Made by a program: the position numbers and the translations under genes. A stretch of 64,000 nucleotides of DNA from Heterotrichella gracilis (Eukaryota; Sar; Xanthophyceae; Tribonematales; Xanthonemataceae): positions 1 through 64,000 of the forward strand of contig JAULBX010026163.1 of the NCBI GenBank assembly GCA_032358255.1, in the 5' to 3' direction. Below are positions 1 to 64,000 of the stretch, one piece after another. How positions within the stretch are numbered: the first letter of the stretch is position 1; every line of letters starts with the position of its first letter. Below the pieces are notes generated by a model that was not told the DNA's origin, ran no database searches, and saw only the letters and a list, made by a program, of their open reading frames with translations.

Positions 1-34
<34 letters not shown>

Positions 35-77
35 CCCCCCCCCCCCCCCCCCCCCCGCCCCCCCCCCCCCCCCCCCC
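1..77. repeat. poly-C tract
   Basis: An almost unbroken run of C with two G interruptions opens the window. It is low-complexity sequence, either a true homopolymer or an assembly edge or gap-filling artefact. No gene signal lies in it. Confidence 0.9.
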
Positions 78-229
78 ACGTTCCTCCATGTCCTCACAAG
101 TATCAGAAATAAGAGATGCACCACATTTATCATTTCTGTCGCGTCGCTCCCTCCCACTCCCACTGTCACTTTCCTGCATCTTTCTCCGCAAGGCCTCGCC
201 CCAACATCTCCCCACATTCCTGCGCAGGA

Positions 230-3200
230 TCTGCGCGTGGCTCCGCCCCCCACCACCTGTTCACCCTCACTGAGGCGGAGCACATACGCAGGATCATGGC
301 GGGAGCAAGCGGGGAGGGGCAGGTGGGGCCGCACACCCTTAGGGTTTAGGCTAGGGTTTTAGGCCAGGCTATCAGATTTCTCAGGTGGGTCATGACTGGA
401 GCAAGCGGGGAGGGCAGGTGAGGCCGCAACATGTAGGGTTTAGGGGATTGGGGGTAGGGTTTTGGAGGTGCATTAGAAGGATCATGACGGGAGAAAGCGG
501 GGAGGGGCAGGTGGGGCCGCACACCCTTAGGGTTTAGGGGATTGGGGGTAGGTTATGAGATATCTCAGATGCGTCCATGGCGGGAGCGAGCGGGGAGGGG
601 CAGGTGGGGGTATTTGGGGTAGGTTTTTGGTTAGGGTTTTGAGGTGCTGCATCAGAAGGGTTGTAACAGTGGGGAGTGGTCGGTAGGGCCGATAACTAAT
701 TACCTCATTTGGATTTGAGCTGCGCCGGGTACTCAATACTGTTCTTACTCTTGCCCTATTTGGGCATGGGGTGCGGTTTGCATCAGGAGCTGTTAACTGG
801 GATTTTGGTTGGGACCCATGGGATGTGGGTTATCAGAGTCAGAAGCAGGCGCTAGCAGAGAGATTCGCAGCAAGAAAGGACTCCACAGGTAAACCAGTGA
901 GTTTAAACACTTTCCAAGGGTTTAAACCCACTGAAATACCCTACAACAGGTTTCCGGCAGCAAGCGCACAGGCCCCCCGGATACCCCCCCGGTGCTCAAG
1001 CGCCCCTCCCCCTCCGCCTCCTCCCACCCCCCACCCCCCACCGACTCCCCTTCCTCCTCCACCACCACCACCGGCGCCAACCCCCTATTCAGGCGCAGCA
1101 TGTCTCTGGAGGATGCAGCAGAGGTGGTGCGCCTGGAGGTGGGTGAGTTAGATTTTAGGGTTTAGAGTTTAAGGTTTGGGGGATTTGGGATGCAGTGGAG
1201 GTGGTGCGGCTGGAGGTGGGTGGGTTAGGGTTTGGGGTATAGCGAGTAGGGTTTCGGGGTTAGGGTTTAGGATGCAGCGGAGGTGGTGCGGCTGGAGGTG
1301 GGTGGGTTAGGGTTTGGGGTTTAATGTTCAGGGTTGTATTGTTTGGGGTTGAGGATGCAGCATGTCACTGGAGGATGCTTCGGAGGTGGTGCGGCTGGTG
1401 GTGGGTGGGTGCTTTAGGGTTAAGGATTTGGGGTTTGGGTGCAGCGCAGGGGGTGAGATGTAGGTGGGTGGGTGTGGTGCTCGACAAGGGGTGCTCATTT
1501 CGAACCCTAAACCCTAACCTGTTGATGTTGAGCTGGATGTCGGCTGGGATTCTAAAGCCAAGGTGAGGGTGCTCAATGTGCAATGAATGTGGTCTCGGCA
1601 TCACGTGAGTGGGTACTGAGTGCTGTTGTGTGTACAGGTGCGGGGTCTTGTCTTTGCTGTGCGCGGCATCGACCCCCAGCTGCAGCAGTCTGCACTCAAG
1701 GAGCTGGCCAGGGTGGCAACAATAGAGTGAGTGGCAGTTAGGGTTTCGGCTCGGATGTTGGCTCTGGTTAGAATGAGTGGCGGCGGGGTTAGTATTGGCA
1801 GGGGGTTTCAGTTATGCCAGCCGGCAATTTTGGTATGTTGCCCGAGCCTTGTTGATCTCAAGAGGCTAGGGAATATGTGTAATCAAGGCAGTTGTGGTGG
1901 ATTCAAGTGTTTAGGGTTTAGGTTTGGGGTTTACTCGACCCCACAACCCACACCTCACCTCACCCCCCACCCGCAGTACCTACCAGCAGCCCCTGTCGGC
2001 CCAGATGGGGGACAAGGGGTGGAGGCGCCTGGTGGGCTTTGTGGACCCCTCCCAGCCACTGGGGGTGCGCCACCTGGCGGTGCATGCGATCAGCAGCTGC
2101 GCATGCGGGGGGATGGCCAATAGGGAGGCGCTGGGGAGGGCAGGTGCGCAGTTGGGGATTGTGGAATTGGGGACCCCAATGTTTTAGGAGTATGTTTATG
2201 TGGGGCCTGTGCGTTACTGCCTGCCAGCAAGACAAGATCCTCATACAAGTATGATAGTAGGCAACAGGGCTGTCAACCCACCCCCACCCCACCCCCGGGA
2301 ACCAAAACCTCACGTTCCGCCCCCTTTCCATCCCCAGATGCCGTCCCTGTGCTGCTGGGGATAGCCACCCAGCGTGACGGGGATGCGGAATTGCGCGTGC
2401 TATCTCTGGATGCCCTCTCCAATCTTGCCTGTGACTGCCCGGCCAATCAGGAGGCGGTGCGGGTGGCAGGGGGGGTGGAGGCGATGGTTGGGCTGTTGAA
2501 AGAAGGTACGATGGGAGGGGATGGAGGTCAATACATGGGCATGAGACCCATCAACTTGCACTTTCTGTTGTGTATCTGGTGTAGTTATATGGATTGCACT
2601 GTACATTGTTACGCAGCCAATCAGGAGGCGGTGCGGGTGGCAGGGACTCATTAAGTGGGTCGCATCAGTGAGGCCATTTTTTATGGAGTAAATGCAGGAG
2701 GATTTCAATGTATCACTGTGAATCCTCCTGGTAAATGGGCATTTTCTAGTCTTTTCCTTGAATTTGGACAGGTTTCTCTGGGATTACCCTTGTATCTTCG
2801 AACCAGCTCTTTGTAACAGGGCGCACATGCTCTGCCACATCTCTGCTGCAGGGTTGCTGGCCATGTCCTGTTCAGATGAAGCATTTGTGACCCCAAGCGT
2901 GTATTACTTTGGTATAATAATGATACAGATTTCAATGATATTTAAAATTTATTATTATTCAGATGCAGCAACTGTGACCCCAAGCAGACCGCATACTGAT
3001 GGACCGCATCTCTGTCATCTGTGTTGGCAAACGTTTGTGCTCGAGCAATGGGCTGCCAGCAGTGGCTGGAGCAACGGCGTTTTCCATCACAAACATCCGG
3101 GATTCAGTGCACCAGTATGAGGTCCCCTTGGGGATACAGATGTTGCACCTGAAAAATCGATGCCAGTTGGGGCAGCAGGTGGAAGCTGTGGACAAATTCA

Positions 3201-6200
3201 CTTGTATAGGAAGTGGTTTTACTAGTGATGACAGTTTACACGGGGGAATATACACCGCCTTTGCGATGCAGGTGGTGCTTTTGCTTCGGTCAAAGGTGTT
3301 TGCTAATCTATCTGTTATACTGGAATGCATGTAATCAAGTAACTAAGGAAAACCCTGCAGGCTTGACCCCTGTCCTCCACCGCAACTGCCTACTGGCCCT
3401 CGCAAGCGCGGTGCAGCGAGCGCGGGCCAATCAGGACGCGGGTGGTGTGTCTCGGGCCAATCAGAACGCAGCAGTGGCCGCGGGGGCTCTGCCTGTGCTG
3501 GTGGCGACAGCTGGCGAGGCGGGGGAGGAGGAGGTGGGTGGGTGGGTGGGTTGAGTGGTGGGGGAGGGGGTGTGAGTAGGGGTTATCCCATGTAAAGTGC
3601 ACACAAATTAAACTGCATCTGCACATAGCTGCGCACGCAAATATAGCCATACATGTGGGTAGCACCCACACAGTATGGGTTTGTGTTGCTGCCAACGCCT
3701 GCCCAGGAGGCCTGCACGCACATATATGCTTATCGCTGACATCCACCCCACACACGCGCATACACACCGCTTTAATACTAGAATGCACGTAGGATTGAGT
3801 AACTATAAATTAAATAAATTATAAACTAAATTTGAAATGTCGTCTGAAGTAAACAATTAACATGTACATGCGCAGGTGCGCGCCGCGGCCACCTGCCTCG
3901 ACTGCCTGCGGGCAGGGAACGTAGCCACAATGGATGAATGGATATTGCTGGCAACCACCCCACACACACGCATACACACCACTGTACCACTGGGTTGCAT
4001 GTGAGTTCAGTAACTTCTTAACTTATAAATCAACTTATAAACCAACTGTGAAAATCTGGTGCGGACAAAACAACCCAAATGTATATGTGCAGGTGCGCGC
4101 CGCTGCCGCCACCTGTCTCGACTGCCTGCGGGCGGGCAACGCAGCCATCGACGGGGCCCTGCGTCAAGGGGAGGGGGTTTCCCCCCTGGTGGAAGCTCTC
4201 AGGGGTGGGGAGGAGGGGGGTGGAGGGGGGGCCAGGGCCATGTGGCACCTGGCGGATGCGGTGGCAGGTGGGTGGTGGGTGGTGGGTGGTGGGAGGTCAG
4301 GGGTTTGACCCCAGCGCGTGGGTGGTGGGTGGGGTGTTTTGTGGGGGGCGGTCCCAGGTTCAATATTACCGGCTGTGGTTTTGTCTTTGACAGTGCATTG
4401 ATTAGGTCGTCACTTCGGTTGGGAAATGGGAATTACAATCACCCTACCATCCGCAGTCTCCTGGTAGAGGGTAGTCATCATAAGGAGGGTTGTTGAAGGT
4501 GGGCGAAAACCCTACCAAAGCCTTATCAAAACCTTTCACGCAGGCAACCCCGAGTACCAGTCTGCAGCCCGCCTGGCTGGCGCCATACCCCTCATTGTGC
4601 GCCAGCTGGAGGTAGGCGTGGGGGAGGAGCCAGCCACGCTGGGGGCGCTGTGCGCTGCATATAACCTAATGGAGGGTAACGCGGTGTGTGCCAGAAACCC
4701 TAAAACCCTATTGCTGGGTATCGCGCTGTGCATTGTGTATCACCTAATGGAGAATTATACGGTGCGCGCTAGAAACCCTTATATCCTAAGCGAGGGTGAC
4801 GCAGTGCCCTACTGTAGTTTTTTTGCGCCACTCTGGATGCAGCCTAGGACCAATGGACGGTTTTGGCAGTGTGTTTGATAGCACTCCCCCCTCTTGTCCT
4901 TACCTTTGCATCTCCCCTGGCTCCACGCAGGAGAACCAGCAGGCATTCGAGGAAGCAGGCGGCTGCGGCGCACTAATTTGCCTATTGGACTGCGGTGATT
5001 GTGGCGGTGGCGGTGGCGGTAATGGTGGCGGTAATGGTGGTGGTGGTGGTTGGGAGGCGCGTGTGGAGGGTGCCCTGCGCTGCACCCACCAGCTCATCCA
5101 CTGCCCCCAGCTGCAAGGGGAGGAGGTGGTGAGGAGGCTGGTCAAGGTGTGTAACGGGGAGGGGAAAAAGGGGGTGGGGGGGGATTGAGATGCTGCTGCT
5201 GTCTCCACCTCCCCACACCATCCGTGCAATGCAAATCCAATCCCCAGGCACTGCAACCACCCACACCCACCCCGCAGGTTCTCGTTTCCCTCCCCTCCAC
5301 ATGTGCATGTGAGCAGTCCACCTGGGCCCTGTGCAGCCTGGCATCTGCTGCAGAGGAAGCAAGGTGAGCCCGAGCTCGGGGGTTGTGCTGGCATATCCCC
5401 TATACCCATGAACAGGGTTTTTTGGCGTCCCGTATTAGGCGAGCGGGCGGCGGGCACCGGCGGCCGCTAGCCTGAAAGGCTACGGCACAGCAATAGCAAA
5501 GTTAGAACCGCGATTTCCTGAGTAGCGGTTTCTTGATTATTGCGTCCCCGTGTGGATCATCCCTGGGATCCAACGTGCCGATTTGTATCCCCAGTGCATG
5601 AAACCTCAAGAGACCTCGCACGGCATGCCCCCCCTCGCTCCCGCGGAGCAGGTTATAGGGTTTTCAGATGTATGGAAGCAAGGTGAGCTCGAGCCCTGGG
5701 TCGTGGTGGCATACCCCCTCACCATGTTGAGCCGTCCCCTACATCCATGAACAGGGTATTGTAGGTTTTTAGGGTCGCCACTGCTTGGTCAAGCTTAATG
5801 TTTCATGCTCACATGCAGGGATTGTGTGCGGGAGTGCGGAGGTGTACCTCCCCTGGTCACCATGTTGGACCATCCCCCTGGCTCAATGGCTGCTGCGGGT
5901 GGTGCATGGGCGCTGATGCAGCTGGCAGTGGAGAACAGCGCCAATCAGCAGGTAATCAGATTGGATTGGATTGGATCACGTCACTTCGCTGGGTGGCCAC
6001 CATCTGCCACGCTGGAAACAGTGTCAGTTAAGCCTTGGCTCTAGGACTGGGGTCAGGCATATCCAGGCATGCTAACCTGGCTTCGAAGCTGGAAAGCAAA
6101 TACTTACTTACTTACATCGCTGGTCATGGCATGCCGTCTCATCTTTGTTTGATGCACTCACACTTTTATCATGACGAATTCAACGAAAACATGACAGCAA

Positions 6201-9200
6201 TTACAACAACATTTTGTTTTCTTCAATAACAACAATGGCAATAGCTTTGACAGCAACAAGATTGATCCTTTCCACACACCCTGCAGGCGATCGCCAGCGC
6301 AGGCGCCATCCCCTCCCTCATCTCCCTCCTCTCCTCCCCTGGGGCATCAGAGATGGCACTGGAGGGGTGTGCAGGGGCACTTTTAAACCTGGCAGCGCTC
6401 AACCCCCCAAATCAGGACGAGATTCGGGCCCAGGGGGGCATACCAGCGTTGGTGAAACTGGTGGGTGGCCACCCGCACAGCCCCATTACCCTCAATGCGG
6501 CGGGGGCGCTGCGGAACCTGGCTGCGGAATCTGCGGCAAATTGCGACGCTGTACGGTAAGGGCGTTAACCTATGAATGCTTATTTCTCGTGCAGCCAGAT
6601 CGAGTACACCCATTGCACAGTCTGGCAGGCTTCGCAGCATTTTCAAATATGTCAAAATCATGATGGTTATAAGCCCTTGTTGAATCGATCAAAGCTGCTT
6701 TGCTACCTCCTCTTCTTCTGTACACAGTTGTGCCTTTCCACGGCTGTAGAGAAAGTTTATGTTTCCCTGTTCCTGGATCAGTACAAGTCATTTGTTTCCC
6801 GTTCCTTGCAGCGAGGCCGGTGGCATTCCCCCCCCCTTGTATCCCTGCTGGCCTGTGGGTCTGAAGAGGGGTACATCACAGCAAATTAATTTTTTAGTTA
6901 TTACTAGCCTTTAAATGCTCAGATTATGGTGTTTTTCCCCCCTTTTTTGCAGGGAGGCCGGTGGCATCCCCCCCCTTGTATCCCTGCTGGCCTGTGGGTC
7001 TGAGGAGGGTGCCATCACAGCAGCAGAGGCACTGGCGCACCTTGCAGCCGGGAATGGGGCCAATCAGCGCGCCCTTGAGGAGGCAGGTGGGCCATCTAAA
7101 CCATAAACTATAATCCCTACATTCTAAACCCAAATCCTAAACTTTCCCAGGTGGGCCAAGGTTGTCGGTGGTGCATGCTGTTGCATGGATCAAAATTCTA
7201 GCCCCTAGTTACTCTTGCGTGTCCTGTTCTCTGTGCATGCGTGCGTGTGCAGGGTTAGCTATTTAACCTGTTAGGGTTTAAGGCTGCATCATGTGTGAGC
7301 GGCGTCTGTGGCCTCTCCCCTGAACCCTGGGCCTTATAACCCTAAACTTTAAAACCAGTGGCCTTGTAGTACTCGTTGACCTGGAGTGGCCCCTGGACCA
7401 TGCCCCTGAATGCCACCCATGCCATGTCACGTGCGTGTGTGCGCAGGGGGTGTCAAGCAATTAATTGCGCTGCTTGCCAGCGGCCCCTGGGTGGATGTGA
7501 GCACAAGTGGGCTGCACTGGAATACCCTAGAGCTTAAACCCTAAATCCTGCACCCTTGTCGTGCGTGCAGGGGGTGTGAAGCAACTGGTTGCCTTGCTCG
7601 CCAGCGGCCCCTGGGTGGATGTCAGCACAAGCGCCCTGCTGGCACTGACCCAGGTCATGGGGGGAGGAAAAGCCATAGAAACCCTAGGAACCCCAGGAAC
7701 CCTACCCCAGTCAGACATGCAGGCGTGTGTGGCTGCGCATGGTGCCGCCCCCCTCCTCATCTCACTGCTTAAGGCGGGGCCCAACCACCCCACCACGCCC
7801 TACGCATGCAAGGCGCTGCAGTTGTTTGTGGAAGGAAACAGGGTGCGGTTAAAACCCTAAACACTCTGGATGTTACCTTGAAAACCCTAGAAACCCTCAA
7901 TCTATAGACCCTGGTACAGAGCGCCAAAAGTCTAGAGATTTAAACCTACGCATGCAAGGCGATGCAGCTGTTTGTGGAGGGAAGCAGGGTGTGGGCAAAA
8001 CCCTAGGCATATCCCTAAAATCTTGGAAACCCTTGTGGCTTTATTCTCTACGCATGCAAGACGCTGCAGCTGTTTGTGGAGGGGAACAAGGTGCGTGAAA
8101 AACCCTCGAAACCCTGGCTGTATCCTCGAAGACCCTAAAAACCCTGGTGGAGGGCAACCAAGCGGCCTTGCTGGATGCAACTCCACGTCCCTCTCTTCCT
8201 ATCTCACGTCATTGGTGTGACCCCTTTGTACCCTCCCGCAGGCCAACCAGGATGCGATCGCCGCCGCGGGGGGTACCCCCTCCCTCACCCGCCCCCTGTT
8301 GGGGGGTGCCGCATCCTCTGGCACAGTAGCCGCAGCCCGCATCACCCAGTTTAAAAAGCATTGTAAGCATCCTAAAATCCGTCTATATCTTTCAAATCCC
8401 ATCTTCCCACCCCCACAGGCCAACCAGGATGCAATCGCAGCCGCAGGGGGTATCCCCTCCCTCACCCGCCTCCTATTGGGGGGTGCAGCATCCTCAGGCA
8501 CAGCAACCGCAACCCGCATCACCCACTTGGAAAACATTTGAAAGCATCCAAAATCCTTCTATATCTCTCAAATCCCATCTTCCCCACCCCCTCAGGCCAA
8601 CCAGGATGCCATCGCAGCCGTAGGGGGCATCCCCTCCCTCACCCGCCTCCTATGGGGGGGTGCGGCATCCTCAGGCACAGCAGCCGCATGCACTGCCCTG
8701 GCAGCCCTGGTGGCCCACCACCACCCCAACCAATCGGCCCTGGCTGCGACCGGTGGTGGTGGTGACGGTGATGGTGATGGTGGCGGGGGTGGTGGTGGTC
8801 GTGGTGGTGGTGGGGGGGGGTTGGTGTTGCTGGTGGAGCTGCTTGGTGCTGGTCCGGCTGCTCCTGGGGTGGGTGCTGCGGCGCGCGCAGTGGGGGCTGC
8901 GGCGGGGGGTCACCGGGGGAACCAAGCGGCGCTGCTAAAAGCAGGTAGGGGGATAGGTAACGAGTAGGACTTTTCCCTGTTGTGCTCCTATTTTGTGGTT
9001 CAAACTATGAAGCATGCAAAAACACCTACCTGTTTATAGCGGTTATATCTCTTGTTGGAAGCAGGCAGGGGATAGAAGAACTATACTTTGGTTATTGTCT
9101 CCTCGAGTGCTCCCTGGTGTGTACTTGGACATGCAAAATGGTAGAAACCAACTACTTATTAGTTGGTGTTCTATGTTGTTTTCCTATTCATTCTTTCCTT

Positions 9201-12200
9201 CACCATTTTCCAGGCGCGCTGGATGCCCTGGGGCCCTTGTTGGAGCCCAACACCGAGGTCTCCCTCCTCCAAACAGCACCGCCCGCCCTCCCGCACCCTT
9301 CTTCTCGCACTCTTCATGCAGCACTTCATCCCCTTGATTTACCAATCCCGGTCACCCCTGCCCATTTCCCCTTGATTCCCTCCCCGTTTTCCAGGCGCGC
9401 TGGATGCCCTGGGCCCCTTATTGGAGCCAAACAGCGAGGACTCCCTCCTCCAAACAGCACTGGCCGCGGTATCAGCCCTGGCAGATGGGTGTGCAGCGGT
9501 GCAGGGCGCTGCCCTGGAGCTAGGGATCCTGGATACCTTAGTAGGGTTGCTGGGGGCGCAGGAGCCGGCGAGGCAGGTGGGTTGGCGGATTGCGTCGATT
9601 GAAGGGTTGTCGGGTTCTCTGTGGGGTTGGTCATACGCTAATATGGCTATCAGATAGCCACGTGAGGCTTTCCTTTAGTCCAGGGGGGTACACTTCAAAG
9701 GCACCTTTGTACCCCGCTGCCACCTCCGCCAAAGGTCTGCAGCTTTTCCACGCAATGTTCCATCGGCGCAGGCATGGCTACCCCCCGCAGCCGCCAGTGC
9801 CATCTCTGCCCTGCTGCACGACAGCCTAGCTGGCCAGGATGTGGTACGCCAATCGGGGGACATCTCGAGGCTGGTACGTGCATATTTTGAGAGCCTGGGA
9901 TTTGGACCCCGGGGTCAAATGACATCTTTGACCAACTAGCGTAACCCTATGTTTGCACTTTCTAGGAGTGGAGCCAGATTGGCAGCAGTTCTTGCACATG
10001 CAACGCCACTCTGTTTCGGCAGGCCTTGCAAATTTTCTGAAATGTCACTCGTTACCCTGTTACTTTTCCCGTCCTATTGTGCTGATTCCCGTTTCACCTA
10101 CCCAAAGGGTATTTTGTATGATACCCTAACCTAGGGTGTTTCCCGCGCCCGCAGTGCGACCTCCTAGGATGTTCCGACTCGCGCGCCCCTGCTGCGGCAT
10201 CGGCATTGCGCCATGTGGCGGACCGTCATCGCTTCAACCAGGATGCGGTGCGGGGAGCGGGGGGTCTGCCCAAGCTGGTGGCGCTTGTCAGAACATGTGC
10301 GTGTATTTCATTGCAACTATAGGGTGGTACACCACCCTTATCCATTGTCAGCAGCCAATATGGTCATGGCTATCATGTACATGACCATTGGCATATAGGT
10401 AGCATGATCCATTGCGCCTTGTGGCGAGCCGGCATTGGACCAAACAGGATGCGGTGCGGTGCGCGGAGGGTCTGCCCAAGTTAGCGGGCGCTGTTGAGTG
10501 AACGCGCATGCACATAGCACTTTGTCCCCATCGCTCTACACGAGGTATACCCTACCTGAACGAATCCCAAACCCTGAACAAAACCCTCGCTGCGCAGGCG
10601 ACACCCCAGGTGACTGCACCAGTGTGTTGGAGACCCTCTCCGCCTGCTGCCGCGACAATCCCCACAGCAAAGCAGCCCTCCGGGACTCGAATGCCATCCC
10701 TGCCGTCCTTGCCACGTTGGTCGCCACCACCAGCCATATTCCCAGTGACATCAACGCCGTCCCCAGCAGCTCAAATGCCGTTGTGGTGGACTCAGATGCC
10801 GCTTCTGGTGGGCTGAGTGCCATCCCCAATGGGTCACATTCCATCCCTAAAGGTGCAAATGCCATCCCCAGCAATTCGGACGCCATCCCCAGTGGCACGA
10901 ATGCAGTCCCAAATGAGCCGACGCCACTTGGCACAGCCAATGGACTATTGGCCAGCGCCAGCGGCCCCCAAGGGGGAAACAGTGATAGCCCTATTGATAT
11001 GCCTGGGGAGGGCAGCGCGATGGAAAACCTTGGGGGAAGTAGTGGCGGTGGGGACGCAGAGAGGAGTGGGGTGGTGGCTGCGTGCCTGGTGGCGCTGCGT
11101 GATGTGGGTGGTGGGTGTGGTGCAAGCTGTCGGGAGCTGGTGGTGGGGGAGGGGCTGGGGCTCATCGGCAGCTGCATACAGGTGAGGCACAGATAACATT
11201 TAGATTGCAATCACAATCACAATGGCAACACCAATCAAATGCACGATCACAATTGAGGCTCATTAGTAGGTGCCTCACCGGTAGGTGAGACGCAACTGCG
11301 ATTGTGGTTTGGCTGGTGTTTCCTCCCTGTTCATTTCCAATCCATAAAAAATCCATGACTTGTGCTGCATGAAACAAAAAGTAAAAGTGGTCTTCTGATC
11401 AGCACTGGCGTATCCATGCAACAGGAGACATTGCCCATCATCCAGCACCATGCCGCCCACCTCCTCCTAGATATGGTCTCGAATCATCCGGCCCCCCTGA
11501 CGGCGCACAAATTCCTCCCCCTCCTTCCCTACGTGCTACGCCTTCTGAAAACCCTTAGCGAGGGTAGTACAGCGAGGATAACCAGGCCCGGCAATGAAAT
11601 ATCCCTGTGTCAGACAGAGGGGCACACGTGGCAGCAGCAGCACACGTTGCTGCGCCTGGTTGCGGTTTTGGCACGCGAAAGTGTGGAGGTTCAAGACGCG
11701 TTGCGGGAGCAAGGGGCGTTCCCTATCTTGGTGGCGTACCTTAAATCAGGTGTGGATGTTAAAAGTGGGTTCATGCTTGGACCATTGTGTGCAGATGCTG
11801 TACAAACATCTCCACCCCTCCATTGCTGTCGTTTTATCATCCATCTGGACTCTCCTGCCTGAGAACCAATCACCGCTACCTTGGTCCTCCCTCCCTCATA
11901 TTCATCTGTTTTCACTTTACTAACCGTGCTTTCCTGCCCCAGGGCCCATCAACCCCGCCACCACCGCCGCAGCGGATGCCCTGCTTGCCGCCTGTGCCCA
12001 TAATCCCTCCAACCAAGACGCAGCCCGTGCCCAAGGGGGTTTACATGCCCTAGTGGCCCTTCTCCCCCGCACATGGCCTGATCACCCGCTGGCAGAGGCT
12101 GTCACGTGCGCGCTGGGTGGCCTGTGCCGGGGCCATGTGGCCAATCAGGTAGGGATTGATTGCATACACGACGCAAAGTGGACATAATCTACCCGAAATA

Positions 12201-12985
12201 GTGGACATTTTTCCTGCATGCCCTAGCGGCCCTGCTCCCCCATTCACGGCCTGACCACCCATTAGCAGAGACCGCCACGTGCGCTGTATAACTACCTGCA
12301 AGGGCCATGTGGCAAACTACGTAGTTTCCCCTTCTTGGTGGCATTTATCCATTATTTTTCAATGCCATGTGTAACTCACTTTTACCATTTTTTCAAAATT
12401 GGCGCAGGAGGCGCTGCGTGAGCTGGGTGGTGTGGATGCGCTGCTGGAGGTGCTGCGCCACCCAGGGGCGGCTGGGGGGCTGAGGCTAAGGGTGGCGGGG
12501 GCGCTGAGGGCGGCGTGTGGGGGAAGTGCGGTCAACAGGTGGGGGCTATATACCTAGGAGGGATAGGAGGTCGTCCCTTGTTTTCGTACCTTCTTTTTTC
12601 TGCTGCGAGGTTACTGGTGTTTGAGCGTTGTCTATCCTGGATGGTTTGGGGCGTTGACTGGGCCCTATCATTGCGATTGCAATGTTTTGTTTCTTGGAGA
12701 TTACAATTAACATTTTCTTCTGTAAATACAACCAGTAATTTTACACTATGTTTACCAAGACATTTTGTTTCCCCTCCCCGCAGGCAGCTGGTCCAGGAGC
12801 AGGGCGGTGGAACCATGGTGATGGCGGCCCTGGTGCTGGGCATGCGCCGCTTCCGGCCCGTGATGCAGGGGGTGCTGCTGGCCAGTGTGTCCATAGTGGT
12901 GGTGGGCATCGCCACGTGGGTGGCAGGGGCAGTCAAGCAGGCCCAACCACAGCCGAATATGACCAAGTTTGGGACACTGCAATGA
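230..12985 (+). CDS. Large armadillo (ARM)-repeat protein with a hydrophobic C-terminal tail
   Basis: Product is a superhelical ARM-repeat scaffold; its partner is unknown. Phase-consistent exons: 787-888, 972-1138, 1638-1726, 1977-2143, 2338-2505, 3361-3533, 4093-4267, 4544-4683, 4931-5146, 5278-5363, 5819-5951, 6287-6555, 6953-7086, 7571-7842, 8596-8944, 9395-9576, 9772-9873, 10155-10296, 10598-11181, 11425-11749, 11943-12148, 12408-12538 and 12784-12985 (TGA). They give about 1,500 residues. A further exon probably ends at 322; the start codon is not identified. A Ser/Pro/Thr-rich linker (972-1080) precedes the repeats. Typical ARM signatures are ANQDAIAAVGGIPSLTRLL, EAGGIPPLVSLL and AAGALRNLAAES. 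The last exon encodes a hydrophobic stretch (LLASVSIVVVGIATW) followed by a short polar tail, suggesting a tail-anchored or peripheral membrane protein, as in some Vac8-like proteins. That membrane role is inference. Many introns carry copies of adjacent exons. Confidence 0.88.
293..603 (+). repeat. Three echoes of an early ARM-gene exon
   Basis: The exon 3' end and donor at about 293-330 recur at 389-416, 480-510 and 574-603. Each copy keeps the core GCGGGGAGGGGCAGGTG with small changes and is followed by TTTAGGG-like motifs. The reading is direct from the sequence. Confidence 0.8.
1188..1410 (+). repeat. Three echoes of the ARM-gene exon ending at 1138
   Basis: The exon end encoding DAAEVVRLE plus its donor (GAGGTGGGTG) is repeated at about 1188-1220, 1270-1305 and 1352-1405. 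The third copy is longest and also keeps the codons for MSLED. Telomere-like GGGTTTAGG strings separate the copies. Confidence 0.85.
3700..4092 (+). repeat. Upstream duplication of intron end plus exon start
   Basis: Intron sequence from about 3760 to 3925, including the acceptor and the start of an exon (VRAAATCLDCLRAGN), is a diverged copy of about 3965-4145, which carries the functional exon beginning at 4093. Unlike most echoes, this one carries the acceptor side. Confidence 0.75.
4996..5054 (+). repeat. In-frame GGTGGC repeat
   Basis: Glycine-coding GGTGGC/GGTGGT repeats lie inside the ARM exon 4931-5146 and make a polyglycine insertion between helices. A similar tract lies at about 8752-8820 in the exon 8596-8944. 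Confidence 0.85.
8242..8545 (+). repeat. Two tandem echoes of the ARM exon at 8596
   Basis: Copies beginning at 8242 and 8419 repeat the start of the exon at 8596. Each has an acceptor and codons for ANQDAIAAAGG, then diverges after about 110 bases. Only the third copy runs on to a donor that joins in frame to 9395. The first two could be skipped pseudo-exons or rare alternative exons. Confidence 0.85.
9210..9285 (+). repeat. Echo of the ARM exon at 9395
   Basis: Acceptor plus codons for ALDALGPLLEPN recur here, about 180 bases upstream of the exon used. The copy loses the reading frame and has no clear donor. Confidence 0.85.
10742..10920 (+). repeat. Degenerate in-frame 30-base repeat
   Basis: Inside the large ARM exon 10598-11181, units encoding variants of NAIPS recur roughly every 10 codons. 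This is a low-complexity linker within the ARM array and probably unstructured. Confidence 0.75.
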
Positions 12986-13004
12986 GCTTTTGGTTATCAG
13001 TCCT

Positions 13005-13195
13005 GAAATGATGCCGCGGGGGGCCGTCAGAGGGAGGTGGGGGGGTGGGGGCCTCCGCCAGCATGGTCGTGCTGCGCGCTGGGCTGTTGATTGTGGTGGT
13101 GGGCATCACGGCATGTGGGTGGGTGGGGTGGTCAGCAGCCGCAGCCACAGCCGGAGCCCATATTGACCAAGTTTGGGACACTGCAGTGACTGGTA
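13005..13195 (+). repeat. Echo of the ARM gene's terminal exon
   Basis: After the TGA at 12983-12985, a diverged copy of the last exon follows. It keeps the codons for VVVGI and the final block around GACCAAGTTTGGGACACTGC, with a TGA at a matching place. It has no complete exon head and looks non-functional. Confidence 0.8.
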
Positions 13196-13865
13196 TCAAG
13201 GCCATATGTTTGGTGGATGGTTGTGGCGCAAAGTGGTCAATTCGCCATGGTGTAGAGAGGGTGCTGCGTGGGCAGACAGGGCTGTGTTTTCCATTTCATG
13301 GAAGGGGGGGGGGGGAGCATTCTGGACGGTTGGGACGCTGCTTTGACAGCTCTACTGCAATGCCATGGCCTTATCAATTGGCACGTTGTCTCCTAGACTC
13401 TTTGTAAGTTGGTGACCCAATCAATACTTGATCAGTGCTACCACGCACGCCATGGTCCAATGGTTGCAGCCCGGCTTGCCTCTGTTTTCAGCAGTGCTGC
13501 CTGTGGTGTGCCCCCGTGTGTGCGGGCGTTTTGTTTCCCGATTTCTTCTTCTTCTATTTTTCTTCTTTCTTTCTTTCTTTCGGGCCGCAGCCAGCTGCCC
13601 TGGCTGTGGGCATTGGTGTGAGCTTTGGCATGTGTAGGCTATCCCGGGTTGGAGCACCGTTGCAACTTGCAAGCTCGTGCACGGAATGTGGCTGTAAACG
13701 ATATACAGGTACACGAGCACGCAAATTCGCACCAGTTTTAAAGTTTGGCAAACGGTGCCTTTCAAGCTGACCTGTTGGTTCGACTACGTGTGTCAACGGG
13801 CGGGCGCATGGGGTAAACCTTAAACCCATCTCCGAGTCGCTTATAAGGCGTACAGTACTTTTGGT

Positions 13866-14060
13866 GAAAAGTGGGTCAACTTACCGTCCTGCGCGCAGTT
13901 TGCGTGCCGCGCGTCAAGTTCCGCGCGCCGAGTTCAGTAAATTTCCTAAAATCTGGGCCATCTTACTGTCTTGCGCAACGCGCGCAGTTTGCGTTCCGCG
14001 CGCACCGTTCCGCGCGCACCGTGCAGTAAGTTTGCTGAAAACTGGACCAACTTACCGTAC
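13866..14060 (+). repeat. GCGCGC-rich short tandem repeat
   Basis: Units of roughly 85 bases with TCAACTTACCGT-like and GCGCGCAGTTTGCGT-like blocks recur two to three times with changes. No gene or family is recognised. Confidence 0.55.
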
Positions 14061-14228
14061 CAATCAGCCGACCAAGTCATTCGATGCCCGTTTCCTTGCC
14101 GTCCTGGTACGCACCTGGCTTCGCAAGGGTCTGTAGCCAACAACAAAGGCACCTCTGTCACGGTAGACCCTCCTAGCGGGACTCGGTCTCACCTAGGTGA
14201 GCTGACAAGCGCGTGGAACAACTTGGTG

Positions 14229-14307
14229 AGGTAGCTGAGCAAATAGTGCGTCGCCCTGTCCGGGTAGACGGGCGCAGCGAGTCCAGGTTCGATCCCCGGT
14301 CGCCCCG
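14229..14307 (+). other. tRNA-like remnant with Pol III box A/B motifs
   Basis: A box-A-like TAGCTGAGCAAATAG is followed about 50 bases later by a perfect box B (GGTTCGATCCC). I could not pair a seven-base acceptor stem, and the T-stem has a mismatch, so it is not a normal tRNA. It may be a tRNA pseudogene or the head of a tRNA-derived SINE. Confidence 0.35.
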
Positions 14308-15689
14308 ATAAGTTTCTCGTGGTGGTAGGAGTGGTACCTGCATTTTGCTTTTTTTTTCTTTGTGAGCATGCGGTACTTTGTTTTTGCTTTGTGCGGGTTT
14401 TACAAGCTTTTGCACGTCGCTAAGTTGCCTCTTATGTGCTTGTGTTCCATATATACTGTTGCCCCTGTCTTTACCTTTTGCTTCGCCTCAAATCTAGCCC
14501 AAGGCCTTGCACATGTGTACACATGCGGTGTTTAGAGTATCCTATATGCATGTGCAATACAGTACCTGAAGGTTGATGCAACAAGGTGGAGTGCAGCGTA
14601 AAGTCCCAGGTACATAAACTCCTATGGGAGGCTAATAGCGGCACACGTGCGGTGGCCGCAACCCCGGGTAAACCCTAAAGTACATTGGTAGCCATTACTG
14701 AGTAATTGCTGTGTACTATATAGACGTAGCCCCGCCACTAGCAGTTGGGAGCTACAGCTGCTGCCAATGGCAAGGGTACCACCAAGGATTGCTGTCAACA
14801 GGTGGGGGCATGCTTTGGACTTGGGGCTCTGCTTACCTCACCAAGTTGGGGCTCTGCTTACCTCAGGTTGGGGCATGGTTTGGACAATTTTCTCAGTATT
14901 TTTTGAAGATATCCACGTTACATTTTCCAGCCGAAGGGCCGGACTCTATTTTCACCACTTTGCATAAACTTGCACAAACTGAGGTCCTGCTGCGTCAGCA
15001 AATTGGCTGTACCTGCGGCCATATACCCCTGCCCCCCCCACTTGGCGCAGGTGTAGTATTTCACCACGTGCTGTAAAATGATGGCAAATACTGCGAGTTC
15101 TGGTCAAAGTTTGTACTCAGTGTGTTGCCCAGCCGCTCGTAGCTGAGCTGTGCTGCACAGTGCTCACTGCTACAACCCACAGCTATGGCTAAGCTAGGCT
15201 ATGCCTTGTGAGTCATGCGTTTTTGGTGTGTAGCGAGGTGGACCACACCCTGTGTTTGTGTGTGTTGTGCCTGGCTGTCACCTGTGGGCATTGCTTATCT
15301 CTCTTTCATCTTTCTTACCCATATCACTAGACGTTTCACATTCAACCATGATTTTCCAGCTACCGTGGCACCAATTAGCCACTCACGCCCGGTACTGTAC
15401 TGGCCAGAGACTTCGCATTGCCCCAAGTACCCATGGCACAGGGGTGGGTGCCTCCTCATATGCGCCCAGTTCCACTGCAATCCCTGCCCTATGCCACCAT
15501 ACCCAAGGGCTCCTTTACTGCCCAGCTGTGTTCAAGAGCGGGCCAAAGCCTCCCTGGGTGCAAACCCTAAACCCTAAACCGCGATAACCCTTGCGACGCT
15601 TCTCCAGCCCCCGCCTCCGCAGTACACTGCCCGGTATCTGCCAATTAGCTCAGCTGGCTCACAGTCTCAGCTTGGTCAGGGTTTTTTTT

Positions 15690-16100
15690 ACCTCTGCGAT
15701 CCCAGCCCGGTGCCACAAATACCCTAGAGATCCCTGCTGGCTCACCACAGGGAGCGCACACAGGCCAGCTGTGAGGAAGCAACAGGGATCGCAAAGGTAA
15801 CAGACGGCTACCAGGCGGGACCAAGACGTTGAAGAAGCGCTAGAAAAGCGAAAGAACGCTGAGCACGACTGGCCTGTGCCACAACACCCAAGAACCCTGC
15901 TGGCTCGGCACAGGTAGGGCCATATAGCGGGATCAGCTGTAAAGACGCAACAGGGATCGCAAAGGTGATGCCGGCTACCAACCAGGACAAGCAGGGGGGA
16001 AGGGAAAACGCTTGAAGTGGGACATGGACTGGCCTGTGCCATAACCCATCCACAGCACAGGTCACCCAGTGGGCCAGCTGCGAGGGATCGCAGGTGATGG
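15690..16100 (+). repeat. Three diverged tandem copies of an approximately 160-base unit
   Basis: Blocks with GGCCTGTGCCA, CCCTGCTGGCTC, AACAGGGATCGCAAAGGT and CGGCTACCA recur at about 15690-15845 and 15865-16010, and partly at 16030-16100. The long minus-strand open frame over them is probably a by-product of the repeat. Confidence 0.65.
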
Positions 16101-16888
16101 TGGCGGTTATGGGAGGAGACACGCTTAGCGGGACACGAATAACCAAGCGCAGCTGCCCGCTCTTGTTGAACGTGCCCAGGCTGACGGTGGTCCATATGCA
16201 TGCCCACGCTAAGGCGGGCATGGGTTTCCTTTCCCCTCCTGCTAGCTATCGCTCCCTCCCTGGCATGGAGCTGCCATAGATAACCAGTAGGCCAACGTCG
16301 CAACCTGTTGCGCGGCGAGTATGGCAAGGTAACAAGCAACAAATACAGCAGTGTTATGCAATATGCGAATACGCCGCCGCCATATATACATGTGCCATTT
16401 TTTGAGAAAGCCAATTGTTTAAAAAATGCGAGGGAATTTATGAAAATCTGGTGATTATGTGGTGAACCTAGTTGCTTCGAGCTGTAACTGGCGAATGCAC
16501 AGCAACAACGCTCCATAATTTCCTGTCATGTAGCCTATTCCTGCATCTTCGTTACCAAGCCTGAGAATACCTGCCGTGGCAACAGGTGCGTCCATGCCGT
16601 GGCAAAACTTGTGTGTCATTTGCACCTGATCTCATGCCTAGGATGTCTCGTGTTTCCACACGTTCTAGCCTCTTCAGAGTCTGCGATGTAATTACACCTG
16701 GCCTAGATTGCACGTACCCCACTCTTGACCACCCCACAGCACCTTGTCTTGTGAATTTGCCCACGTCTCAGTGTTCGATGACTAATACGCCCTGGCTATC
16801 ATTCACTGTCGACCCAAACAGCCACACCCTTCCCGCAGGACTCTCTTCCAACCTCCTCTCCACCCTCTAGCCTATCCCACAGCCCGAG

Positions 16889-19229
16889 ATGGCGGCAACT
16901 TCCCTCGCAGTCCGCCCAAGTGCGGCGTACGGCACCAAGCGCCTCAAGGCGGCCAAGCCACGCTCCCTGCCAGCACCACCAGCAGGGAAGGTGGTCGCAG
17001 CAGCAAAGGTGGGGACCAGAAACACCTAGAAACCATGTGTTCGATGGCTTTTATCAAAAGAGCGGTTGGGTAAAGGCAGGGTGTGTGCACACATGATATG
17101 CGAGGCAGGGTTTGGGCTGGGCCAAATGTTCACATGGGGTTCATCCTAGGACTGCACGGGGATGGGTGGGTTAGTGGGACAGTAATTGAGGACCTGGAGG
17201 TATTCTACAGCTGGTCTTGCAAGCACACTGTCGTGCATCTGCACAGATCAGCCACAGATCGTTGGGTTGGCTAGGAGGGCATGAATGTGTGGCTAGCCAA
17301 GCCTATTTCACCTGTAGGGCACTGATGTGCTTGGATACACACGGTTTTGTTTCCAACATGATAAATTCTCATAGACGTATCACACTGTTGTCCTTGACTG
17401 TACCAGCACGTGGTTGGGACCGTGTGTCCCGAGTTTGCAGCTGGGTGTGGTTTCACCCCACCCAGTCACATCTGCCGTGCGCACTTGCCTGCTGCCGTAG
17501 CCTACACGCATCGCCACCCTCCCAGTATCTTCTGGTAGTTTCCAGTCCTGCCACACAAAGTATCCGCATACATTCCCACCTCTCTTGGAGGACCCTTGCG
17601 ACAGCCCCTGGTGTAGACCGAGGTTGTTTTATGCCTCCCCCCCTTGCTACAGGCCACCGTCAAGGCTCCCGCCAAGGTCCCCACCAAGTCCGCAGAGCCC
17701 AAGGTGCTAAGCAGGTGAGGAGGGGCATTACCCTAGGCTAGGGTACAAATACGTAGAACCCTTAAACCCTAAACAAGCTGGCCACAAGGTGCGCACAGCC
17801 CAAGGTGTTGCTGCTGTGGGACCTGGTGAGGCATGAATCCTAGGCTAGGGTCATTCAACTTCATGTACAAACACATCAAAGCAAGTACTAGTGCACATTC
17901 ATGCAGGGAGGACTTGTGCGCATTTATAGCAGCGGATGACACCACCCTAGACTAGGGTGCACACGCATGAAGCACCGTGCTTGGTTGAGAGGCAACCCAA
18001 AGCCCTGGTCTAGGGTATGCCAATGGAGCGCCAATGCGCATGCACATGTGCCCGCACGCACAAGAATTGCCCCTGATATCCCTTTTGCCTTGACACACCT
18101 CACGTGGTGCGCATTTGCCTGCACGCACAATCGCTCGCTCCAGATTCGGCCCTCAAAACCCCTTGTACGCCACAGGATCGAGGAGCTCAAGCTTCTGAGC
18201 AAGCTTGAGGAGGCAGGTGCCCTGTCCCTGCTTGAGAACAGCGGCATCACGCTCACATTCATCGAGAAGAACGGGCTGCTGTCAAAGGCGGAGCAGTTTG
18301 GAGTGCTCTCCAGGCTGGCGGACAGGTGGGGCACTAGGGTTGTGAGGTTTGTGGAGGGCCTAGTTAGCTTGTTGTGAGAGCATCACATGCAGCTCCATTG
18401 AGTGGCTGATTAGCTTTGTTACTAGGGTATACTAGTGGTTGTGCGCTCACCTTCATCGAGAAGAACGGGCTGCTGTCCAAGGCGGAGCAGCTTGGGGTGC
18501 TGTCCAGGCTGGCGGACAGGTGGGGCACTAGGGTTTTGAGGGTGGTGGCATTAGGGTTTTGCGCTCACCTTCATCGAGAAGAACGGGCTGCTGTCCAGAC
18601 TGGCAGTAGGCAGTACTTGCTTCCAATGGCAGTGCTTGGACCCTTGCTATTAATGGCAGTGCTTGGGCCCTTGTTTTAAGGTGGTTGTGGGAACGTTAAT
18701 GTTCACCTGCGGTGAGCATTTGGCTAGGGTTGGTAGGGTGCCACGCTCACCTGTATCTATTCAAATGGGGGGGGGCATAATACGGACGAGTTCGGGGTGC
18801 TATAATAGGCTGGCAGACAAATAGGATCTAGGGTGTCAAGGGTCTGGGTTGGTGAGGGTCTGGTTAGGGTCTGGCTAGGTCATCAAAAACGTTGCACCGC
18901 CCCTCCCTTTTGCCACCACCATTGCAACCACCACCGTTACTGTATGAATCAGCCATTTGGAAACACATGCACATGCACATCCACCCAACCAATCCCTCCC
19001 CGCCCTCCTCCACTTACCCCTCACTCCCCACCACTGCAGGAGCACCCCCACCGCCATCACCACCCTCGGCCTCGGATTCCTGGCACTGGCTGTGGCTGTG
19101 GTGGTGGCTGTGCCAGACGACTCCACCGCCCTCATTGCAGCACAGGCAGCGGTGGCGGCACCCCTGGTATCCACCGGCATGCTGGCACTTGCGGGGGGCA
19201 GCTTCCTGTCCAGCCTGCAAAAGTCTTGA
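16889..19229 (+). CDS. RIQ: RIQ/DUF1118-like thylakoid membrane protein (plastid-targeted)
   Basis: Four phase-consistent exons (16889-17008, 17653-17714, 18176-18325, 19040-19229) encode 173 residues. The start [18 protein letters not shown], rich in Ala, Ser and Arg with few acids, looks like a chloroplast transit peptide. The middle ([20 protein letters not shown]) matches the characteristic DUF1118 block of RIQ1/RIQ2, where IESLGLLSKAEELGVLS is usual. Two hydrophobic segments follow, and the protein ends in SFLSSLQKS, close to the plant ending. In Arabidopsis, RIQ proteins sit in thylakoids and affect grana stacking and light-harvesting organisation during non-photochemical quenching; the same role here is inferred. 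Partial copies of exons 2, 3 and 4 lie in the introns and after the stop. Confidence 0.85.
17790..17830 (+). repeat. Echo of RIQ-like exon 2
   Basis: The codons around AGCCCAAGGTG and a donor-like GGTGAGG recur about 90 bases after the true donor at 17714. Three CCTAG/CTAGGGT short palindromes (near 17731, 17846 and 17944) punctuate the same intron. Confidence 0.6.
18443..18610 (+). repeat. Two echoes of RIQ-like exon 3
   Basis: The exon 3' half and its donor recur at 18443-18525 (codons for [16 protein letters not shown], with donor GACAGGTGGGG kept). A shorter copy at 18561-18606 stops within the same motif. Both sit in the intron before exon 4. Confidence 0.88.
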
Positions 19230-19319
19230 GCATTAAAATAGCAGTGCTTGTGGCGGGCGGGGGCGCGGCGGGGCAAGCGCTTTGTTTGGCTTGGAGGAGG
19301 TCTTGGACCCTAGGGCAGG

Positions 19320-19740
19320 GTTCAGCACCGCCCTCATTGCAGCACAGGCAGTGGTGGCGGCACCGCTGGCATTGGGTTGCTTGCACTTGGGGCGGCTTTC
19401 TGTCTAGCTTCAGTGTCCCTGAAGCACCAAGCGGTGATTGGGATGGGGTGGGGCGGGCGCTTTCTCCCTTCTAGAAAAAATGATGAACCCTAGGGCAGGG
19501 TTTAGCACCACGCATGTTGCTGCGGTGGCCGCACCTCTGGTATCCACAGGGTTGTTGGCACTTGCAGGGGGCAGCTTTCTGTCCAGCCTGCAAAAGACCT
19601 GAACACCAATTAGCAATGTGTGGGGCATGGGCCTGCAGCCATTTTTGTTTTGATTTTTCTTTTGTAGAAATTAAAGGCAGGGCTTGGCACCACTCGTATT
19701 GGCGCGGTGGCGGCACCCTTGGCATCTACCAGATGTTTTT
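19320..19740 (+). repeat. Three echoes of the RIQ-like last exon beyond the stop
   Basis: Partial copies at about 19323-19410, 19503-19602 and 19685-19735 follow the TGA at 19227-19229. The middle copy is the best kept and ends with codons for [11 protein letters not shown] and its own TGA. They could serve as alternative last exons or be inert duplications. Confidence 0.85.
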
Positions 19741-20213
19741 GGAGCATGGGGGGGGAGTGGGGGGATTGGGTTTCATTGAAACTAATGGATTCTTATCATT
19801 TAATGGTGGTGACACTTGAAAGCAGCAGGATGATATCATACAGCATTTTTTATCGAGTTGTACGAACTGCTAAGCAAGCCTTGACAGAGTATCCTTTGTG
19901 ATAGTGATGTCATACGAGCCTGAGTGGCATGATGATGTGTGTTCCCAAGGCCAATTGTGGTCTTGAGTTGTGCGTGTTGCGTTTGCAACCTGCAAGTCAC
20001 TTGGTTCCCATTGTGGGGCTGTCTAGCTTTGCCAGCGTGCCAGCACCTTGAATGCCTCTCATGAAATACGATCGTCAAAGAGTTCCTTAGCGTCTTATAG
20101 TTACAGTACATAAATTGCAAATATTTTAAAAACTGTCACAACGTTTCTCTTTCACTGGACTTTCAAAAGGAAGTGCCATAAATATCATAAGATAATGCAA
20201 CATGTTTACTCAG

Positions 20214-21983
20214 TCAGTCGCAGATCTTGACATTGCAATTGTTTGCAAAGAATGTGCACAAAGCCCGCCATTCTGCCTCCGAGGAGTCCAGCAACACACT
20301 GTCCACAAAAATGGGCCCGGTCACTGTTAGCTGCCCAGGCGCCGCCCCCGCCTGCCTCGCCACATGTGGTCCAACCTCATACTTGTAGAGCACACCATGC
20401 CTGCCCTTCACCTCAAAGGCAACATCCACATGCGCAAAATATGGGTCCATGGTGATTGTGCATGTCAGCCTGGACACATCGGTGGGGAGGTGCATGGCGA
20501 TGCTACGCTGCAAGTCATCCTTCTCGTCGCCTGACAAGCGTGAAGGGAACAGGGTCACCTCCAGGGTGTGGAGAGATGGCAGGAAGGGGAGGTCGAGGAT
20601 GGGGGAGCCGCGTACCCACTCTGTCAACGAAGCATCGCACAAAAAAAGCTCCTCCAGGTGCTGCATGCCTGCCAATGCCTGCTTCATGCCCGCCCCTGGC
20701 CAGAATGGACACAACTCGAGGGAGATCAGCTGGGTGAGGGGCGCCATCGCTGCATACAAGAGGTTGGCGCAGTAGCCCCCATGGCCAAACACACCCGGGC
20801 GCTCCACCGTATCGCCTTGTATACCTTGGTAGTTGAGGTGCAAGCTCTTCAGGGATGTGGGTAGGCTGCCGGTGCCAATCACCCCTGAGTTCTCCCCCAA
20901 TGCCATGCCATGATCAAGGCTAAGGCTGGTCAATGCCGACAGGGTCAAAAGCCCGACTGGAAAGGGCCCCACCACATCAGCTAATTCCAAAAAACGGATG
21001 GAGAGGACGCTGAGCTGTGGAAGCTTGGACAGGGCTTCCATCCACCCCATGTTGGAAGGGGGTGGACAGATGGCCCTTGACATCCCCACATGCATGAGCT
21101 TGGGCAGAGGGGGCAGGCTGGCCAGAACACTGAGAGCGGTCCCAATTTCGTTCATGTCCAGCCTTGTCAGGCTGACCAAGCCAGACAGCCCTTTCAACGC
21201 CTCGCCATATGCTTGCCTGCTGTTGAGGCCCAAACCCAGTCTCACAAGGCCGGTGAGATTGCCCAGCGCTTGAAGTGCCTGTGGGTACCTCGTTAGCGCT
21301 TCGGAGTTGAAGGAATATTTGAGGTCTAGTTCGCGCAGGCTAGTTAGGCCGCCGACACACTGGCATGTCTGGAGTAGTAGGCTGGCCTCCCTGCTGACTT
21401 TGTTTTCTGGATCATGTACATACGATTCGCTGATGCAGAACGAATCTAGCTCCAAGATCTGCAGCATCTTCAGGCCGCACAGCACTTCTAGGCGTGCCTT
21501 GTAGGCTGCTATGACCTCCATCATCCGCGGCTCACGGTCACAACAAACCCATAGCTTGACTCCCTTCAGGGTGAGGAGAGCAGCTGGTGACACCGACGTG
21601 AGCAAGGGCTGTGAAGCGCGATCCAGGGTCAGGCTGGTGGTGGCTGCCAGGCGTGGTGGCAGGGCTAGCCCGGCCTCCACAGGTGACTCAGAGGACAAGA
21701 ACCCAATTAAGCTTTCCTGCGCGGCTCCCAGCTGCATGGCAAATTGAAGCGTAACTCCCACCGCTCCTCTCAACTTCTCGCTGAAAATTTCGAGGCAACT
21801 GCCAAAGTCAACCTCGGCCCACGCTGGGCTGGGGCCTCGCAGGGCTGACCTCCACCGCTTGCACACCAGCTGCAGTTGAATCCTTTGGTCAAGGGGCATG
21901 CGGCCGAACACCACCTGAAGGATCTTCACAGGCAGGTGGTGTATGGTGAACTGGGGCTGCATGGTTGAAGTTGCCTCTGCCAT
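20214..21983 (-). CDS. F-box / leucine-rich-repeat protein, intact copy
   Basis: A single-exon frame of 589 residues if started at the ATG at 21983; an in-frame upstream ATG at 22070 would add 29. I prefer 21983 because the plus-strand copy is alignable from the matching ATG. The N-terminus has an F-box-like segment (HHLPVKILQVVFGRMPLDQR, then LQLVCKRW), which would bind Skp1 in an SCF ubiquitin ligase. It is followed by irregular leucine-rich repeats such as LTGLVRLGLGLNS, LVSLTRLDMNEIG and LSALTSLSLDHG, which probably select the substrate. It is the left half of a large inverted repeat whose right half holds a broken paralogue transcribed away from it. The upstream region is therefore shared and bidirectional. 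Target unknown. Confidence 0.8.
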   Translation of the reverse strand: MAEATSTMQPQFTIHHLPVKILQVVFGRMPLDQRIQLQLVCKRWRSALRGPSPAWAEVDFGSCLEIFSEKLRGAVGVTLQFAMQLGAAQESLIGFLSSESPVEAGLALPPRLAATTSLTLDRASQPLLTSVSPAALLTLKGVKLWVCCDREPRMMEVIAAYKARLEVLCGLKMLQILELDSFCISESYVHDPENKVSREASLLLQTCQCVGGLTSLRELDLKYSFNSEALTRYPQALQALGNLTGLVRLGLGLNSRQAYGEALKGLSGLVSLTRLDMNEIGTALSVLASLPPLPKLMHVGMSRAICPPPSNMGWMEALSKLPQLSVLSIRFLELADVVGPFPVGLLTLSALTSLSLDHGMALGENSGVIGTGSLPTSLKSLHLNYQGIQGDTVERPGVFGHGGYCANLLYAAMAPLTQLISLELCPFWPGAGMKQALAGMQHLEELFLCDASLTEWVRGSPILDLPFLPSLHTLEVTLFPSRLSGDEKDDLQRSIAMHLPTDVSRLTCTITMDPYFAHVDVAFEVKGRHGVLYKYEVGPHVARQAGAAPGQLTVTGPIFVDSVLLDSSEAEWRALCTFFANNCNVKICD

Positions 21984-22070
21984 CGGTGTGATGCCCACCT
22001 GCGGACGTTGTAAAAGCACCTCAGGGAAACTTAACCATAACTTTTCGGGGTTTAATAAACTTGTGTCCAC

Positions 22071-23700
22071 CAGTTTGCAGTAGCTAAAATAGTCAAACCA
22101 GATTTGCAGTAGCTAAAGGGTCCAAGTGGGAGGCACGGTGCGGTTCAAACTGTTTTCTAATCCTAAACCCGTAAACCCTAACCCCCTAAACCCTAAACAT
22201 TGCAACGCTTGCATATGGCGCTGTCTGACATGCCCAACAATGTGCTACGCTACCTCACCCACCTGTGGATACAGTGTTTTCTGCTGGCTCAAAACTGTTG
22301 TTGTGCTTCAACCTGCCTCCGCCTGACCCCTGACTGCTGGCACAGAAGTGCGAGAGTCCGTACAAAGTCCGGACACGATGGGTGCCTGTGTTGTCAGCCT
22401 GGACGCCCACCTGCAGCAGGCGCCCGAAACACCTCAGGGGAAACTGCCCAATATATATCTTCGGGGGTGAAAGGACCTCTGTGAAGTCATTTACAGCAGT
22501 TGACAAGCTCTTAGGAAAAGGGCACGGCTGCCTTGCAGCATGCGCACAGCAATGCATGCATATGCCAGACACACGCGCATGAGGGTGCTCGGCAGGGTCC
22601 CCCCACCTGAGGTCTGGCTGCCCAGCGACTGCTGCTGATCGCTGCAGCCTGCGTTGCCTTAGCGGTGTGAAGTACAAGGAGGCGGAACGTGCTACCAAAG
22701 ACACCCTGGAGTAGGGTGTTTTCGTACTGGGTATCCTTAGTGCAGCTCGATGAAGGAATAAAGGGAACTGGTTGTACACCGCCCCTTCCCTGATTAAAAG
22801 TCATACGTTTGTTTGGCGGTTTGCGGTTTCTATGCATGCACGGGGGAAGAATAAAAAAATATGCATGCATGCATCTGCATTGTAACGAATAATATGAGAA
22901 TTCTTTGCGACAAGGCGAGGATAAGTTCCAACCCTTTTTTTAACACCAAGGGTGTTGCGACAAGCATATGAACTTTGACCAGGAAAGAAGCAACCAGTTC
23001 CCTTTTGCCCCTTTCGATATCTGGACCATCGTGCCCAAGCCACTGGTATACCCTCGTGTCGCAACGTTGTTCCAGTGTGTCGATGCCAGCACGTTCCGCC
23101 TCCATTTTCACTAGGCTAGCGCACGCAGGCTGCAGCGATCAGGAGCAGTCGCTGGGCAGCCAGACCCTCAGGTAGGTTTGGTTAGCAGGTGGTGCCTGGC
23201 ATATGCCTGCATTACAGCGCGCCATCTGCAAGGCAGCCCTGTCCTTTTCCTGAGAGCTTGCCAACCACCGTAAACCATTTGGCAAAGAGTCCTTCAGCCT
23301 CTGAGAGTGATTGGGCACGTTCCCTGAGGTGTTTTTGGCACCTTTTGCAGGTGGGCATCGAGCTGATGTCATCAACACAAGCACCGTAGTGTACGCACTT
23401 CTCTCAGTTTGTGTCAGCAGTCGGAGATCAGACCGCGTCAGTTTGAAGCAAGAACAGCCAGTTTGGGCTAGCAGACTACACTGTAGGCCACAGGTGGGTG
23501 AGGGCGGAGGACATGATGTGCATGTCAGGCAGTGACATAATGCACGCATTGCAGTGTTCATCCACGCCGGGCCCCCCGCCCCCCACTTGGGACCCTTTAG
23601 CTATTGCAATTCTGGTAGATAATTTTAGCTACTGCAGAACTGATAGAAATAGGTCATGTGAACCCCAAATAGCAATGGTCAAGTTCCCCAGGCCTTGCAA
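22071..23700. other. Divergent upstream region and spacer of the F-box inverted repeat
   Basis: No supported gene. It holds the non-coding part of both arms, a telomere-like block (about 22165-22200, AAACCCTAAACCCCCTAA type) present only in the left arm, and a GCATGCATGCATC tract near 22863 in the spacer. Confidence 0.6.
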
Positions 23701-23726
23701 TTTCCGCAGGTGGGCAGCAAACTCCG

Positions 23727-25523
23727 ATGGCAGCTTCTGCAGAGCCAGCCTCAACCATGCTACCCCAGGTCACCATAAACCACCTGCCTGTGGAGGTCCT
23801 GCAGCTAGTGATCAGCCAGTTGCCCCTTGACCAACGGATTCAGCTGCAGCTGGTGTGCAAGCTGGTGGAGGTCAGCCCTGCGAGGCCCCAGCCCAGCATG
23901 GGCCGAGGTTGACTTTGCCAGTTGCCTCAAACCCTTGAGGAGAAGGCTCACTGCTGCTGTGGAAGCAGATCGGCTTCTTATTCGCACGTAGCTGAAAGCA
24001 GCAGAGGAAAGCCTTATTGGGTTCTTGTCCTCCCAAACACCTGTGGAGTCAGGGCCAGCCCTGCCACGGGGCCTGGCAGCCACGACCAGCCTGTCCCTGG
24101 ATCATGCTTCGCAGTCCTTGCTCACGTCAGTATCGCCAGCTACCATCCACATCCTCAAGGGGGTCAAGCTGGCTTTTAACTGAATTTGGTGGTGATGGTG
24201 CACCGGTGGCAGAGTCCATAGCAGTCTACGAGGCACGCCTTGAGTTATTGTGTGACATGAAGATGCTGCAGCATCTGGATCTGGATGCGTCCTGCACCAG
24301 GGAACCACATGAAAATGTTCCAGAAGAGGAATTCAACAGGGTTGCCAGCCTACTTCCCAAGACATGCCAGTGTATCGGCGGCTTGACCACCTTGCGCATC
24401 CTCGACTTCCATTATGAAGTCAACCAGGAAGCGCTCCCCAGGTATTCAGAGGCATTTCAAGCATTGGGCACTCTCACTGGCCTGGAGAAACTGGCTTTGT
24501 ACCTCAACAGCGGTGAAGCATATGCAGCGGCGTTGCAAAGGCTGTCCGGCTTGGTAAGCCTAACACGAGTGGACATGCAGGACTTCCATGAGATGGGCCT
24601 CGGTGTTTTGGCCAGCCTGCCCCCACTGCCCAAGCTCATGCATGTGGAGATGTTAGCTTCTATCTGCCCGGCTCCAGATATGGGGTGGATGGAAGCGCTG
24701 TCCACAGCTCAGCGTCCTTTCCATCAATTTTTCGGAATTAGCTGATGTGGTGGGGGCTATTCCAGTCAGCTTTTCAACCTTGTCGGCACTGACCAGCCTC
24801 CACCTTGATTTCTCTTATGCATGCGGGGGAAACAAAGGGGTGATTGCCATCAGCAGCCTTCCCACAGCCCTGAAGAGCTTGTACCTCAGCTACGCGGGAC
24901 AATATGAGAGGGAGCCAACAGCATCTTTGTGGGGCCATGGGGGATATATCGCCAACCTCCTGTTTGCAGCAATGGCGCCCCTCACCCAGCTCACCTGCCT
25001 ATTCTTGAATCCATTCTGGCCAGGTGCGGCCATGAAGCAGGCATTAGCAAGCATGCAGCAGCTGGAGGAACTTTCTTTGTATGATGTTTTGGTCACGGAG
25101 TGGGTAGGTGGCTCCCCCGTCCTCGATCTTCCCTTCCTGCCATCTCTCCACACCCTGGAGGTGACGGTGGCTCCCGAGGACCTTGCAACTTGGGGGGTTT
25201 TTGAGGAGGAAGAGTTGGAAGAGGCCAACAATCAGCAGCGGCTCAGCATCACAATGCACCTCCCCACAAATATTTCAAGGCTGATGTGCACAATCAGCAT
25301 GTACCCAGCTGTGGATTTTTCATTTGAGGTGGTGGGCAGGCATGGCGCGCGCTATAAGTTTGAGGTTGCACCAGATATGGCTGGACATGCGGGGGTGGCC
25401 ACTGCGCAGCTGACAGTGACTGGTCCCATTAAATGTTTTGTGGATAGTGCTTTGCTAGAATCCTCCGAGTGTGAGCGGCGGGCTGTGAGTACCTTTTTTG
25501 CAAACAATGTCAAGATTGAGTAA
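23727..25523 (+). pseudogene. Broken F-box/LRR paralogue (right arm of the inverted repeat)
   Basis: The frame starts like the intact copy: NHLPVEVLQLVISQLPLDQR, then LQLVCK. It goes out of frame near 23865, returns around 24015-24170 (LAATTSLSLDHASQSLLTSV in yet another frame), meets a stop near 24180, runs open 24185-24720, shifts again near 24700 and is then open to the stop at 25523. LRR segments such as LTGLEKLALYLNS and LVSLTRVDMQDFH match the minus-strand gene residue for residue in many places. A few frame breaks make it a host pseudogene, though the two long 3' frames are well kept, so the breaks may be recent or hide unrecognised introns. Confidence 0.75.
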
Positions 25524-26900
25524 ACATGCAGTGCTGTGTTTTGCCCCTTGTTACTCACGCTTCATTGTGTGTTGCGCTTCACTGTTTGTGATTTTTAGCT
25601 ATGCTGTTGTGTGGTCTTCCAATAGTGTTGTTAATGGGCGATGTCATTACTCTCCCTTCTCTCTTCTTGCTACCGCAGTGGTGACCACAGCCCAATAATT
25701 ATGGATGTTGTTCCTGTATCTATGGGTTGAAATTAGTTGCCTTAGGGCAAGCACTCAGGTGCAGTGTCTTGTCTCGGTGGTGGTAATTCACAATTCAATA
25801 ATGATCATCGGTGTAAGGTCAGTGACACATGCTCAATGATGTGCCATCGAATGGGAGGGCATTTAACCCGCGAGTCCCGCGGGTCAATGGTGCATGCATG
25901 CGGGTCAACGCTGCATGCTGCGCAGCCATGCATGCCCTTGACTGTTGTCGCTGCCCATGCCATGTTCCACTAATGGCGCCAGCGCCACACCAGCGCCTCC
26001 TGCGCTTCCCGGCTGCATCATGTTTTACCAACATTGCTGCTGCGTGTGGGTGCCTTTTGTTTTTGTATATTTTCTTTACTTCCAAAACAGAAAGGGAACG
26101 CGCAAAGGCCCAACTTTGCCCAAGGCCATCAGTCCCTGGGACCCACCCGGTGGGCCCCAGGGGCTATGTGAGAGAATGGCGCATGTCATGTACAGCTTGT
26201 GTCAAGCTGCTGAAGTTGACCAGACTGATCCTTAGATTGGTCAAGACACAATATATTCTGTCAATATTCACAAATACAGCCAACATCTGACATTAATGCC
26301 ATCCATATTGCAATGCATTTTCAAGAAAGGCTGCACGCTGACTGCAGGCTTAGACGTTCACAGCCCTCCTTTTTTAATCAACACTGCTGCTGGTAAGCGG
26401 TCACTGATGATGTATCCCCCTTTGAGACTAACGCCCACCCTCTGTCAGTCCCTAGGACTGTTGCCCGCTCCCTTCCAGTCCCCGGGGATGCTGGTAGTAC
26501 ACTGAGTGCTCACCAAATTCCCGCCTGGCCCTGCACCAAGCAGGTGTGTGTTAAGTGTTGATATTAGGGTTTAGGGTCAAGGGGGATGTCCTGCGCAGGA
26601 TTGACCTGCCAGTGGCACCAAAGCCACACGCTGCGTCAGTGGCACGTCATGGCCACATGGGGTACAGTGTATTATTTTTTCTTTGCTTGATTGTGCTTTT
26701 CGTACATTGGGTGCATATTCACAGCTGCCTGACATGCTGCATTGCATCACCCCCAAACAGGTACCGCGGTGCAGTGGTTTGAACACTCCTCCTGAACTCT
26801 TCCCCTAACTTTGACCACAACCTATCAAATAAAGATAACCAATGCCCAAGAGCGTGAAACAAAGGACCAATGCCAACTTGCGGGGTTTAAGGTTTTCCAC
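25524..26900. other. Intergenic, no gene seen
   Basis: The 3' flank of the F-box copy and the 3' flank of RRP6L3 converge here. There are short GCATGC runs near 25890-25930 and a lone telomere-like motif near 26565, with no supported coding sequence. Confidence 0.5.
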
Positions 26901-29900
26901 TCACTCGTGCTCCACTTGCCATCCCCCGGGCAGGTAGCGCGGCGTGGTGGCGTCCACAAACGCCCTCCGGAAGCGCGCCATCAGCTCCAGCACAGCCGCC
27001 TCCCCCCCTCCAGCCACCACCGCCTCCACCACCTTCCTCCCATGCCACATGTGGCCAATCGCATCCGCTGGAATACCCTCCTCAGGGTGGTGGGTGGTGG
27101 CGGGGTGGTGGGGTTGTGGTGGTGGCGGTGGGGGGCGGGAGGTGCCAAGGTGGGGTGGGGTTGGGGTTGCTACAGCTGGGTGGTTCTGTGTGGGCGGTGG
27201 GTGCTCAAGGAAAGTTGTTTGAGAGGGGGAAGGAAATGGTGAGGGAGCGGCCGCAGCCTCTCCATCCCCATGCAAACTTTCCCCATCCCCATCCCCATCC
27301 CTGTCATCGCCATCCACCAGCAAACCCTCCACATCCCCGTTCGCTTCAGCCCCATCCCCACCTTTCCCTCCCCTGCCACCCCCCACCCCCCCTTGGCCTT
27401 TGGCAGCCCATCTCCCCTTCCTCTTGGCCATTTTCTTCCTCGCGCGCTGACCCAATCCAGCAGTGAGCGCTGCCGCAATGTCATCGGCCGACAGGCCATG
27501 CGGCGCGCCATGTGATGGGCCATGTGATGTGGAGAGTGGATTGTCATTGGCTGACTGGCAGTGTGGCGTGCCACGTGGCGGACCCTGAGACGTGCCATTG
27601 GCCGACGGCGCTGCTGACGTGGCGTTGGCTGGCAGGGGGTGTGCTGCTGCATGTGCGGTGCCAGGTGGCGTGGCACCTGAAGCGGCATGTGGCGCATCAC
27701 GTGGTGGGTCATGTGGTTGGCTCCTCAAGTATGCTCTTACCACCTGTTCCAACTCCCTAGGGTAAGGGAAACATGGTCTTAGTTCAGTACCGCCAAGCAG
27801 CTTAGCAGTCAATGTGGGCAAAGGGAACAGCGGGTGAAATTGGCACATATAGAACAGGAATGGCACGCAGGGAGCTGCTGATAACTGTCTTTTGCAAAGT
27901 AGGCATCGGCGCTTTTTTGATGTTTGTATGGGTTCTACTGCGCACCACTTCCCAGATAGGCAAAATATCCATGTGGCGCTGCAGGGCTGTGGCTGCACTG
28001 CACACAGCACGTTCTAGGAGTTTTAAGGCGTTTCTTAAGCGGGCTTTAGGAGCTTTAGGAATTTATAGACCATCCCACCCCACACTTCAGCCTGCTTTAT
28101 TAGGCTGTTTCTTCTAGGGTTTTTTCAGGGTTTCTGACGCACCTCACCCTCCAGCTAGGCATGGTAACCCCGTGCCGCTGCAGGGCTGTTGCCGCATTGC
28201 GCACCGCATTGGAGTCCAGGTGCACCTCCCCATTTCCAACCCCCCCTGGAATTTGGCCCCCTTGGGCCCCCGGGTGGTGGTGGGTGGTGTGGGTGGATGG
28301 GGCGGACGAGGAGAGGGGCGGTATCGTCCTGGGTGGGGGTGTCAGGGGTATGCCATATTCCCTGGCGATTTGGCGCTTGAGGGCCTCCGAGGCCTGCAGG
28401 GCACATTTTGAAACATCAATTTGCATATTAATTTCATATGCGGGTGGCAGTCCAGGCACCCGTGGTGTAGAGTTGGAAAATTATGCGCAGCAGTGTCAAG
28501 ACTAGGGTTTGCAAAAGGGCATGTTCTCCCACCTTGAGCGCCACATGGTGGCAGTCCAGGCACACCAGCACCACATGATGGCTGCGGTGGCTCTTCAGGT
28601 GAGGAGCATAGGGTTTACGGTTTCTACCAGGGTCTTCATCAGCTCCCAGTTTTAGGGTTTAGGGCGCGCAGTTAAAGGTTTTGCTTACCTTTAGTGCTAC
28701 GTGGTGGCAGTCAAGGCACACCAGCACCACATCATGGCTGCGGTGGCTCTTCAGGTGGGGGGGCAGGTGGCGCCGGTAGCACTGGGGCACAACGCGGTAC
28801 CTGCGCAAGGGGGAGTAGGGTCTTATTAGAAGCATCTTGGTGGTGTCGCTAGGGTTTTAAGGTTTAGCGCGGGTTTGCAAGGTAGGTTGAGACAGGTGGC
28901 GGCGGCAGTAGTGGCAATCTTGTAAGACCTCCTGAGTTAGGGTTTAGGGTTTATCCATCAGGGCATTTCTCCCACCTGAGGTAGTGGTCTTCCTCGCCAC
29001 ACGCCACACACCGATTGGCCTTACTCCCCACATAAAAGGTGTCGTTCCCAGTTGCCTGATCCGCGTTCTTATGCTGGAACAGCAGGCGAGCGCAGGGTGG
29101 GTCCTCCCCTTGCCACTCCGCCAACCCCTTGGCCACATACCACGCCAGCTTCTTTTTGTCGCAGAAGCACAGCAGCTCGCCGGTCAGAGAGAGCAGCTGG
29201 CAGTTTTGGTACACAGGTGATTTGGCGCTGAACTTGGCCACCTGAGAGTGTGATACACGCTATTACACAGGGGCATTAGGTTTCAGACCAGGTGGCAGGG
29301 TTGAGCACTCCCGGGCAATCACAGTACTAGAGCCTCACCCCACCCCCTTGGCGCTGTTTCGCCTGTGCTGGGTCCTGTCAACACCTAATGTGATCATAAT
29401 GCAATATCATAATAAAAAAACGAATGCAGAAATAAGAAATAGAATTGTTGCATGTAAATGACCCTTACCAGGCGCTGTTTCGTCTGTGTCGGGTCCCTGT
29501 CAGTCCGCCTCCTTCCCTCCCCTCTCCCATGGTCCCCCTCATACCCCTGCCACACAGCGCCACCATCCACCGCTATGCCAATGATAGCACACACCTGGGG
29601 GAGGCACACAGGCACGTTTGGTTTCTGGAGACAAAACACAAACAATTAATGTCTTATTCTATTTGTAAAACAGCACATCCCAAGAGATCCATCAAATATT
29701 TCAGTGCACACCCAGGGCCTGTACACCATCGACTCCAATGGCTAATTAAATCACCCTGCCTATTCGGGCCTCAACTCTGCAAAGACTACAATGCCAAAAC
29801 AATACCTTGTGGTGCCTGCCACTCGATGGCACTTAACAGCTACATGTCGTGGAAGTGGTGGGTTATAGGGTCCTAAACCTATACACTACACATAAACCCC

Positions 29901-32900
29901 TAAACCAAATCCCTACCTCATCTACCCGCCGCTCGAGGGCGCTTGACAGCTGTTTGTGCTGGAATGGTAGGGTTTTGATCCTGTCCAGGTAGGGCTTTTG
30001 GGCCGCCCTGGCGGTGGCCAGCAATACCTGAGGGTTTTCAGGCCGGGCCTCTGCAATCTGGGCGAGGACGATGTCGGGCAAAATGTAGTGCACGCCTGCA
30101 ACGGGGGAAGATGTAAGCGTGGAAGGGGAGGACAGATTGTGAAAGATAATGGGGAATGCGGATGGACAGGCCCATGCATTATGTAATTATACATGATTAC
30201 CCTGTTTAACTGCATGCTCTGGCATCCACCATATTTTCAATAGCAGGTTGCGTGTGCCCAGCTGTGCAAGGATAGGTGCCCTGTACCATAGAGGTGGAAC
30301 GTAGTGCAGGCAAGTGGGATGGAACAGGGTGTTGGACCAAGGAGGATGACTGCACTATATAGCATCAGCATTACATACCAAGGTACATGCTCCCCACCTT
30401 CATCCTCTTCCCTTGCCACCCTGTCCCTCCACACGCACAGCGCGTACACGCAGTCGCGCACCACATTCCCTCCCCTCCTCCCCACTGCTCCACCTCCCTC
30501 CCCCTGCGCCTTCCCATGCCCCTGTTGCCCTTTCCCACCATGCATCCTACCATTGACCAGCGGATTGGTTGACGCACCACCTGCCCCCTGCGTTTGCTTC
30601 ATCAGGCGTAGGATGGCGTGGGCTGAAGCTGAGATGGCGGCCTGCGGGTGTCCACACCATTAAACCCTAAATGAACCCTACATGGTTCAAATGCGTTGCC
30701 AACAAGGAAACCCTTGACAGAACCTTCAACGCCAGAACGACTTGAGATACATTCACAGGATGTGTGGGATTTCACACAAGGCGTATCAAGCCTCTGCTGG
30801 ACCTGGTGGCCTTGTGCCATCATGGGCTTACTGATGGTCCCACATACTTTAAACAATAAGTGTAACCCGGATAGTGTGACCCTGGCATCACCAATCGGGC
30901 TTTAGGAAAAGGCTTTCCTTGTCATCTGCGCGGCGGGTACCATGGAACTTTCTAAATATTATAGTAGGGTTCCATAAGGGTTTGCTCACCTGCGCGTCCG
31001 GCTTCTGGTACAGCAGCAGGCACATGGCGTGAGAGCGACAGCTGGCGATGGACAATGCTGACGTTGCGCCGTGCGGTGCTGACGTGGCAGGAACGCCAGC
31101 AACGGGGGACGCCACCTCAGCTGCGGAAGATGCTACGTTAGCATCACCAAGAGCCACTGCATCCAGCGCAGCACCAGCATCATCTGTCATCACATCAGCA
31201 GCCCCACCAGCCCCCATCGGCTCACCACCAGCAACCACCACCTCCGCGCCACCAGCCCCCACAGCCCCAGCCCCCTCTAGCTGACCACCAGCCCCAACCA
31301 CATCAACAGGTGGCGATTTGACACACCCAGGCGCCACCTGGCCATCAGTTCCTGCCAACCCATCACCAGCCGCAGCCCCCGCCACATCGGCAACCTTCCC
31401 TGCCATGTCAGCATCAGCAACCCCCTTGGCGCCATCAGCATCTGCCAGCTCAGCATACAGCCTGCTTGCGATGTACAGCAGGTAGTGCACGTCTGCGCGG
31501 GCATACTCCAGCAGAGGCTGGGGCAGGGGCCTGCGCAAGGGGGAGCGGGCACAGATGTAGTGAGCGGAAATGCTGAAATGTGCACCATGTTGTTGGTTGG
31601 CGGGGACGGGTGCGTGGGGAAAGCAAGGGGCAGAGGCAAGTGGCTGCAAAAGGGGAGTTCATGTATATGAGGGTGGTTTTGGATCAAGCACCCCCACCGC
31701 AGTCAAGGATAATCAGATAACTAGGCCTGTCATAGTCTTATTACCCTTGCCGCAGTAGGACTTTGATGCCACATTCAAAACCATAACATCGCGCGCAAAA
31801 CCTTACGTCGACCCCTTGGCCCCTTGCCCACCTGATCCGCCAGTCTGCCAGCTGGAACCCCTTGTTAGGGTTCACGCCACAGTAGGTGCGCAGCAGATAC
31901 CCTAGCGAGCACTGGGGCTTGCCCAGGGCCTGGCAGGCCCTCTCGGTATCAAACACATTCACGCAGTAGATGTGGAAATCCCGCTGAAGCCACATGAGGT
32001 CATTTTGGCCCCCGTGAACCACCTGCGCAAATGTGCAAATGCGCCCGCATCTGTCAGGCCTTACAACAGGGCACATTCTGTACTCAGTGGTGCAATTGCG
32101 TATTTTCAACCCCTTAAACACCAAGAATTCACTGCAGGGACTTTGCATGGTAAAAATACTCCAAACGTCAACACACTTACTCATGCACTCACCCTCAATC
32201 CTGACCTTCCAATGCCATCATCAAATAAGACCCAAGCGCGTGGTGCTCAATCTCCACCGCAAAACTAACACTCCCCACGCCTCAACTAATTACACCCTTC
32301 CCCTCACCTTCCGAATGCCGCCATCTGCAAACACCCCCCTGAGCAAGCCCATGTGGTCGTGCAGCGCCAGCGTGTCGATGATGTAATCCATCCCTTGGCA
32401 GCAGATTTGCACCAGGCAGGTGGTGCCCAAATAGGACCTCAGCGCGTGGTGCTCAATGTCCACCGCAAATTCGCCGCATTGCGCCAGCATTTGGGCCACT
32501 CCCCCCAGCTGGGCGGGGGTGGATACCCAGTGGCATGGGGAGGACTGGAGGGGGGAGGGGAGGGCTTGAGAGCTGCGAAAAGGGGGAGTAACTCTACGTT
32601 AGGGTTTGCCTATGTAGGGTATAGGGGTTACAGTGGAAAGCGAGGGGACGCGAGGGGGCGGGGGAGTTTGAGATTGGGGGCTGCTCACATCCCTATGGTG
32701 TTGCATGGAACTTGCGAAGTGTCAACCACACATATGTAAATTATATAAAAGTGTACGGTAGGTTGCAAATGCTTTGCTTTAGGGTTTAGGGTTTAGGGTT
32801 TAGGGTTTACACCCTAAACCTTTGGCATTGCCTTCATCAAGAGAGCAAAACGCTGCCCCTTGCAAAGCCACCTATGCCTTGAAACCCTTGTCTAGGGCTG

Positions 32901-33585
32901 AAAGCCAAGCAGCGCACATGTACCCTGTGAAACCCTTACCTAGGGTTGAATGGCAGGCAGGGTGCATGCAGCAGCGCCTCTATCCTCTCCCTGTAGGGGT
33001 GCACCTGGCGGGGGGCGATAATAGCGTCACCACCATGATCCATCTCGCCATTATCGCCTCCCACCCGTCCCGCCCCGCCTGTGTTGTCTGTGTTGATTTC
33101 CTCCCCTGCCCCAGGGGTGTGGATGGTGTCCAGGGGGGAGACAACAAGGTGGTGGAAGGGGGTGTCGCCATTGTCCGCCAGCACCTGCCATGTGGCGAGA
33201 GGTCAAAGGTTCGGTCCCAGGGGTGCGTTTGCGGGAGGGCCAAGGGTTCAATGCTAGGAGGGCGTTTGCGGGTGGTCGAGGATGAAATTCCAGGGAACAA
33301 TGTTATGGGGCCAAGGGTTTGCTGCAATTGTGGGAGGCCAAAAACATCAAGTGCAGCATATTGGTTCCCAGCAGACTGGCCTTGCAAAATCCCCACAACC
33401 CACCCTAGCTAAGGGTTATCGCACCAGCAGGGTTCAGAACGCGAGCAGGGTTTCAAGCCACTTAACCAGGGTTTCCCCAGCTCACCCTGCCAGGGTTTCA
33501 AGGGGCAAGGTAGCTTAGAACACCACCACCCACCCCCACACGCACCACATTGAACGCCAGCTGAGGCTTGTCCCTGAGCCTGAGC
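26901..33585 (-). CDS. RRP6L3: RRP6-like protein 3 (DEDDy 3'-5' exonuclease, HRDC, C-terminal zinc-type domain)
   Basis: Related to exosome-associated RRP6/EXOSC10 RNases. Exons, 5' to 3': 33585-33546, 33184-32940, 32572-32308, 32022-31832, 31530-30990, 30641-30398, 30095-29917, 29241-28976, 28800-28689, 28393-28148, and a last one from about 27750 to the stop at 26901 whose acceptor phase is unresolved. The N-terminus has RDKPQLAFNV and LADNGDTPFHHL, as in plant RRP6L3. Exonuclease residues are all present: VDIEHH (D, E), VVHGGQND (D) and YARADVHYLLY (Y, D). After a long Ala/Gly/Asp-rich insert (about 31450-31020) come an HRDC-like region and the plant-type block FCDKKKLAWYV, RCVACGEEDHYLR, CYRRHLPPHLKSHRSHDVV, LVCLDCHH, whose Cys/His pairs suggest metal binding. 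The 5' exons are unresolved; a candidate is 34139-33921. Echo copies lie in several introns. Confidence 0.9.
27938..28606 (-). repeat. Two RRP6L3 exon echoes in 3' introns
   Basis: About 28606-28524 repeats the 3' half of exon 28800-28689 (HLKSHRSHHVVLVCLDCHH, then a donor); one Asp codon of the exon is His in the copy. About 28005-27938 repeats the end of exon 28393-28148 (AATALQRH). Both lie downstream of their sources in the direction of transcription. Confidence 0.85.
32205..32270 (-). repeat. Echo of the RRP6L3 catalytic exon 32572-32308
   Basis: The stretch complementary to GCGCGTGGTGCTCAAT and its flanks (source about 32475-32415, which encodes part of the DxE exonuclease motif) reappears in the next intron. 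Confidence 0.75.
32778..32820. repeat. Interstitial telomere repeats, opposed
   Basis: About four tandem TTTAGGG units run directly into a CCCTAAA unit on the same strand, in an intron of RRP6L3. It is the longest perfect telomere-like array in the window. Confidence 0.9.
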
Positions 33586-34139
33586 CTGCACAAGAGAGCA
33601 GAGGATCAATGATTGATAGTTTTTATTCTCCCGCTCTCGTTGCATACGTTCATGGCCATTTCTCAGCTGCAAAATATATGGAGTTCCAGAATTAAGTCAG
33701 CCACATCAAAGGCCGCGGTATAGGGCTTAGGGTTTGAAATCGGTCAGGGCACAGGCCAGCGGTATTTCATGCACAGGGAGCTGGGAATGTGGAGCAGGTT
33801 TTAGGGTTTAGGGTTTGCGTTGGTCAAGGCACAGGCCAAGAGTATTTTGCGCTTGGGGAGAAGGGGATCTGAGCAAGAGGAATAGTGGTGTCCAATCCAC
33901 CCAAAGACCAGTGCCGTTACCTTTTCCGATACCGGCGTGTCACGTGATACACCCCCCTTGCTGCCGCTGCTGCTGCCACCACCCACAGCGCCACCTGCAC
34001 GCACCCACCCGCCCGCCTCAGATAACCCTAAGCCATTGCTAGAGTTCAACAAGGACAGCCAGAAATGCACTAGATGGCCAGTGCGCGCAAAATATACTGC
34101 GCGTGCACCCAGTACAGTCCCCATGAAGATGGGGAGCAT

Positions 34140-36029
34140 GTGAGTAGGTGTGACTCGCCCTACTGCCAGCGGGCTAGCCCCCTTGTACCCACTACCTGCT
34201 AGGGGTGCATAGGTGACCTCACATAGCAAGTTGGACTAGGACAAAAAAAATAAAGCAGTCATCCCACAGCAAGGTGGACAAGGACAGGAAGGCAAGTGCG
34301 TGTATCGACTGTTTCCGCAGCGAGCTTTGCGGGGTAACAAGCACCTAGGAAAGATGTGCACGGCTAGAAGATCCCCCCCCCACAATGCACAGCAGGGAAA
34401 GAAGCCATATGGAAGCATACTCAGTTGATGCCGGAGTTTTACTGTCTGACAAACTAATACCATACAAAACTGTTCAAGGCCATTTACTGACCCAATCGGG
34501 GATACGCATAGTGCAAACTTGTATGTGGTATATGCACGTTCTGTAATCGTCCGAAGTGGGGATGCTGCACCTCAGACTGCATCAGCAACTCGTATTCCAG
34601 TTTTGTATGCCACGATGCATGCATAATAATGCATGCTTTCCCATGGCCATGACTAGGTGTGCACATTGCACTGGCCCCCCAGCGTACTACGCAGCGATGC
34701 AGGCGTACCTGAGGTTGACTGGTGCGATGTTTGCCTCCATCACTCTTCTCCAGTGCTATCACCATGGACGTCCCAACCTTGCACTCGCAAATCCAGCAAG
34801 ACGGTGGGGGCGCTATTTGCCACAGAGAAGAAGGGCTTGTACAAATTGTAGCCTGCTGGCCCGCTCTTAAATATGAATACACTTTCTCCTCAGTCTGAAG
34901 AGCAACAACAAGGAGTGCTAGGGCCAGTGCTGCTGCCAGGCAAGTACCCTAGTGATAGGGTCAGCATTACCAGGTCATTCAGTGCCAATAGAGTGGCAAG
35001 GTGGGCCAAGAGCCTTGCCCACTAAGGGGTATAAGGGGTTCGGCCCACTAGATGACGCCTTGGTCGTGGGAAGTCGACTGGATGGAATGGGGCATTAGCG
35101 GGCAATGCATGCATTGGGGCATGGGCATTGGGGCATTGGGGCATGCCGCCACACATTGCAATTTTGAATTTGTCTGCAAACTTTGTGCTGTCAGATTCAG
35201 TACACGCATGGTATGACCAATTAAGATGAGAGGTCCGAACCCATTTTTGAACACTCCCAAAATGGTTATTTCGTTTCGCATTTGTCCCGTTCTCCTCGGA
35301 GCTTCTCGCGTAGCTTCCCAAACCGCTCCTCAGTGTTTCACCTGTCGTTGAAACGCAGTTGATCAATACTACCTTACACTTGGGTTTGATTTAAACAAGC
35401 ATAAGCTTGGCCCACGTTGCACATTGTGTCGTGCGATACCCACATTGTGTTTCGATGCATGCAGGCCCAGTTTGAGTGTCACGAGTGTCGTGTGTCATAA
35501 CTATGCTTTCAGCGGTTTGTTATATGCTTTCAGCACTGCCTTGGTGAGTGTCATCGCCGATCCAGGACGTGAAGTTCACCCAGCCCATTAGCAGCCCTCT
35601 GGTTCATGCCACCTATTTATTGGGATCAAATTGAGGGTAAGCAACAACTGCATAATACACGATTAGGTCAATGCATGCAACTGGTTTGCAGCAATGCTTA
35701 TTGTAACGGGTAGTGTATTGCGTGGATACACACATGTTCGGGGATTATATGTAATAGCCTGCACACCTTGGTATGTGCACATGCCTCAGTTCAGGCCCTT
35801 ACAACACCCAGTCAGTGTCCCTGCTGTGCGTCACTGACTCCACCTGTTGCTAAGTACAGGTGGTTAAGCTTAGGCAGCCTCCTTGGGCAGCATTCCACAA
35901 CGTTGACGCTTTATAACACACCCTTGATCAAGCCTTTGCTTTGCCCAGGGGGAGGATCTGGAGCACAGACACTGCCCAAGTACCTGCTGTAGCTGACAGC
36001 TGTTCATCTGACATCTGAAAAGCTGTCAG
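34140..36029. other. Intergenic, no gene seen
   Basis: Between RRP6L3 and the glycosyltransferase-like gene, which point away from each other, so both promoters probably lie here. There is a short GGCATTGGGGCATTGGGGCA-type repeat near 35115. Open frames here show no family features. Confidence 0.5.
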
Positions 36030-38127
36030 ATGGAATCCGACCGGGTGAAGAGGGAGAGCAGCACATCCTCGCTGACGCTGCTCCTTGCCATCCTGTTGGT
36101 GGCAGCCACCATCACCTACACCTCTGCCAACCCACTGAGGCGGCCCTACTACAAGACCCCACATGACCTGGCCATCCAGGAGTTCAGGCTATTGGGACCA
36201 GCGGTGGTGCTTAAGCGAGGAGACGCAACGTTCAACCAGACTGTCCTGCTGCACGTTTGCTTGCGGTGCTTCCATGTGCAACGCGAGGAGCTCAGGCAGA
36301 CATGGCTGCGAGGATACTACTACACGCGGCAACAATCGCCAGCTCCTGGTGCGGCGTCTACCTATGGTGCACCGCATGCTTACAGTTTAGAGATAACCCA
36401 AAAGACTGCTCATTTACCTCATATTGATGATGAGCTACAAAGGCGTAGCTACTTGTGTAATCAATTATCTGCCTTCTGGATCTAGGGCATGAGTTCAAAT
36501 GTCTCCTAAAGTCACATGATGCATCATCGACTGACATGTAACCTGCAGGTACAATAGTTTCCATGCATCGAGGGTGCCGCATCATGCATAGCCCATGCCA
36601 ATCCTCCTCCTTCACAGTACCAAAACCCTTTTCTCCTGCTGCAGGGAAGCCTGGTCATTGGATCAGCGCGGAGCTGCTTGCCTGGAGACCCGACATCCGC
36701 ATCGTGAATCCTGTCACCCATGCCTCCTACGCATTCCAGCACCTGTCCCGCGGCGCCTGGGCCAAGGTCCGTCAGCGCGTCACCCCCACCCTGCTGTCAC
36801 TGGATGCAGACATGGACCCCAAAAATGCCACATTCCACCATTGGCTGCTGCAAGTCATGGACGGCAAAGGCACCCCGTGGCCCTACCAGGGCCTGGTGTC
36901 TGTGAGCATGGATTACTGCAGCCACCACACCACTGACAGCCTCTTGGCAGCGGTGCACGGCAAGCCTCCCTCGTCGGTCTACCTCAGCATCAAGGCAGTC
37001 ACATTCAAGGAGCTGGACAACCCCTACCTCAACACAGTGAGCCTCAAGGCGCTGGAGCTGAACCTGCTGTACCACATGCGCTTGGGGTTTTCTGGCGCGC
37101 TGATGACGCTGCGCCCAGGGCAGGTGGATACGGTTGGCGCACATTTCATTGCCATGCGCCTGGTCAAATCAGGGTGGCTGCAGCTGCTGCTCCTGCAGGA
37201 TGATGTGCCCATCGTTGACCCCTCTCGGGCGAGGCTCACAGGCGCAGGTAATGCTACCACAGAAAAACCTGCTTTGCAGATTTTCTGTCATTGTTGTCAA
37301 ATGTTGCCAGGGGATTTGATGTACTGGAGTACGTATGATCATCCTATACAGCTAGTGCTATTTTAGACTGGTTGCCCCAAATTGGCATGCATGAATACCC
37401 AAATCCGTATCCATTAAAACGCTTGTGCATTTGGTTTGCAGGATTTGATGACCAAGAGGTGCAGCACACCTATCACTCATTGGCATTGTATGGCGCAAAT
37501 GCTGTTGTCATGGTCCAAGACATCGATGAGGTTTTCGCCACCGACATGCCATTCAGCAGCGTGGTAGATTTGTTTGCGCCGGGTGGATGCTTCCACAACA
37601 CAGGCAAGGCAACCATGCCACGGGTCAATGCCTACACTGCAAAGTACCACACCAACTCCTTGGATATGAAGCTGTTCCATGGCATGAACTTCAGCCTTGA
37701 AGGCATGGCCCAGCCCTCTGGAGCGCAGTCACCATGCTTGAGCAGCCACGCAAATGCATGCGAAAACACCACCTGTTTGAGGCGTGTTTGGAAAGCTTGT
37801 GCTCGCCACGCAGCTGGTGTGGCAAATTCGGTGTCTTTTCATGAGCTGGAATTTTTCCGCATGTTCAACATCACCGATGGCTTTTCCTTCAAATGGCCCA
37901 AAGCGCTGCATCGGCCGGAGCATACAGCGGGGGTGTCGGTGCACCACGCTTGGCTGAGGAATGACACTCGGCTCCATTTCACGACCTTCGTTGCCAGCAA
38001 TGCAACAAGCTGTGGGTACATTGTACACTTCCCTAAGCTGCTAGGGTATGGGGCCAAGAGCAATGACTCGGGAACGTTGCACCAAGGGGAGGCAGCACAA
38101 ACTGCGTGGCACTGGGCAATCCCATGA
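36030..38127 (+). CDS. Type II membrane glycosyltransferase-like protein (GT92-like, tentative)
   Basis: Three phase-1 exons (36030-36348, 36645-37247, 37442-38127) encode about 535 residues. A short charged N-terminus (MESDRVKRESSTSS) precedes one hydrophobic helix (LTLLLAILLVAATITY), the layout of Golgi type II enzymes with a luminal catalytic domain. Exon 3 starts FDDQEVQHTYHSLALYGANA and then has VVMVQDIDEVFA, a DxD-type metal and nucleotide-sugar site, with VNAYTAKYH and GGCFHNTGKA later. The arrangement recalls GT92/DUF23 enzymes, where a DxDE-like motif follows a segment about an extra-chain 'neighbour'. Several N-x-S/T sequons (NATFHH, NFSLEG, NDTRLH, NATSCG) suit a secretory-pathway protein. 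Family assignment is moderate and the substrate unknown; the gene has no exon echoes that I can see. Confidence 0.7.
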
Positions 38128-39696
38128 TCTCTTCATCAGACTAAGCTGTCCAGTGCTCTGCAAGCAATAGACACATTTGTCATATCCAGGCTCGCCTAGG
38201 CGTAGCCCACCATTTTTCTTTTTCTCGCATTCTACCTGCGGTTTGCTCTAATTCACAACCCTATTCAATAGTATTTTCTGGATTTTGGGTACCAACCATT
38301 AATTAATATTGTAGCTCTCTGTAGTAGCTAGGTTACATTTCAATTTATATTTAGTGCGTTAGCAAATCATTATGTTATCAAATGTCCGCCTTGATCAGCG
38401 CCTGCATGATGCGCTGGGCAATTAGTATTTCACCAGCAAGATGGCAAATTGCCTGTCAGTGTGTTGGCTATCAAGATAACGCAGGAGCTGTGACAGCTCT
38501 ACGTTAACGCTGAACTTCAACTTTGATTAAAAAAACATTTGTATTCTTATCCACCAGTTTGCAAAAGGACTGTAGCAGTCCCTCGCTTGATTTTGACGTT
38601 CATTGTGGCAATGACATACCAGGTACCCAGGCCACGTACGTTCTACAAGACTTTTGAATTGTTATATTGTTGCCATAGGCGGCGAAAGCCCTTACACAGG
38701 TGCTGGGATAGACCAGCATTGCAATGGCAATGCAGCGCTGCGCATGCGCATGCGCAGCGCCTCACATAGTCGAAGAGAGTGCTCCCAGTTATCCCAAGCA
38801 AGTATTCATCCAAAATATATAAATAAAATGGCGGAAGAGCTGAAGCCGGGCCGCCTTGCGGCGGCAGGAAACACGAGCTGTTTGCCGGCAAAACTACAGT
38901 ATCCATGCTGGCAGTGCATTTTAAATGCAATTTTACGGGGGAGTCTCACATGGACCATGCAGATCTGCAGCTTCGGCTGGCCTTTCTATTGGATAAAAGC
39001 TCAATGCACAGAGAACTGCCAGCCTTCAGCAAGGCTATTATTTCTGTAACACCAGCGTAGGATTGGTATGGTACTTTTTTTTTGTTATAAATTATTCTCC
39101 ATCGCTATTACCCTCTTGCTCTCCGTCACCACTTCGAGTGAAGGGCAAGGGCGTGCAACAGCAATGCCCTAGTATGTGAAGTATTTACATGCCAACGTTA
39201 ACGTGTGCACATTGTGGCCGCATTGAGCCTTTTCTGCGCACTGAGAGCAAGTGTTACAGCCTGCGATAACTAGATTACACGGTGAAATCAAGCAGCTGTT
39301 GCCAATATTGCATAGCTATGGAAGGTTGGCCAATCGCCTGAGGCGGCATTCCACCAACATTGTCTCTATGGTACAAACATATGACAGAATCTCAGAGCAT
39401 GTAGAGCACTGCGCCACTAGAAGAGCATACTGGCACGTGTGTAGAACGCAGTTGAAAAACCATCTGATTTGTCAATATTGTGAAACAGGAAAACCAGGTA
39501 CACTACAAGTGCACCTGGGTAATTTACCAAGTGACATATTCATACATCCTGCACGGATCAGTGCCTCTGCAAGGCACTAGCAAACAGGAGAGCAGTCCCA
39601 AGGGGTAGTACTAGTGCAAGAAACATGGAGAGCACCGCACATCCTCACCCACAGCTGATCATTTGTGTTGCTTAGCCCTACGCCTGTGCTGCAGCC
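38128..39696. other. Intergenic, with a 26-base palindrome
   Basis: No supported gene. 38735-38760 is a perfect palindrome built on GCGCATGCGC, a shape used by some activators and also able to form a hairpin. Confidence 0.55.
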
Positions 39697-40308
39697 CTAT
39701 GCTTCTGCTGAAGCTTCCTTCACAAAGTGCTCAGGGAGCGCCAGCTTGATGGCCTCATACCCCATGATCACCCTGCACTCGTTGGGGTACATCTCCTTCG
39801 CTGCAAGTGACCTCAGGAGCTCACGTGCGTTGCTCACCAGCCTGTCCAGCTCCTTGAGGCTGAAGGGTATCTCACCGTGGTGCATTGCGTTCCTTGTCAG
39901 CAGGTCTTCAATGCCAGACAGCAAGTCAGTGACTGGAGTACCCATCACCTCAGCCAGCTCCTGGGTCGTTTCGGCAGCGCTGCCCCCCTCACGCCAGGGG
40001 TCAGCCATGTTGTTGGGTGGTGCCAGCAGCTTCTCAGATCCACAGGCAACGCTGAGGATTGCAGCAGCCGCTGATGTCACCTAGGGCTCTGCCATGATTG
40101 CCAGCTGGGTCTGCATCTCTGCAATCTTGTCCTGCAGCGAGTCCAAATCAAGTCCTGGGGCTGACAGCGTCACGGTGAGGTTGTCTTCACCAAGCTTCAT
40201 GTCAGCAAGGTTGTCAATGTCCAGCTTCATCCCAGCCCGTGGCCCGTCAGTGACCACCACTGACACCACTGTGAAGTCCTCTGGCTTCATGCCTGCGGAG
40301 CGCCACAC
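39697..40308 (-). pseudogene. Unrecognised open frame interrupted by one in-frame stop
   Basis: One reading frame runs from about 40308 to 39697 with a single TAG at 40083-40081. The upper part has KPEDFTVVSVVVTDGPRAG and a coiled-coil-like LDSLQDKIAEMQTQLAIM. The lower part has TQELAEVMGTPVTDLLSGI and KELDRLVSNARELLRSLAAK, mostly helical and charged. Codon-like character continues across the stop. It may be a decayed gene, two overlapping products, or a gene with an intron I cannot place. I do not recognise the family. Confidence 0.5.
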
Positions 40309-40518
40309 AGCTATGAACCACCACGGTTGTATAAGTGACAGCAGCTGGTTGAAAACAGAAGTACTCTGTCAACGACTATTGGGTTTGCCACAGCAGTTTG
40401 TGTACCTCTTGTTTGCAGAGTGCGTTCCGGAGTTAGTCACCCAGCTGTAGTTCCGACACACCAAGATGTTGGTACCAAGCAACCTGAAAGGTTACCTGTA
40501 GGCTGCGTAAAGCTCATT

Positions 40519-41060
40519 AACCAAAAACCCAATTGCCGTGTCACAGCATATCTTGCAGCAAGCAACACACACTTGAAGGGTTATCATCCTTCCATCTAGA
40601 TCTGTTTTTTCACCCACCCTTGTCCTCCCGTGGCATTCTTGATGATGCATGCATGCATAAAGCTGTCGTTCCTCGTTCTACATATTCCTGAACCGGCTTT
40701 TTCAACTTGCAACACTGTGTCACTGCTGCTGACAGTGTGTAACGATACATGCCTCCCTGAACCTGTTGTTGGTTTGGGTTGCACCCAAAGTCACTTCTCT
40801 CCAGCCAAGGCCACGCAGTAGTGACGCTCATACGACAGGAGTACCTCCTTCAATACTGAAGCCTGAATCAAGCCCAACCTGCGGTGTTAAAGCGTTTGTC
40901 AGGCCAGCAAAGTCAGGTGGGTTGCAGCCTGTCCTGTTGCCTTGATGGTTGCTTCAGGTGCTTCAGGTACTTCAGGCTCTTGTCCCTCAGGCTTGACAAA
41001 CACACAAGGCAAGATCGGTTGTCATCGTGCAAACTTAGTGCACCCATCAGCAGTCAAGGT
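40519..41060 (+). repeat. Dispersed approximately 540-base direct repeat, copy A
   Basis: Shares blocks such as CTTCCATCTAGATCTGTT, GATGCATGCATGCATA-like, CCTGCGGTGTTAAAGCGTTT and TAGTGCACCCATCA with copy B at 43540-44085, in the same order and orientation, with many substitutions and small indels. Copy A ends just before the broken F-box-like gene at 41253. Confidence 0.8.
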
Positions 41061-41252
41061 GGTGTACTCATGCTAATCCTCACCATGCAAGGCTTGGACA
41101 GCAGACAGCAGGCTTGTTAGGCTCACCATGCAAGACTGCTGTCCACACAGTGGCCATATAGTGGCCTTCCCTTTGCTGCTGGAACCCTTGACACTTCTTA
41201 CCTGCCGTGCAGCAAGCAATCAACCCTCAGCAATCAACCCTCAACAAGGGAC

Positions 41253-42804
41253 ATGGCCAGCAGCAGCAGCCCAGCGGTGCCAGACCAGCAGTCGCATTGC
41301 TGCCCCATACATTCCCTCCCAGCCGACCTGCTGCAGCGCATCTTTGGGTACCTGCCCTTCCATGAGGACCCAGATCCCAGGGAGGAAGACCACACGCTTG
41401 GCAACGAGAGGTTATGGCACAAAGCGCAGCTGCAGCTGGTGTGCAAGCGCTGGCATGGGGCGCTCTCAGGTCCAAGTGAGGCATGGGCGGAGGTGTGGTG
41501 CCGGCGCCCCACCAAGCTGTTTTTGGACTGGCTGTGCCCCAGGCTGGCAGCAACCACACAGTTCACTGCCTACAGGGCACCTCACAGGACAAACTGCGGG
41601 TGCTCAACAGCCTCAACCCATCCTACCTCCATTACCTCACAGTCACTGACCCCCTGGAGGACGATTACGGGGAGGGTGGTTTCCACGGGGATAGCGTGGG
41701 GCAGCTGCTTGAGGCTACCTTCTGTCTCACCTCTTTGTCCATCTTACAACTGCAGCTGGACTGCACGCCGCAGCGGGTGGCGCCCTACCTGCCAGCCATG
41801 GCAGCACTGGTCAACTTGGAGGAGCTGGAGCTCAGTGCTGGAACCAAACTGCCCATTGCTCAGCATGAGTGCCCCGAGCTGCCATTCCTGCCCAAGCTTT
41901 TCAATGTACAGTTGACAACGAGCTTTGCGCACTACGTGTCAATGCTGAAAAACCAGGCTGGACTGACAAGCTTGCATATCACTGAAGGACATGGACATGT
42001 TCCGACTGGGGAGCAAGTATCGGCACCTACGGCACCTACGGCACAAGTATTGGCAGTTCACTCAGCTGAAGACCTTGTGGGTGGAAGGCTGCTGGTCAAA
42101 TATGCCCCCTGGCTGCTTCCCCTCGTCACTTCAGAGTCTTGGCTTCTCTTTCGAAGCTCCTAAGGCTGTTAATGCCATGGCGTTTTTCTCACACCTGGTC
42201 CATCTGACCAAGCTTTGCCTGGGTGGGCAAGGCCTACAGCGCTTGACCCCTGCCCTGGCCAACCTCACCAAACTTCAAGTGCTCACGGTATGAAGCCTTG
42301 CAGAGCCGCTCATCCTTCCAGTCATGCCCAGCCTCACACTGCTCGGGGCGTGCAATGTGCGCAGCGTGCAGCTCCAGGTGCCAATCAATCCTAAGTTACG
42401 TTTGGCGCAGTGGTCCAGCCGGCGGGTTAGACAGCGACCAGGGGTATATAAACAAGGACCACAAGACAAAGTGGTCATCATCAAGGGACGGCATGGCACA
42501 TACAGCATGGGCGTGGATGCAAATGACGGTGTTGTGGTGCACATAACACAACACCTGCCTCCCGGGAATGCCCCGCCCCCTGGTGACTGGGTGAGCGAGG
42601 CAAGGGAGGAGCTGGAGCAGTCACTGCTCCAGCTCCTCCCTTGCCTCGCTCACCCAGTCACCAGGGGGCGGGGTGGATGCACACTGTGGACGGGGTGTGT
42701 GCCGCTGGATCACGAGATTGCTTTTGATGCCCACAGGGATCACAAGATCGCAATGGATTGTCATGCCATGGAGGCTCTAGGGACGAATGTACATGTGGAT
42801 TGAA
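41253..42804 (+). pseudogene. Broken F-box/LRR-like gene
   Basis: It begins MASSSSPAVPDQQ and has an F-box-like IHSLPADLLQRIFGYLPF with LQLVCKRWHGAL further on, similar to the pair at 20-25 kb. The frame shifts near 41560, runs open (LTSLSILQLQLDC, LVNLEELELSAG) and shifts back near 42000 (FTQLKTLWVEG, LVHLTKLCLGG). It has a TGA at 42292-42294 and continues in the same frame (MPSLTLLGACNVRSVQL) to the palindrome at 42571-42673. Two frameshifts and a stop point to a host pseudogene. If the GTATGA there is a donor, a shorter spliced product is possible, but I see no matching exon. Confidence 0.65.
42571..42673. repeat. Perfect 51-base inverted repeat with a one-base centre
   Basis: 42571-42621 and 42623-42673 are exact reverse complements around C42622. 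Each arm is GC-rich and would form a very stable hairpin. The left arm belongs to the decayed F-box-like frame, so the right arm is a fold-back copy of it. Confidence 0.97.
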
Positions 42805-43539
42805 TTTCTGGTGGCAAATTGCTTACATGGCAATGATTATGTTGCATTGTGCTGTGCCCCATCATTGCTCACGGCAGGTACAATTGCAGTTCTTGTTCAC
42901 CTCCTGGGAGCGTACTAGCACTGCAGTTTTGTTAGTGGATCCGTGTGTGCCATCTCAGAGGGCCATTAACCCTAAACTTGCAAGACTTTCGCGTATTGTA
43001 TTTTCAAGCAATTTGGGCATTGCCACTGGCACTACCGGGATGTATTTTATAAAGGATGCTGGCTTGTGGTTTTCCGCCATGTGTGGACGCGCTTTGCTTC
43101 TTTCTTCCTGCTTTCTGCTTGCTTTGATCGCACGCCATCATATGAATTATGACCCGAGCTGAGCTACACGGTGTTGTAACTATTGCCAGCAACTCATTGC
43201 CCAGCTGATACTGTAATTGTAACATAATTTACAATAAATGAGATCTGGTTTGTTTTCCCCCGGGAACTTATTCAATAAGGTATTGAGTAAACTGAAGGTA
43301 TACTGAAAGCCTGGCGCACAGTCAAAAGGTAATGTATTCTCTGTCTTGCCAAGAAATTTGAGAAGTATTAATGGAAAAGAGACGCAGCGTGAAAAGTGCG
43401 GCTTCATAACCACGCATAGCCTCACTCTGTCACGCCTAGGGAACCTGTCTCAAGGCCAGTGGGACAGACCAAACAATGTCTGTAACATGCACACACAAAT
43501 TTCTCATATTAACCTGATACCTGGTACCTGGCACTATCA
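42805..43539. other. Intergenic, no gene seen
   Basis: 3' flank of the broken F-box-like gene. No supported coding sequence or repeat. Confidence 0.5.
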
Positions 43540-44085
43540 TAGCAAATACCCAATTGGCGTGTCACAACATATCTTACAGCAAGCAACGCGAACTCGAAGG
43601 GTTATCGTCCTTCCATCTAGATCTGTTCTTTCACACACCGTGTCCTCCCCGTGTTATTTATTCTTGAGAATGCATGCATGCATAGTTGGTTTCTGTAGAG
43701 CTATATCTCACGGCCGTTCCCCGTTCTGCATCCTCTGCAACAGGCTTTTCGGGTTGCAACATTCTGTCACATCTGCTTAGTGATACATGCCACACGGGTG
43801 CTAACCTCCCTGAGTTTGATTTAGTTGTCACCAAAGCCACTTCTTTCAAACCAAAGTTGTAACGCTCATCACCGGCGGCAATATCCCCTTCGGCACTCAA
43901 CCCAGCCTGCGGTGTTAAAGCGTTTTTCAGCCCAACTGAGTCAGGTGGGTGTCCCTCCTGTTGCCGTGGTGGTTGCTTCAGGTCATCAGACTCTTGTGCA
44001 AATGCCAAGCTTGACAAACACACTTTGCAAGACCATTAAACAGTTCTCTTCCACTACCATGCATACCTAGTGCACCCATCACCAG
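43540..44085 (+). repeat. Dispersed approximately 540-base direct repeat, copy B
   Basis: Partner of 40519-41060. The pair flanks the third F-box-like copy, so the duplication probably involved that gene's upstream region. Confidence 0.8.
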
Positions 44086-44163
44086 TTATCTTTCACGGTG
44101 CTGATCAACCCCAGGCACCTGTCCTATCCCACACTGTGGCGAGCCCTTTGCGATTGGGTTATT

Positions 44164-44530
44164 GTCAGCACATACACAAGACAAAAGAGGTTAATTTAAA
44201 GCACATACTTCTCTTAGCTGGGGGTGCATCAAGCCAGGTACTCTGGACTTGGCAGCGGCGCTGCCAGCAGTGCAGTGCAGATCAGCCACACGGGCCTGCC
44301 GGAGTTTCCCAGTTGGCGACATTGTTTGCTAGGTTCCGTAACCATCTGGGTGGGGCACTACTCATGGTGCGGGTAGGAGGTTACGAAACCAACTACGAAC
44401 GAGCTCTGCCCTGCCCAAACGAGCTCTGCCCTGCCCAAACACCTGCTTTGATTGCAAAGCGACCAAGTACCCAAGCACAGCACCATGCTTGGTAACCAGA
44501 CTGGACCGATCTGTGCCATCATCGTCATGT
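44164..44530 (+). repeat. Second dispersed direct repeat, copy A
   Basis: Shares CAGCACATACACAAGACAA, CGAGCTCTGCCCTGCCCAA and GCAAAGCGA.CAAGTACCCAA-type blocks with 45441-45900. Within this copy an 18-base unit around GAGCTCTGCCCTGCCC is itself doubled (44400-44436). Confidence 0.75.
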
Positions 44531-45440
44531 CGGAGCACCGGCCATCACCACCACCATCCAGGCTCGCGTGTACCCAACTTCAGCCCTTGCCTCCACCAAG
44601 CTCAAAGGATGGTGTTGAGCCTCTGGGCAAATACATCACAGATCCCAACGATGGCGCATACATGTCTGGTTTCTTCCGCCCGCTACAAGGGCACCCTCAG
44701 CCTTGTTGTCGGCGAGGGTGCGCTTGTTATGGAAAGAAGTCCGGCATGTACGAGCCACCTAGAGGGTATTTGCTGTCTTTCATTAGAGGCTCAACACCCT
44801 CCTTTGAGCTTGGCTGTCTTGCAGTGTCTGCCTAAGATTCCTTGATAGGCACAACCCGACACTCCGGCAAGCGAGGTTCTGAAAGAAATGCATGGTAGCA
44901 CATGCCATTCCCGTTCCCATGGCCATGGTAGGTGGATGAAAAAGCTGCATGCCGTGGTGATGGACATCGATGAGAACATTTGTGTCATGTTTGTTCTTCA
45001 CCACTGGCATGCACCATTTTTCTCCACCTACCATACGCAGGGGAATGGAATCGAGGTCGGGCCCTTCCCTCTCCACCTTTCCAAGATCTTGGAAGGCTTA
45101 GCAATGCATGCAATTCCAATTCCTATGGCCATGTCCCACTGTCATGCAGCCTTTCCCTCCACCGTCATGAACAATGGAAATGGGAAATCGAGGCTCGGCC
45201 CATGGATATTGTGGCCAAGCCCTCCCATAGCCTGCAGCGGCTGTGGCTGAGACTGAGAGCCATTGGTTGGGGACCCTTGGATGGGGTATTGTCAAATATG
45301 AGAACTTTCAAGTCCGGCAGATCGGCAGGGCTGACCTGCATGCAGCGCCTCTGCCAAGCCTAGGACGATTTGGCTAGATGCATTCAACTCTAGAAAAAAG
45401 TAAGCGCTGAGTACCTCCTTTGTCTGTCGATGGCGTCTAC

Positions 45441-45900
45441 CTCAGCACATACACAAGACAATGCAGGCACTCAGCACGTACTTCTCCCAGCTGGGTGCAT
45501 CAAGCCAGATCGTCCTGGACCTAGCAGAAGCGCTGCATGCAAGTCAGCCCCTCCCATATGCCGGAAATTGGCCACACTTGGCGACATGCCCATTCCCAAA
45601 CCATACTGATTAGGTGGGGCATTCACTCATACAGATTTCCCTAACCATACAGGTTGGGTGGGGCATTCACCCATGGTGTGGTAGTAGGTTTGGGGACCAA
45701 CTGCAAACGAGCTCTGCCCTGCCCAACCACATCGAGTGTTGTTGGGCAGGGCAGCGGTTGCTGATATCACATACGAGACGACTAAAGCCACACCGCTTTG
45801 GTTGCAAAGCGATCAAGTACCCAATCACGGCAGCATGAATTGTAACCAAGACGCGTGACCAGACTGGGACCGACCTGTGCCATCATCATGTCGTGTGGAG
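45441..45900 (+). repeat. Second dispersed direct repeat, copy B
   Basis: Diverged, slightly longer copy of 44164-44530. A GGTGGGGCATTCAC unit is doubled inside it. Between the copies (44880-45260) CATGGCCATG-centred segments also recur. The whole 44-46 kb stretch carries no intact gene that I can support. Confidence 0.7.
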
Positions 45901-47215
45901 CTGCCTGGGGAAAGCAAACCTCCCTCAAAGCTCTGCCAATCACCATGCCGTGCCCCGTTGACGCTCATCGAAGCATTCTTCAGCTCGGTCTGCCCTGCCA
46001 GCTTCAGCTTCCAGTCCACGTACCTCGCTGATGACTATGTAACCTAAACCCAGCTCCTCCTGTCTGCATCCAGGCTAAAATGGCCCCAGATGGACCCCAA
46101 AATACAAACACTGCTTGAGGTACTTGAGGAAGAGCGAGAGCCACACTGGGTTCACACCCCGAAACCAAAACAAACACGCTTAGCCGCCAGCTGAATGCAA
46201 CCCTCCTACGGGACTCCCGTCCTTGCAAACCAACCCATCACCGCTGCCCTTCAACTCGAGGACATTCACATTTGACATGTGACCCAATATTTACACATGC
46301 CTTTGAAAATGGCGGTGTATTAGGCGGAGATCCAGAAATTCCCACTTAAAATGGTTTCGGGATGATGACATTTCAGTGTCGGAAACCTAGGACGGACCAA
46401 GCAGCACAGTGCCAACGGTAGTAACCACTTCCACTCGACTTCCCTGGCCCCCTCTTGATACCAAGCAGTGACAACACTTGTCGCACGTACCTTGTTCAGC
46501 CCAGCAACAGCCCGCAGCACGGCGTTCCTTGTGCATCGGTGGTGTGGTCAGCAACATCGGCCATGGCACACACGGTGCAGCGTGCCTTACGCCTGCTCCC
46601 TGATGCCCCTGCCCAACGAGCAATCCAGGTGATTGAGGCCTGCGCACACCGCTATGGGGAACTAGGCTGGAGGTCAATGCCCTAGAAGGCATATGCGTTC
46701 GCAAGAGCACTGTACTGGACGTGCAAACGGCTGAAACTGTAGTGGGCACTTGGCATGCACTTGCATGCATGCATGTGACAGACTTGGTTAGTAATGCAAT
46801 GTAGCAGTACGTCCAGCTAGCAGTCACCGTTACATATACTGCGCCCATCAGACGTTTCTAGATAGCCTTTATGCCATTTCTGGGCACGTAAACTTCGAAA
46901 GTGTGCATATGCATGCATTCATACCCGTGGACTGGATTGCGTGTAACTAACATGCCCATGGGCAGTATGGCATACACACACCGCCATCACTGCGCAAAGG
47001 TCACAGCGCAAAGGATTTGCAGTCCTCTCAGGCGCCATCACATTACGGGGGTTAAGCTGTGCACACCCCTCCTGGCACCACCAGCTTGATGTCCTATTAC
47101 CGCCCGCTTACACAGGCAATGGGCCTTGCACCACCCTCCCACCGTCCCACCACCACCAGCGCCATGCGCATTTTGCTTATAATGTATGTCCTCGTGTCCT
47201 TTTTTCTTAAAACAG

Positions 47216-49253
47216 AAGTTTCTTCCCGCATGCAAAGGCGCTGGGCATCGCACCCACCTCCTCCTGCCACCAGCAGCAGCAGCAGCGCAGCTCCACCGGA
47301 GGCATACCTCTAGAGCGCCAGGACCGGATATTGCTGCAAGGGATGGTGTTCCATGGGTATCACGGGGTGCTGCCAGAGGTGGGAAGGGAACCCTAAATTA
47401 GGGTTCTAACCAGTCTAGGACTAGGACCCTGCTTTAAAACCCTTGCCCATCTGCACAACCCTCTACATGGTGTTCCATAGGTACCACGGGGTACTGCCAG
47501 AGGTGGGTAGGAAACCCTAACCAAGTTGTTAAACCCTAAACATGAAAGCATTACACTGCCCCAAATCTCCTTGCTCAACCTCTGACAGCACCCCGTGGCA
47601 CACCATCCCGTAGAGCAGGACCTGGTCCTCACGCCCTGTGGAAAACCCTAAATAAGGGTTCAGCCTGGTCCCAACGTGGTGCTCACGACAACCCCAACCA
47701 GTCGCTGTGTCATGGTGTTGCATGGGTGTATCACGAGTTTTGCCAGGGGTAGGAGGGAATCCTTAGCCAGGGTTCTACATACCTGTTCCAGGCAGTGGCA
47801 CAATAACTCCGCATTTCCTGGCATTCTCTCCCCTTCATGTGTTTTCTGGAATGCAACATTACCTTGGCCGTTTCCCCCTTCCAGGAGCGCACATTAGGTC
47901 AGAAGTTCATTGTTGATGCCGAGGCGTTTGCAGACCTGAGCAGGGCGGGCGCCAGTGATGACATTGCGGACACTGTGTCCTATGTTGACATCTACAGGTG
48001 AGTGAACGGGCTGTGCATCTGCGTGTTCTTGGCTGGACGCATCTAATTGCTTGTCCTGTTCTGTTTTGCACGCCCATCAGTTCAGTTATGGGCATCTTTA
48101 AACCCTAAAAGGAGCCCTAAATGTGTAAGTGGTGCATTGGTGCAAGCTCTACCAAATCTCCAAATTGAATACCCTAAAACCTTTGGGCATTGTTGACCTC
48201 CCTGCCCCCAATATATGATGTACCCCCCCTACAAATGGAGTCCCTGTTGCCTTCACCACCATTGAGAGCAACTTATCCCCCCCTCCTTTCTGCCGTGTAG
48301 TACCGTCCAGAGGGTCATGTGCGGTCCCCCCTACCAGCTGGTTGAGAGCTGCGCCCACGCCATCGCTACGCAGGTCAGTTCATTTGCACCACACCATTGG
48401 TGCACAGGTTGATTGGAAGAACTGACCCTACCCTCATTTTCGTGAGGGTGACGTATGAAAAAAATTCATGAAAATGTTGCATGTCTGACTTCGCAGGCCT
48501 TATACCATTTGTGGATGTATAAACTCATCCCCAACCTTTGAACTTGGATGCAAATTTGTGTCTTTGTCCCATGTCCGGGTATTCAACACTGCAGCATCAA
48601 AGGCATGCCCCTCACCACCCCACCCACCCACCCACCAGTTTTGAACCATTTTGGTATGTCCCAGGTGCTGAGTGAGCAAGCGCTTGTGAGCGGCATCCAT
48701 GTGCGGGTGCGCAAGCCCCACGTGGCCATCCCCGGGGTGCTGGAGTCGCTCGGTAAGAGGAAAAATAGGCAAATAAACATTAAATAATTGGTTCTACAAA
48801 CTGTGATGATTTCAGTACTCTTCTCAAGTTTGAGGGTGTTGGTTGAGTGAGATACAGAGTGAGGGGGGATATTGGTGAATGTGGAGGTTGCGTTTCGTAC
48901 TCGATGGGTTGCCAGCTGCGGATTATTGTGGAGGCACAAGCCGCACAGTGCGTTACATGAAATGATGGAGTTTTGTGAGGTTAAAGCTGATTAATTTTGG
49001 TTTGAATCTGCAAAACAAACCCTGGTGGCAATCTGTGCTGGCGCCGGCGCAAATGCAACTGCAGATGTGTTAAGTTCCCGTATGCATTGCTACCACACAG
49101 TTTGGTTTTTGCTGTTGTGTTTGTGCCAACTCTTTGCCATGTGTTCTTCAACACATATCGCTGCCACTGTGATGACATCCAGTGGATGATGTATCCCATT
49201 CTATTCCCCCTGCAGGTGTGGAGGTGCGGCGCTACAAGCGGGAACAGACATAG
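47216..49253 (+). CDS. folB: Dihydroneopterin aldolase (folate biosynthesis)
   Basis: Cleaves 7,8-dihydroneopterin to 6-hydroxymethyl-dihydropterin and glycolaldehyde in the folate pathway. Phase-consistent exons: about 47216-47378, 47885-47997, 48301-48373, 48665-48752 and 49216-49253 (TAG). The core reads RILLQGMVFHGYHGVLPE, then ERTLGQKFIVDAEAF, DTVSYVDIY, PPYQLVESCAHAIA and HVRVRKPHVAIPGVLESLG. This covers the whole approximately 120-residue FolB fold, including the conserved GYHGVLPEE and the K-P-H/A segment near the end. There is no in-frame ATG in the first listed exon, so at least one earlier exon with the start and any targeting peptide lies upstream; MAHTVQRALRLLPDAPAQ at 46561 looks like a presequence but its phase does not fit. 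It is a stand-alone enzyme, not fused to HPPK/DHPS. The first intron holds three copies of the GYHG exon. Confidence 0.88.
47458..47755. repeat. Three echoes of the folB GYHG exon, one inverted
   Basis: Direct copies lie at about 47458-47505 (ATGGTGTTCCATAGGTACCA, GAG and donor) and 47708-47755. A third at about 47583-47645 lies on the minus strand and reads EDQVLLYGMVCHGVLSE. All sit in the intron after 47378, each near CCCTAAA or TTAGGG motifs. Confidence 0.85.
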
Positions 49254-49797
49254 GCAGGAGGCACAGGCAGAAGGAACCTAATCATCTGTTGTTAGTGAAT
49301 GTTAGTGGGTTATGTTAATTGCTTGGTATTTGTTTGGGTAGGGGTGGTGGGGGTATTTTCCATGGCTACGCCTCAAAACTATTGCCGCTGTCTACGCAAA
49401 ACTATGTTGATCGTCTTCTCTTTTATTTCTTTTACAGAAAAGCCCTCCTGCTGTACCAGTGTACCATGGAATACCAACAACCTGGTGTGGGGTAGTCAAT
49501 AAGGAAGCAAACTGACCTTGGGAAATGTGGTAAGACGACTGGCTGCCACACCCTTTTCATTGTAGTGCTTTGCCATTTATGGCAACTTGCAATAAAACAG
49601 GGATGTTCGATGCCTTTCCCAGTCACTGGCCTCGTGACTCCGCCCTTCATTGCAGGGTTGTTTTGGGGAAGACACTCTTCATTCTTTTACCATGTTTATG
49701 ATTCTTGTTTGGTTAAGCCTAACCAGCACTATATATTTGGGTTACAAGCCTATCGACATCATGGTGACTGGAAATTACTGCAATTCCCAATGAAAGC
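49254..49797. other. Intergenic between folB and tRNA-Ala
   Basis: Probable 3' untranslated region of folB followed by unassigned sequence; no gene seen. Confidence 0.5.
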
Positions 49798-49870
49798 GGG
49801 GGTATAGCTCAGTTGGTAGAGCGCTCGCTTTGCATGCGAGAGGTCTAGGGTTCGATTCCCTATGCCTCCA
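49798..49870 (+). tRNA. trnA(UGC): tRNA-Ala (UGC)
   Basis: A 73-base cloverleaf without intron. Acceptor GGGGGTA pairs with TGCCTCC and includes the G3-U70 wobble that defines alanine tRNAs; the discriminator is A. The D-arm has TAGCTCAGTTGGTAGAGC. The anticodon arm is CTCGC-TTTGCAT-GCGAG with anticodon TGC, and the T-arm has GGTTCGATTCC. No CCA is encoded, as usual for nuclear genes, and a TTTT Pol III terminator follows at 49875-49878. Confidence 0.97.
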
Positions 49871-50217
49871 ATACTTTTGCTCGTATCCTTCCTATTCGTT
49901 CTTTGTTCACTCTATCTTCAGCATCACCCTGCAACCATGGTTAACCACCTGATACCATAGTATGAGAAGGTGTTGTGTCTTTCGCTGTGGCACACAGTGT
50001 GGGCGGCCATTGCCAAAACTACGGGACAGTGATTGTCACAATCGCGAAAGCGATGCATCTCTACCTATGCTCGGTGTATCCCCGTCCAAACCTAGGACCG
50101 AAACCTTACATATGCAAACCAGCAACATGAACCTGCAAGGCCATCGTAACCAACGTCGAAGACAGCATGGTTCCGCCACCACCCACCCCGCCACCACCAC
50201 CACCACCAGCAGCAGCA

Positions 50218-53200
50218 ATGGGGTTGTTGGACCTGCCGGAGTGCCTGCTGGTGGAAATGCTGAGGCGGATGGACGTGGCGGCGGTGGCGGCGGCGTCACA
50301 GACGTGCAGACTGCTGTTTCGGCTGTGCTGTAAGTGGTAGCGGGCCGGGCATCGTCGGTTGCTGTTTTTACGGCATGCGGGGGACCCATATGCATGCATG
50401 TTGGAATTGTACCCTAGCCCCCCAAGGGATGTGTGAAACGGTCCGTTGACTTTGTGAAAAAACTCAGATCGCAGGGTGTGAGCAGCCCTGGTCCGTTGTC
50501 GCCAAGCAGGTCATTGTACACCATAAACCCTAACCCTACGCCCGAACCCTAAACCCTATGCCATCCACAAGGCCATGACAGTTGCGCTGCACGATATCCC
50601 CATTTTGTACCACGAAGAATGACCGCCCCTGTGTGTTAATTGCAGCATCAGACGAGCTGTGGGAGCCGCTGCCTGACGGTGAGACTCTAACCCTAAACCC
50701 TATACCCTAATCGCCCCCCACTAAAACAGCGCACTGGCATTCATTGCCAGTTCATTGCGCTTCATGCTGCATGCCTTGTGCCTCGCCCGACCGTTGCCGG
50801 TTGGCATGGCACGTCTCCACAGCTCTTAAACAACGATGTTGTTAGGGTGCAAAGTGTAGTATTGACTGGGGTTACCAAACAGTCCCTGTGTCAACACGCA
50901 CTCTGACTGCACACCTGTGACGCTGCCTCAATCCTTGCTGCATGCCAACATTATGGAAGGTTTTTGCTTCAAGCCTATCAAGGAATGTTGCCTGACACAC
51001 GGTGTGTGTATGCTATGCAGAGGACGGTGTGCGAGCGGCTGTGCGCCACTGCATGGCGCAAGCGCTGCACCTGCCGCCACAGGTGCCACTGAAACCCTAC
51101 CAAAACCCTACCAGAAAATCACCGTTCTCATACTCTACCATATGGTCCCGCATGAACCGTGCCTAAGGGCTTCACCCATCGGGAAGTACATGTAACCACA
51201 CTGTCGAGTGACTTGGGAGCTGTGTGGGCTCCTCCAATAACCATCAATTGTGCTTTAGTTTATGTAGTTTGAGAGACATAAGGCTTGCGTGCGCTTCTCC
51301 TGCCACCCTCAGGGTTTTGTTTGCCTCATGTAATAGGGTTTCACCTGCAACTTTAGGGTTTTTGCCTGCTTCATGTAATAGGGGTGTGTTCCCACCATTT
51401 GTTTGGCACAGGTTTTCCGGGTGGGGTGGCAGCGGGGGGGTGCAACCCGCTTCCCTGTCACTGTCAGCCTGCTTGGTTTGAGGGGGGTATTACACACGCA
51501 TGATGTGCTGGGGAGGGCACAGGAGGCGGCGCAGGCAATACAGGTGGGTGTGGGGGCCAGGAGAAGGAGGAATACGAGGTATCACAATAGATGTACCCAC
51601 AAGGATCTAGCATTGCATTCATTGCTTCAAATTGCAACTTTAACCCAAGCTCATCCATACGTCCACCCTACCTCGCCGTACACGTGACACCCCATGCCCA
51701 CAGGAACGGGCCGAGAGGGCCCGGCTTCGATTGCGCGCTTGGTCCACATCGGGCAATGTGCCTTGGCGTGCGGTAGCTGAGGCGGCGGTGGTGCATTGCC
51801 GCGCAGACAGGAGCAACATTCGCATGGCGCTGCACCCTGAGCAGGTGAGGGGGGGACTTCTAGTTAGGGTATGAAAAAGGCTGGCTTTAAAGATGTAGCC
51901 CTTGTCATGCAAAACCTCACTTTGTGCTGTGTTGCAAATGGACCCTTGGCTATGGTTGGGGTGGTGCACTGCCGTTCAGCCAGTAGCAGCATGGGCATGA
52001 GGCTGCACCTTGAGCATGTGGCGAGGGAGTCCTGTTGTTAAGGGTGGGAGGAAACCTTAGTTAGGGTTGTGATGCATCGTGTTGCTCCCCTCTCCATACT
52101 CCCCCACTTATCACACAACCCGGTTTCCGTTCAGTGTGTCCCCTTTTCTCATCTGACCCTGTTATCTTCCCTCTGGCTCAGCTGCTTTGCCTGGCCTTCC
52201 CTACCCTTCAAGCTCTCCCCTGCCCCCCCCTGGCAAACCCACGGGAGGACTCCACCATCACTGGAACCAGCGTCTCCATCCCCCACTCTCCCCACCCGCT
52301 GCCCGACAGGTGGGGGGCGGTGTGTGCCTGGCTGGAGGCGTGGCAGGGGGCTCGTGTGGGGGGTGGTGGGGTGCTGAGGATGGCAGGGGATCTGCCAGGT
52401 GGCAATCAGGGGGTGGCTGTGCACCAGCTGAGGAGGGGAGGTGAGTGGAATTCATTTTAAGTCTAATCATTCAATGTGTTATCAGTTTATCTATATTCTA
52501 TATTTTACTAGTGATAACACTTTAGACGCAGAGATTTCACACCACCTTAGCCGTGCAGGTGGCTCCTTTGCTGGCGGCGACAACGCTGGCCATTGCAACT
52601 TCCTAAAGAGGGTTGAAACTGCTGTCAACTGCCTGCATTGTATAGATTGGATCTGAGGCGGGCCTGTGACGCTGCCAGGCCACAATCAGGCGAAGCCCTT
52701 TGCAACGCTAATAATTTGTGTGGCAACGGGCTGCAGTTACAGACCCCAATGCCGTGCTCAAACACCCCAATCCCGGCTGCAGGGTTTCCATCCGCCTTGC
52801 CGCCAGAGTACACCCTATTGGAGCGTCACATCAATTGCCTGTTGGCATCAATCAAGAGCGCTTTGATCGTGGACAGGGGCCACTCATTTACAGATGATGG
52901 GAGGCACGAACCCACACAGCCACAGCCACAGCCACAGCCACAGCCACAGCCACAGCCACAGCCACAGCCACATGACCCTCCCTGCATGGGCTGCGTGTCT
53001 GACCTGGCAGCAGCCCTTGCTGACGTGGCGCCAAGCTGTAGCGGGGCAGGCACTGCGGACGCTGAGCTGGCAATGGCGCTGTTGCGGCTGCCAGGTGATG
53101 ATAGCCCCACTGGGTTGCTATCTTTTGCAATGTATTTGTTGCATTGCCAGGCGTAGCATGGACAATAGCCAGCCTTTACCCTCCCCCTGAATCCAGTGCA

Positions 53201-54402
53201 ATACCATCGAGCTACCGTTCTCCGTTTGGCTGCATTGCTGGAATGCTCGCAAGTTCCAACAACCTTATCCTTACTTTCTCCATCTTGCAGGTACCGCTGC
53301 TGCTGACTTGGCAAGGCACCGCCACTCACAGGCCACCACACCCTCATCACACACCGATGCATCACCTCAACTTGCAGCCCTGAGGTACCTTTTCGATGAT
53401 GTCATCGCCCACCTTCGGCGCCAAGGGTCCCAGGCCGCCCAGCGTGCGCAAAACCCTTTCCTAGGGTTGACGGGTGAGCAGCCGGGGGCGCAGCCGGGGT
53501 GGGTGGATGACCTCGTTCAGCTCCAGGCAGCTGTGCAGCGGTTCAATATGGATTCGTGTGTTCAAGAAGAGGTTGTGGGCCTGGTTCAGCCAGAGGGGGT
53601 TGAGGCCGGGGTTTTGGGGAGCAGTGGAGATCCCAGCTCGCGGGTTGGAGATGCAGGAAATGAGCATGTGGGTGGCTCATCAGCCCATGGGAGTGCAATC
53701 TGCAGCCAGCGTGACAAGGGGGAATCAGCATTATCAGCTAGTGCTGCAGAGCATGCTACTGCCCATGGGAGCAGATCCCTGACTTTCGGACAGAGGGGGG
53801 GGTTGGGGCTTTTCGGCTGGGGACTGCCATTCATGCCATGCTGGGGCGCAAGAACGGTTGGGAATGGTGGGGTTACGGTGCAGCAACCAGGTGATGCGGA
53901 GACAGGCTGTGGATGCAGCAGGGATCCCAGCTTGGGATTGCATGACGCAGGAAACAGGCGCTTGAGCGATGGTCCCTCAGCAGATGGGGGATCGACAGCC
54001 AGCCAGCCTGGCACGAGTGGTGCTGCCTCATCGTCTACCGCACAAGCTCCCCCTACTCCTACATGTCGGAGCCAGGCATCTGTTGCTTCCAGGGAGGGAA
54101 ATGCCCGGGGTTTTGCTGGGGATGGCCACCCATCCCAGGGCGGGGCGATGAAAATCCTGTCAACCGTCCACACCTGTGGAAGGGTTTCGGCTGGCTCGGA
54201 CCCTACAGTGTGTGGCCTCAGCAGCAGTCTACCGAGCGCCGCACTCGGTAAGGTTTTGGAGGGCGTGGTGCACGGCGACAAAACCCTAGCGGCGACCCTA
54301 ACAAGGGTTCGGCTGCAGGTGCAGGCCTACAAGGTGCTCTCCTTAATAGTTTCCTTCCACGACCCCCTTGCTGGGAGGGTGAGAAGGGAGGCAGCTGGGT
54401 AG
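50218..54402 (+). CDS. F-box-like protein, nine exons
   Basis: Exons 50218-50329, 50646-50678, 51021-51082, 51412-51543, 51704-51844, 52182-52440, 52559-52611, 52737-53094 and 53291-54402 keep frame and give 753 residues. The boundary pair 52611/52737 is the least certain. The N-terminus, MGLLDLPECLLVEMLRRMDV with AAASQTCRLLFRLC and SSDELWEPLPD, is an F-box signature, implying a Skp1-binding SCF subunit. The rest has no repeat or enzyme motif I recognise. Exon 8 contains a Pro-Gln run from a CCACAG microsatellite. The last exon is long, Gly/Ser-rich and probably disordered in its middle, with a helical end (LTRVRLQVQAYKVLSLIVSF). Unlike the single-exon F-box/LRR genes elsewhere in the window, it is intron-rich. 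An echo of exon 5 lies in the next intron. Confidence 0.72.
51948..52025 (+). repeat. Echo of F-box gene exon 5
   Basis: The exon end at 51844 (codons VVHCRADRSN, then MALHPEQ) recurs as VVHCRSASSS and MRLHLEH about 180 bases on. The copy lacks a donor exactly at the matching point. Confidence 0.8.
52917..52972 (+). repeat. CCACAG microsatellite in coding sequence
   Basis: About nine hexamer units encode alternating Pro-Gln inside exon 8 of the F-box-like gene. Length variation would not change frame. Confidence 0.95.
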
Positions 54403-56075
54403 GGTTTAGGGTTTTAGATTGGGGTTAGTTGAATTCCTTGCAGCAGACCATGATGTGCAAGGCGTGTGGCCACTGTTGGCAGATGCACTCCACCTTGGGC
54501 ATGCGTGTATTTGTAAAATGTACTTGTTTTTACTTGGTTGCATGCCGGTTGCCTGTTGTGTCAGCACTGGTTTGGTTTACTGTGGGGATCTGGACTGAAC
54601 GGTCGCCCTTGTATTTTCTACCTGCTGTAGACATTTTTATCAAGCACAAACACAGCGTATCATTGCAGCAACTGGATTTGTGTTTGCTTGGTTTACACAA
54701 TAAGCAATCAGCTGGTTCATTGCCTTATCAGCCGCTCGGATATGGGGCACCCACCAGTGACTTGAGTGCCCATCAACAGGGTGTGGGCTATTGTGTAATA
54801 CAACCATTAAGGTTCAACAAGACCTGATCTCATTGATGAGCCTGGTCGTTGGCATGGATTTTCCGAGCAGTCTCAAACTTTGCCACAGTGTGTGCTTGGC
54901 CTGTGAGAGAATGCCACCACAGAGTATCTGGTCATGCCTCTGGCAGCATCTGGTGCATCCAATGGCTTGCTTCACTCGTGTGTGTGAACATATCCACTCA
55001 CTTGTCTGGGTGGCCTGTTGCGTGACTTACCAAACCACAAATGGGTGCATGTGGTGGACATGCGGGGATGGCATGGTGTGTCTTAGTGTGCCAACCAATA
55101 TCTGCTATTGCAAGGATAAGTGTCAATAGGCACAACAAAACATATACCAGTACTATTGGTCTTTCTTTGAGTAGTTTACTCAGAAGGTTCATCACTCCTT
55201 TGAGACCCTAACTTCCCCGAGTTTGCTGTTTGCGTTTCTCCCCAACTTCCAGCTGCCTGCTGACTGCCCCTGAATGCACTTCAAAAACTTGTTGATAAAA
55301 AGGAAGCCACTTTGACAACGTCACAAGCTCTATGTCCTCAACTAACGAGACGTCAACTGCTGTTCGCCAGTCCGTTTGCCGCCTATACCCCTTGTGCAGC
55401 TCAGATCGCCGTGAAACGCATGCCATCTTGCAAGCTTGACAGCCGAGGACATCAGGGCTCAAGCCAAGGTGAGGTTAAAAGGCGCAGTGAAGCGAGAATC
55501 TGACCACAATATCAGGCTTAAGAGCAGCATCAGTGTCCAAGGGCCGTTTCGTGCACTCCAAATTAATCCATCCATCTGCAAAGCTTTAGATGGCCACCAC
55601 CCGGTGCCACGTTGGTAGACCTACCTCAGTCTCCATGCAGCGTGGCCTCGACACCAACTCAATACGTTTCAAAGCTCAAACTTTCTGATAAAGCTAAGAC
55701 TTGGGTATAGAACTTGATAGTGGCATGGATCATAGGCCTAAGCTGTCTTTTGGGTGCTCTGCTTTTTGAACAAAGTTGAGCACACAGGTTCTATTGCTAG
55801 CACCCTTAAAGGTCCTCGCGTACCTCTTTGACACTGTCCTGCAGCTCTTGGCAGTAGGCCTCGCTGCCACCACTGGACTGCACAGCAGTGTCTGAAGTGT
55901 GCCTCTGCCCCTGCCCCTCAGTCAATCTTTCAAGAGGGTTGATGTACATCCTTTGTCAAATTGCAGGGCAATCTTGGTAGCGTGAAACCCTCCTCATGAC
56001 TTGTCAGAGCTAGGCATGCCCTGCATGTCCCAGGCGACCACCATCCAGTCCAAACAAACACTTGCAAACGACAAT
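54403..56075. other. Intergenic, no gene seen
   Basis: 3' flank of the F-box-like gene and 5' flank of the isomerase gene. No supported coding sequence or clear repeat. Confidence 0.5.
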
Positions 56076-58582
56076 ATGGCAGCCAGTTCTTCAGCTCTAG
56101 CGCACTTTGTTCCTATAGAGAGCAGCACCCTGAAGCTATTGTTCCTTGAGCAGCAAAGGTAAGGCTTGCCAACTGCGTGTTGTCAACAAATCATGATATG
56201 GCTCTTGGGGTGAGGCATACCCAGGCATGCTCATCTGGCTCCACAGCTGGAATGCAAATACTCACTTATTTACTTTATGTTGTCAAATCGCCTGTACCAA
56301 AGGCGTTGAAACGAAATGGATCTTTCTTGCAGGTTCATCAACCACTTTTTTGACACTCTGGACTATGGGCCCATCGAAGCTTTCTGCAAGGTATGGGCGC
56401 TCTGGTTTCATAACTGTATCGATACCTGCCCTCTCAGGTTGATGCAATGCGTTATGATGGCAGGGTTGTGACCTGCTCAGTCCATTGATAATTGCTGACC
56501 CCTTTCGGGACCACCCACAGGCTTGTGTAGCTGTCTAGGATCACCAGTGTACTTGGCATCGGGTTGGGCAGGTGTTGACATTTTACATGGGCCACTCGCA
56601 GGCCTGCTTAGACTGCAAAGGCTGCATTCTGTTCACCGGAGTGGGCAAGAGCGGCTTTGTGGCTCAGAAGATCTGCCAGACCCTGGTGTCCACGGGCACG
56701 AAAGCCATTTTCTTGAGCCCTACCGATGCGCTCCATGGGGATATTGGCATCGTCAATGAGGGCGATCTGGTGGTTGCCTTCTCCAAGAGCGGGGCCACTG
56801 AGGAGCTGATCAAGCTGCTGCCCTATGCCAAGGTAAGCAGTCCTGGCAGCACCCTGCAAAGCCCTTCATCCCCATCAGTCAGTCAGGGACATGCAATGCA
56901 GCAGTACACAAGGTTAGGCGGTCAGGCATACACACGCGGCGCCAAAGAATCACTGCACGCCCATTGGTAATCGTGTGCCCATTCATGCAACGTGCCGTCG
57001 ACCAGTGGCGCAAGGCATGCAGGCCGGACTGCTTGTCTGGCTTTATAGCTGGAATGCATGTAAGTAGATAAGGAAGCAATGGCTGGCGTTCACATCTGGC
57101 TCTCAGGCCAAACAGTCACTGCACAAGCATTGGTTATCATTTGCCCATTCCATGATCATGCAATTTGTCGACCAATGGCGCAGGGCATGTAGGACAGATT
57201 GCGAATTTGGCATTATGGCTGGAATGCATTTAAGCAGACAGGAAATGCATGAAGTAGATAGGTAAGCAACTCGTCAACTAGTGGCTGACCTTCACCCTCT
57301 GGCTCCTAGGCGAAGGGTGCAACGCTGGTGAGCGTGACCAGCCTCAAGGGATGCAAGCTTGAGCAGCAGTGCGACATGGCCATCCACCTGCCTCTGAAGC
57401 GCGAGCTGTGCCCCTTTGACCTTGCGCCGGTCACATCCACCGCCATTCAGATGTTGTTCGGAGACACGGTGGCCATCGCCCTCATGCAGGTGTGAAATTA
57501 GGGTGTAGGGATGGTTGGCGTTTAGGGTTTAGGGTTGGTTGGCAATTGCCCTCATGCAGGTGTGAAATTAGGGTTTAGGGATGGGTAGGCCATTGCCCTC
57601 ATACAGGTACACATCAACGGTGGCATGTGTGCCCCAAGTGAGATGCATCCACCAACAGTAGACACACGAGATGATTACTCCTGTTTTCCAACATGCTGCA
57701 AGAATCAGCCCCATGTATCTCAGGGTCAGTACAGGGTCACCACCTTGTCGCATACAATGCATGCCGCTGCTCATCTCTTATTCTACAATCTGATTTTTTT
57801 ATAAATTTTTTATTATTATTTTCAACGTTTTCCTTGAGTTTCTTGTTGTGTGCTCCAGGCCAAGAACTTGACCAAGGACGAGTACGCCATGAACCACCCC
57901 GCGGGCAGGATCGGCAAGCGCCTCATCCTGCGGGTCACCGACGTCATGATCAAGGGGAGCGACCTCCCCCTCGTGCAGTCAGGCACCTCAGTCGCAGACG
58001 CCCTCATGGAGCTCACCAGCAAGGGCCAGGGCTTTGTGCTGGTCATGCAGGACAGCCAGATGCACGGGGCGTTCACCGACGGGGACCTGCGGCGCGCGCT
58101 GCAGCGCCTGGGGCCCCACGCGCTGTCCTCCAGGATCGACGAGGTGATGACCAAGTCGCCGCGCTGGTGCGCAAGCGATATCAAGGCCATTGATGCCATG
58201 CTGGTAAGGGTGGTTGGCTGCTGGGCTAGGGTCGAGGGATGTGGTTTTAGGGTTAAGGGTTTGCGGACATCAAGGCCATTGATCAAGTGAAGCTGGTAAC
58301 ATACATGGGTGCTGTATGCAAAGGTATTGAATTTCAGCATGCATCACAATGGTTGCACCACAAGAGTGCCTGGGTATCATCGTTGCACCTGCTGCTGCAG
58401 TCTGCTAGAGTCCTACACTGCTGATTTGCAGCGCTCTCATCAAACGTATATTAATTGAGAACCCCGCACTTTTGCCACAGGACATGGAGCAGAAGCCCAA
58501 GGTGAACTTCCTGGCGGTGGTGGAGGATGGGGCGGTGGTGGGGGCGGTGACGCTGCACTCCTTGGTGTCAGCTGGACTGTAG
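56076..58582 (+). CDS. kdsD: D-arabinose 5-phosphate isomerase (SIS plus two CBS domains)
   Basis: Interconverts ribulose 5-phosphate and arabinose 5-phosphate, the first step to the acid sugar Kdo. Exons 56076-56158, 56333-56390, 56572-56832, 57310-57489, 57859-58203 and 58481-58582 (TAG) give 342 residues, near the bacterial KdsD/KpsF length. The SIS domain shows [26 protein letters not shown] and [34 protein letters not shown] matches the family's APT-SST stretch. [12 protein letters not shown] is the family link to two CBS domains: [14 protein letters not shown] with [13 protein letters not shown], and VDEVM-like with [20 protein letters not shown]. It starts [15 protein letters not shown] with no clear targeting signal, so it is probably cytosolic. 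In plants the enzyme feeds Kdo into rhamnogalacturonan II; some green algae put Kdo in walls or scales, so a wall role is likely but inferred. Confidence 0.95.
57515..57610 (+). repeat. Two echoes of the kdsD exon-4 end
   Basis: The exon end and donor, ATTGCCCTCATGCAGGTGTG, recur at about 57541-57562. A shorter, changed copy lies at 57588-57610. GGGTTTAGGG strings lie between the copies. Confidence 0.85.
58262..58295 (+). repeat. Echo of the kdsD exon-5 end
   Basis: ATCAAGGCCATTGAT and a donor-like CTGGTAAC repeat the exon end at 58203 about 60 bases downstream, after GGGTTAAGGG. Confidence 0.8.
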
Positions 58583-59375
58583 ACGACTCCTAAAGCACAC
58601 TATATACAGATTGGGTACCATATTATGCACCATCTTAATTTTTTCAGTTGCAAAAGGTCCACCGTTACCATTGTTTTGAATATTCAGAGGGAGGTGCGCA
58701 TTGCTGGCTGTGCGCACGATCGTGACTGTGAGTGTATTTATGTGAGTACCGATGTGACAGCTTTGGCTTGATAAGAGCTGTGATTTTGTTAGGGCAGAAC
58801 AAAACCTTCTTTGCTCTTGGGAGTATAAACTCGAGGCTGCTGTGCGGTTTACCTTTCTGACAGCCTTTCAAAGTACCAGATCAGCACCAAACTGGATTCA
58901 ACCTATCATGATAATCGAGACTTGTATAATATAGCGTAATTGGATATACCTGTAACTCATATTAGCAACACACTTGCTGAAGCAGGATCTTTCAAGCTGA
59001 AGTTTAATTTTAATGCCTGTGCATCAGAGCCTCAGCCTGGTTGCTTGACCAACGTTTGATAGTTAGTTTGTGGCGTAGCCCTGTGCGGGTGCCACGTAGG
59101 AAGCAGGCAGTCGAGATGTCCCCTGCAGCACAGCTTCCGCAGGCAGGGCGGACCAGTTTTGGCGCGAAACTGTGGACTTGGACAGAAATTCAGCGACCTC
59201 TGGCCAAAACCGTTTCACAGTTTCACGGGCCCAGCAATATTACCGCAACACCTCGACCTTGGCTTTCATAACAACGGCAGCAACTTGTTCCAAAGTCTCA
59301 AAACAGCCCAGCTGGTCTTATATCTCTGTTTGAGCTCGTTTCTCAAGCTTGTTCACGCACTACCCACCAGTCACG
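58583..59375. other. Intergenic, no gene seen
   Basis: Probable 3' flank of kdsD and promoter region of the secreted-protein gene; no assigned motifs. Confidence 0.5.
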
Positions 59376-62147
59376 ATGAACGGCTTCAAGGGCATCATCG
59401 CATGTGCCCTCCTGGCCCTTGTGGCCTCCAGTATGGTGCCTACAAGCACTGCTGAGGACCTAACGACGGAATCTATTGGCCACAGTGAGTGATTGCACAA
59501 CTGTGCTCATAATTGCCTTGCCTAGACGAGTTCCAACGCTTGAAACTGACGGTGCACGCCGCTCCATTGAGTGCATGCCCAAGGCTCGATGCCTCGAGCA
59601 CATGCTTCGTTTGCATACCGCTGGCAACTGCCACATAGCCCTGTTGTGGTTCAATACTAGTTGTACTTCTGTTGTAAGGCGGTATCACCTGTTTTCGGCC
59701 GCGTTCGTGCAGCGTTATGTCACAAGCATAGGTGTGGGTGGAGCCCCTGATGCGCCACGGTCGGTTTCCAGTGCCGTTTCACAAAGGGCCGAGCTTGCCC
59801 ACACGCAAGCCCACCCTTCCTTGACAACTTCATTATTTGATCGTTTTCTAGCTCGTGCTGCAATTTTCCTGTGCATTGGGTTGTCATTTATGGGTTCCAG
59901 TGCCCATCACCATGGGTTCACCATAGGTCATGCATGCACACCCTTTGCTGGTCAAAGGCGGACACAGCCGTGCACATACATTGGATCATAACGTGTGACA
60001 CACTGATGGAAGGTTTAAACTAAGTATCTTGCTCTGTGTCAAGCAGCAGTAACCTCGGTGCCGACACCCCCCTCGACATCATCCCAGCCCATGCACATAA
60101 CCCCCCCACAATGCAACCCACTGCACACACTTCACCGTCTCTAACATCTTCTGCTTTATCCCTGCAGTCTTCAACGACTTCATCAAGACGCTGGGCCAGG
60201 AGTTCGCCTCGTTGGACTCGCCCCTCGCCTCTGGTGGTCGCCGCCTACGAACCGTTGACATGGGCGACATCAAGAGCTTCTTCGACAACCTGTTCCACAA
60301 GGACTGGTTGGATGTGGTGCCAGACAACTGGAAGGATGGCAGTAAGTGTAGCCCTCTCTCCCTGAGCCATCCTGCTTCCTGTGTACTATACCGCATGCCC
60401 GCATGTCGGCAGCACTGCAGCTGCACTGCACACGCACCCCTCGCAAGCGGCGGCAGTCGTTTCTGTTTTCATTGTCCCTCTGCCGATATACAAGGAACAC
60501 CCACGTTGGACACTCGTCTCGCACCTTGGTTTTCCGTTACATGTGTCCCCCAAGGCGGTTTCGCCTTTGGCACATCGAACTGACGACCTCCGTTAACTAA
60601 TTTTCTTTGTTTTCACTTGTGCAGAATTCAGCTGGGAGAAGCTGGGCGACTTCGAGTTCAGCAGCAACGTGTACGACTTCATCAAGGACAAGTCATGGAA
60701 GAACATCGAGAAGCCCGGCTCGCTCATCGAGGTAACGCTCGATGCCATTCTTTCGTTGTTTGCAAATCTGGTCCCTCGAGCCAAACTATATATCTACTAT
60801 GTTCAATTGCCACGGCCAAACACAGTGCAAAAGCTTTTGCATCCATGTTTGTCCGCCACATATCCTCTTTTTCGACTTTTGGCTGCTGATTCGTTGTTGC
60901 CAGAAATTGTGGCCACACCCACACTTTCTGAACCTGTTTGCAATTGCCAGCCAATATTTACTCTTCAGCCTGCTGCAATTGCACCCAACACCTGGCTTCA
61001 ATCCACTGATCAGCACCACAGTCTTTCTCAGCCTGCTTGCAGTAGTGGCACACACACAAACCCAAACCTTTTTCAGCCTGACATGCAATTGCCAACCACC
61101 ATTTATCTGGCATATATGACATTTACTGACCAGCCCCACATCTTTCCTTCCTGCAGCTGAAGGACATGGTTGAGAACGTGACCTCCCCCTTCTGCGAGAC
61201 CGAGGGCTTCACCCCCCCCAAGAAGGTCCTGTCAGGCTGCTTCGGCCCCGAGATCATCCTGCAGCTGCTGCCCAAGACCTGCACCATCCACTACGAGAGC
61301 CACGAGGTGGTGTGCGAGCCCGCAAAGCTGGTGCTGCTCAAGAAGCCAGGTGAGTGCATATTTTTTAGGTTTTAGGGCTTAGCGGTCAGTCCTAGGGTTT
61401 AGCGTATGTGAGCCTGTCAAGCTGGCACTGCTCAAGGCGCCAGGCAATTTCAGGGTTTAGGGTTTAGCGCCCAGCCCGTAGGGTTTTGTATTCAGCGCGT
61501 GCGTGCCCGCAAAGCTGGCGCTTTTCAAGAAGCCAGGAAGTGCAGTTCTTAGGGTTTAGGGTTTCCTGTAAAGAACCTGTGTCGTGCGATATGGCGTGTG
61601 CATGCGCCAGTACCTGTGAGGGTTTTGTTTTGCAAGTGTTACTGCTTTTCAGTTAGTTACCCTAAACCCTACAGCCTGCGGCATCTACAAGACCCAGTTT
61701 GCCAAGCTGGTTGTGACTGTTGCTGTTTGTAAGCCCTAGATTTTTACTAGACAACGTGCCCGCAAGGCTCCTGCTCCTGAATGGGCCCAGCTTAGCCCCA
61801 CTCATGTCCACTGTTGCTGGCCCTTTCCAGGAAACTGCAAACCCAAGGACATCTGCGCCGCCACCCTAAGCCTCAAACCGTTAAACCCTACACCCTACAC
61901 CCTCTCCCGCAGGCCACATCAGCGCTCCCATTCAAACCCTGCATTGCAAAACCCTATACGAACCCTGCCCTCCCCCGCAGGCTACTGCAACGCCAAGTAC
62001 ATCAGCGCCGCCACCTGGGCCGGCAAGGAGTGCAAGATCAAGGTCAACGTGGGCTTCTCTGAGAGGAGCAAGCTGGGCGGGGGCTCCATGCTGGTGCCAC
62101 TGGCCAACATCTTCCACAAGGGAGACCCAGCGCCCTCCGAGGCATAA
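59376..62147 (+). CDS. Secreted Cys-containing protein of unknown family
   Basis: Five phase-consistent exons (59376-59484, 60168-60341, 60625-60731, 61157-61349, 61981-62147, TAA) encode 249 residues. The start MNGFKGIIACALLALVASS then MVPTSTAED is a clear signal peptide with a likely cut after the TSTA stretch, so the product enters the secretory pathway. The mature part is rich in Phe, Trp and Lys (IKSFFDNLFHKDWLDVVPD, FSWEKLGDFEF). It has a Cys-spaced C-terminal half: FCETEG, SGCFGPEIILQLLPKTC, VVCEPAKLVLLKKPGYC and GKECKIKV. The even number of cysteines suggests disulphides in an extracellular, vacuolar or wall protein. I recognise no family. Introns 4 and its flanks carry copies of exons 4 and 5. 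Confidence 0.8.
61400..61880 (+). repeat. Exon echoes in the last intron of the secreted-protein gene
   Basis: Copies of the exon-4 end (AAGCTGGTGCTGCTCAAGAAG in the source) lie at about 61415-61445 and 61508-61540. A copy of the exon-5 start (GGNCK..DICAAT-coding) lies at about 61828-61868, upstream of its source. TTTAGGG runs surround each. Confidence 0.75.
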
Positions 62148-64000
62148 ACCCTAACCTAGGGTCTGAGTAGGGCCTTCCATGGTGGCCCTAGTGGCATGCC
62201 TGGGTCCCTGCTTGTTGAGGTTGCTTGATGGTGGGGAGCCTGGCTAGCCCTGGCTTTCAAGAGGCGCTCAATGGGGAGCAAGCTTGCTGGGAGTCAATAC
62301 CGGCTGCTGGGTGTTGGTGGTGGATTGACGATGTGGTTGATTTCAGTGTGACATCAATATTGGGAATGCAGTCTTATCATGCGCATTGGCGCTTAGCAGT
62401 GGATTGGCTGGGTGATCCCCTTACTGTACGGCATTTGTTGCTGGGATGTGTTTTGCGCAAGGTGGAAAGGCCAGGCTTCGGTCAACAAATGAACAAAAAA
62501 ATAGTCTTCCCTACGTGCCGGGTTTTGCAGAGCCCCATTTCAAGTGCACCTGCATTGGATGTGTTGTGTTTGTGTGTCGTCAAGTACCGAGCTGCCTAGT
62601 GTTGTGTCTGGTGATTTCTTCCTTTTTGCCATTGGCCCGTTTGGCCTTGACGCAGGGATGAGGTGTCCTTGCGACAACGCATTGTGCGCTGTTCCATTCT
62701 AGCGGCAAGCCTTAGGCTAGTAGCTGTGCCCGCGCCTGAGTAAATTTGGTCTGTTTTTGGGTACCACTGGGTGCCCCTGATAGTGTTTTGCGGGCCTTGT
62801 CCAAGAAGTGATTTCATGCAAAGTCCACCACATATTTCATGTCGGTACTACCTAGCCTATAGTGCATTTGATGTAGATGGGCCACAGCAAGTTTCCTTGC
62901 ATTTCCTGCGCGGGACATGAATGTTTGCTGTGCTGAGGAGGGTTTTCTTGTCTCGCTAGGGTTTTGCCAAGGGTTCACTAGGGAGTTGTGCTGCGTTCCT
63001 GCCAGGTGGCAGTTAAAACAGGGATTTGTGCAGCTACCTAGTGATTGCGCCGCAGCGCTGTGGCCAATAAACGCTGCCAGGTTAATGTTTTTGGTGTAGA
63101 GCGCCTGCTGCGCAGTGTTGCCATGTCCTGGCAAACATGTCAGCATTGTGCGGTTGAGGCACACAACACCAGGAGTCCATACCAGTTGACTCACTGCCAG
63201 GGAGTCCTATGTGTAGGTCCTAGGATTTGACTAGTCCAGTGGGAGGAGGTCAGAATGGCGCCCTGCCCAAGGCGGTTGTGTGCAACGTTGGGATGGCAGG
63301 TTGTGGACGGTGTAACCAAGACATTACCTGGCAAATCATTGCAAGCCTTGAGTTTGAGACATTGCCGCCTGACTGAGATTGCGCCGCGCAGGCTTTGCAC
63401 GTGCACATATGAGGCCTATGAAGGTGTAGGGCGTACCAAAAACCCATTATCTAATATGGTGTGAGGCACTGCAATGCATGGGCCAAACCAGTTGCAACCA
63501 TGGGCGCCATGGGTTCGGAACTATTACGCTGTGCTCTGTCAGCAGTTGCGGCAACACACAAAGTGTTACTAATCACCCAGTGGGTGAACTGGCCTCAAAT
63601 GCCATGCCGTATGCCAATATTGACAGCCACCAGTGCATCACTGATAGTATGGGCCTGGAGCTGTGGCTGTAAGTCAAGAGAGCCGATTATTTCAACAGCG
63701 CTGCACAGAGGTCTATCAGCCTAATCAACGGTTGTCAACTGGAGCCTCAGCGGCTGTTGCTATGCCGTGTGGTACCATAAGGTTGATGCATGACGTCAGA
63801 CTCTTTGGCAGCTGTTCTTTCTTCCAATCTGTTAAGCCGTTTCGAATATTCCATTTCATTCTGACACGGTGTGTAATTTAATTGAAAATTGCCCGCGGCT
63901 TGCCCTTTACATGTATGGCACAACTTTTACCGCCAAATGTCACAGACAGATCCTGATGCCTCATAAACGGCAGCCACCCAATGCAATACTTTTTGTTCTC
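62148..64000. other. Intergenic tail of the window, no gene seen
   Basis: Starts with the 3' flank of the secreted-protein gene. The frames are short and lack family features or splice-consistent partners. I see no RNA gene or repeat of note. Confidence 0.5.

What the first reader, a model, noticed from the sequence alone, without database searches (positions are those of the whole stretch)
230..62000. Exon echoes: repeated local copying of exon fragments with their splice sites into nearby introns
In seven multi-exon genes (ARM, RIQ, RRP6L3, folB, the nine-exon F-box gene, kdsD, the secreted protein), part of an exon reappears one to three times within a few hundred bases, often with the donor or acceptor and some intron still attached. 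Examples: 389-603, 1188-1410, 2613-2645, 3875-3940, 7447-7510, 7946-8095, 8242-8545, 9210-9285, 10405-10490, 12213-12326, 18443-18610, 19320-19740, 28524-28606, 47458-47755, 51948-52025, 57541-57610, 58262-58295. Copies vary in divergence, so the process seems ongoing. The sequence shows the copies directly; a named mechanism is inference. It could be a major source of intron growth, decoy splice sites and alternative exons in this lineage.
Basis: seen in the sequence. Interest (0 to 1): 0.85.

Follow-up and report, generated by a model that had tools for sequence, protein, structure and literature searches.

The report
Exon-edge duplications decaying inside introns
In this probable alga, short pieces of DNA that straddle an exon's edge have repeatedly been duplicated in place, and the spare copies sit in the neighbouring intron as slowly decaying junk, which makes the gene a readable record of what is probably a DNA-repair accident.

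Summary
In the window plus 22 other eukaryote-like loci (284 kb) there are 122 direct repeat pairs within 600 bp, in 84 clusters, 72 with exon bases. Separate inverted copies: none; 19 palindromes exist, none exonic. A shuffle gave none. The copies decay like dead sequence beside a living exon.

Copies of an exon's 3' part plus donor lie downstream in 26 of 26 pairs; copies of an acceptor plus the exon's 5' part lie upstream in 22 of 22. Free copying into nearby introns would not give this (log10 P -9.8 over 42 events). I read these as in-place duplications across exon edges, probably from repair of staggered breaks, tolerated because splicing removes the spare. Many pairs have an unrelated spacer that plain tandem duplication plus erosion does not explain.

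This is a known mutation class (one boundary-crossing potato case found in print), here at high local density. Alternative exons and assembly error are disfavoured for the bulk. A regional link to telomere-like intron words is unexplained.

The parts
290..609 (+). Array of three to four copies of an exon 3' part (ATGGCGGGAGC..GGGCAG) with donor and telomere-like intron start, 5' end of the ARM gene
1095..1473 (+). Three to four copies of exon end (GATGCAGCGGAGGTGGTGCGGCTGGAG) plus donor and TTAGGGTTT-rich intron start, ARM gene
2442..2471 (+). Source inside ARM exon 2338-2505
2616..2645 (+). Echo, 30 bp at 100% identity, in the downstream intron; flanks unrelated
3731..3942 (+). Near-contiguous first copy (intron part + acceptor + exon 5' part), spacing 212 bp, upstream of exon 4093-4267. 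My reading: an acceptor-type echo; the gene finder calls a small exon 3876-3911 in it, so it is not in the direction count
6798..6883 (+). Acceptor-type echo upstream of exon 6953-7086 (source 6939-7022, 88%)
7437..7515 (+). Copy of acceptor + exon 5' part upstream of exon 7571-7842 (84%); differences mostly synonymous (9 of 11); both copies predicted coding
7945..8145 (+). Two further copies of the end of exon 7571-7842 with donor, downstream (82-89%)
8235..8688 (+). Three tandem 177-bp units of acceptor + exon 5' part, 87-89% identical; the last unit is continuous with exon 8596-8944
9195..9286 (+). Acceptor-type echo upstream of exon 9395-9576 (89%)
10410..10480 (+). Echo of interior of exon 10155-10296, downstream (83%)
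12217..12284 (+). Echo of sequence 12044-12111, partly exonic (81%)
18444..18597 (+). Two downstream copies of the end of exon 18176-18325. The first carries the donor and is itself called an exon by the gene finder (18436-18519); the second is classed internal and lacks a stretch lying between short direct repeats (read from the sequence)
19326..19605 (+). Copies of the 3' end of the last exon (19040-19229) beyond the predicted stop; a gene-end edge, not a donor
28531..28604 (-). Copy of exon 28689-28800 3' part + donor (RRP6-like gene), downstream in gene sense, 91%; predicted coding by the gene finder
47467..47520 (+). Donor-type echo of folB exon 47238-47378, 91%
51960..52020 (+). Donor-type echo of exon 51704-51844, 80%
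57540..57584 (+). Donor-type echo of exon 57310-57489 (SIS/CBS, kdsD-like gene), 93%
61404..61564 (+). Copies of the end of exon 61157-61349 (+ donor), 69-83%

Best explanation
Short stretches (about 30-300 bp) crossing an exon-intron edge are duplicated in place in direct orientation, the copies starting 60-400 bp apart (median 166). Where the stretch crosses a donor, the original exon keeps working and the second copy lies downstream in the intron. Where it crosses an acceptor, the last copy joins the rest of the exon and the first copy is left upstream in the intron. Splicing removes the spare, so the duplication is tolerated and the spare decays neutrally (shown from sequence: direction rule, neutrality). 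The most likely source is error-prone repair of staggered double-strand breaks, in which both overhangs are filled in and joined, often with unrelated filler between the copies (inferred). Duplications inside exons would be purged and those inside introns fade faster, so what is visible is mostly exon-edge pieces (inferred; it explains only part of the exon excess).
For: Orientation: 122 direct and 0 separate inverted pairs within 600 bp; the 19 palindromes are at most 5% exonic. Direction rule, recounted with gene ends set apart: donor-type echoes downstream in 26 of 26, acceptor-type upstream in 22 of 22, and 5 of 5 copies of a gene's 3' end downstream. The held-out loci (not used to train the gene finder) contribute 6 of 6 splice-edge pairs. 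Of 122 pairs, 67 were classifiable as exon source plus non-exonic echo, and 48 of these cross a splice site. Under free insertion within 400 bp into non-exonic DNA the observed side has mean probability 0.61, and the joint log10 P is -11.3 for 48 pairs, or -9.8 for 42 distinct exon/type events. Neutral decay: 55 pairs, 919 codons, pN/pS 0.41 and 11 stops in the echo reading (7 new, 4 at the source's own stop codon). Simulation of a neutral echo beside a constrained exon gives 0.46-0.52 and about 12 stops; both constrained gives 0.09-0.19 and about 4. In the exon part, 26 of 30 gaps are not multiples of three. Four predicted proteins or parts that skip the intron echoes match Pfam: FolB, SIS+CBS, Arm, 3'-5' exonuclease. 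In print: small tandem duplications form by fill-in at breaks with 3' overhangs and end-joining (PMC8355091: abstract, introduction and passages), and a potato gene has a tandem duplication crossing an intron-exon boundary (PMC4974935: passages).
Against: Copies are often not contiguous: aligned length/spacing is below 0.6 in 72 of 122 pairs and at least 0.8 in only 29. Simulated contiguous duplications with the indel rate seen here give below 0.6 in 4-12% of events with exon-part identity of 85% or more (25% at 70-85%), against an observed 45-57% that does not change with age (48 edge-crossing pairs). So a spacer must be added from the start, which I infer and have not shown. The exon excess (80 of 105 pairs contain exon against 52.9 expected by random placement) is larger than the simulated detection bias gives (43%). 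Observed pN/pS 0.41 lies just below or inside the 95% ranges of the neutral models, so some echoes may be constrained. Gene models come from my own self-trained HMM, without RNA data, and it calls some echoes as exons. No outgroup or strain was available to show a duplication event.
Confidence: 0.66

Rival explanations
1. Free local copying: templated insertion (template switching, polymerase-theta type) drops exon pieces into nearby introns.
For: Sharp copy bounds and unrelated spacers in many pairs; exon bias.
Against: The direction rule in 48 of 48 splice-crossing pairs (log10 P -11.3 by pair, -9.8 by event) and 0 separate inverted copies against 122 direct. From general knowledge, templated insertions would often be inverted and fall on either side.
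Confidence: 0.12
2. Assembly artefact: two diverged haplotypes or strains stitched together so that an exon edge appears twice.
For: Would give direct, local, same-gene repeats; some pairs differ mostly at synonymous sites (e.g. 7437/7561: 9 of 11; L012 9642: 10 of 10).
Against: Both copies would be constrained (pN/pS 0.09-0.19 expected against 0.41 observed), without new stops (7 seen) or frameshifts (26 of 30 exon-part gaps); divergence runs from 0 to over 30%, and three-copy families exist.
Confidence: 0.06
3. Alternative or mutually exclusive exons: echoes are real cassette exons.
For: 17 of 105 pairs have both copies predicted coding, pN/pS 0.22; GT kept in 17 of 26 echo donor sites.
Against: Echoes are mostly partial exons with one splice edge; 3 of 67 classified pairs are whole small exons; stops and frameshifts near the neutral level.
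Confidence: 0.08
4. Plain contiguous tandem duplication whose intron half has eroded, with no filler.
For: Direction rule; 29 of 122 pairs are near-contiguous; beyond the aligned part the intron side keeps a trace of similarity in 8 of 28 pairs against 1 of 28 on the exon side.
Against: Simulation predicts near-complete alignment at young ages; the observed ratio is about 0.6 at all ages. Only a very high rate of long indels imitates it, and then few older pairs stay alignable.
Confidence: 0.25

Closest known systems
Small tandem duplications from fill-in and end-joining at staggered breaks (CST/Pol alpha-primase, NHEJ; Schimmel et al. 2021, PMC8355091; rice natural insertions, Vaughn and Bennetzen 2014, seen only as a reference)
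   Same: Direct orientation, short, local; in print linked to break repair.
   Different: Here the surviving copies cross exon edges and many have an unrelated spacer; the enzymes are unknown; spacings are larger than the 'under 100 bp' class in that paper's introduction.
[quoted passage not shown] potato RdRp case PMC4974935; Drosophila cases PMC2891723; review PMC3443670; passages of all three papers seen)
   Same: The potato duplication crosses an intron-exon boundary, as 48 pairs here do.
   Different: Here existing introns are lengthened. Convincing new introns were not shown: 4 in-register donor/acceptor hits by prediction, two of them in one array and at least one ambiguous.
[quoted passage not shown] cited, text not seen)
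   Same: Internal gene duplications recognised as frequent in eukaryotes.
   Different: I recall no report of the direction rule or neutral decay of edge copies; not checked in that paper's text.
Tandem exon duplication / mutually exclusive exons (recalled)
   Same: Local repeated exon sequence.
   Different: Echoes are mostly partial, carry one splice edge and decay.
Introner elements (recalled)
   Same: Affect many introns.
   Different: The echo is a copy of the adjacent exon, not a mobile family.

Membership tests
Break-repair small tandem duplication | Copies in direct orientation and close together | tested here: met
   122 direct, 0 separate inverted within 600 bp; 19 palindromes, none exonic
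Break-repair small tandem duplication | Copies contiguous (unit length equals spacing) | tested here: inconclusive
   29 of 122 with ratio at least 0.8, 72 of 122 below 0.6; simulation
Break-repair small tandem duplication | Placement as expected for in-place duplication across an edge | tested here: met
   26 of 26 and 22 of 22 pairs, 42 of 42 events
Break-repair small tandem duplication | Dependence on end-joining / fill-in enzymes; junction microhomology | not testable with these tools
   needs mutants or fresh events
Intron gain by tandem duplication | New intron whose donor and acceptor lie in register in the two copies | tested here: inconclusive
   4 hits among 122 pairs, by prediction only; the L015 case gives the same protein either way (my reading)
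Tandem/mutually exclusive exons | Whole exon copied, both copies coding | tested here: not met
   For the bulk: 3 of 67 classified pairs are whole exons; neutral decay. A minority (17 of 105 pairs) have both copies predicted coding
Templated (theta-type) insertion | Copies inserted in either orientation and on either side (recalled) | tested here: not met
   0 separate inverted copies; 0 of 48 splice-edge pairs on the other side
Introner elements | Same element in introns of unrelated genes (recalled) | tested here: not met
   Only few stretches tested: a three-copy echo stretch has one genome match; 2 of 4 spacers have only short partial matches elsewhere, 0 of 2 control introns do
Haplotype-chimera assembly artefact | Both copies under coding constraint | tested here: not met
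   pN/pS 0.41, 7 new stops, 26 of 30 exon-part gaps not multiples of 3

The most novel reading that the evidence does not exclude
Telomere-like G-rich words scattered through the introns mark, or cause, break-prone genes. Breaks there are processed by the telomere fill-in machinery (CST with DNA polymerase alpha), which duplicates the overhang and leaves exon-edge copies with a spacer, so that a telomere-maintenance activity is a main engine of intron growth in this lineage.
Probability: 0.08. Interest if true: 0.85.

Novelty: new variant of a known kind. Interest (0 to 1): 0.5.

Why it matters
From the papers seen here, duplication-born changes of gene structure are documented mostly as single cases or small sets. 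Here one genome keeps dozens of neutrally decaying copies of varied age beside their functional sources. That lets the rate, size, position and fate of exon-edge duplications be measured, including how spliceosomes tolerate duplicated splice sites. It also warns that ab initio gene finders can call such copies as exons: mine did in several places.

Tried and rejected
Free dispersed copying was my first reading of the sharp copy bounds; the direction rule overturned it. My first count of that rule (31 donor-type pairs, 53 in all) included 5 copies of a gene's 3' end as donors; one search sets them apart (26 donor-type, 48 in all). My first statement that there are no inverted repeats left out palindromes; one search counts 19. 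Plain tandem duplication with erosion was my second reading; simulations do not reproduce the spacing. A first seed for the gene finder failed and was replaced by ARM and RIQ exons read by eye.

Telomere words as a direct partner: per-locus rank correlation with echo density is 0.71 (23 loci, P 1.4e-4; 12 shuffled-unit controls -0.31 to 0.37; intron density 0.49). At intron level within echo-rich loci there is no significant link (17 of 43 echo introns against 64 of 195 others carry a word, P 0.48; all loci 21 of 50 against 92 of 383, P 0.01). So I treat it as regional co-variation, not a mechanism. Telomere words are denser inside duplicated intron parts (27.3 per kb) and in gaps between copies (14.6) than in other introns (4.3), but copying itself multiplies words.

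Two genomes mixed in the assembly as the cause of rich and poor loci: codon usage correlates 0.99 between 7 rich and 11 poor loci and splice consensus is alike, so I rejected it for those loci. Both sets were called with one gene model, which favours likeness. Statement on print: the listings of searches showed no title or abstract describing this density or direction rule; most listed papers were not opened, and subscription papers are mostly not held.
Full report
What was checked. The window is bases 1-64000 of contig C365 in an assembly of 68.5 Mb and 903 contigs. I self-aligned the window. I also sampled 20 stretches of 10 kb from other contigs and later 5 more as a held-out set. Three of the 25 (L002, L008, L021) have about 35-38% G+C and 80-91% of bases in long open frames, look bacterial, hold no direct pair within 500 bp and were left out of the eukaryote counts. 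That leaves 23 loci, 284 kb.

The observation. Within 600 bp there are 122 direct repeat pairs and no inverted pair of separate copies (105 direct, 17, tallied). My pair counts left out stretches that are their own reverse complement; there are 19 of these palindromes in the 23 loci, at most 5% exonic each. Merged where they overlap, the direct pairs form 84 clusters, 27 of them in the window; 72 of 84 include at least 10 predicted exon bases. The median start-to-start spacing is 166 bp (quartiles 112 and 205), and 108 of 122 are within 250 bp. One dinucleotide shuffle of all 23 loci gave none.

Gene models. No annotation or RNA was available, so I wrote a self-trained hidden Markov gene finder seeded with exons read by eye: 34 genes, 399 exons, 373 introns in the window and 17 loci, with donors GTRRG and acceptors GCAG|G. 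Four predicted proteins or parts without the intron echoes match Pfam FolB, SIS and CBS, Arm and 3'-5' exonuclease (from the Arm part I left out one copy that the finder had called an exon). The finder calls some echoes as exons, which blurs the classes.

Exon content. In one search, 80 of 105 pairs contain exon in at least one copy (58 exon-intron, 17 exon-exon, 5 exon-intergenic) against 52.9 expected when the same pairs are placed at random. Neutral fading of intron-intron pairs explains part of this, but a simulation of neutral duplication and detection gives only 43% exon-containing. An exon excess therefore remains unexplained.

The direction rule. In 67 of 122 pairs one copy is exonic and the other is not. 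The other 55 (exon-exon, intron-intron and the like) were not used here. Of the 67, 26 carry an exon's 3' part with its donor, and all 26 echoes lie downstream. 22 carry an acceptor with the exon's 5' part, and all 22 lie upstream. 5 are copies of a gene's 3' end, all downstream; 11 are internal (10 down, 1 up); 3 are whole small exons. The held-out loci gave 6 of 6 for the two splice-crossing types. If copies were free to land in any non-exonic place within 400 bp, the joint probability would be 10^-11.3 by pair, or 10^-9.8 counting each exon and type once (42 of 42 events on 38 of 476 predicted exons). In-place duplication across an edge gives the rule automatically.

The spare copies are dead. 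In 55 exon-intron pairs (919 codons) mismatches by codon position are 97, 89 and 174. pN/pS is 0.41. 11 echo codons read as stops, 7 of them new and 4 at the source's own stop codon. Simulated neutral echoes beside constrained exons give 0.46-0.52 and about 12 stops; two constrained copies give 0.09-0.19 and about 4. In exon parts 26 of 30 gaps are not multiples of three. This argues against assembly of two haplotypes and against alternative exons as the bulk. The observed 0.41 is at the low edge of the neutral ranges, and the 17 exon-exon pairs have pN/pS 0.22, so a minority may be real exons, or wrongly called.

Spacing. In 63 pairs with room for the test, similarity stops at the copy bounds: only 6% of left and 21% of right flanks exceed the null 95% level. 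Split by side for 28 edge-crossing pairs, 8 intron sides and 1 exon side exceed it. Aligned length is at least 0.8 of the spacing in 29 of 122 pairs and below 0.6 in 72. Simulated contiguous duplications with the indel rate seen here fall below 0.6 in 4-12% of cases at exon-part identity of 85% or more (25% at 70-85%), against an observed 45-57% in the three age classes of 48 edge-crossing pairs (this set comes from the 18 training loci and includes some gene ends). Very high rates of long indels imitate the ratio but leave few older pairs alignable. So many events probably had a spacer from birth. Of 4 spacers searched in the genome, 2 have short partial matches on other contigs and 2 have none; 2 control introns have none. 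The numbers are too small to conclude from.

Telomere-like words. Eight-base words of the TTTAGGG repeat occur at 6.4 per kb in introns, 1.5 between genes and 0.15 in exons. A 20-base repeat word occurs 1,037 times in the assembly against 0 for its reversed control. Echo density and word density outside duplicated bases rise together across loci (rho 0.71, 23 loci), but not between introns of echo-rich loci. This is a lead, not a mechanism.

Mechanism. Shown from sequence: direct, in-place, edge-crossing, neutrally decaying, present at many loci, uneven between loci, with ages from identical to about 67% identity. Inferred: repair of staggered breaks by filling in both overhangs and joining, sometimes with filler. 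The published precedents are fill-in by CST and Pol alpha-primase at 3' overhangs followed by end-joining (PMC8355091: abstract, introduction and found passages) and one potato tandem duplication crossing an intron-exon boundary that created an intron (PMC4974935: found passages). Duplication-born introns are also reported in Drosophila (PMC2891723: passages) and reviewed in PMC3443670 (passages). Vaughn and Bennetzen 2014, Hellsten 2011 and Gao and Lynch 2009 were seen only as references or as cited by others.

Verdict. It is best described as a dense fossil record of exon-edge duplications, a known mutation type, with an unexplained spacer, an unexplained exon excess and an unexplained regional tie to telomere-like words. 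I cannot say whether the density is unusual among eukaryotes, because no other eukaryotic genome was available here.

Noticed in passing
32778-32809 and introns throughout: Interstitial TTTAGGG runs in introns; exact runs of 8 to 32 bases, mostly one orientation per intron (39 G-only, 56 C-only, 15 mixed of 110 introns with a word); enriched in the first 40 bases after donors.
   Followed up: partly
20238-22710 and 23071-25508: Inverted pair of LRR-like genes (LRR by eye), 73% identical over 2.5 kb.
   Followed up: no
44165-45901: Direct repeat at about 1.3 kb spacing with several large palindromes (44596-44813, 44911-45048, 45313-45565), possibly a mobile element.
   Followed up: no
42571-42673; L009 3404-3553 and 5105-5250; L024 8390-8536: Palindromic stretches: 19 in the 23 loci, none exonic; the one at 42571 is 99% self-complementary over 103 bases.
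   Followed up: partly
G000 contigs C1, C180, C570 (L002, L008, L021): Low G+C, ORF-dense stretches that look bacterial inside the assembly; contig C1 is 894 kb long.
   Followed up: no
about 3421-3471: A short duplication inside a coding exon (CGGGCCAATCAG twice), seen by eye.
   Followed up: no
49798-49870: tRNA-Ala (TGC), the only tRNA found in the window.
   Followed up: no
1-77: Window (contig) starts with a long C run, perhaps an assembly end effect.
   Followed up: no
L010, L012, L014, L017: Most echo-dense sampled loci (9-17 pairs per 10 kb), while L003, L005, L006, L007, L011, L018 and L026 have none; the cause of the regional difference is unknown.
   Followed up: partly
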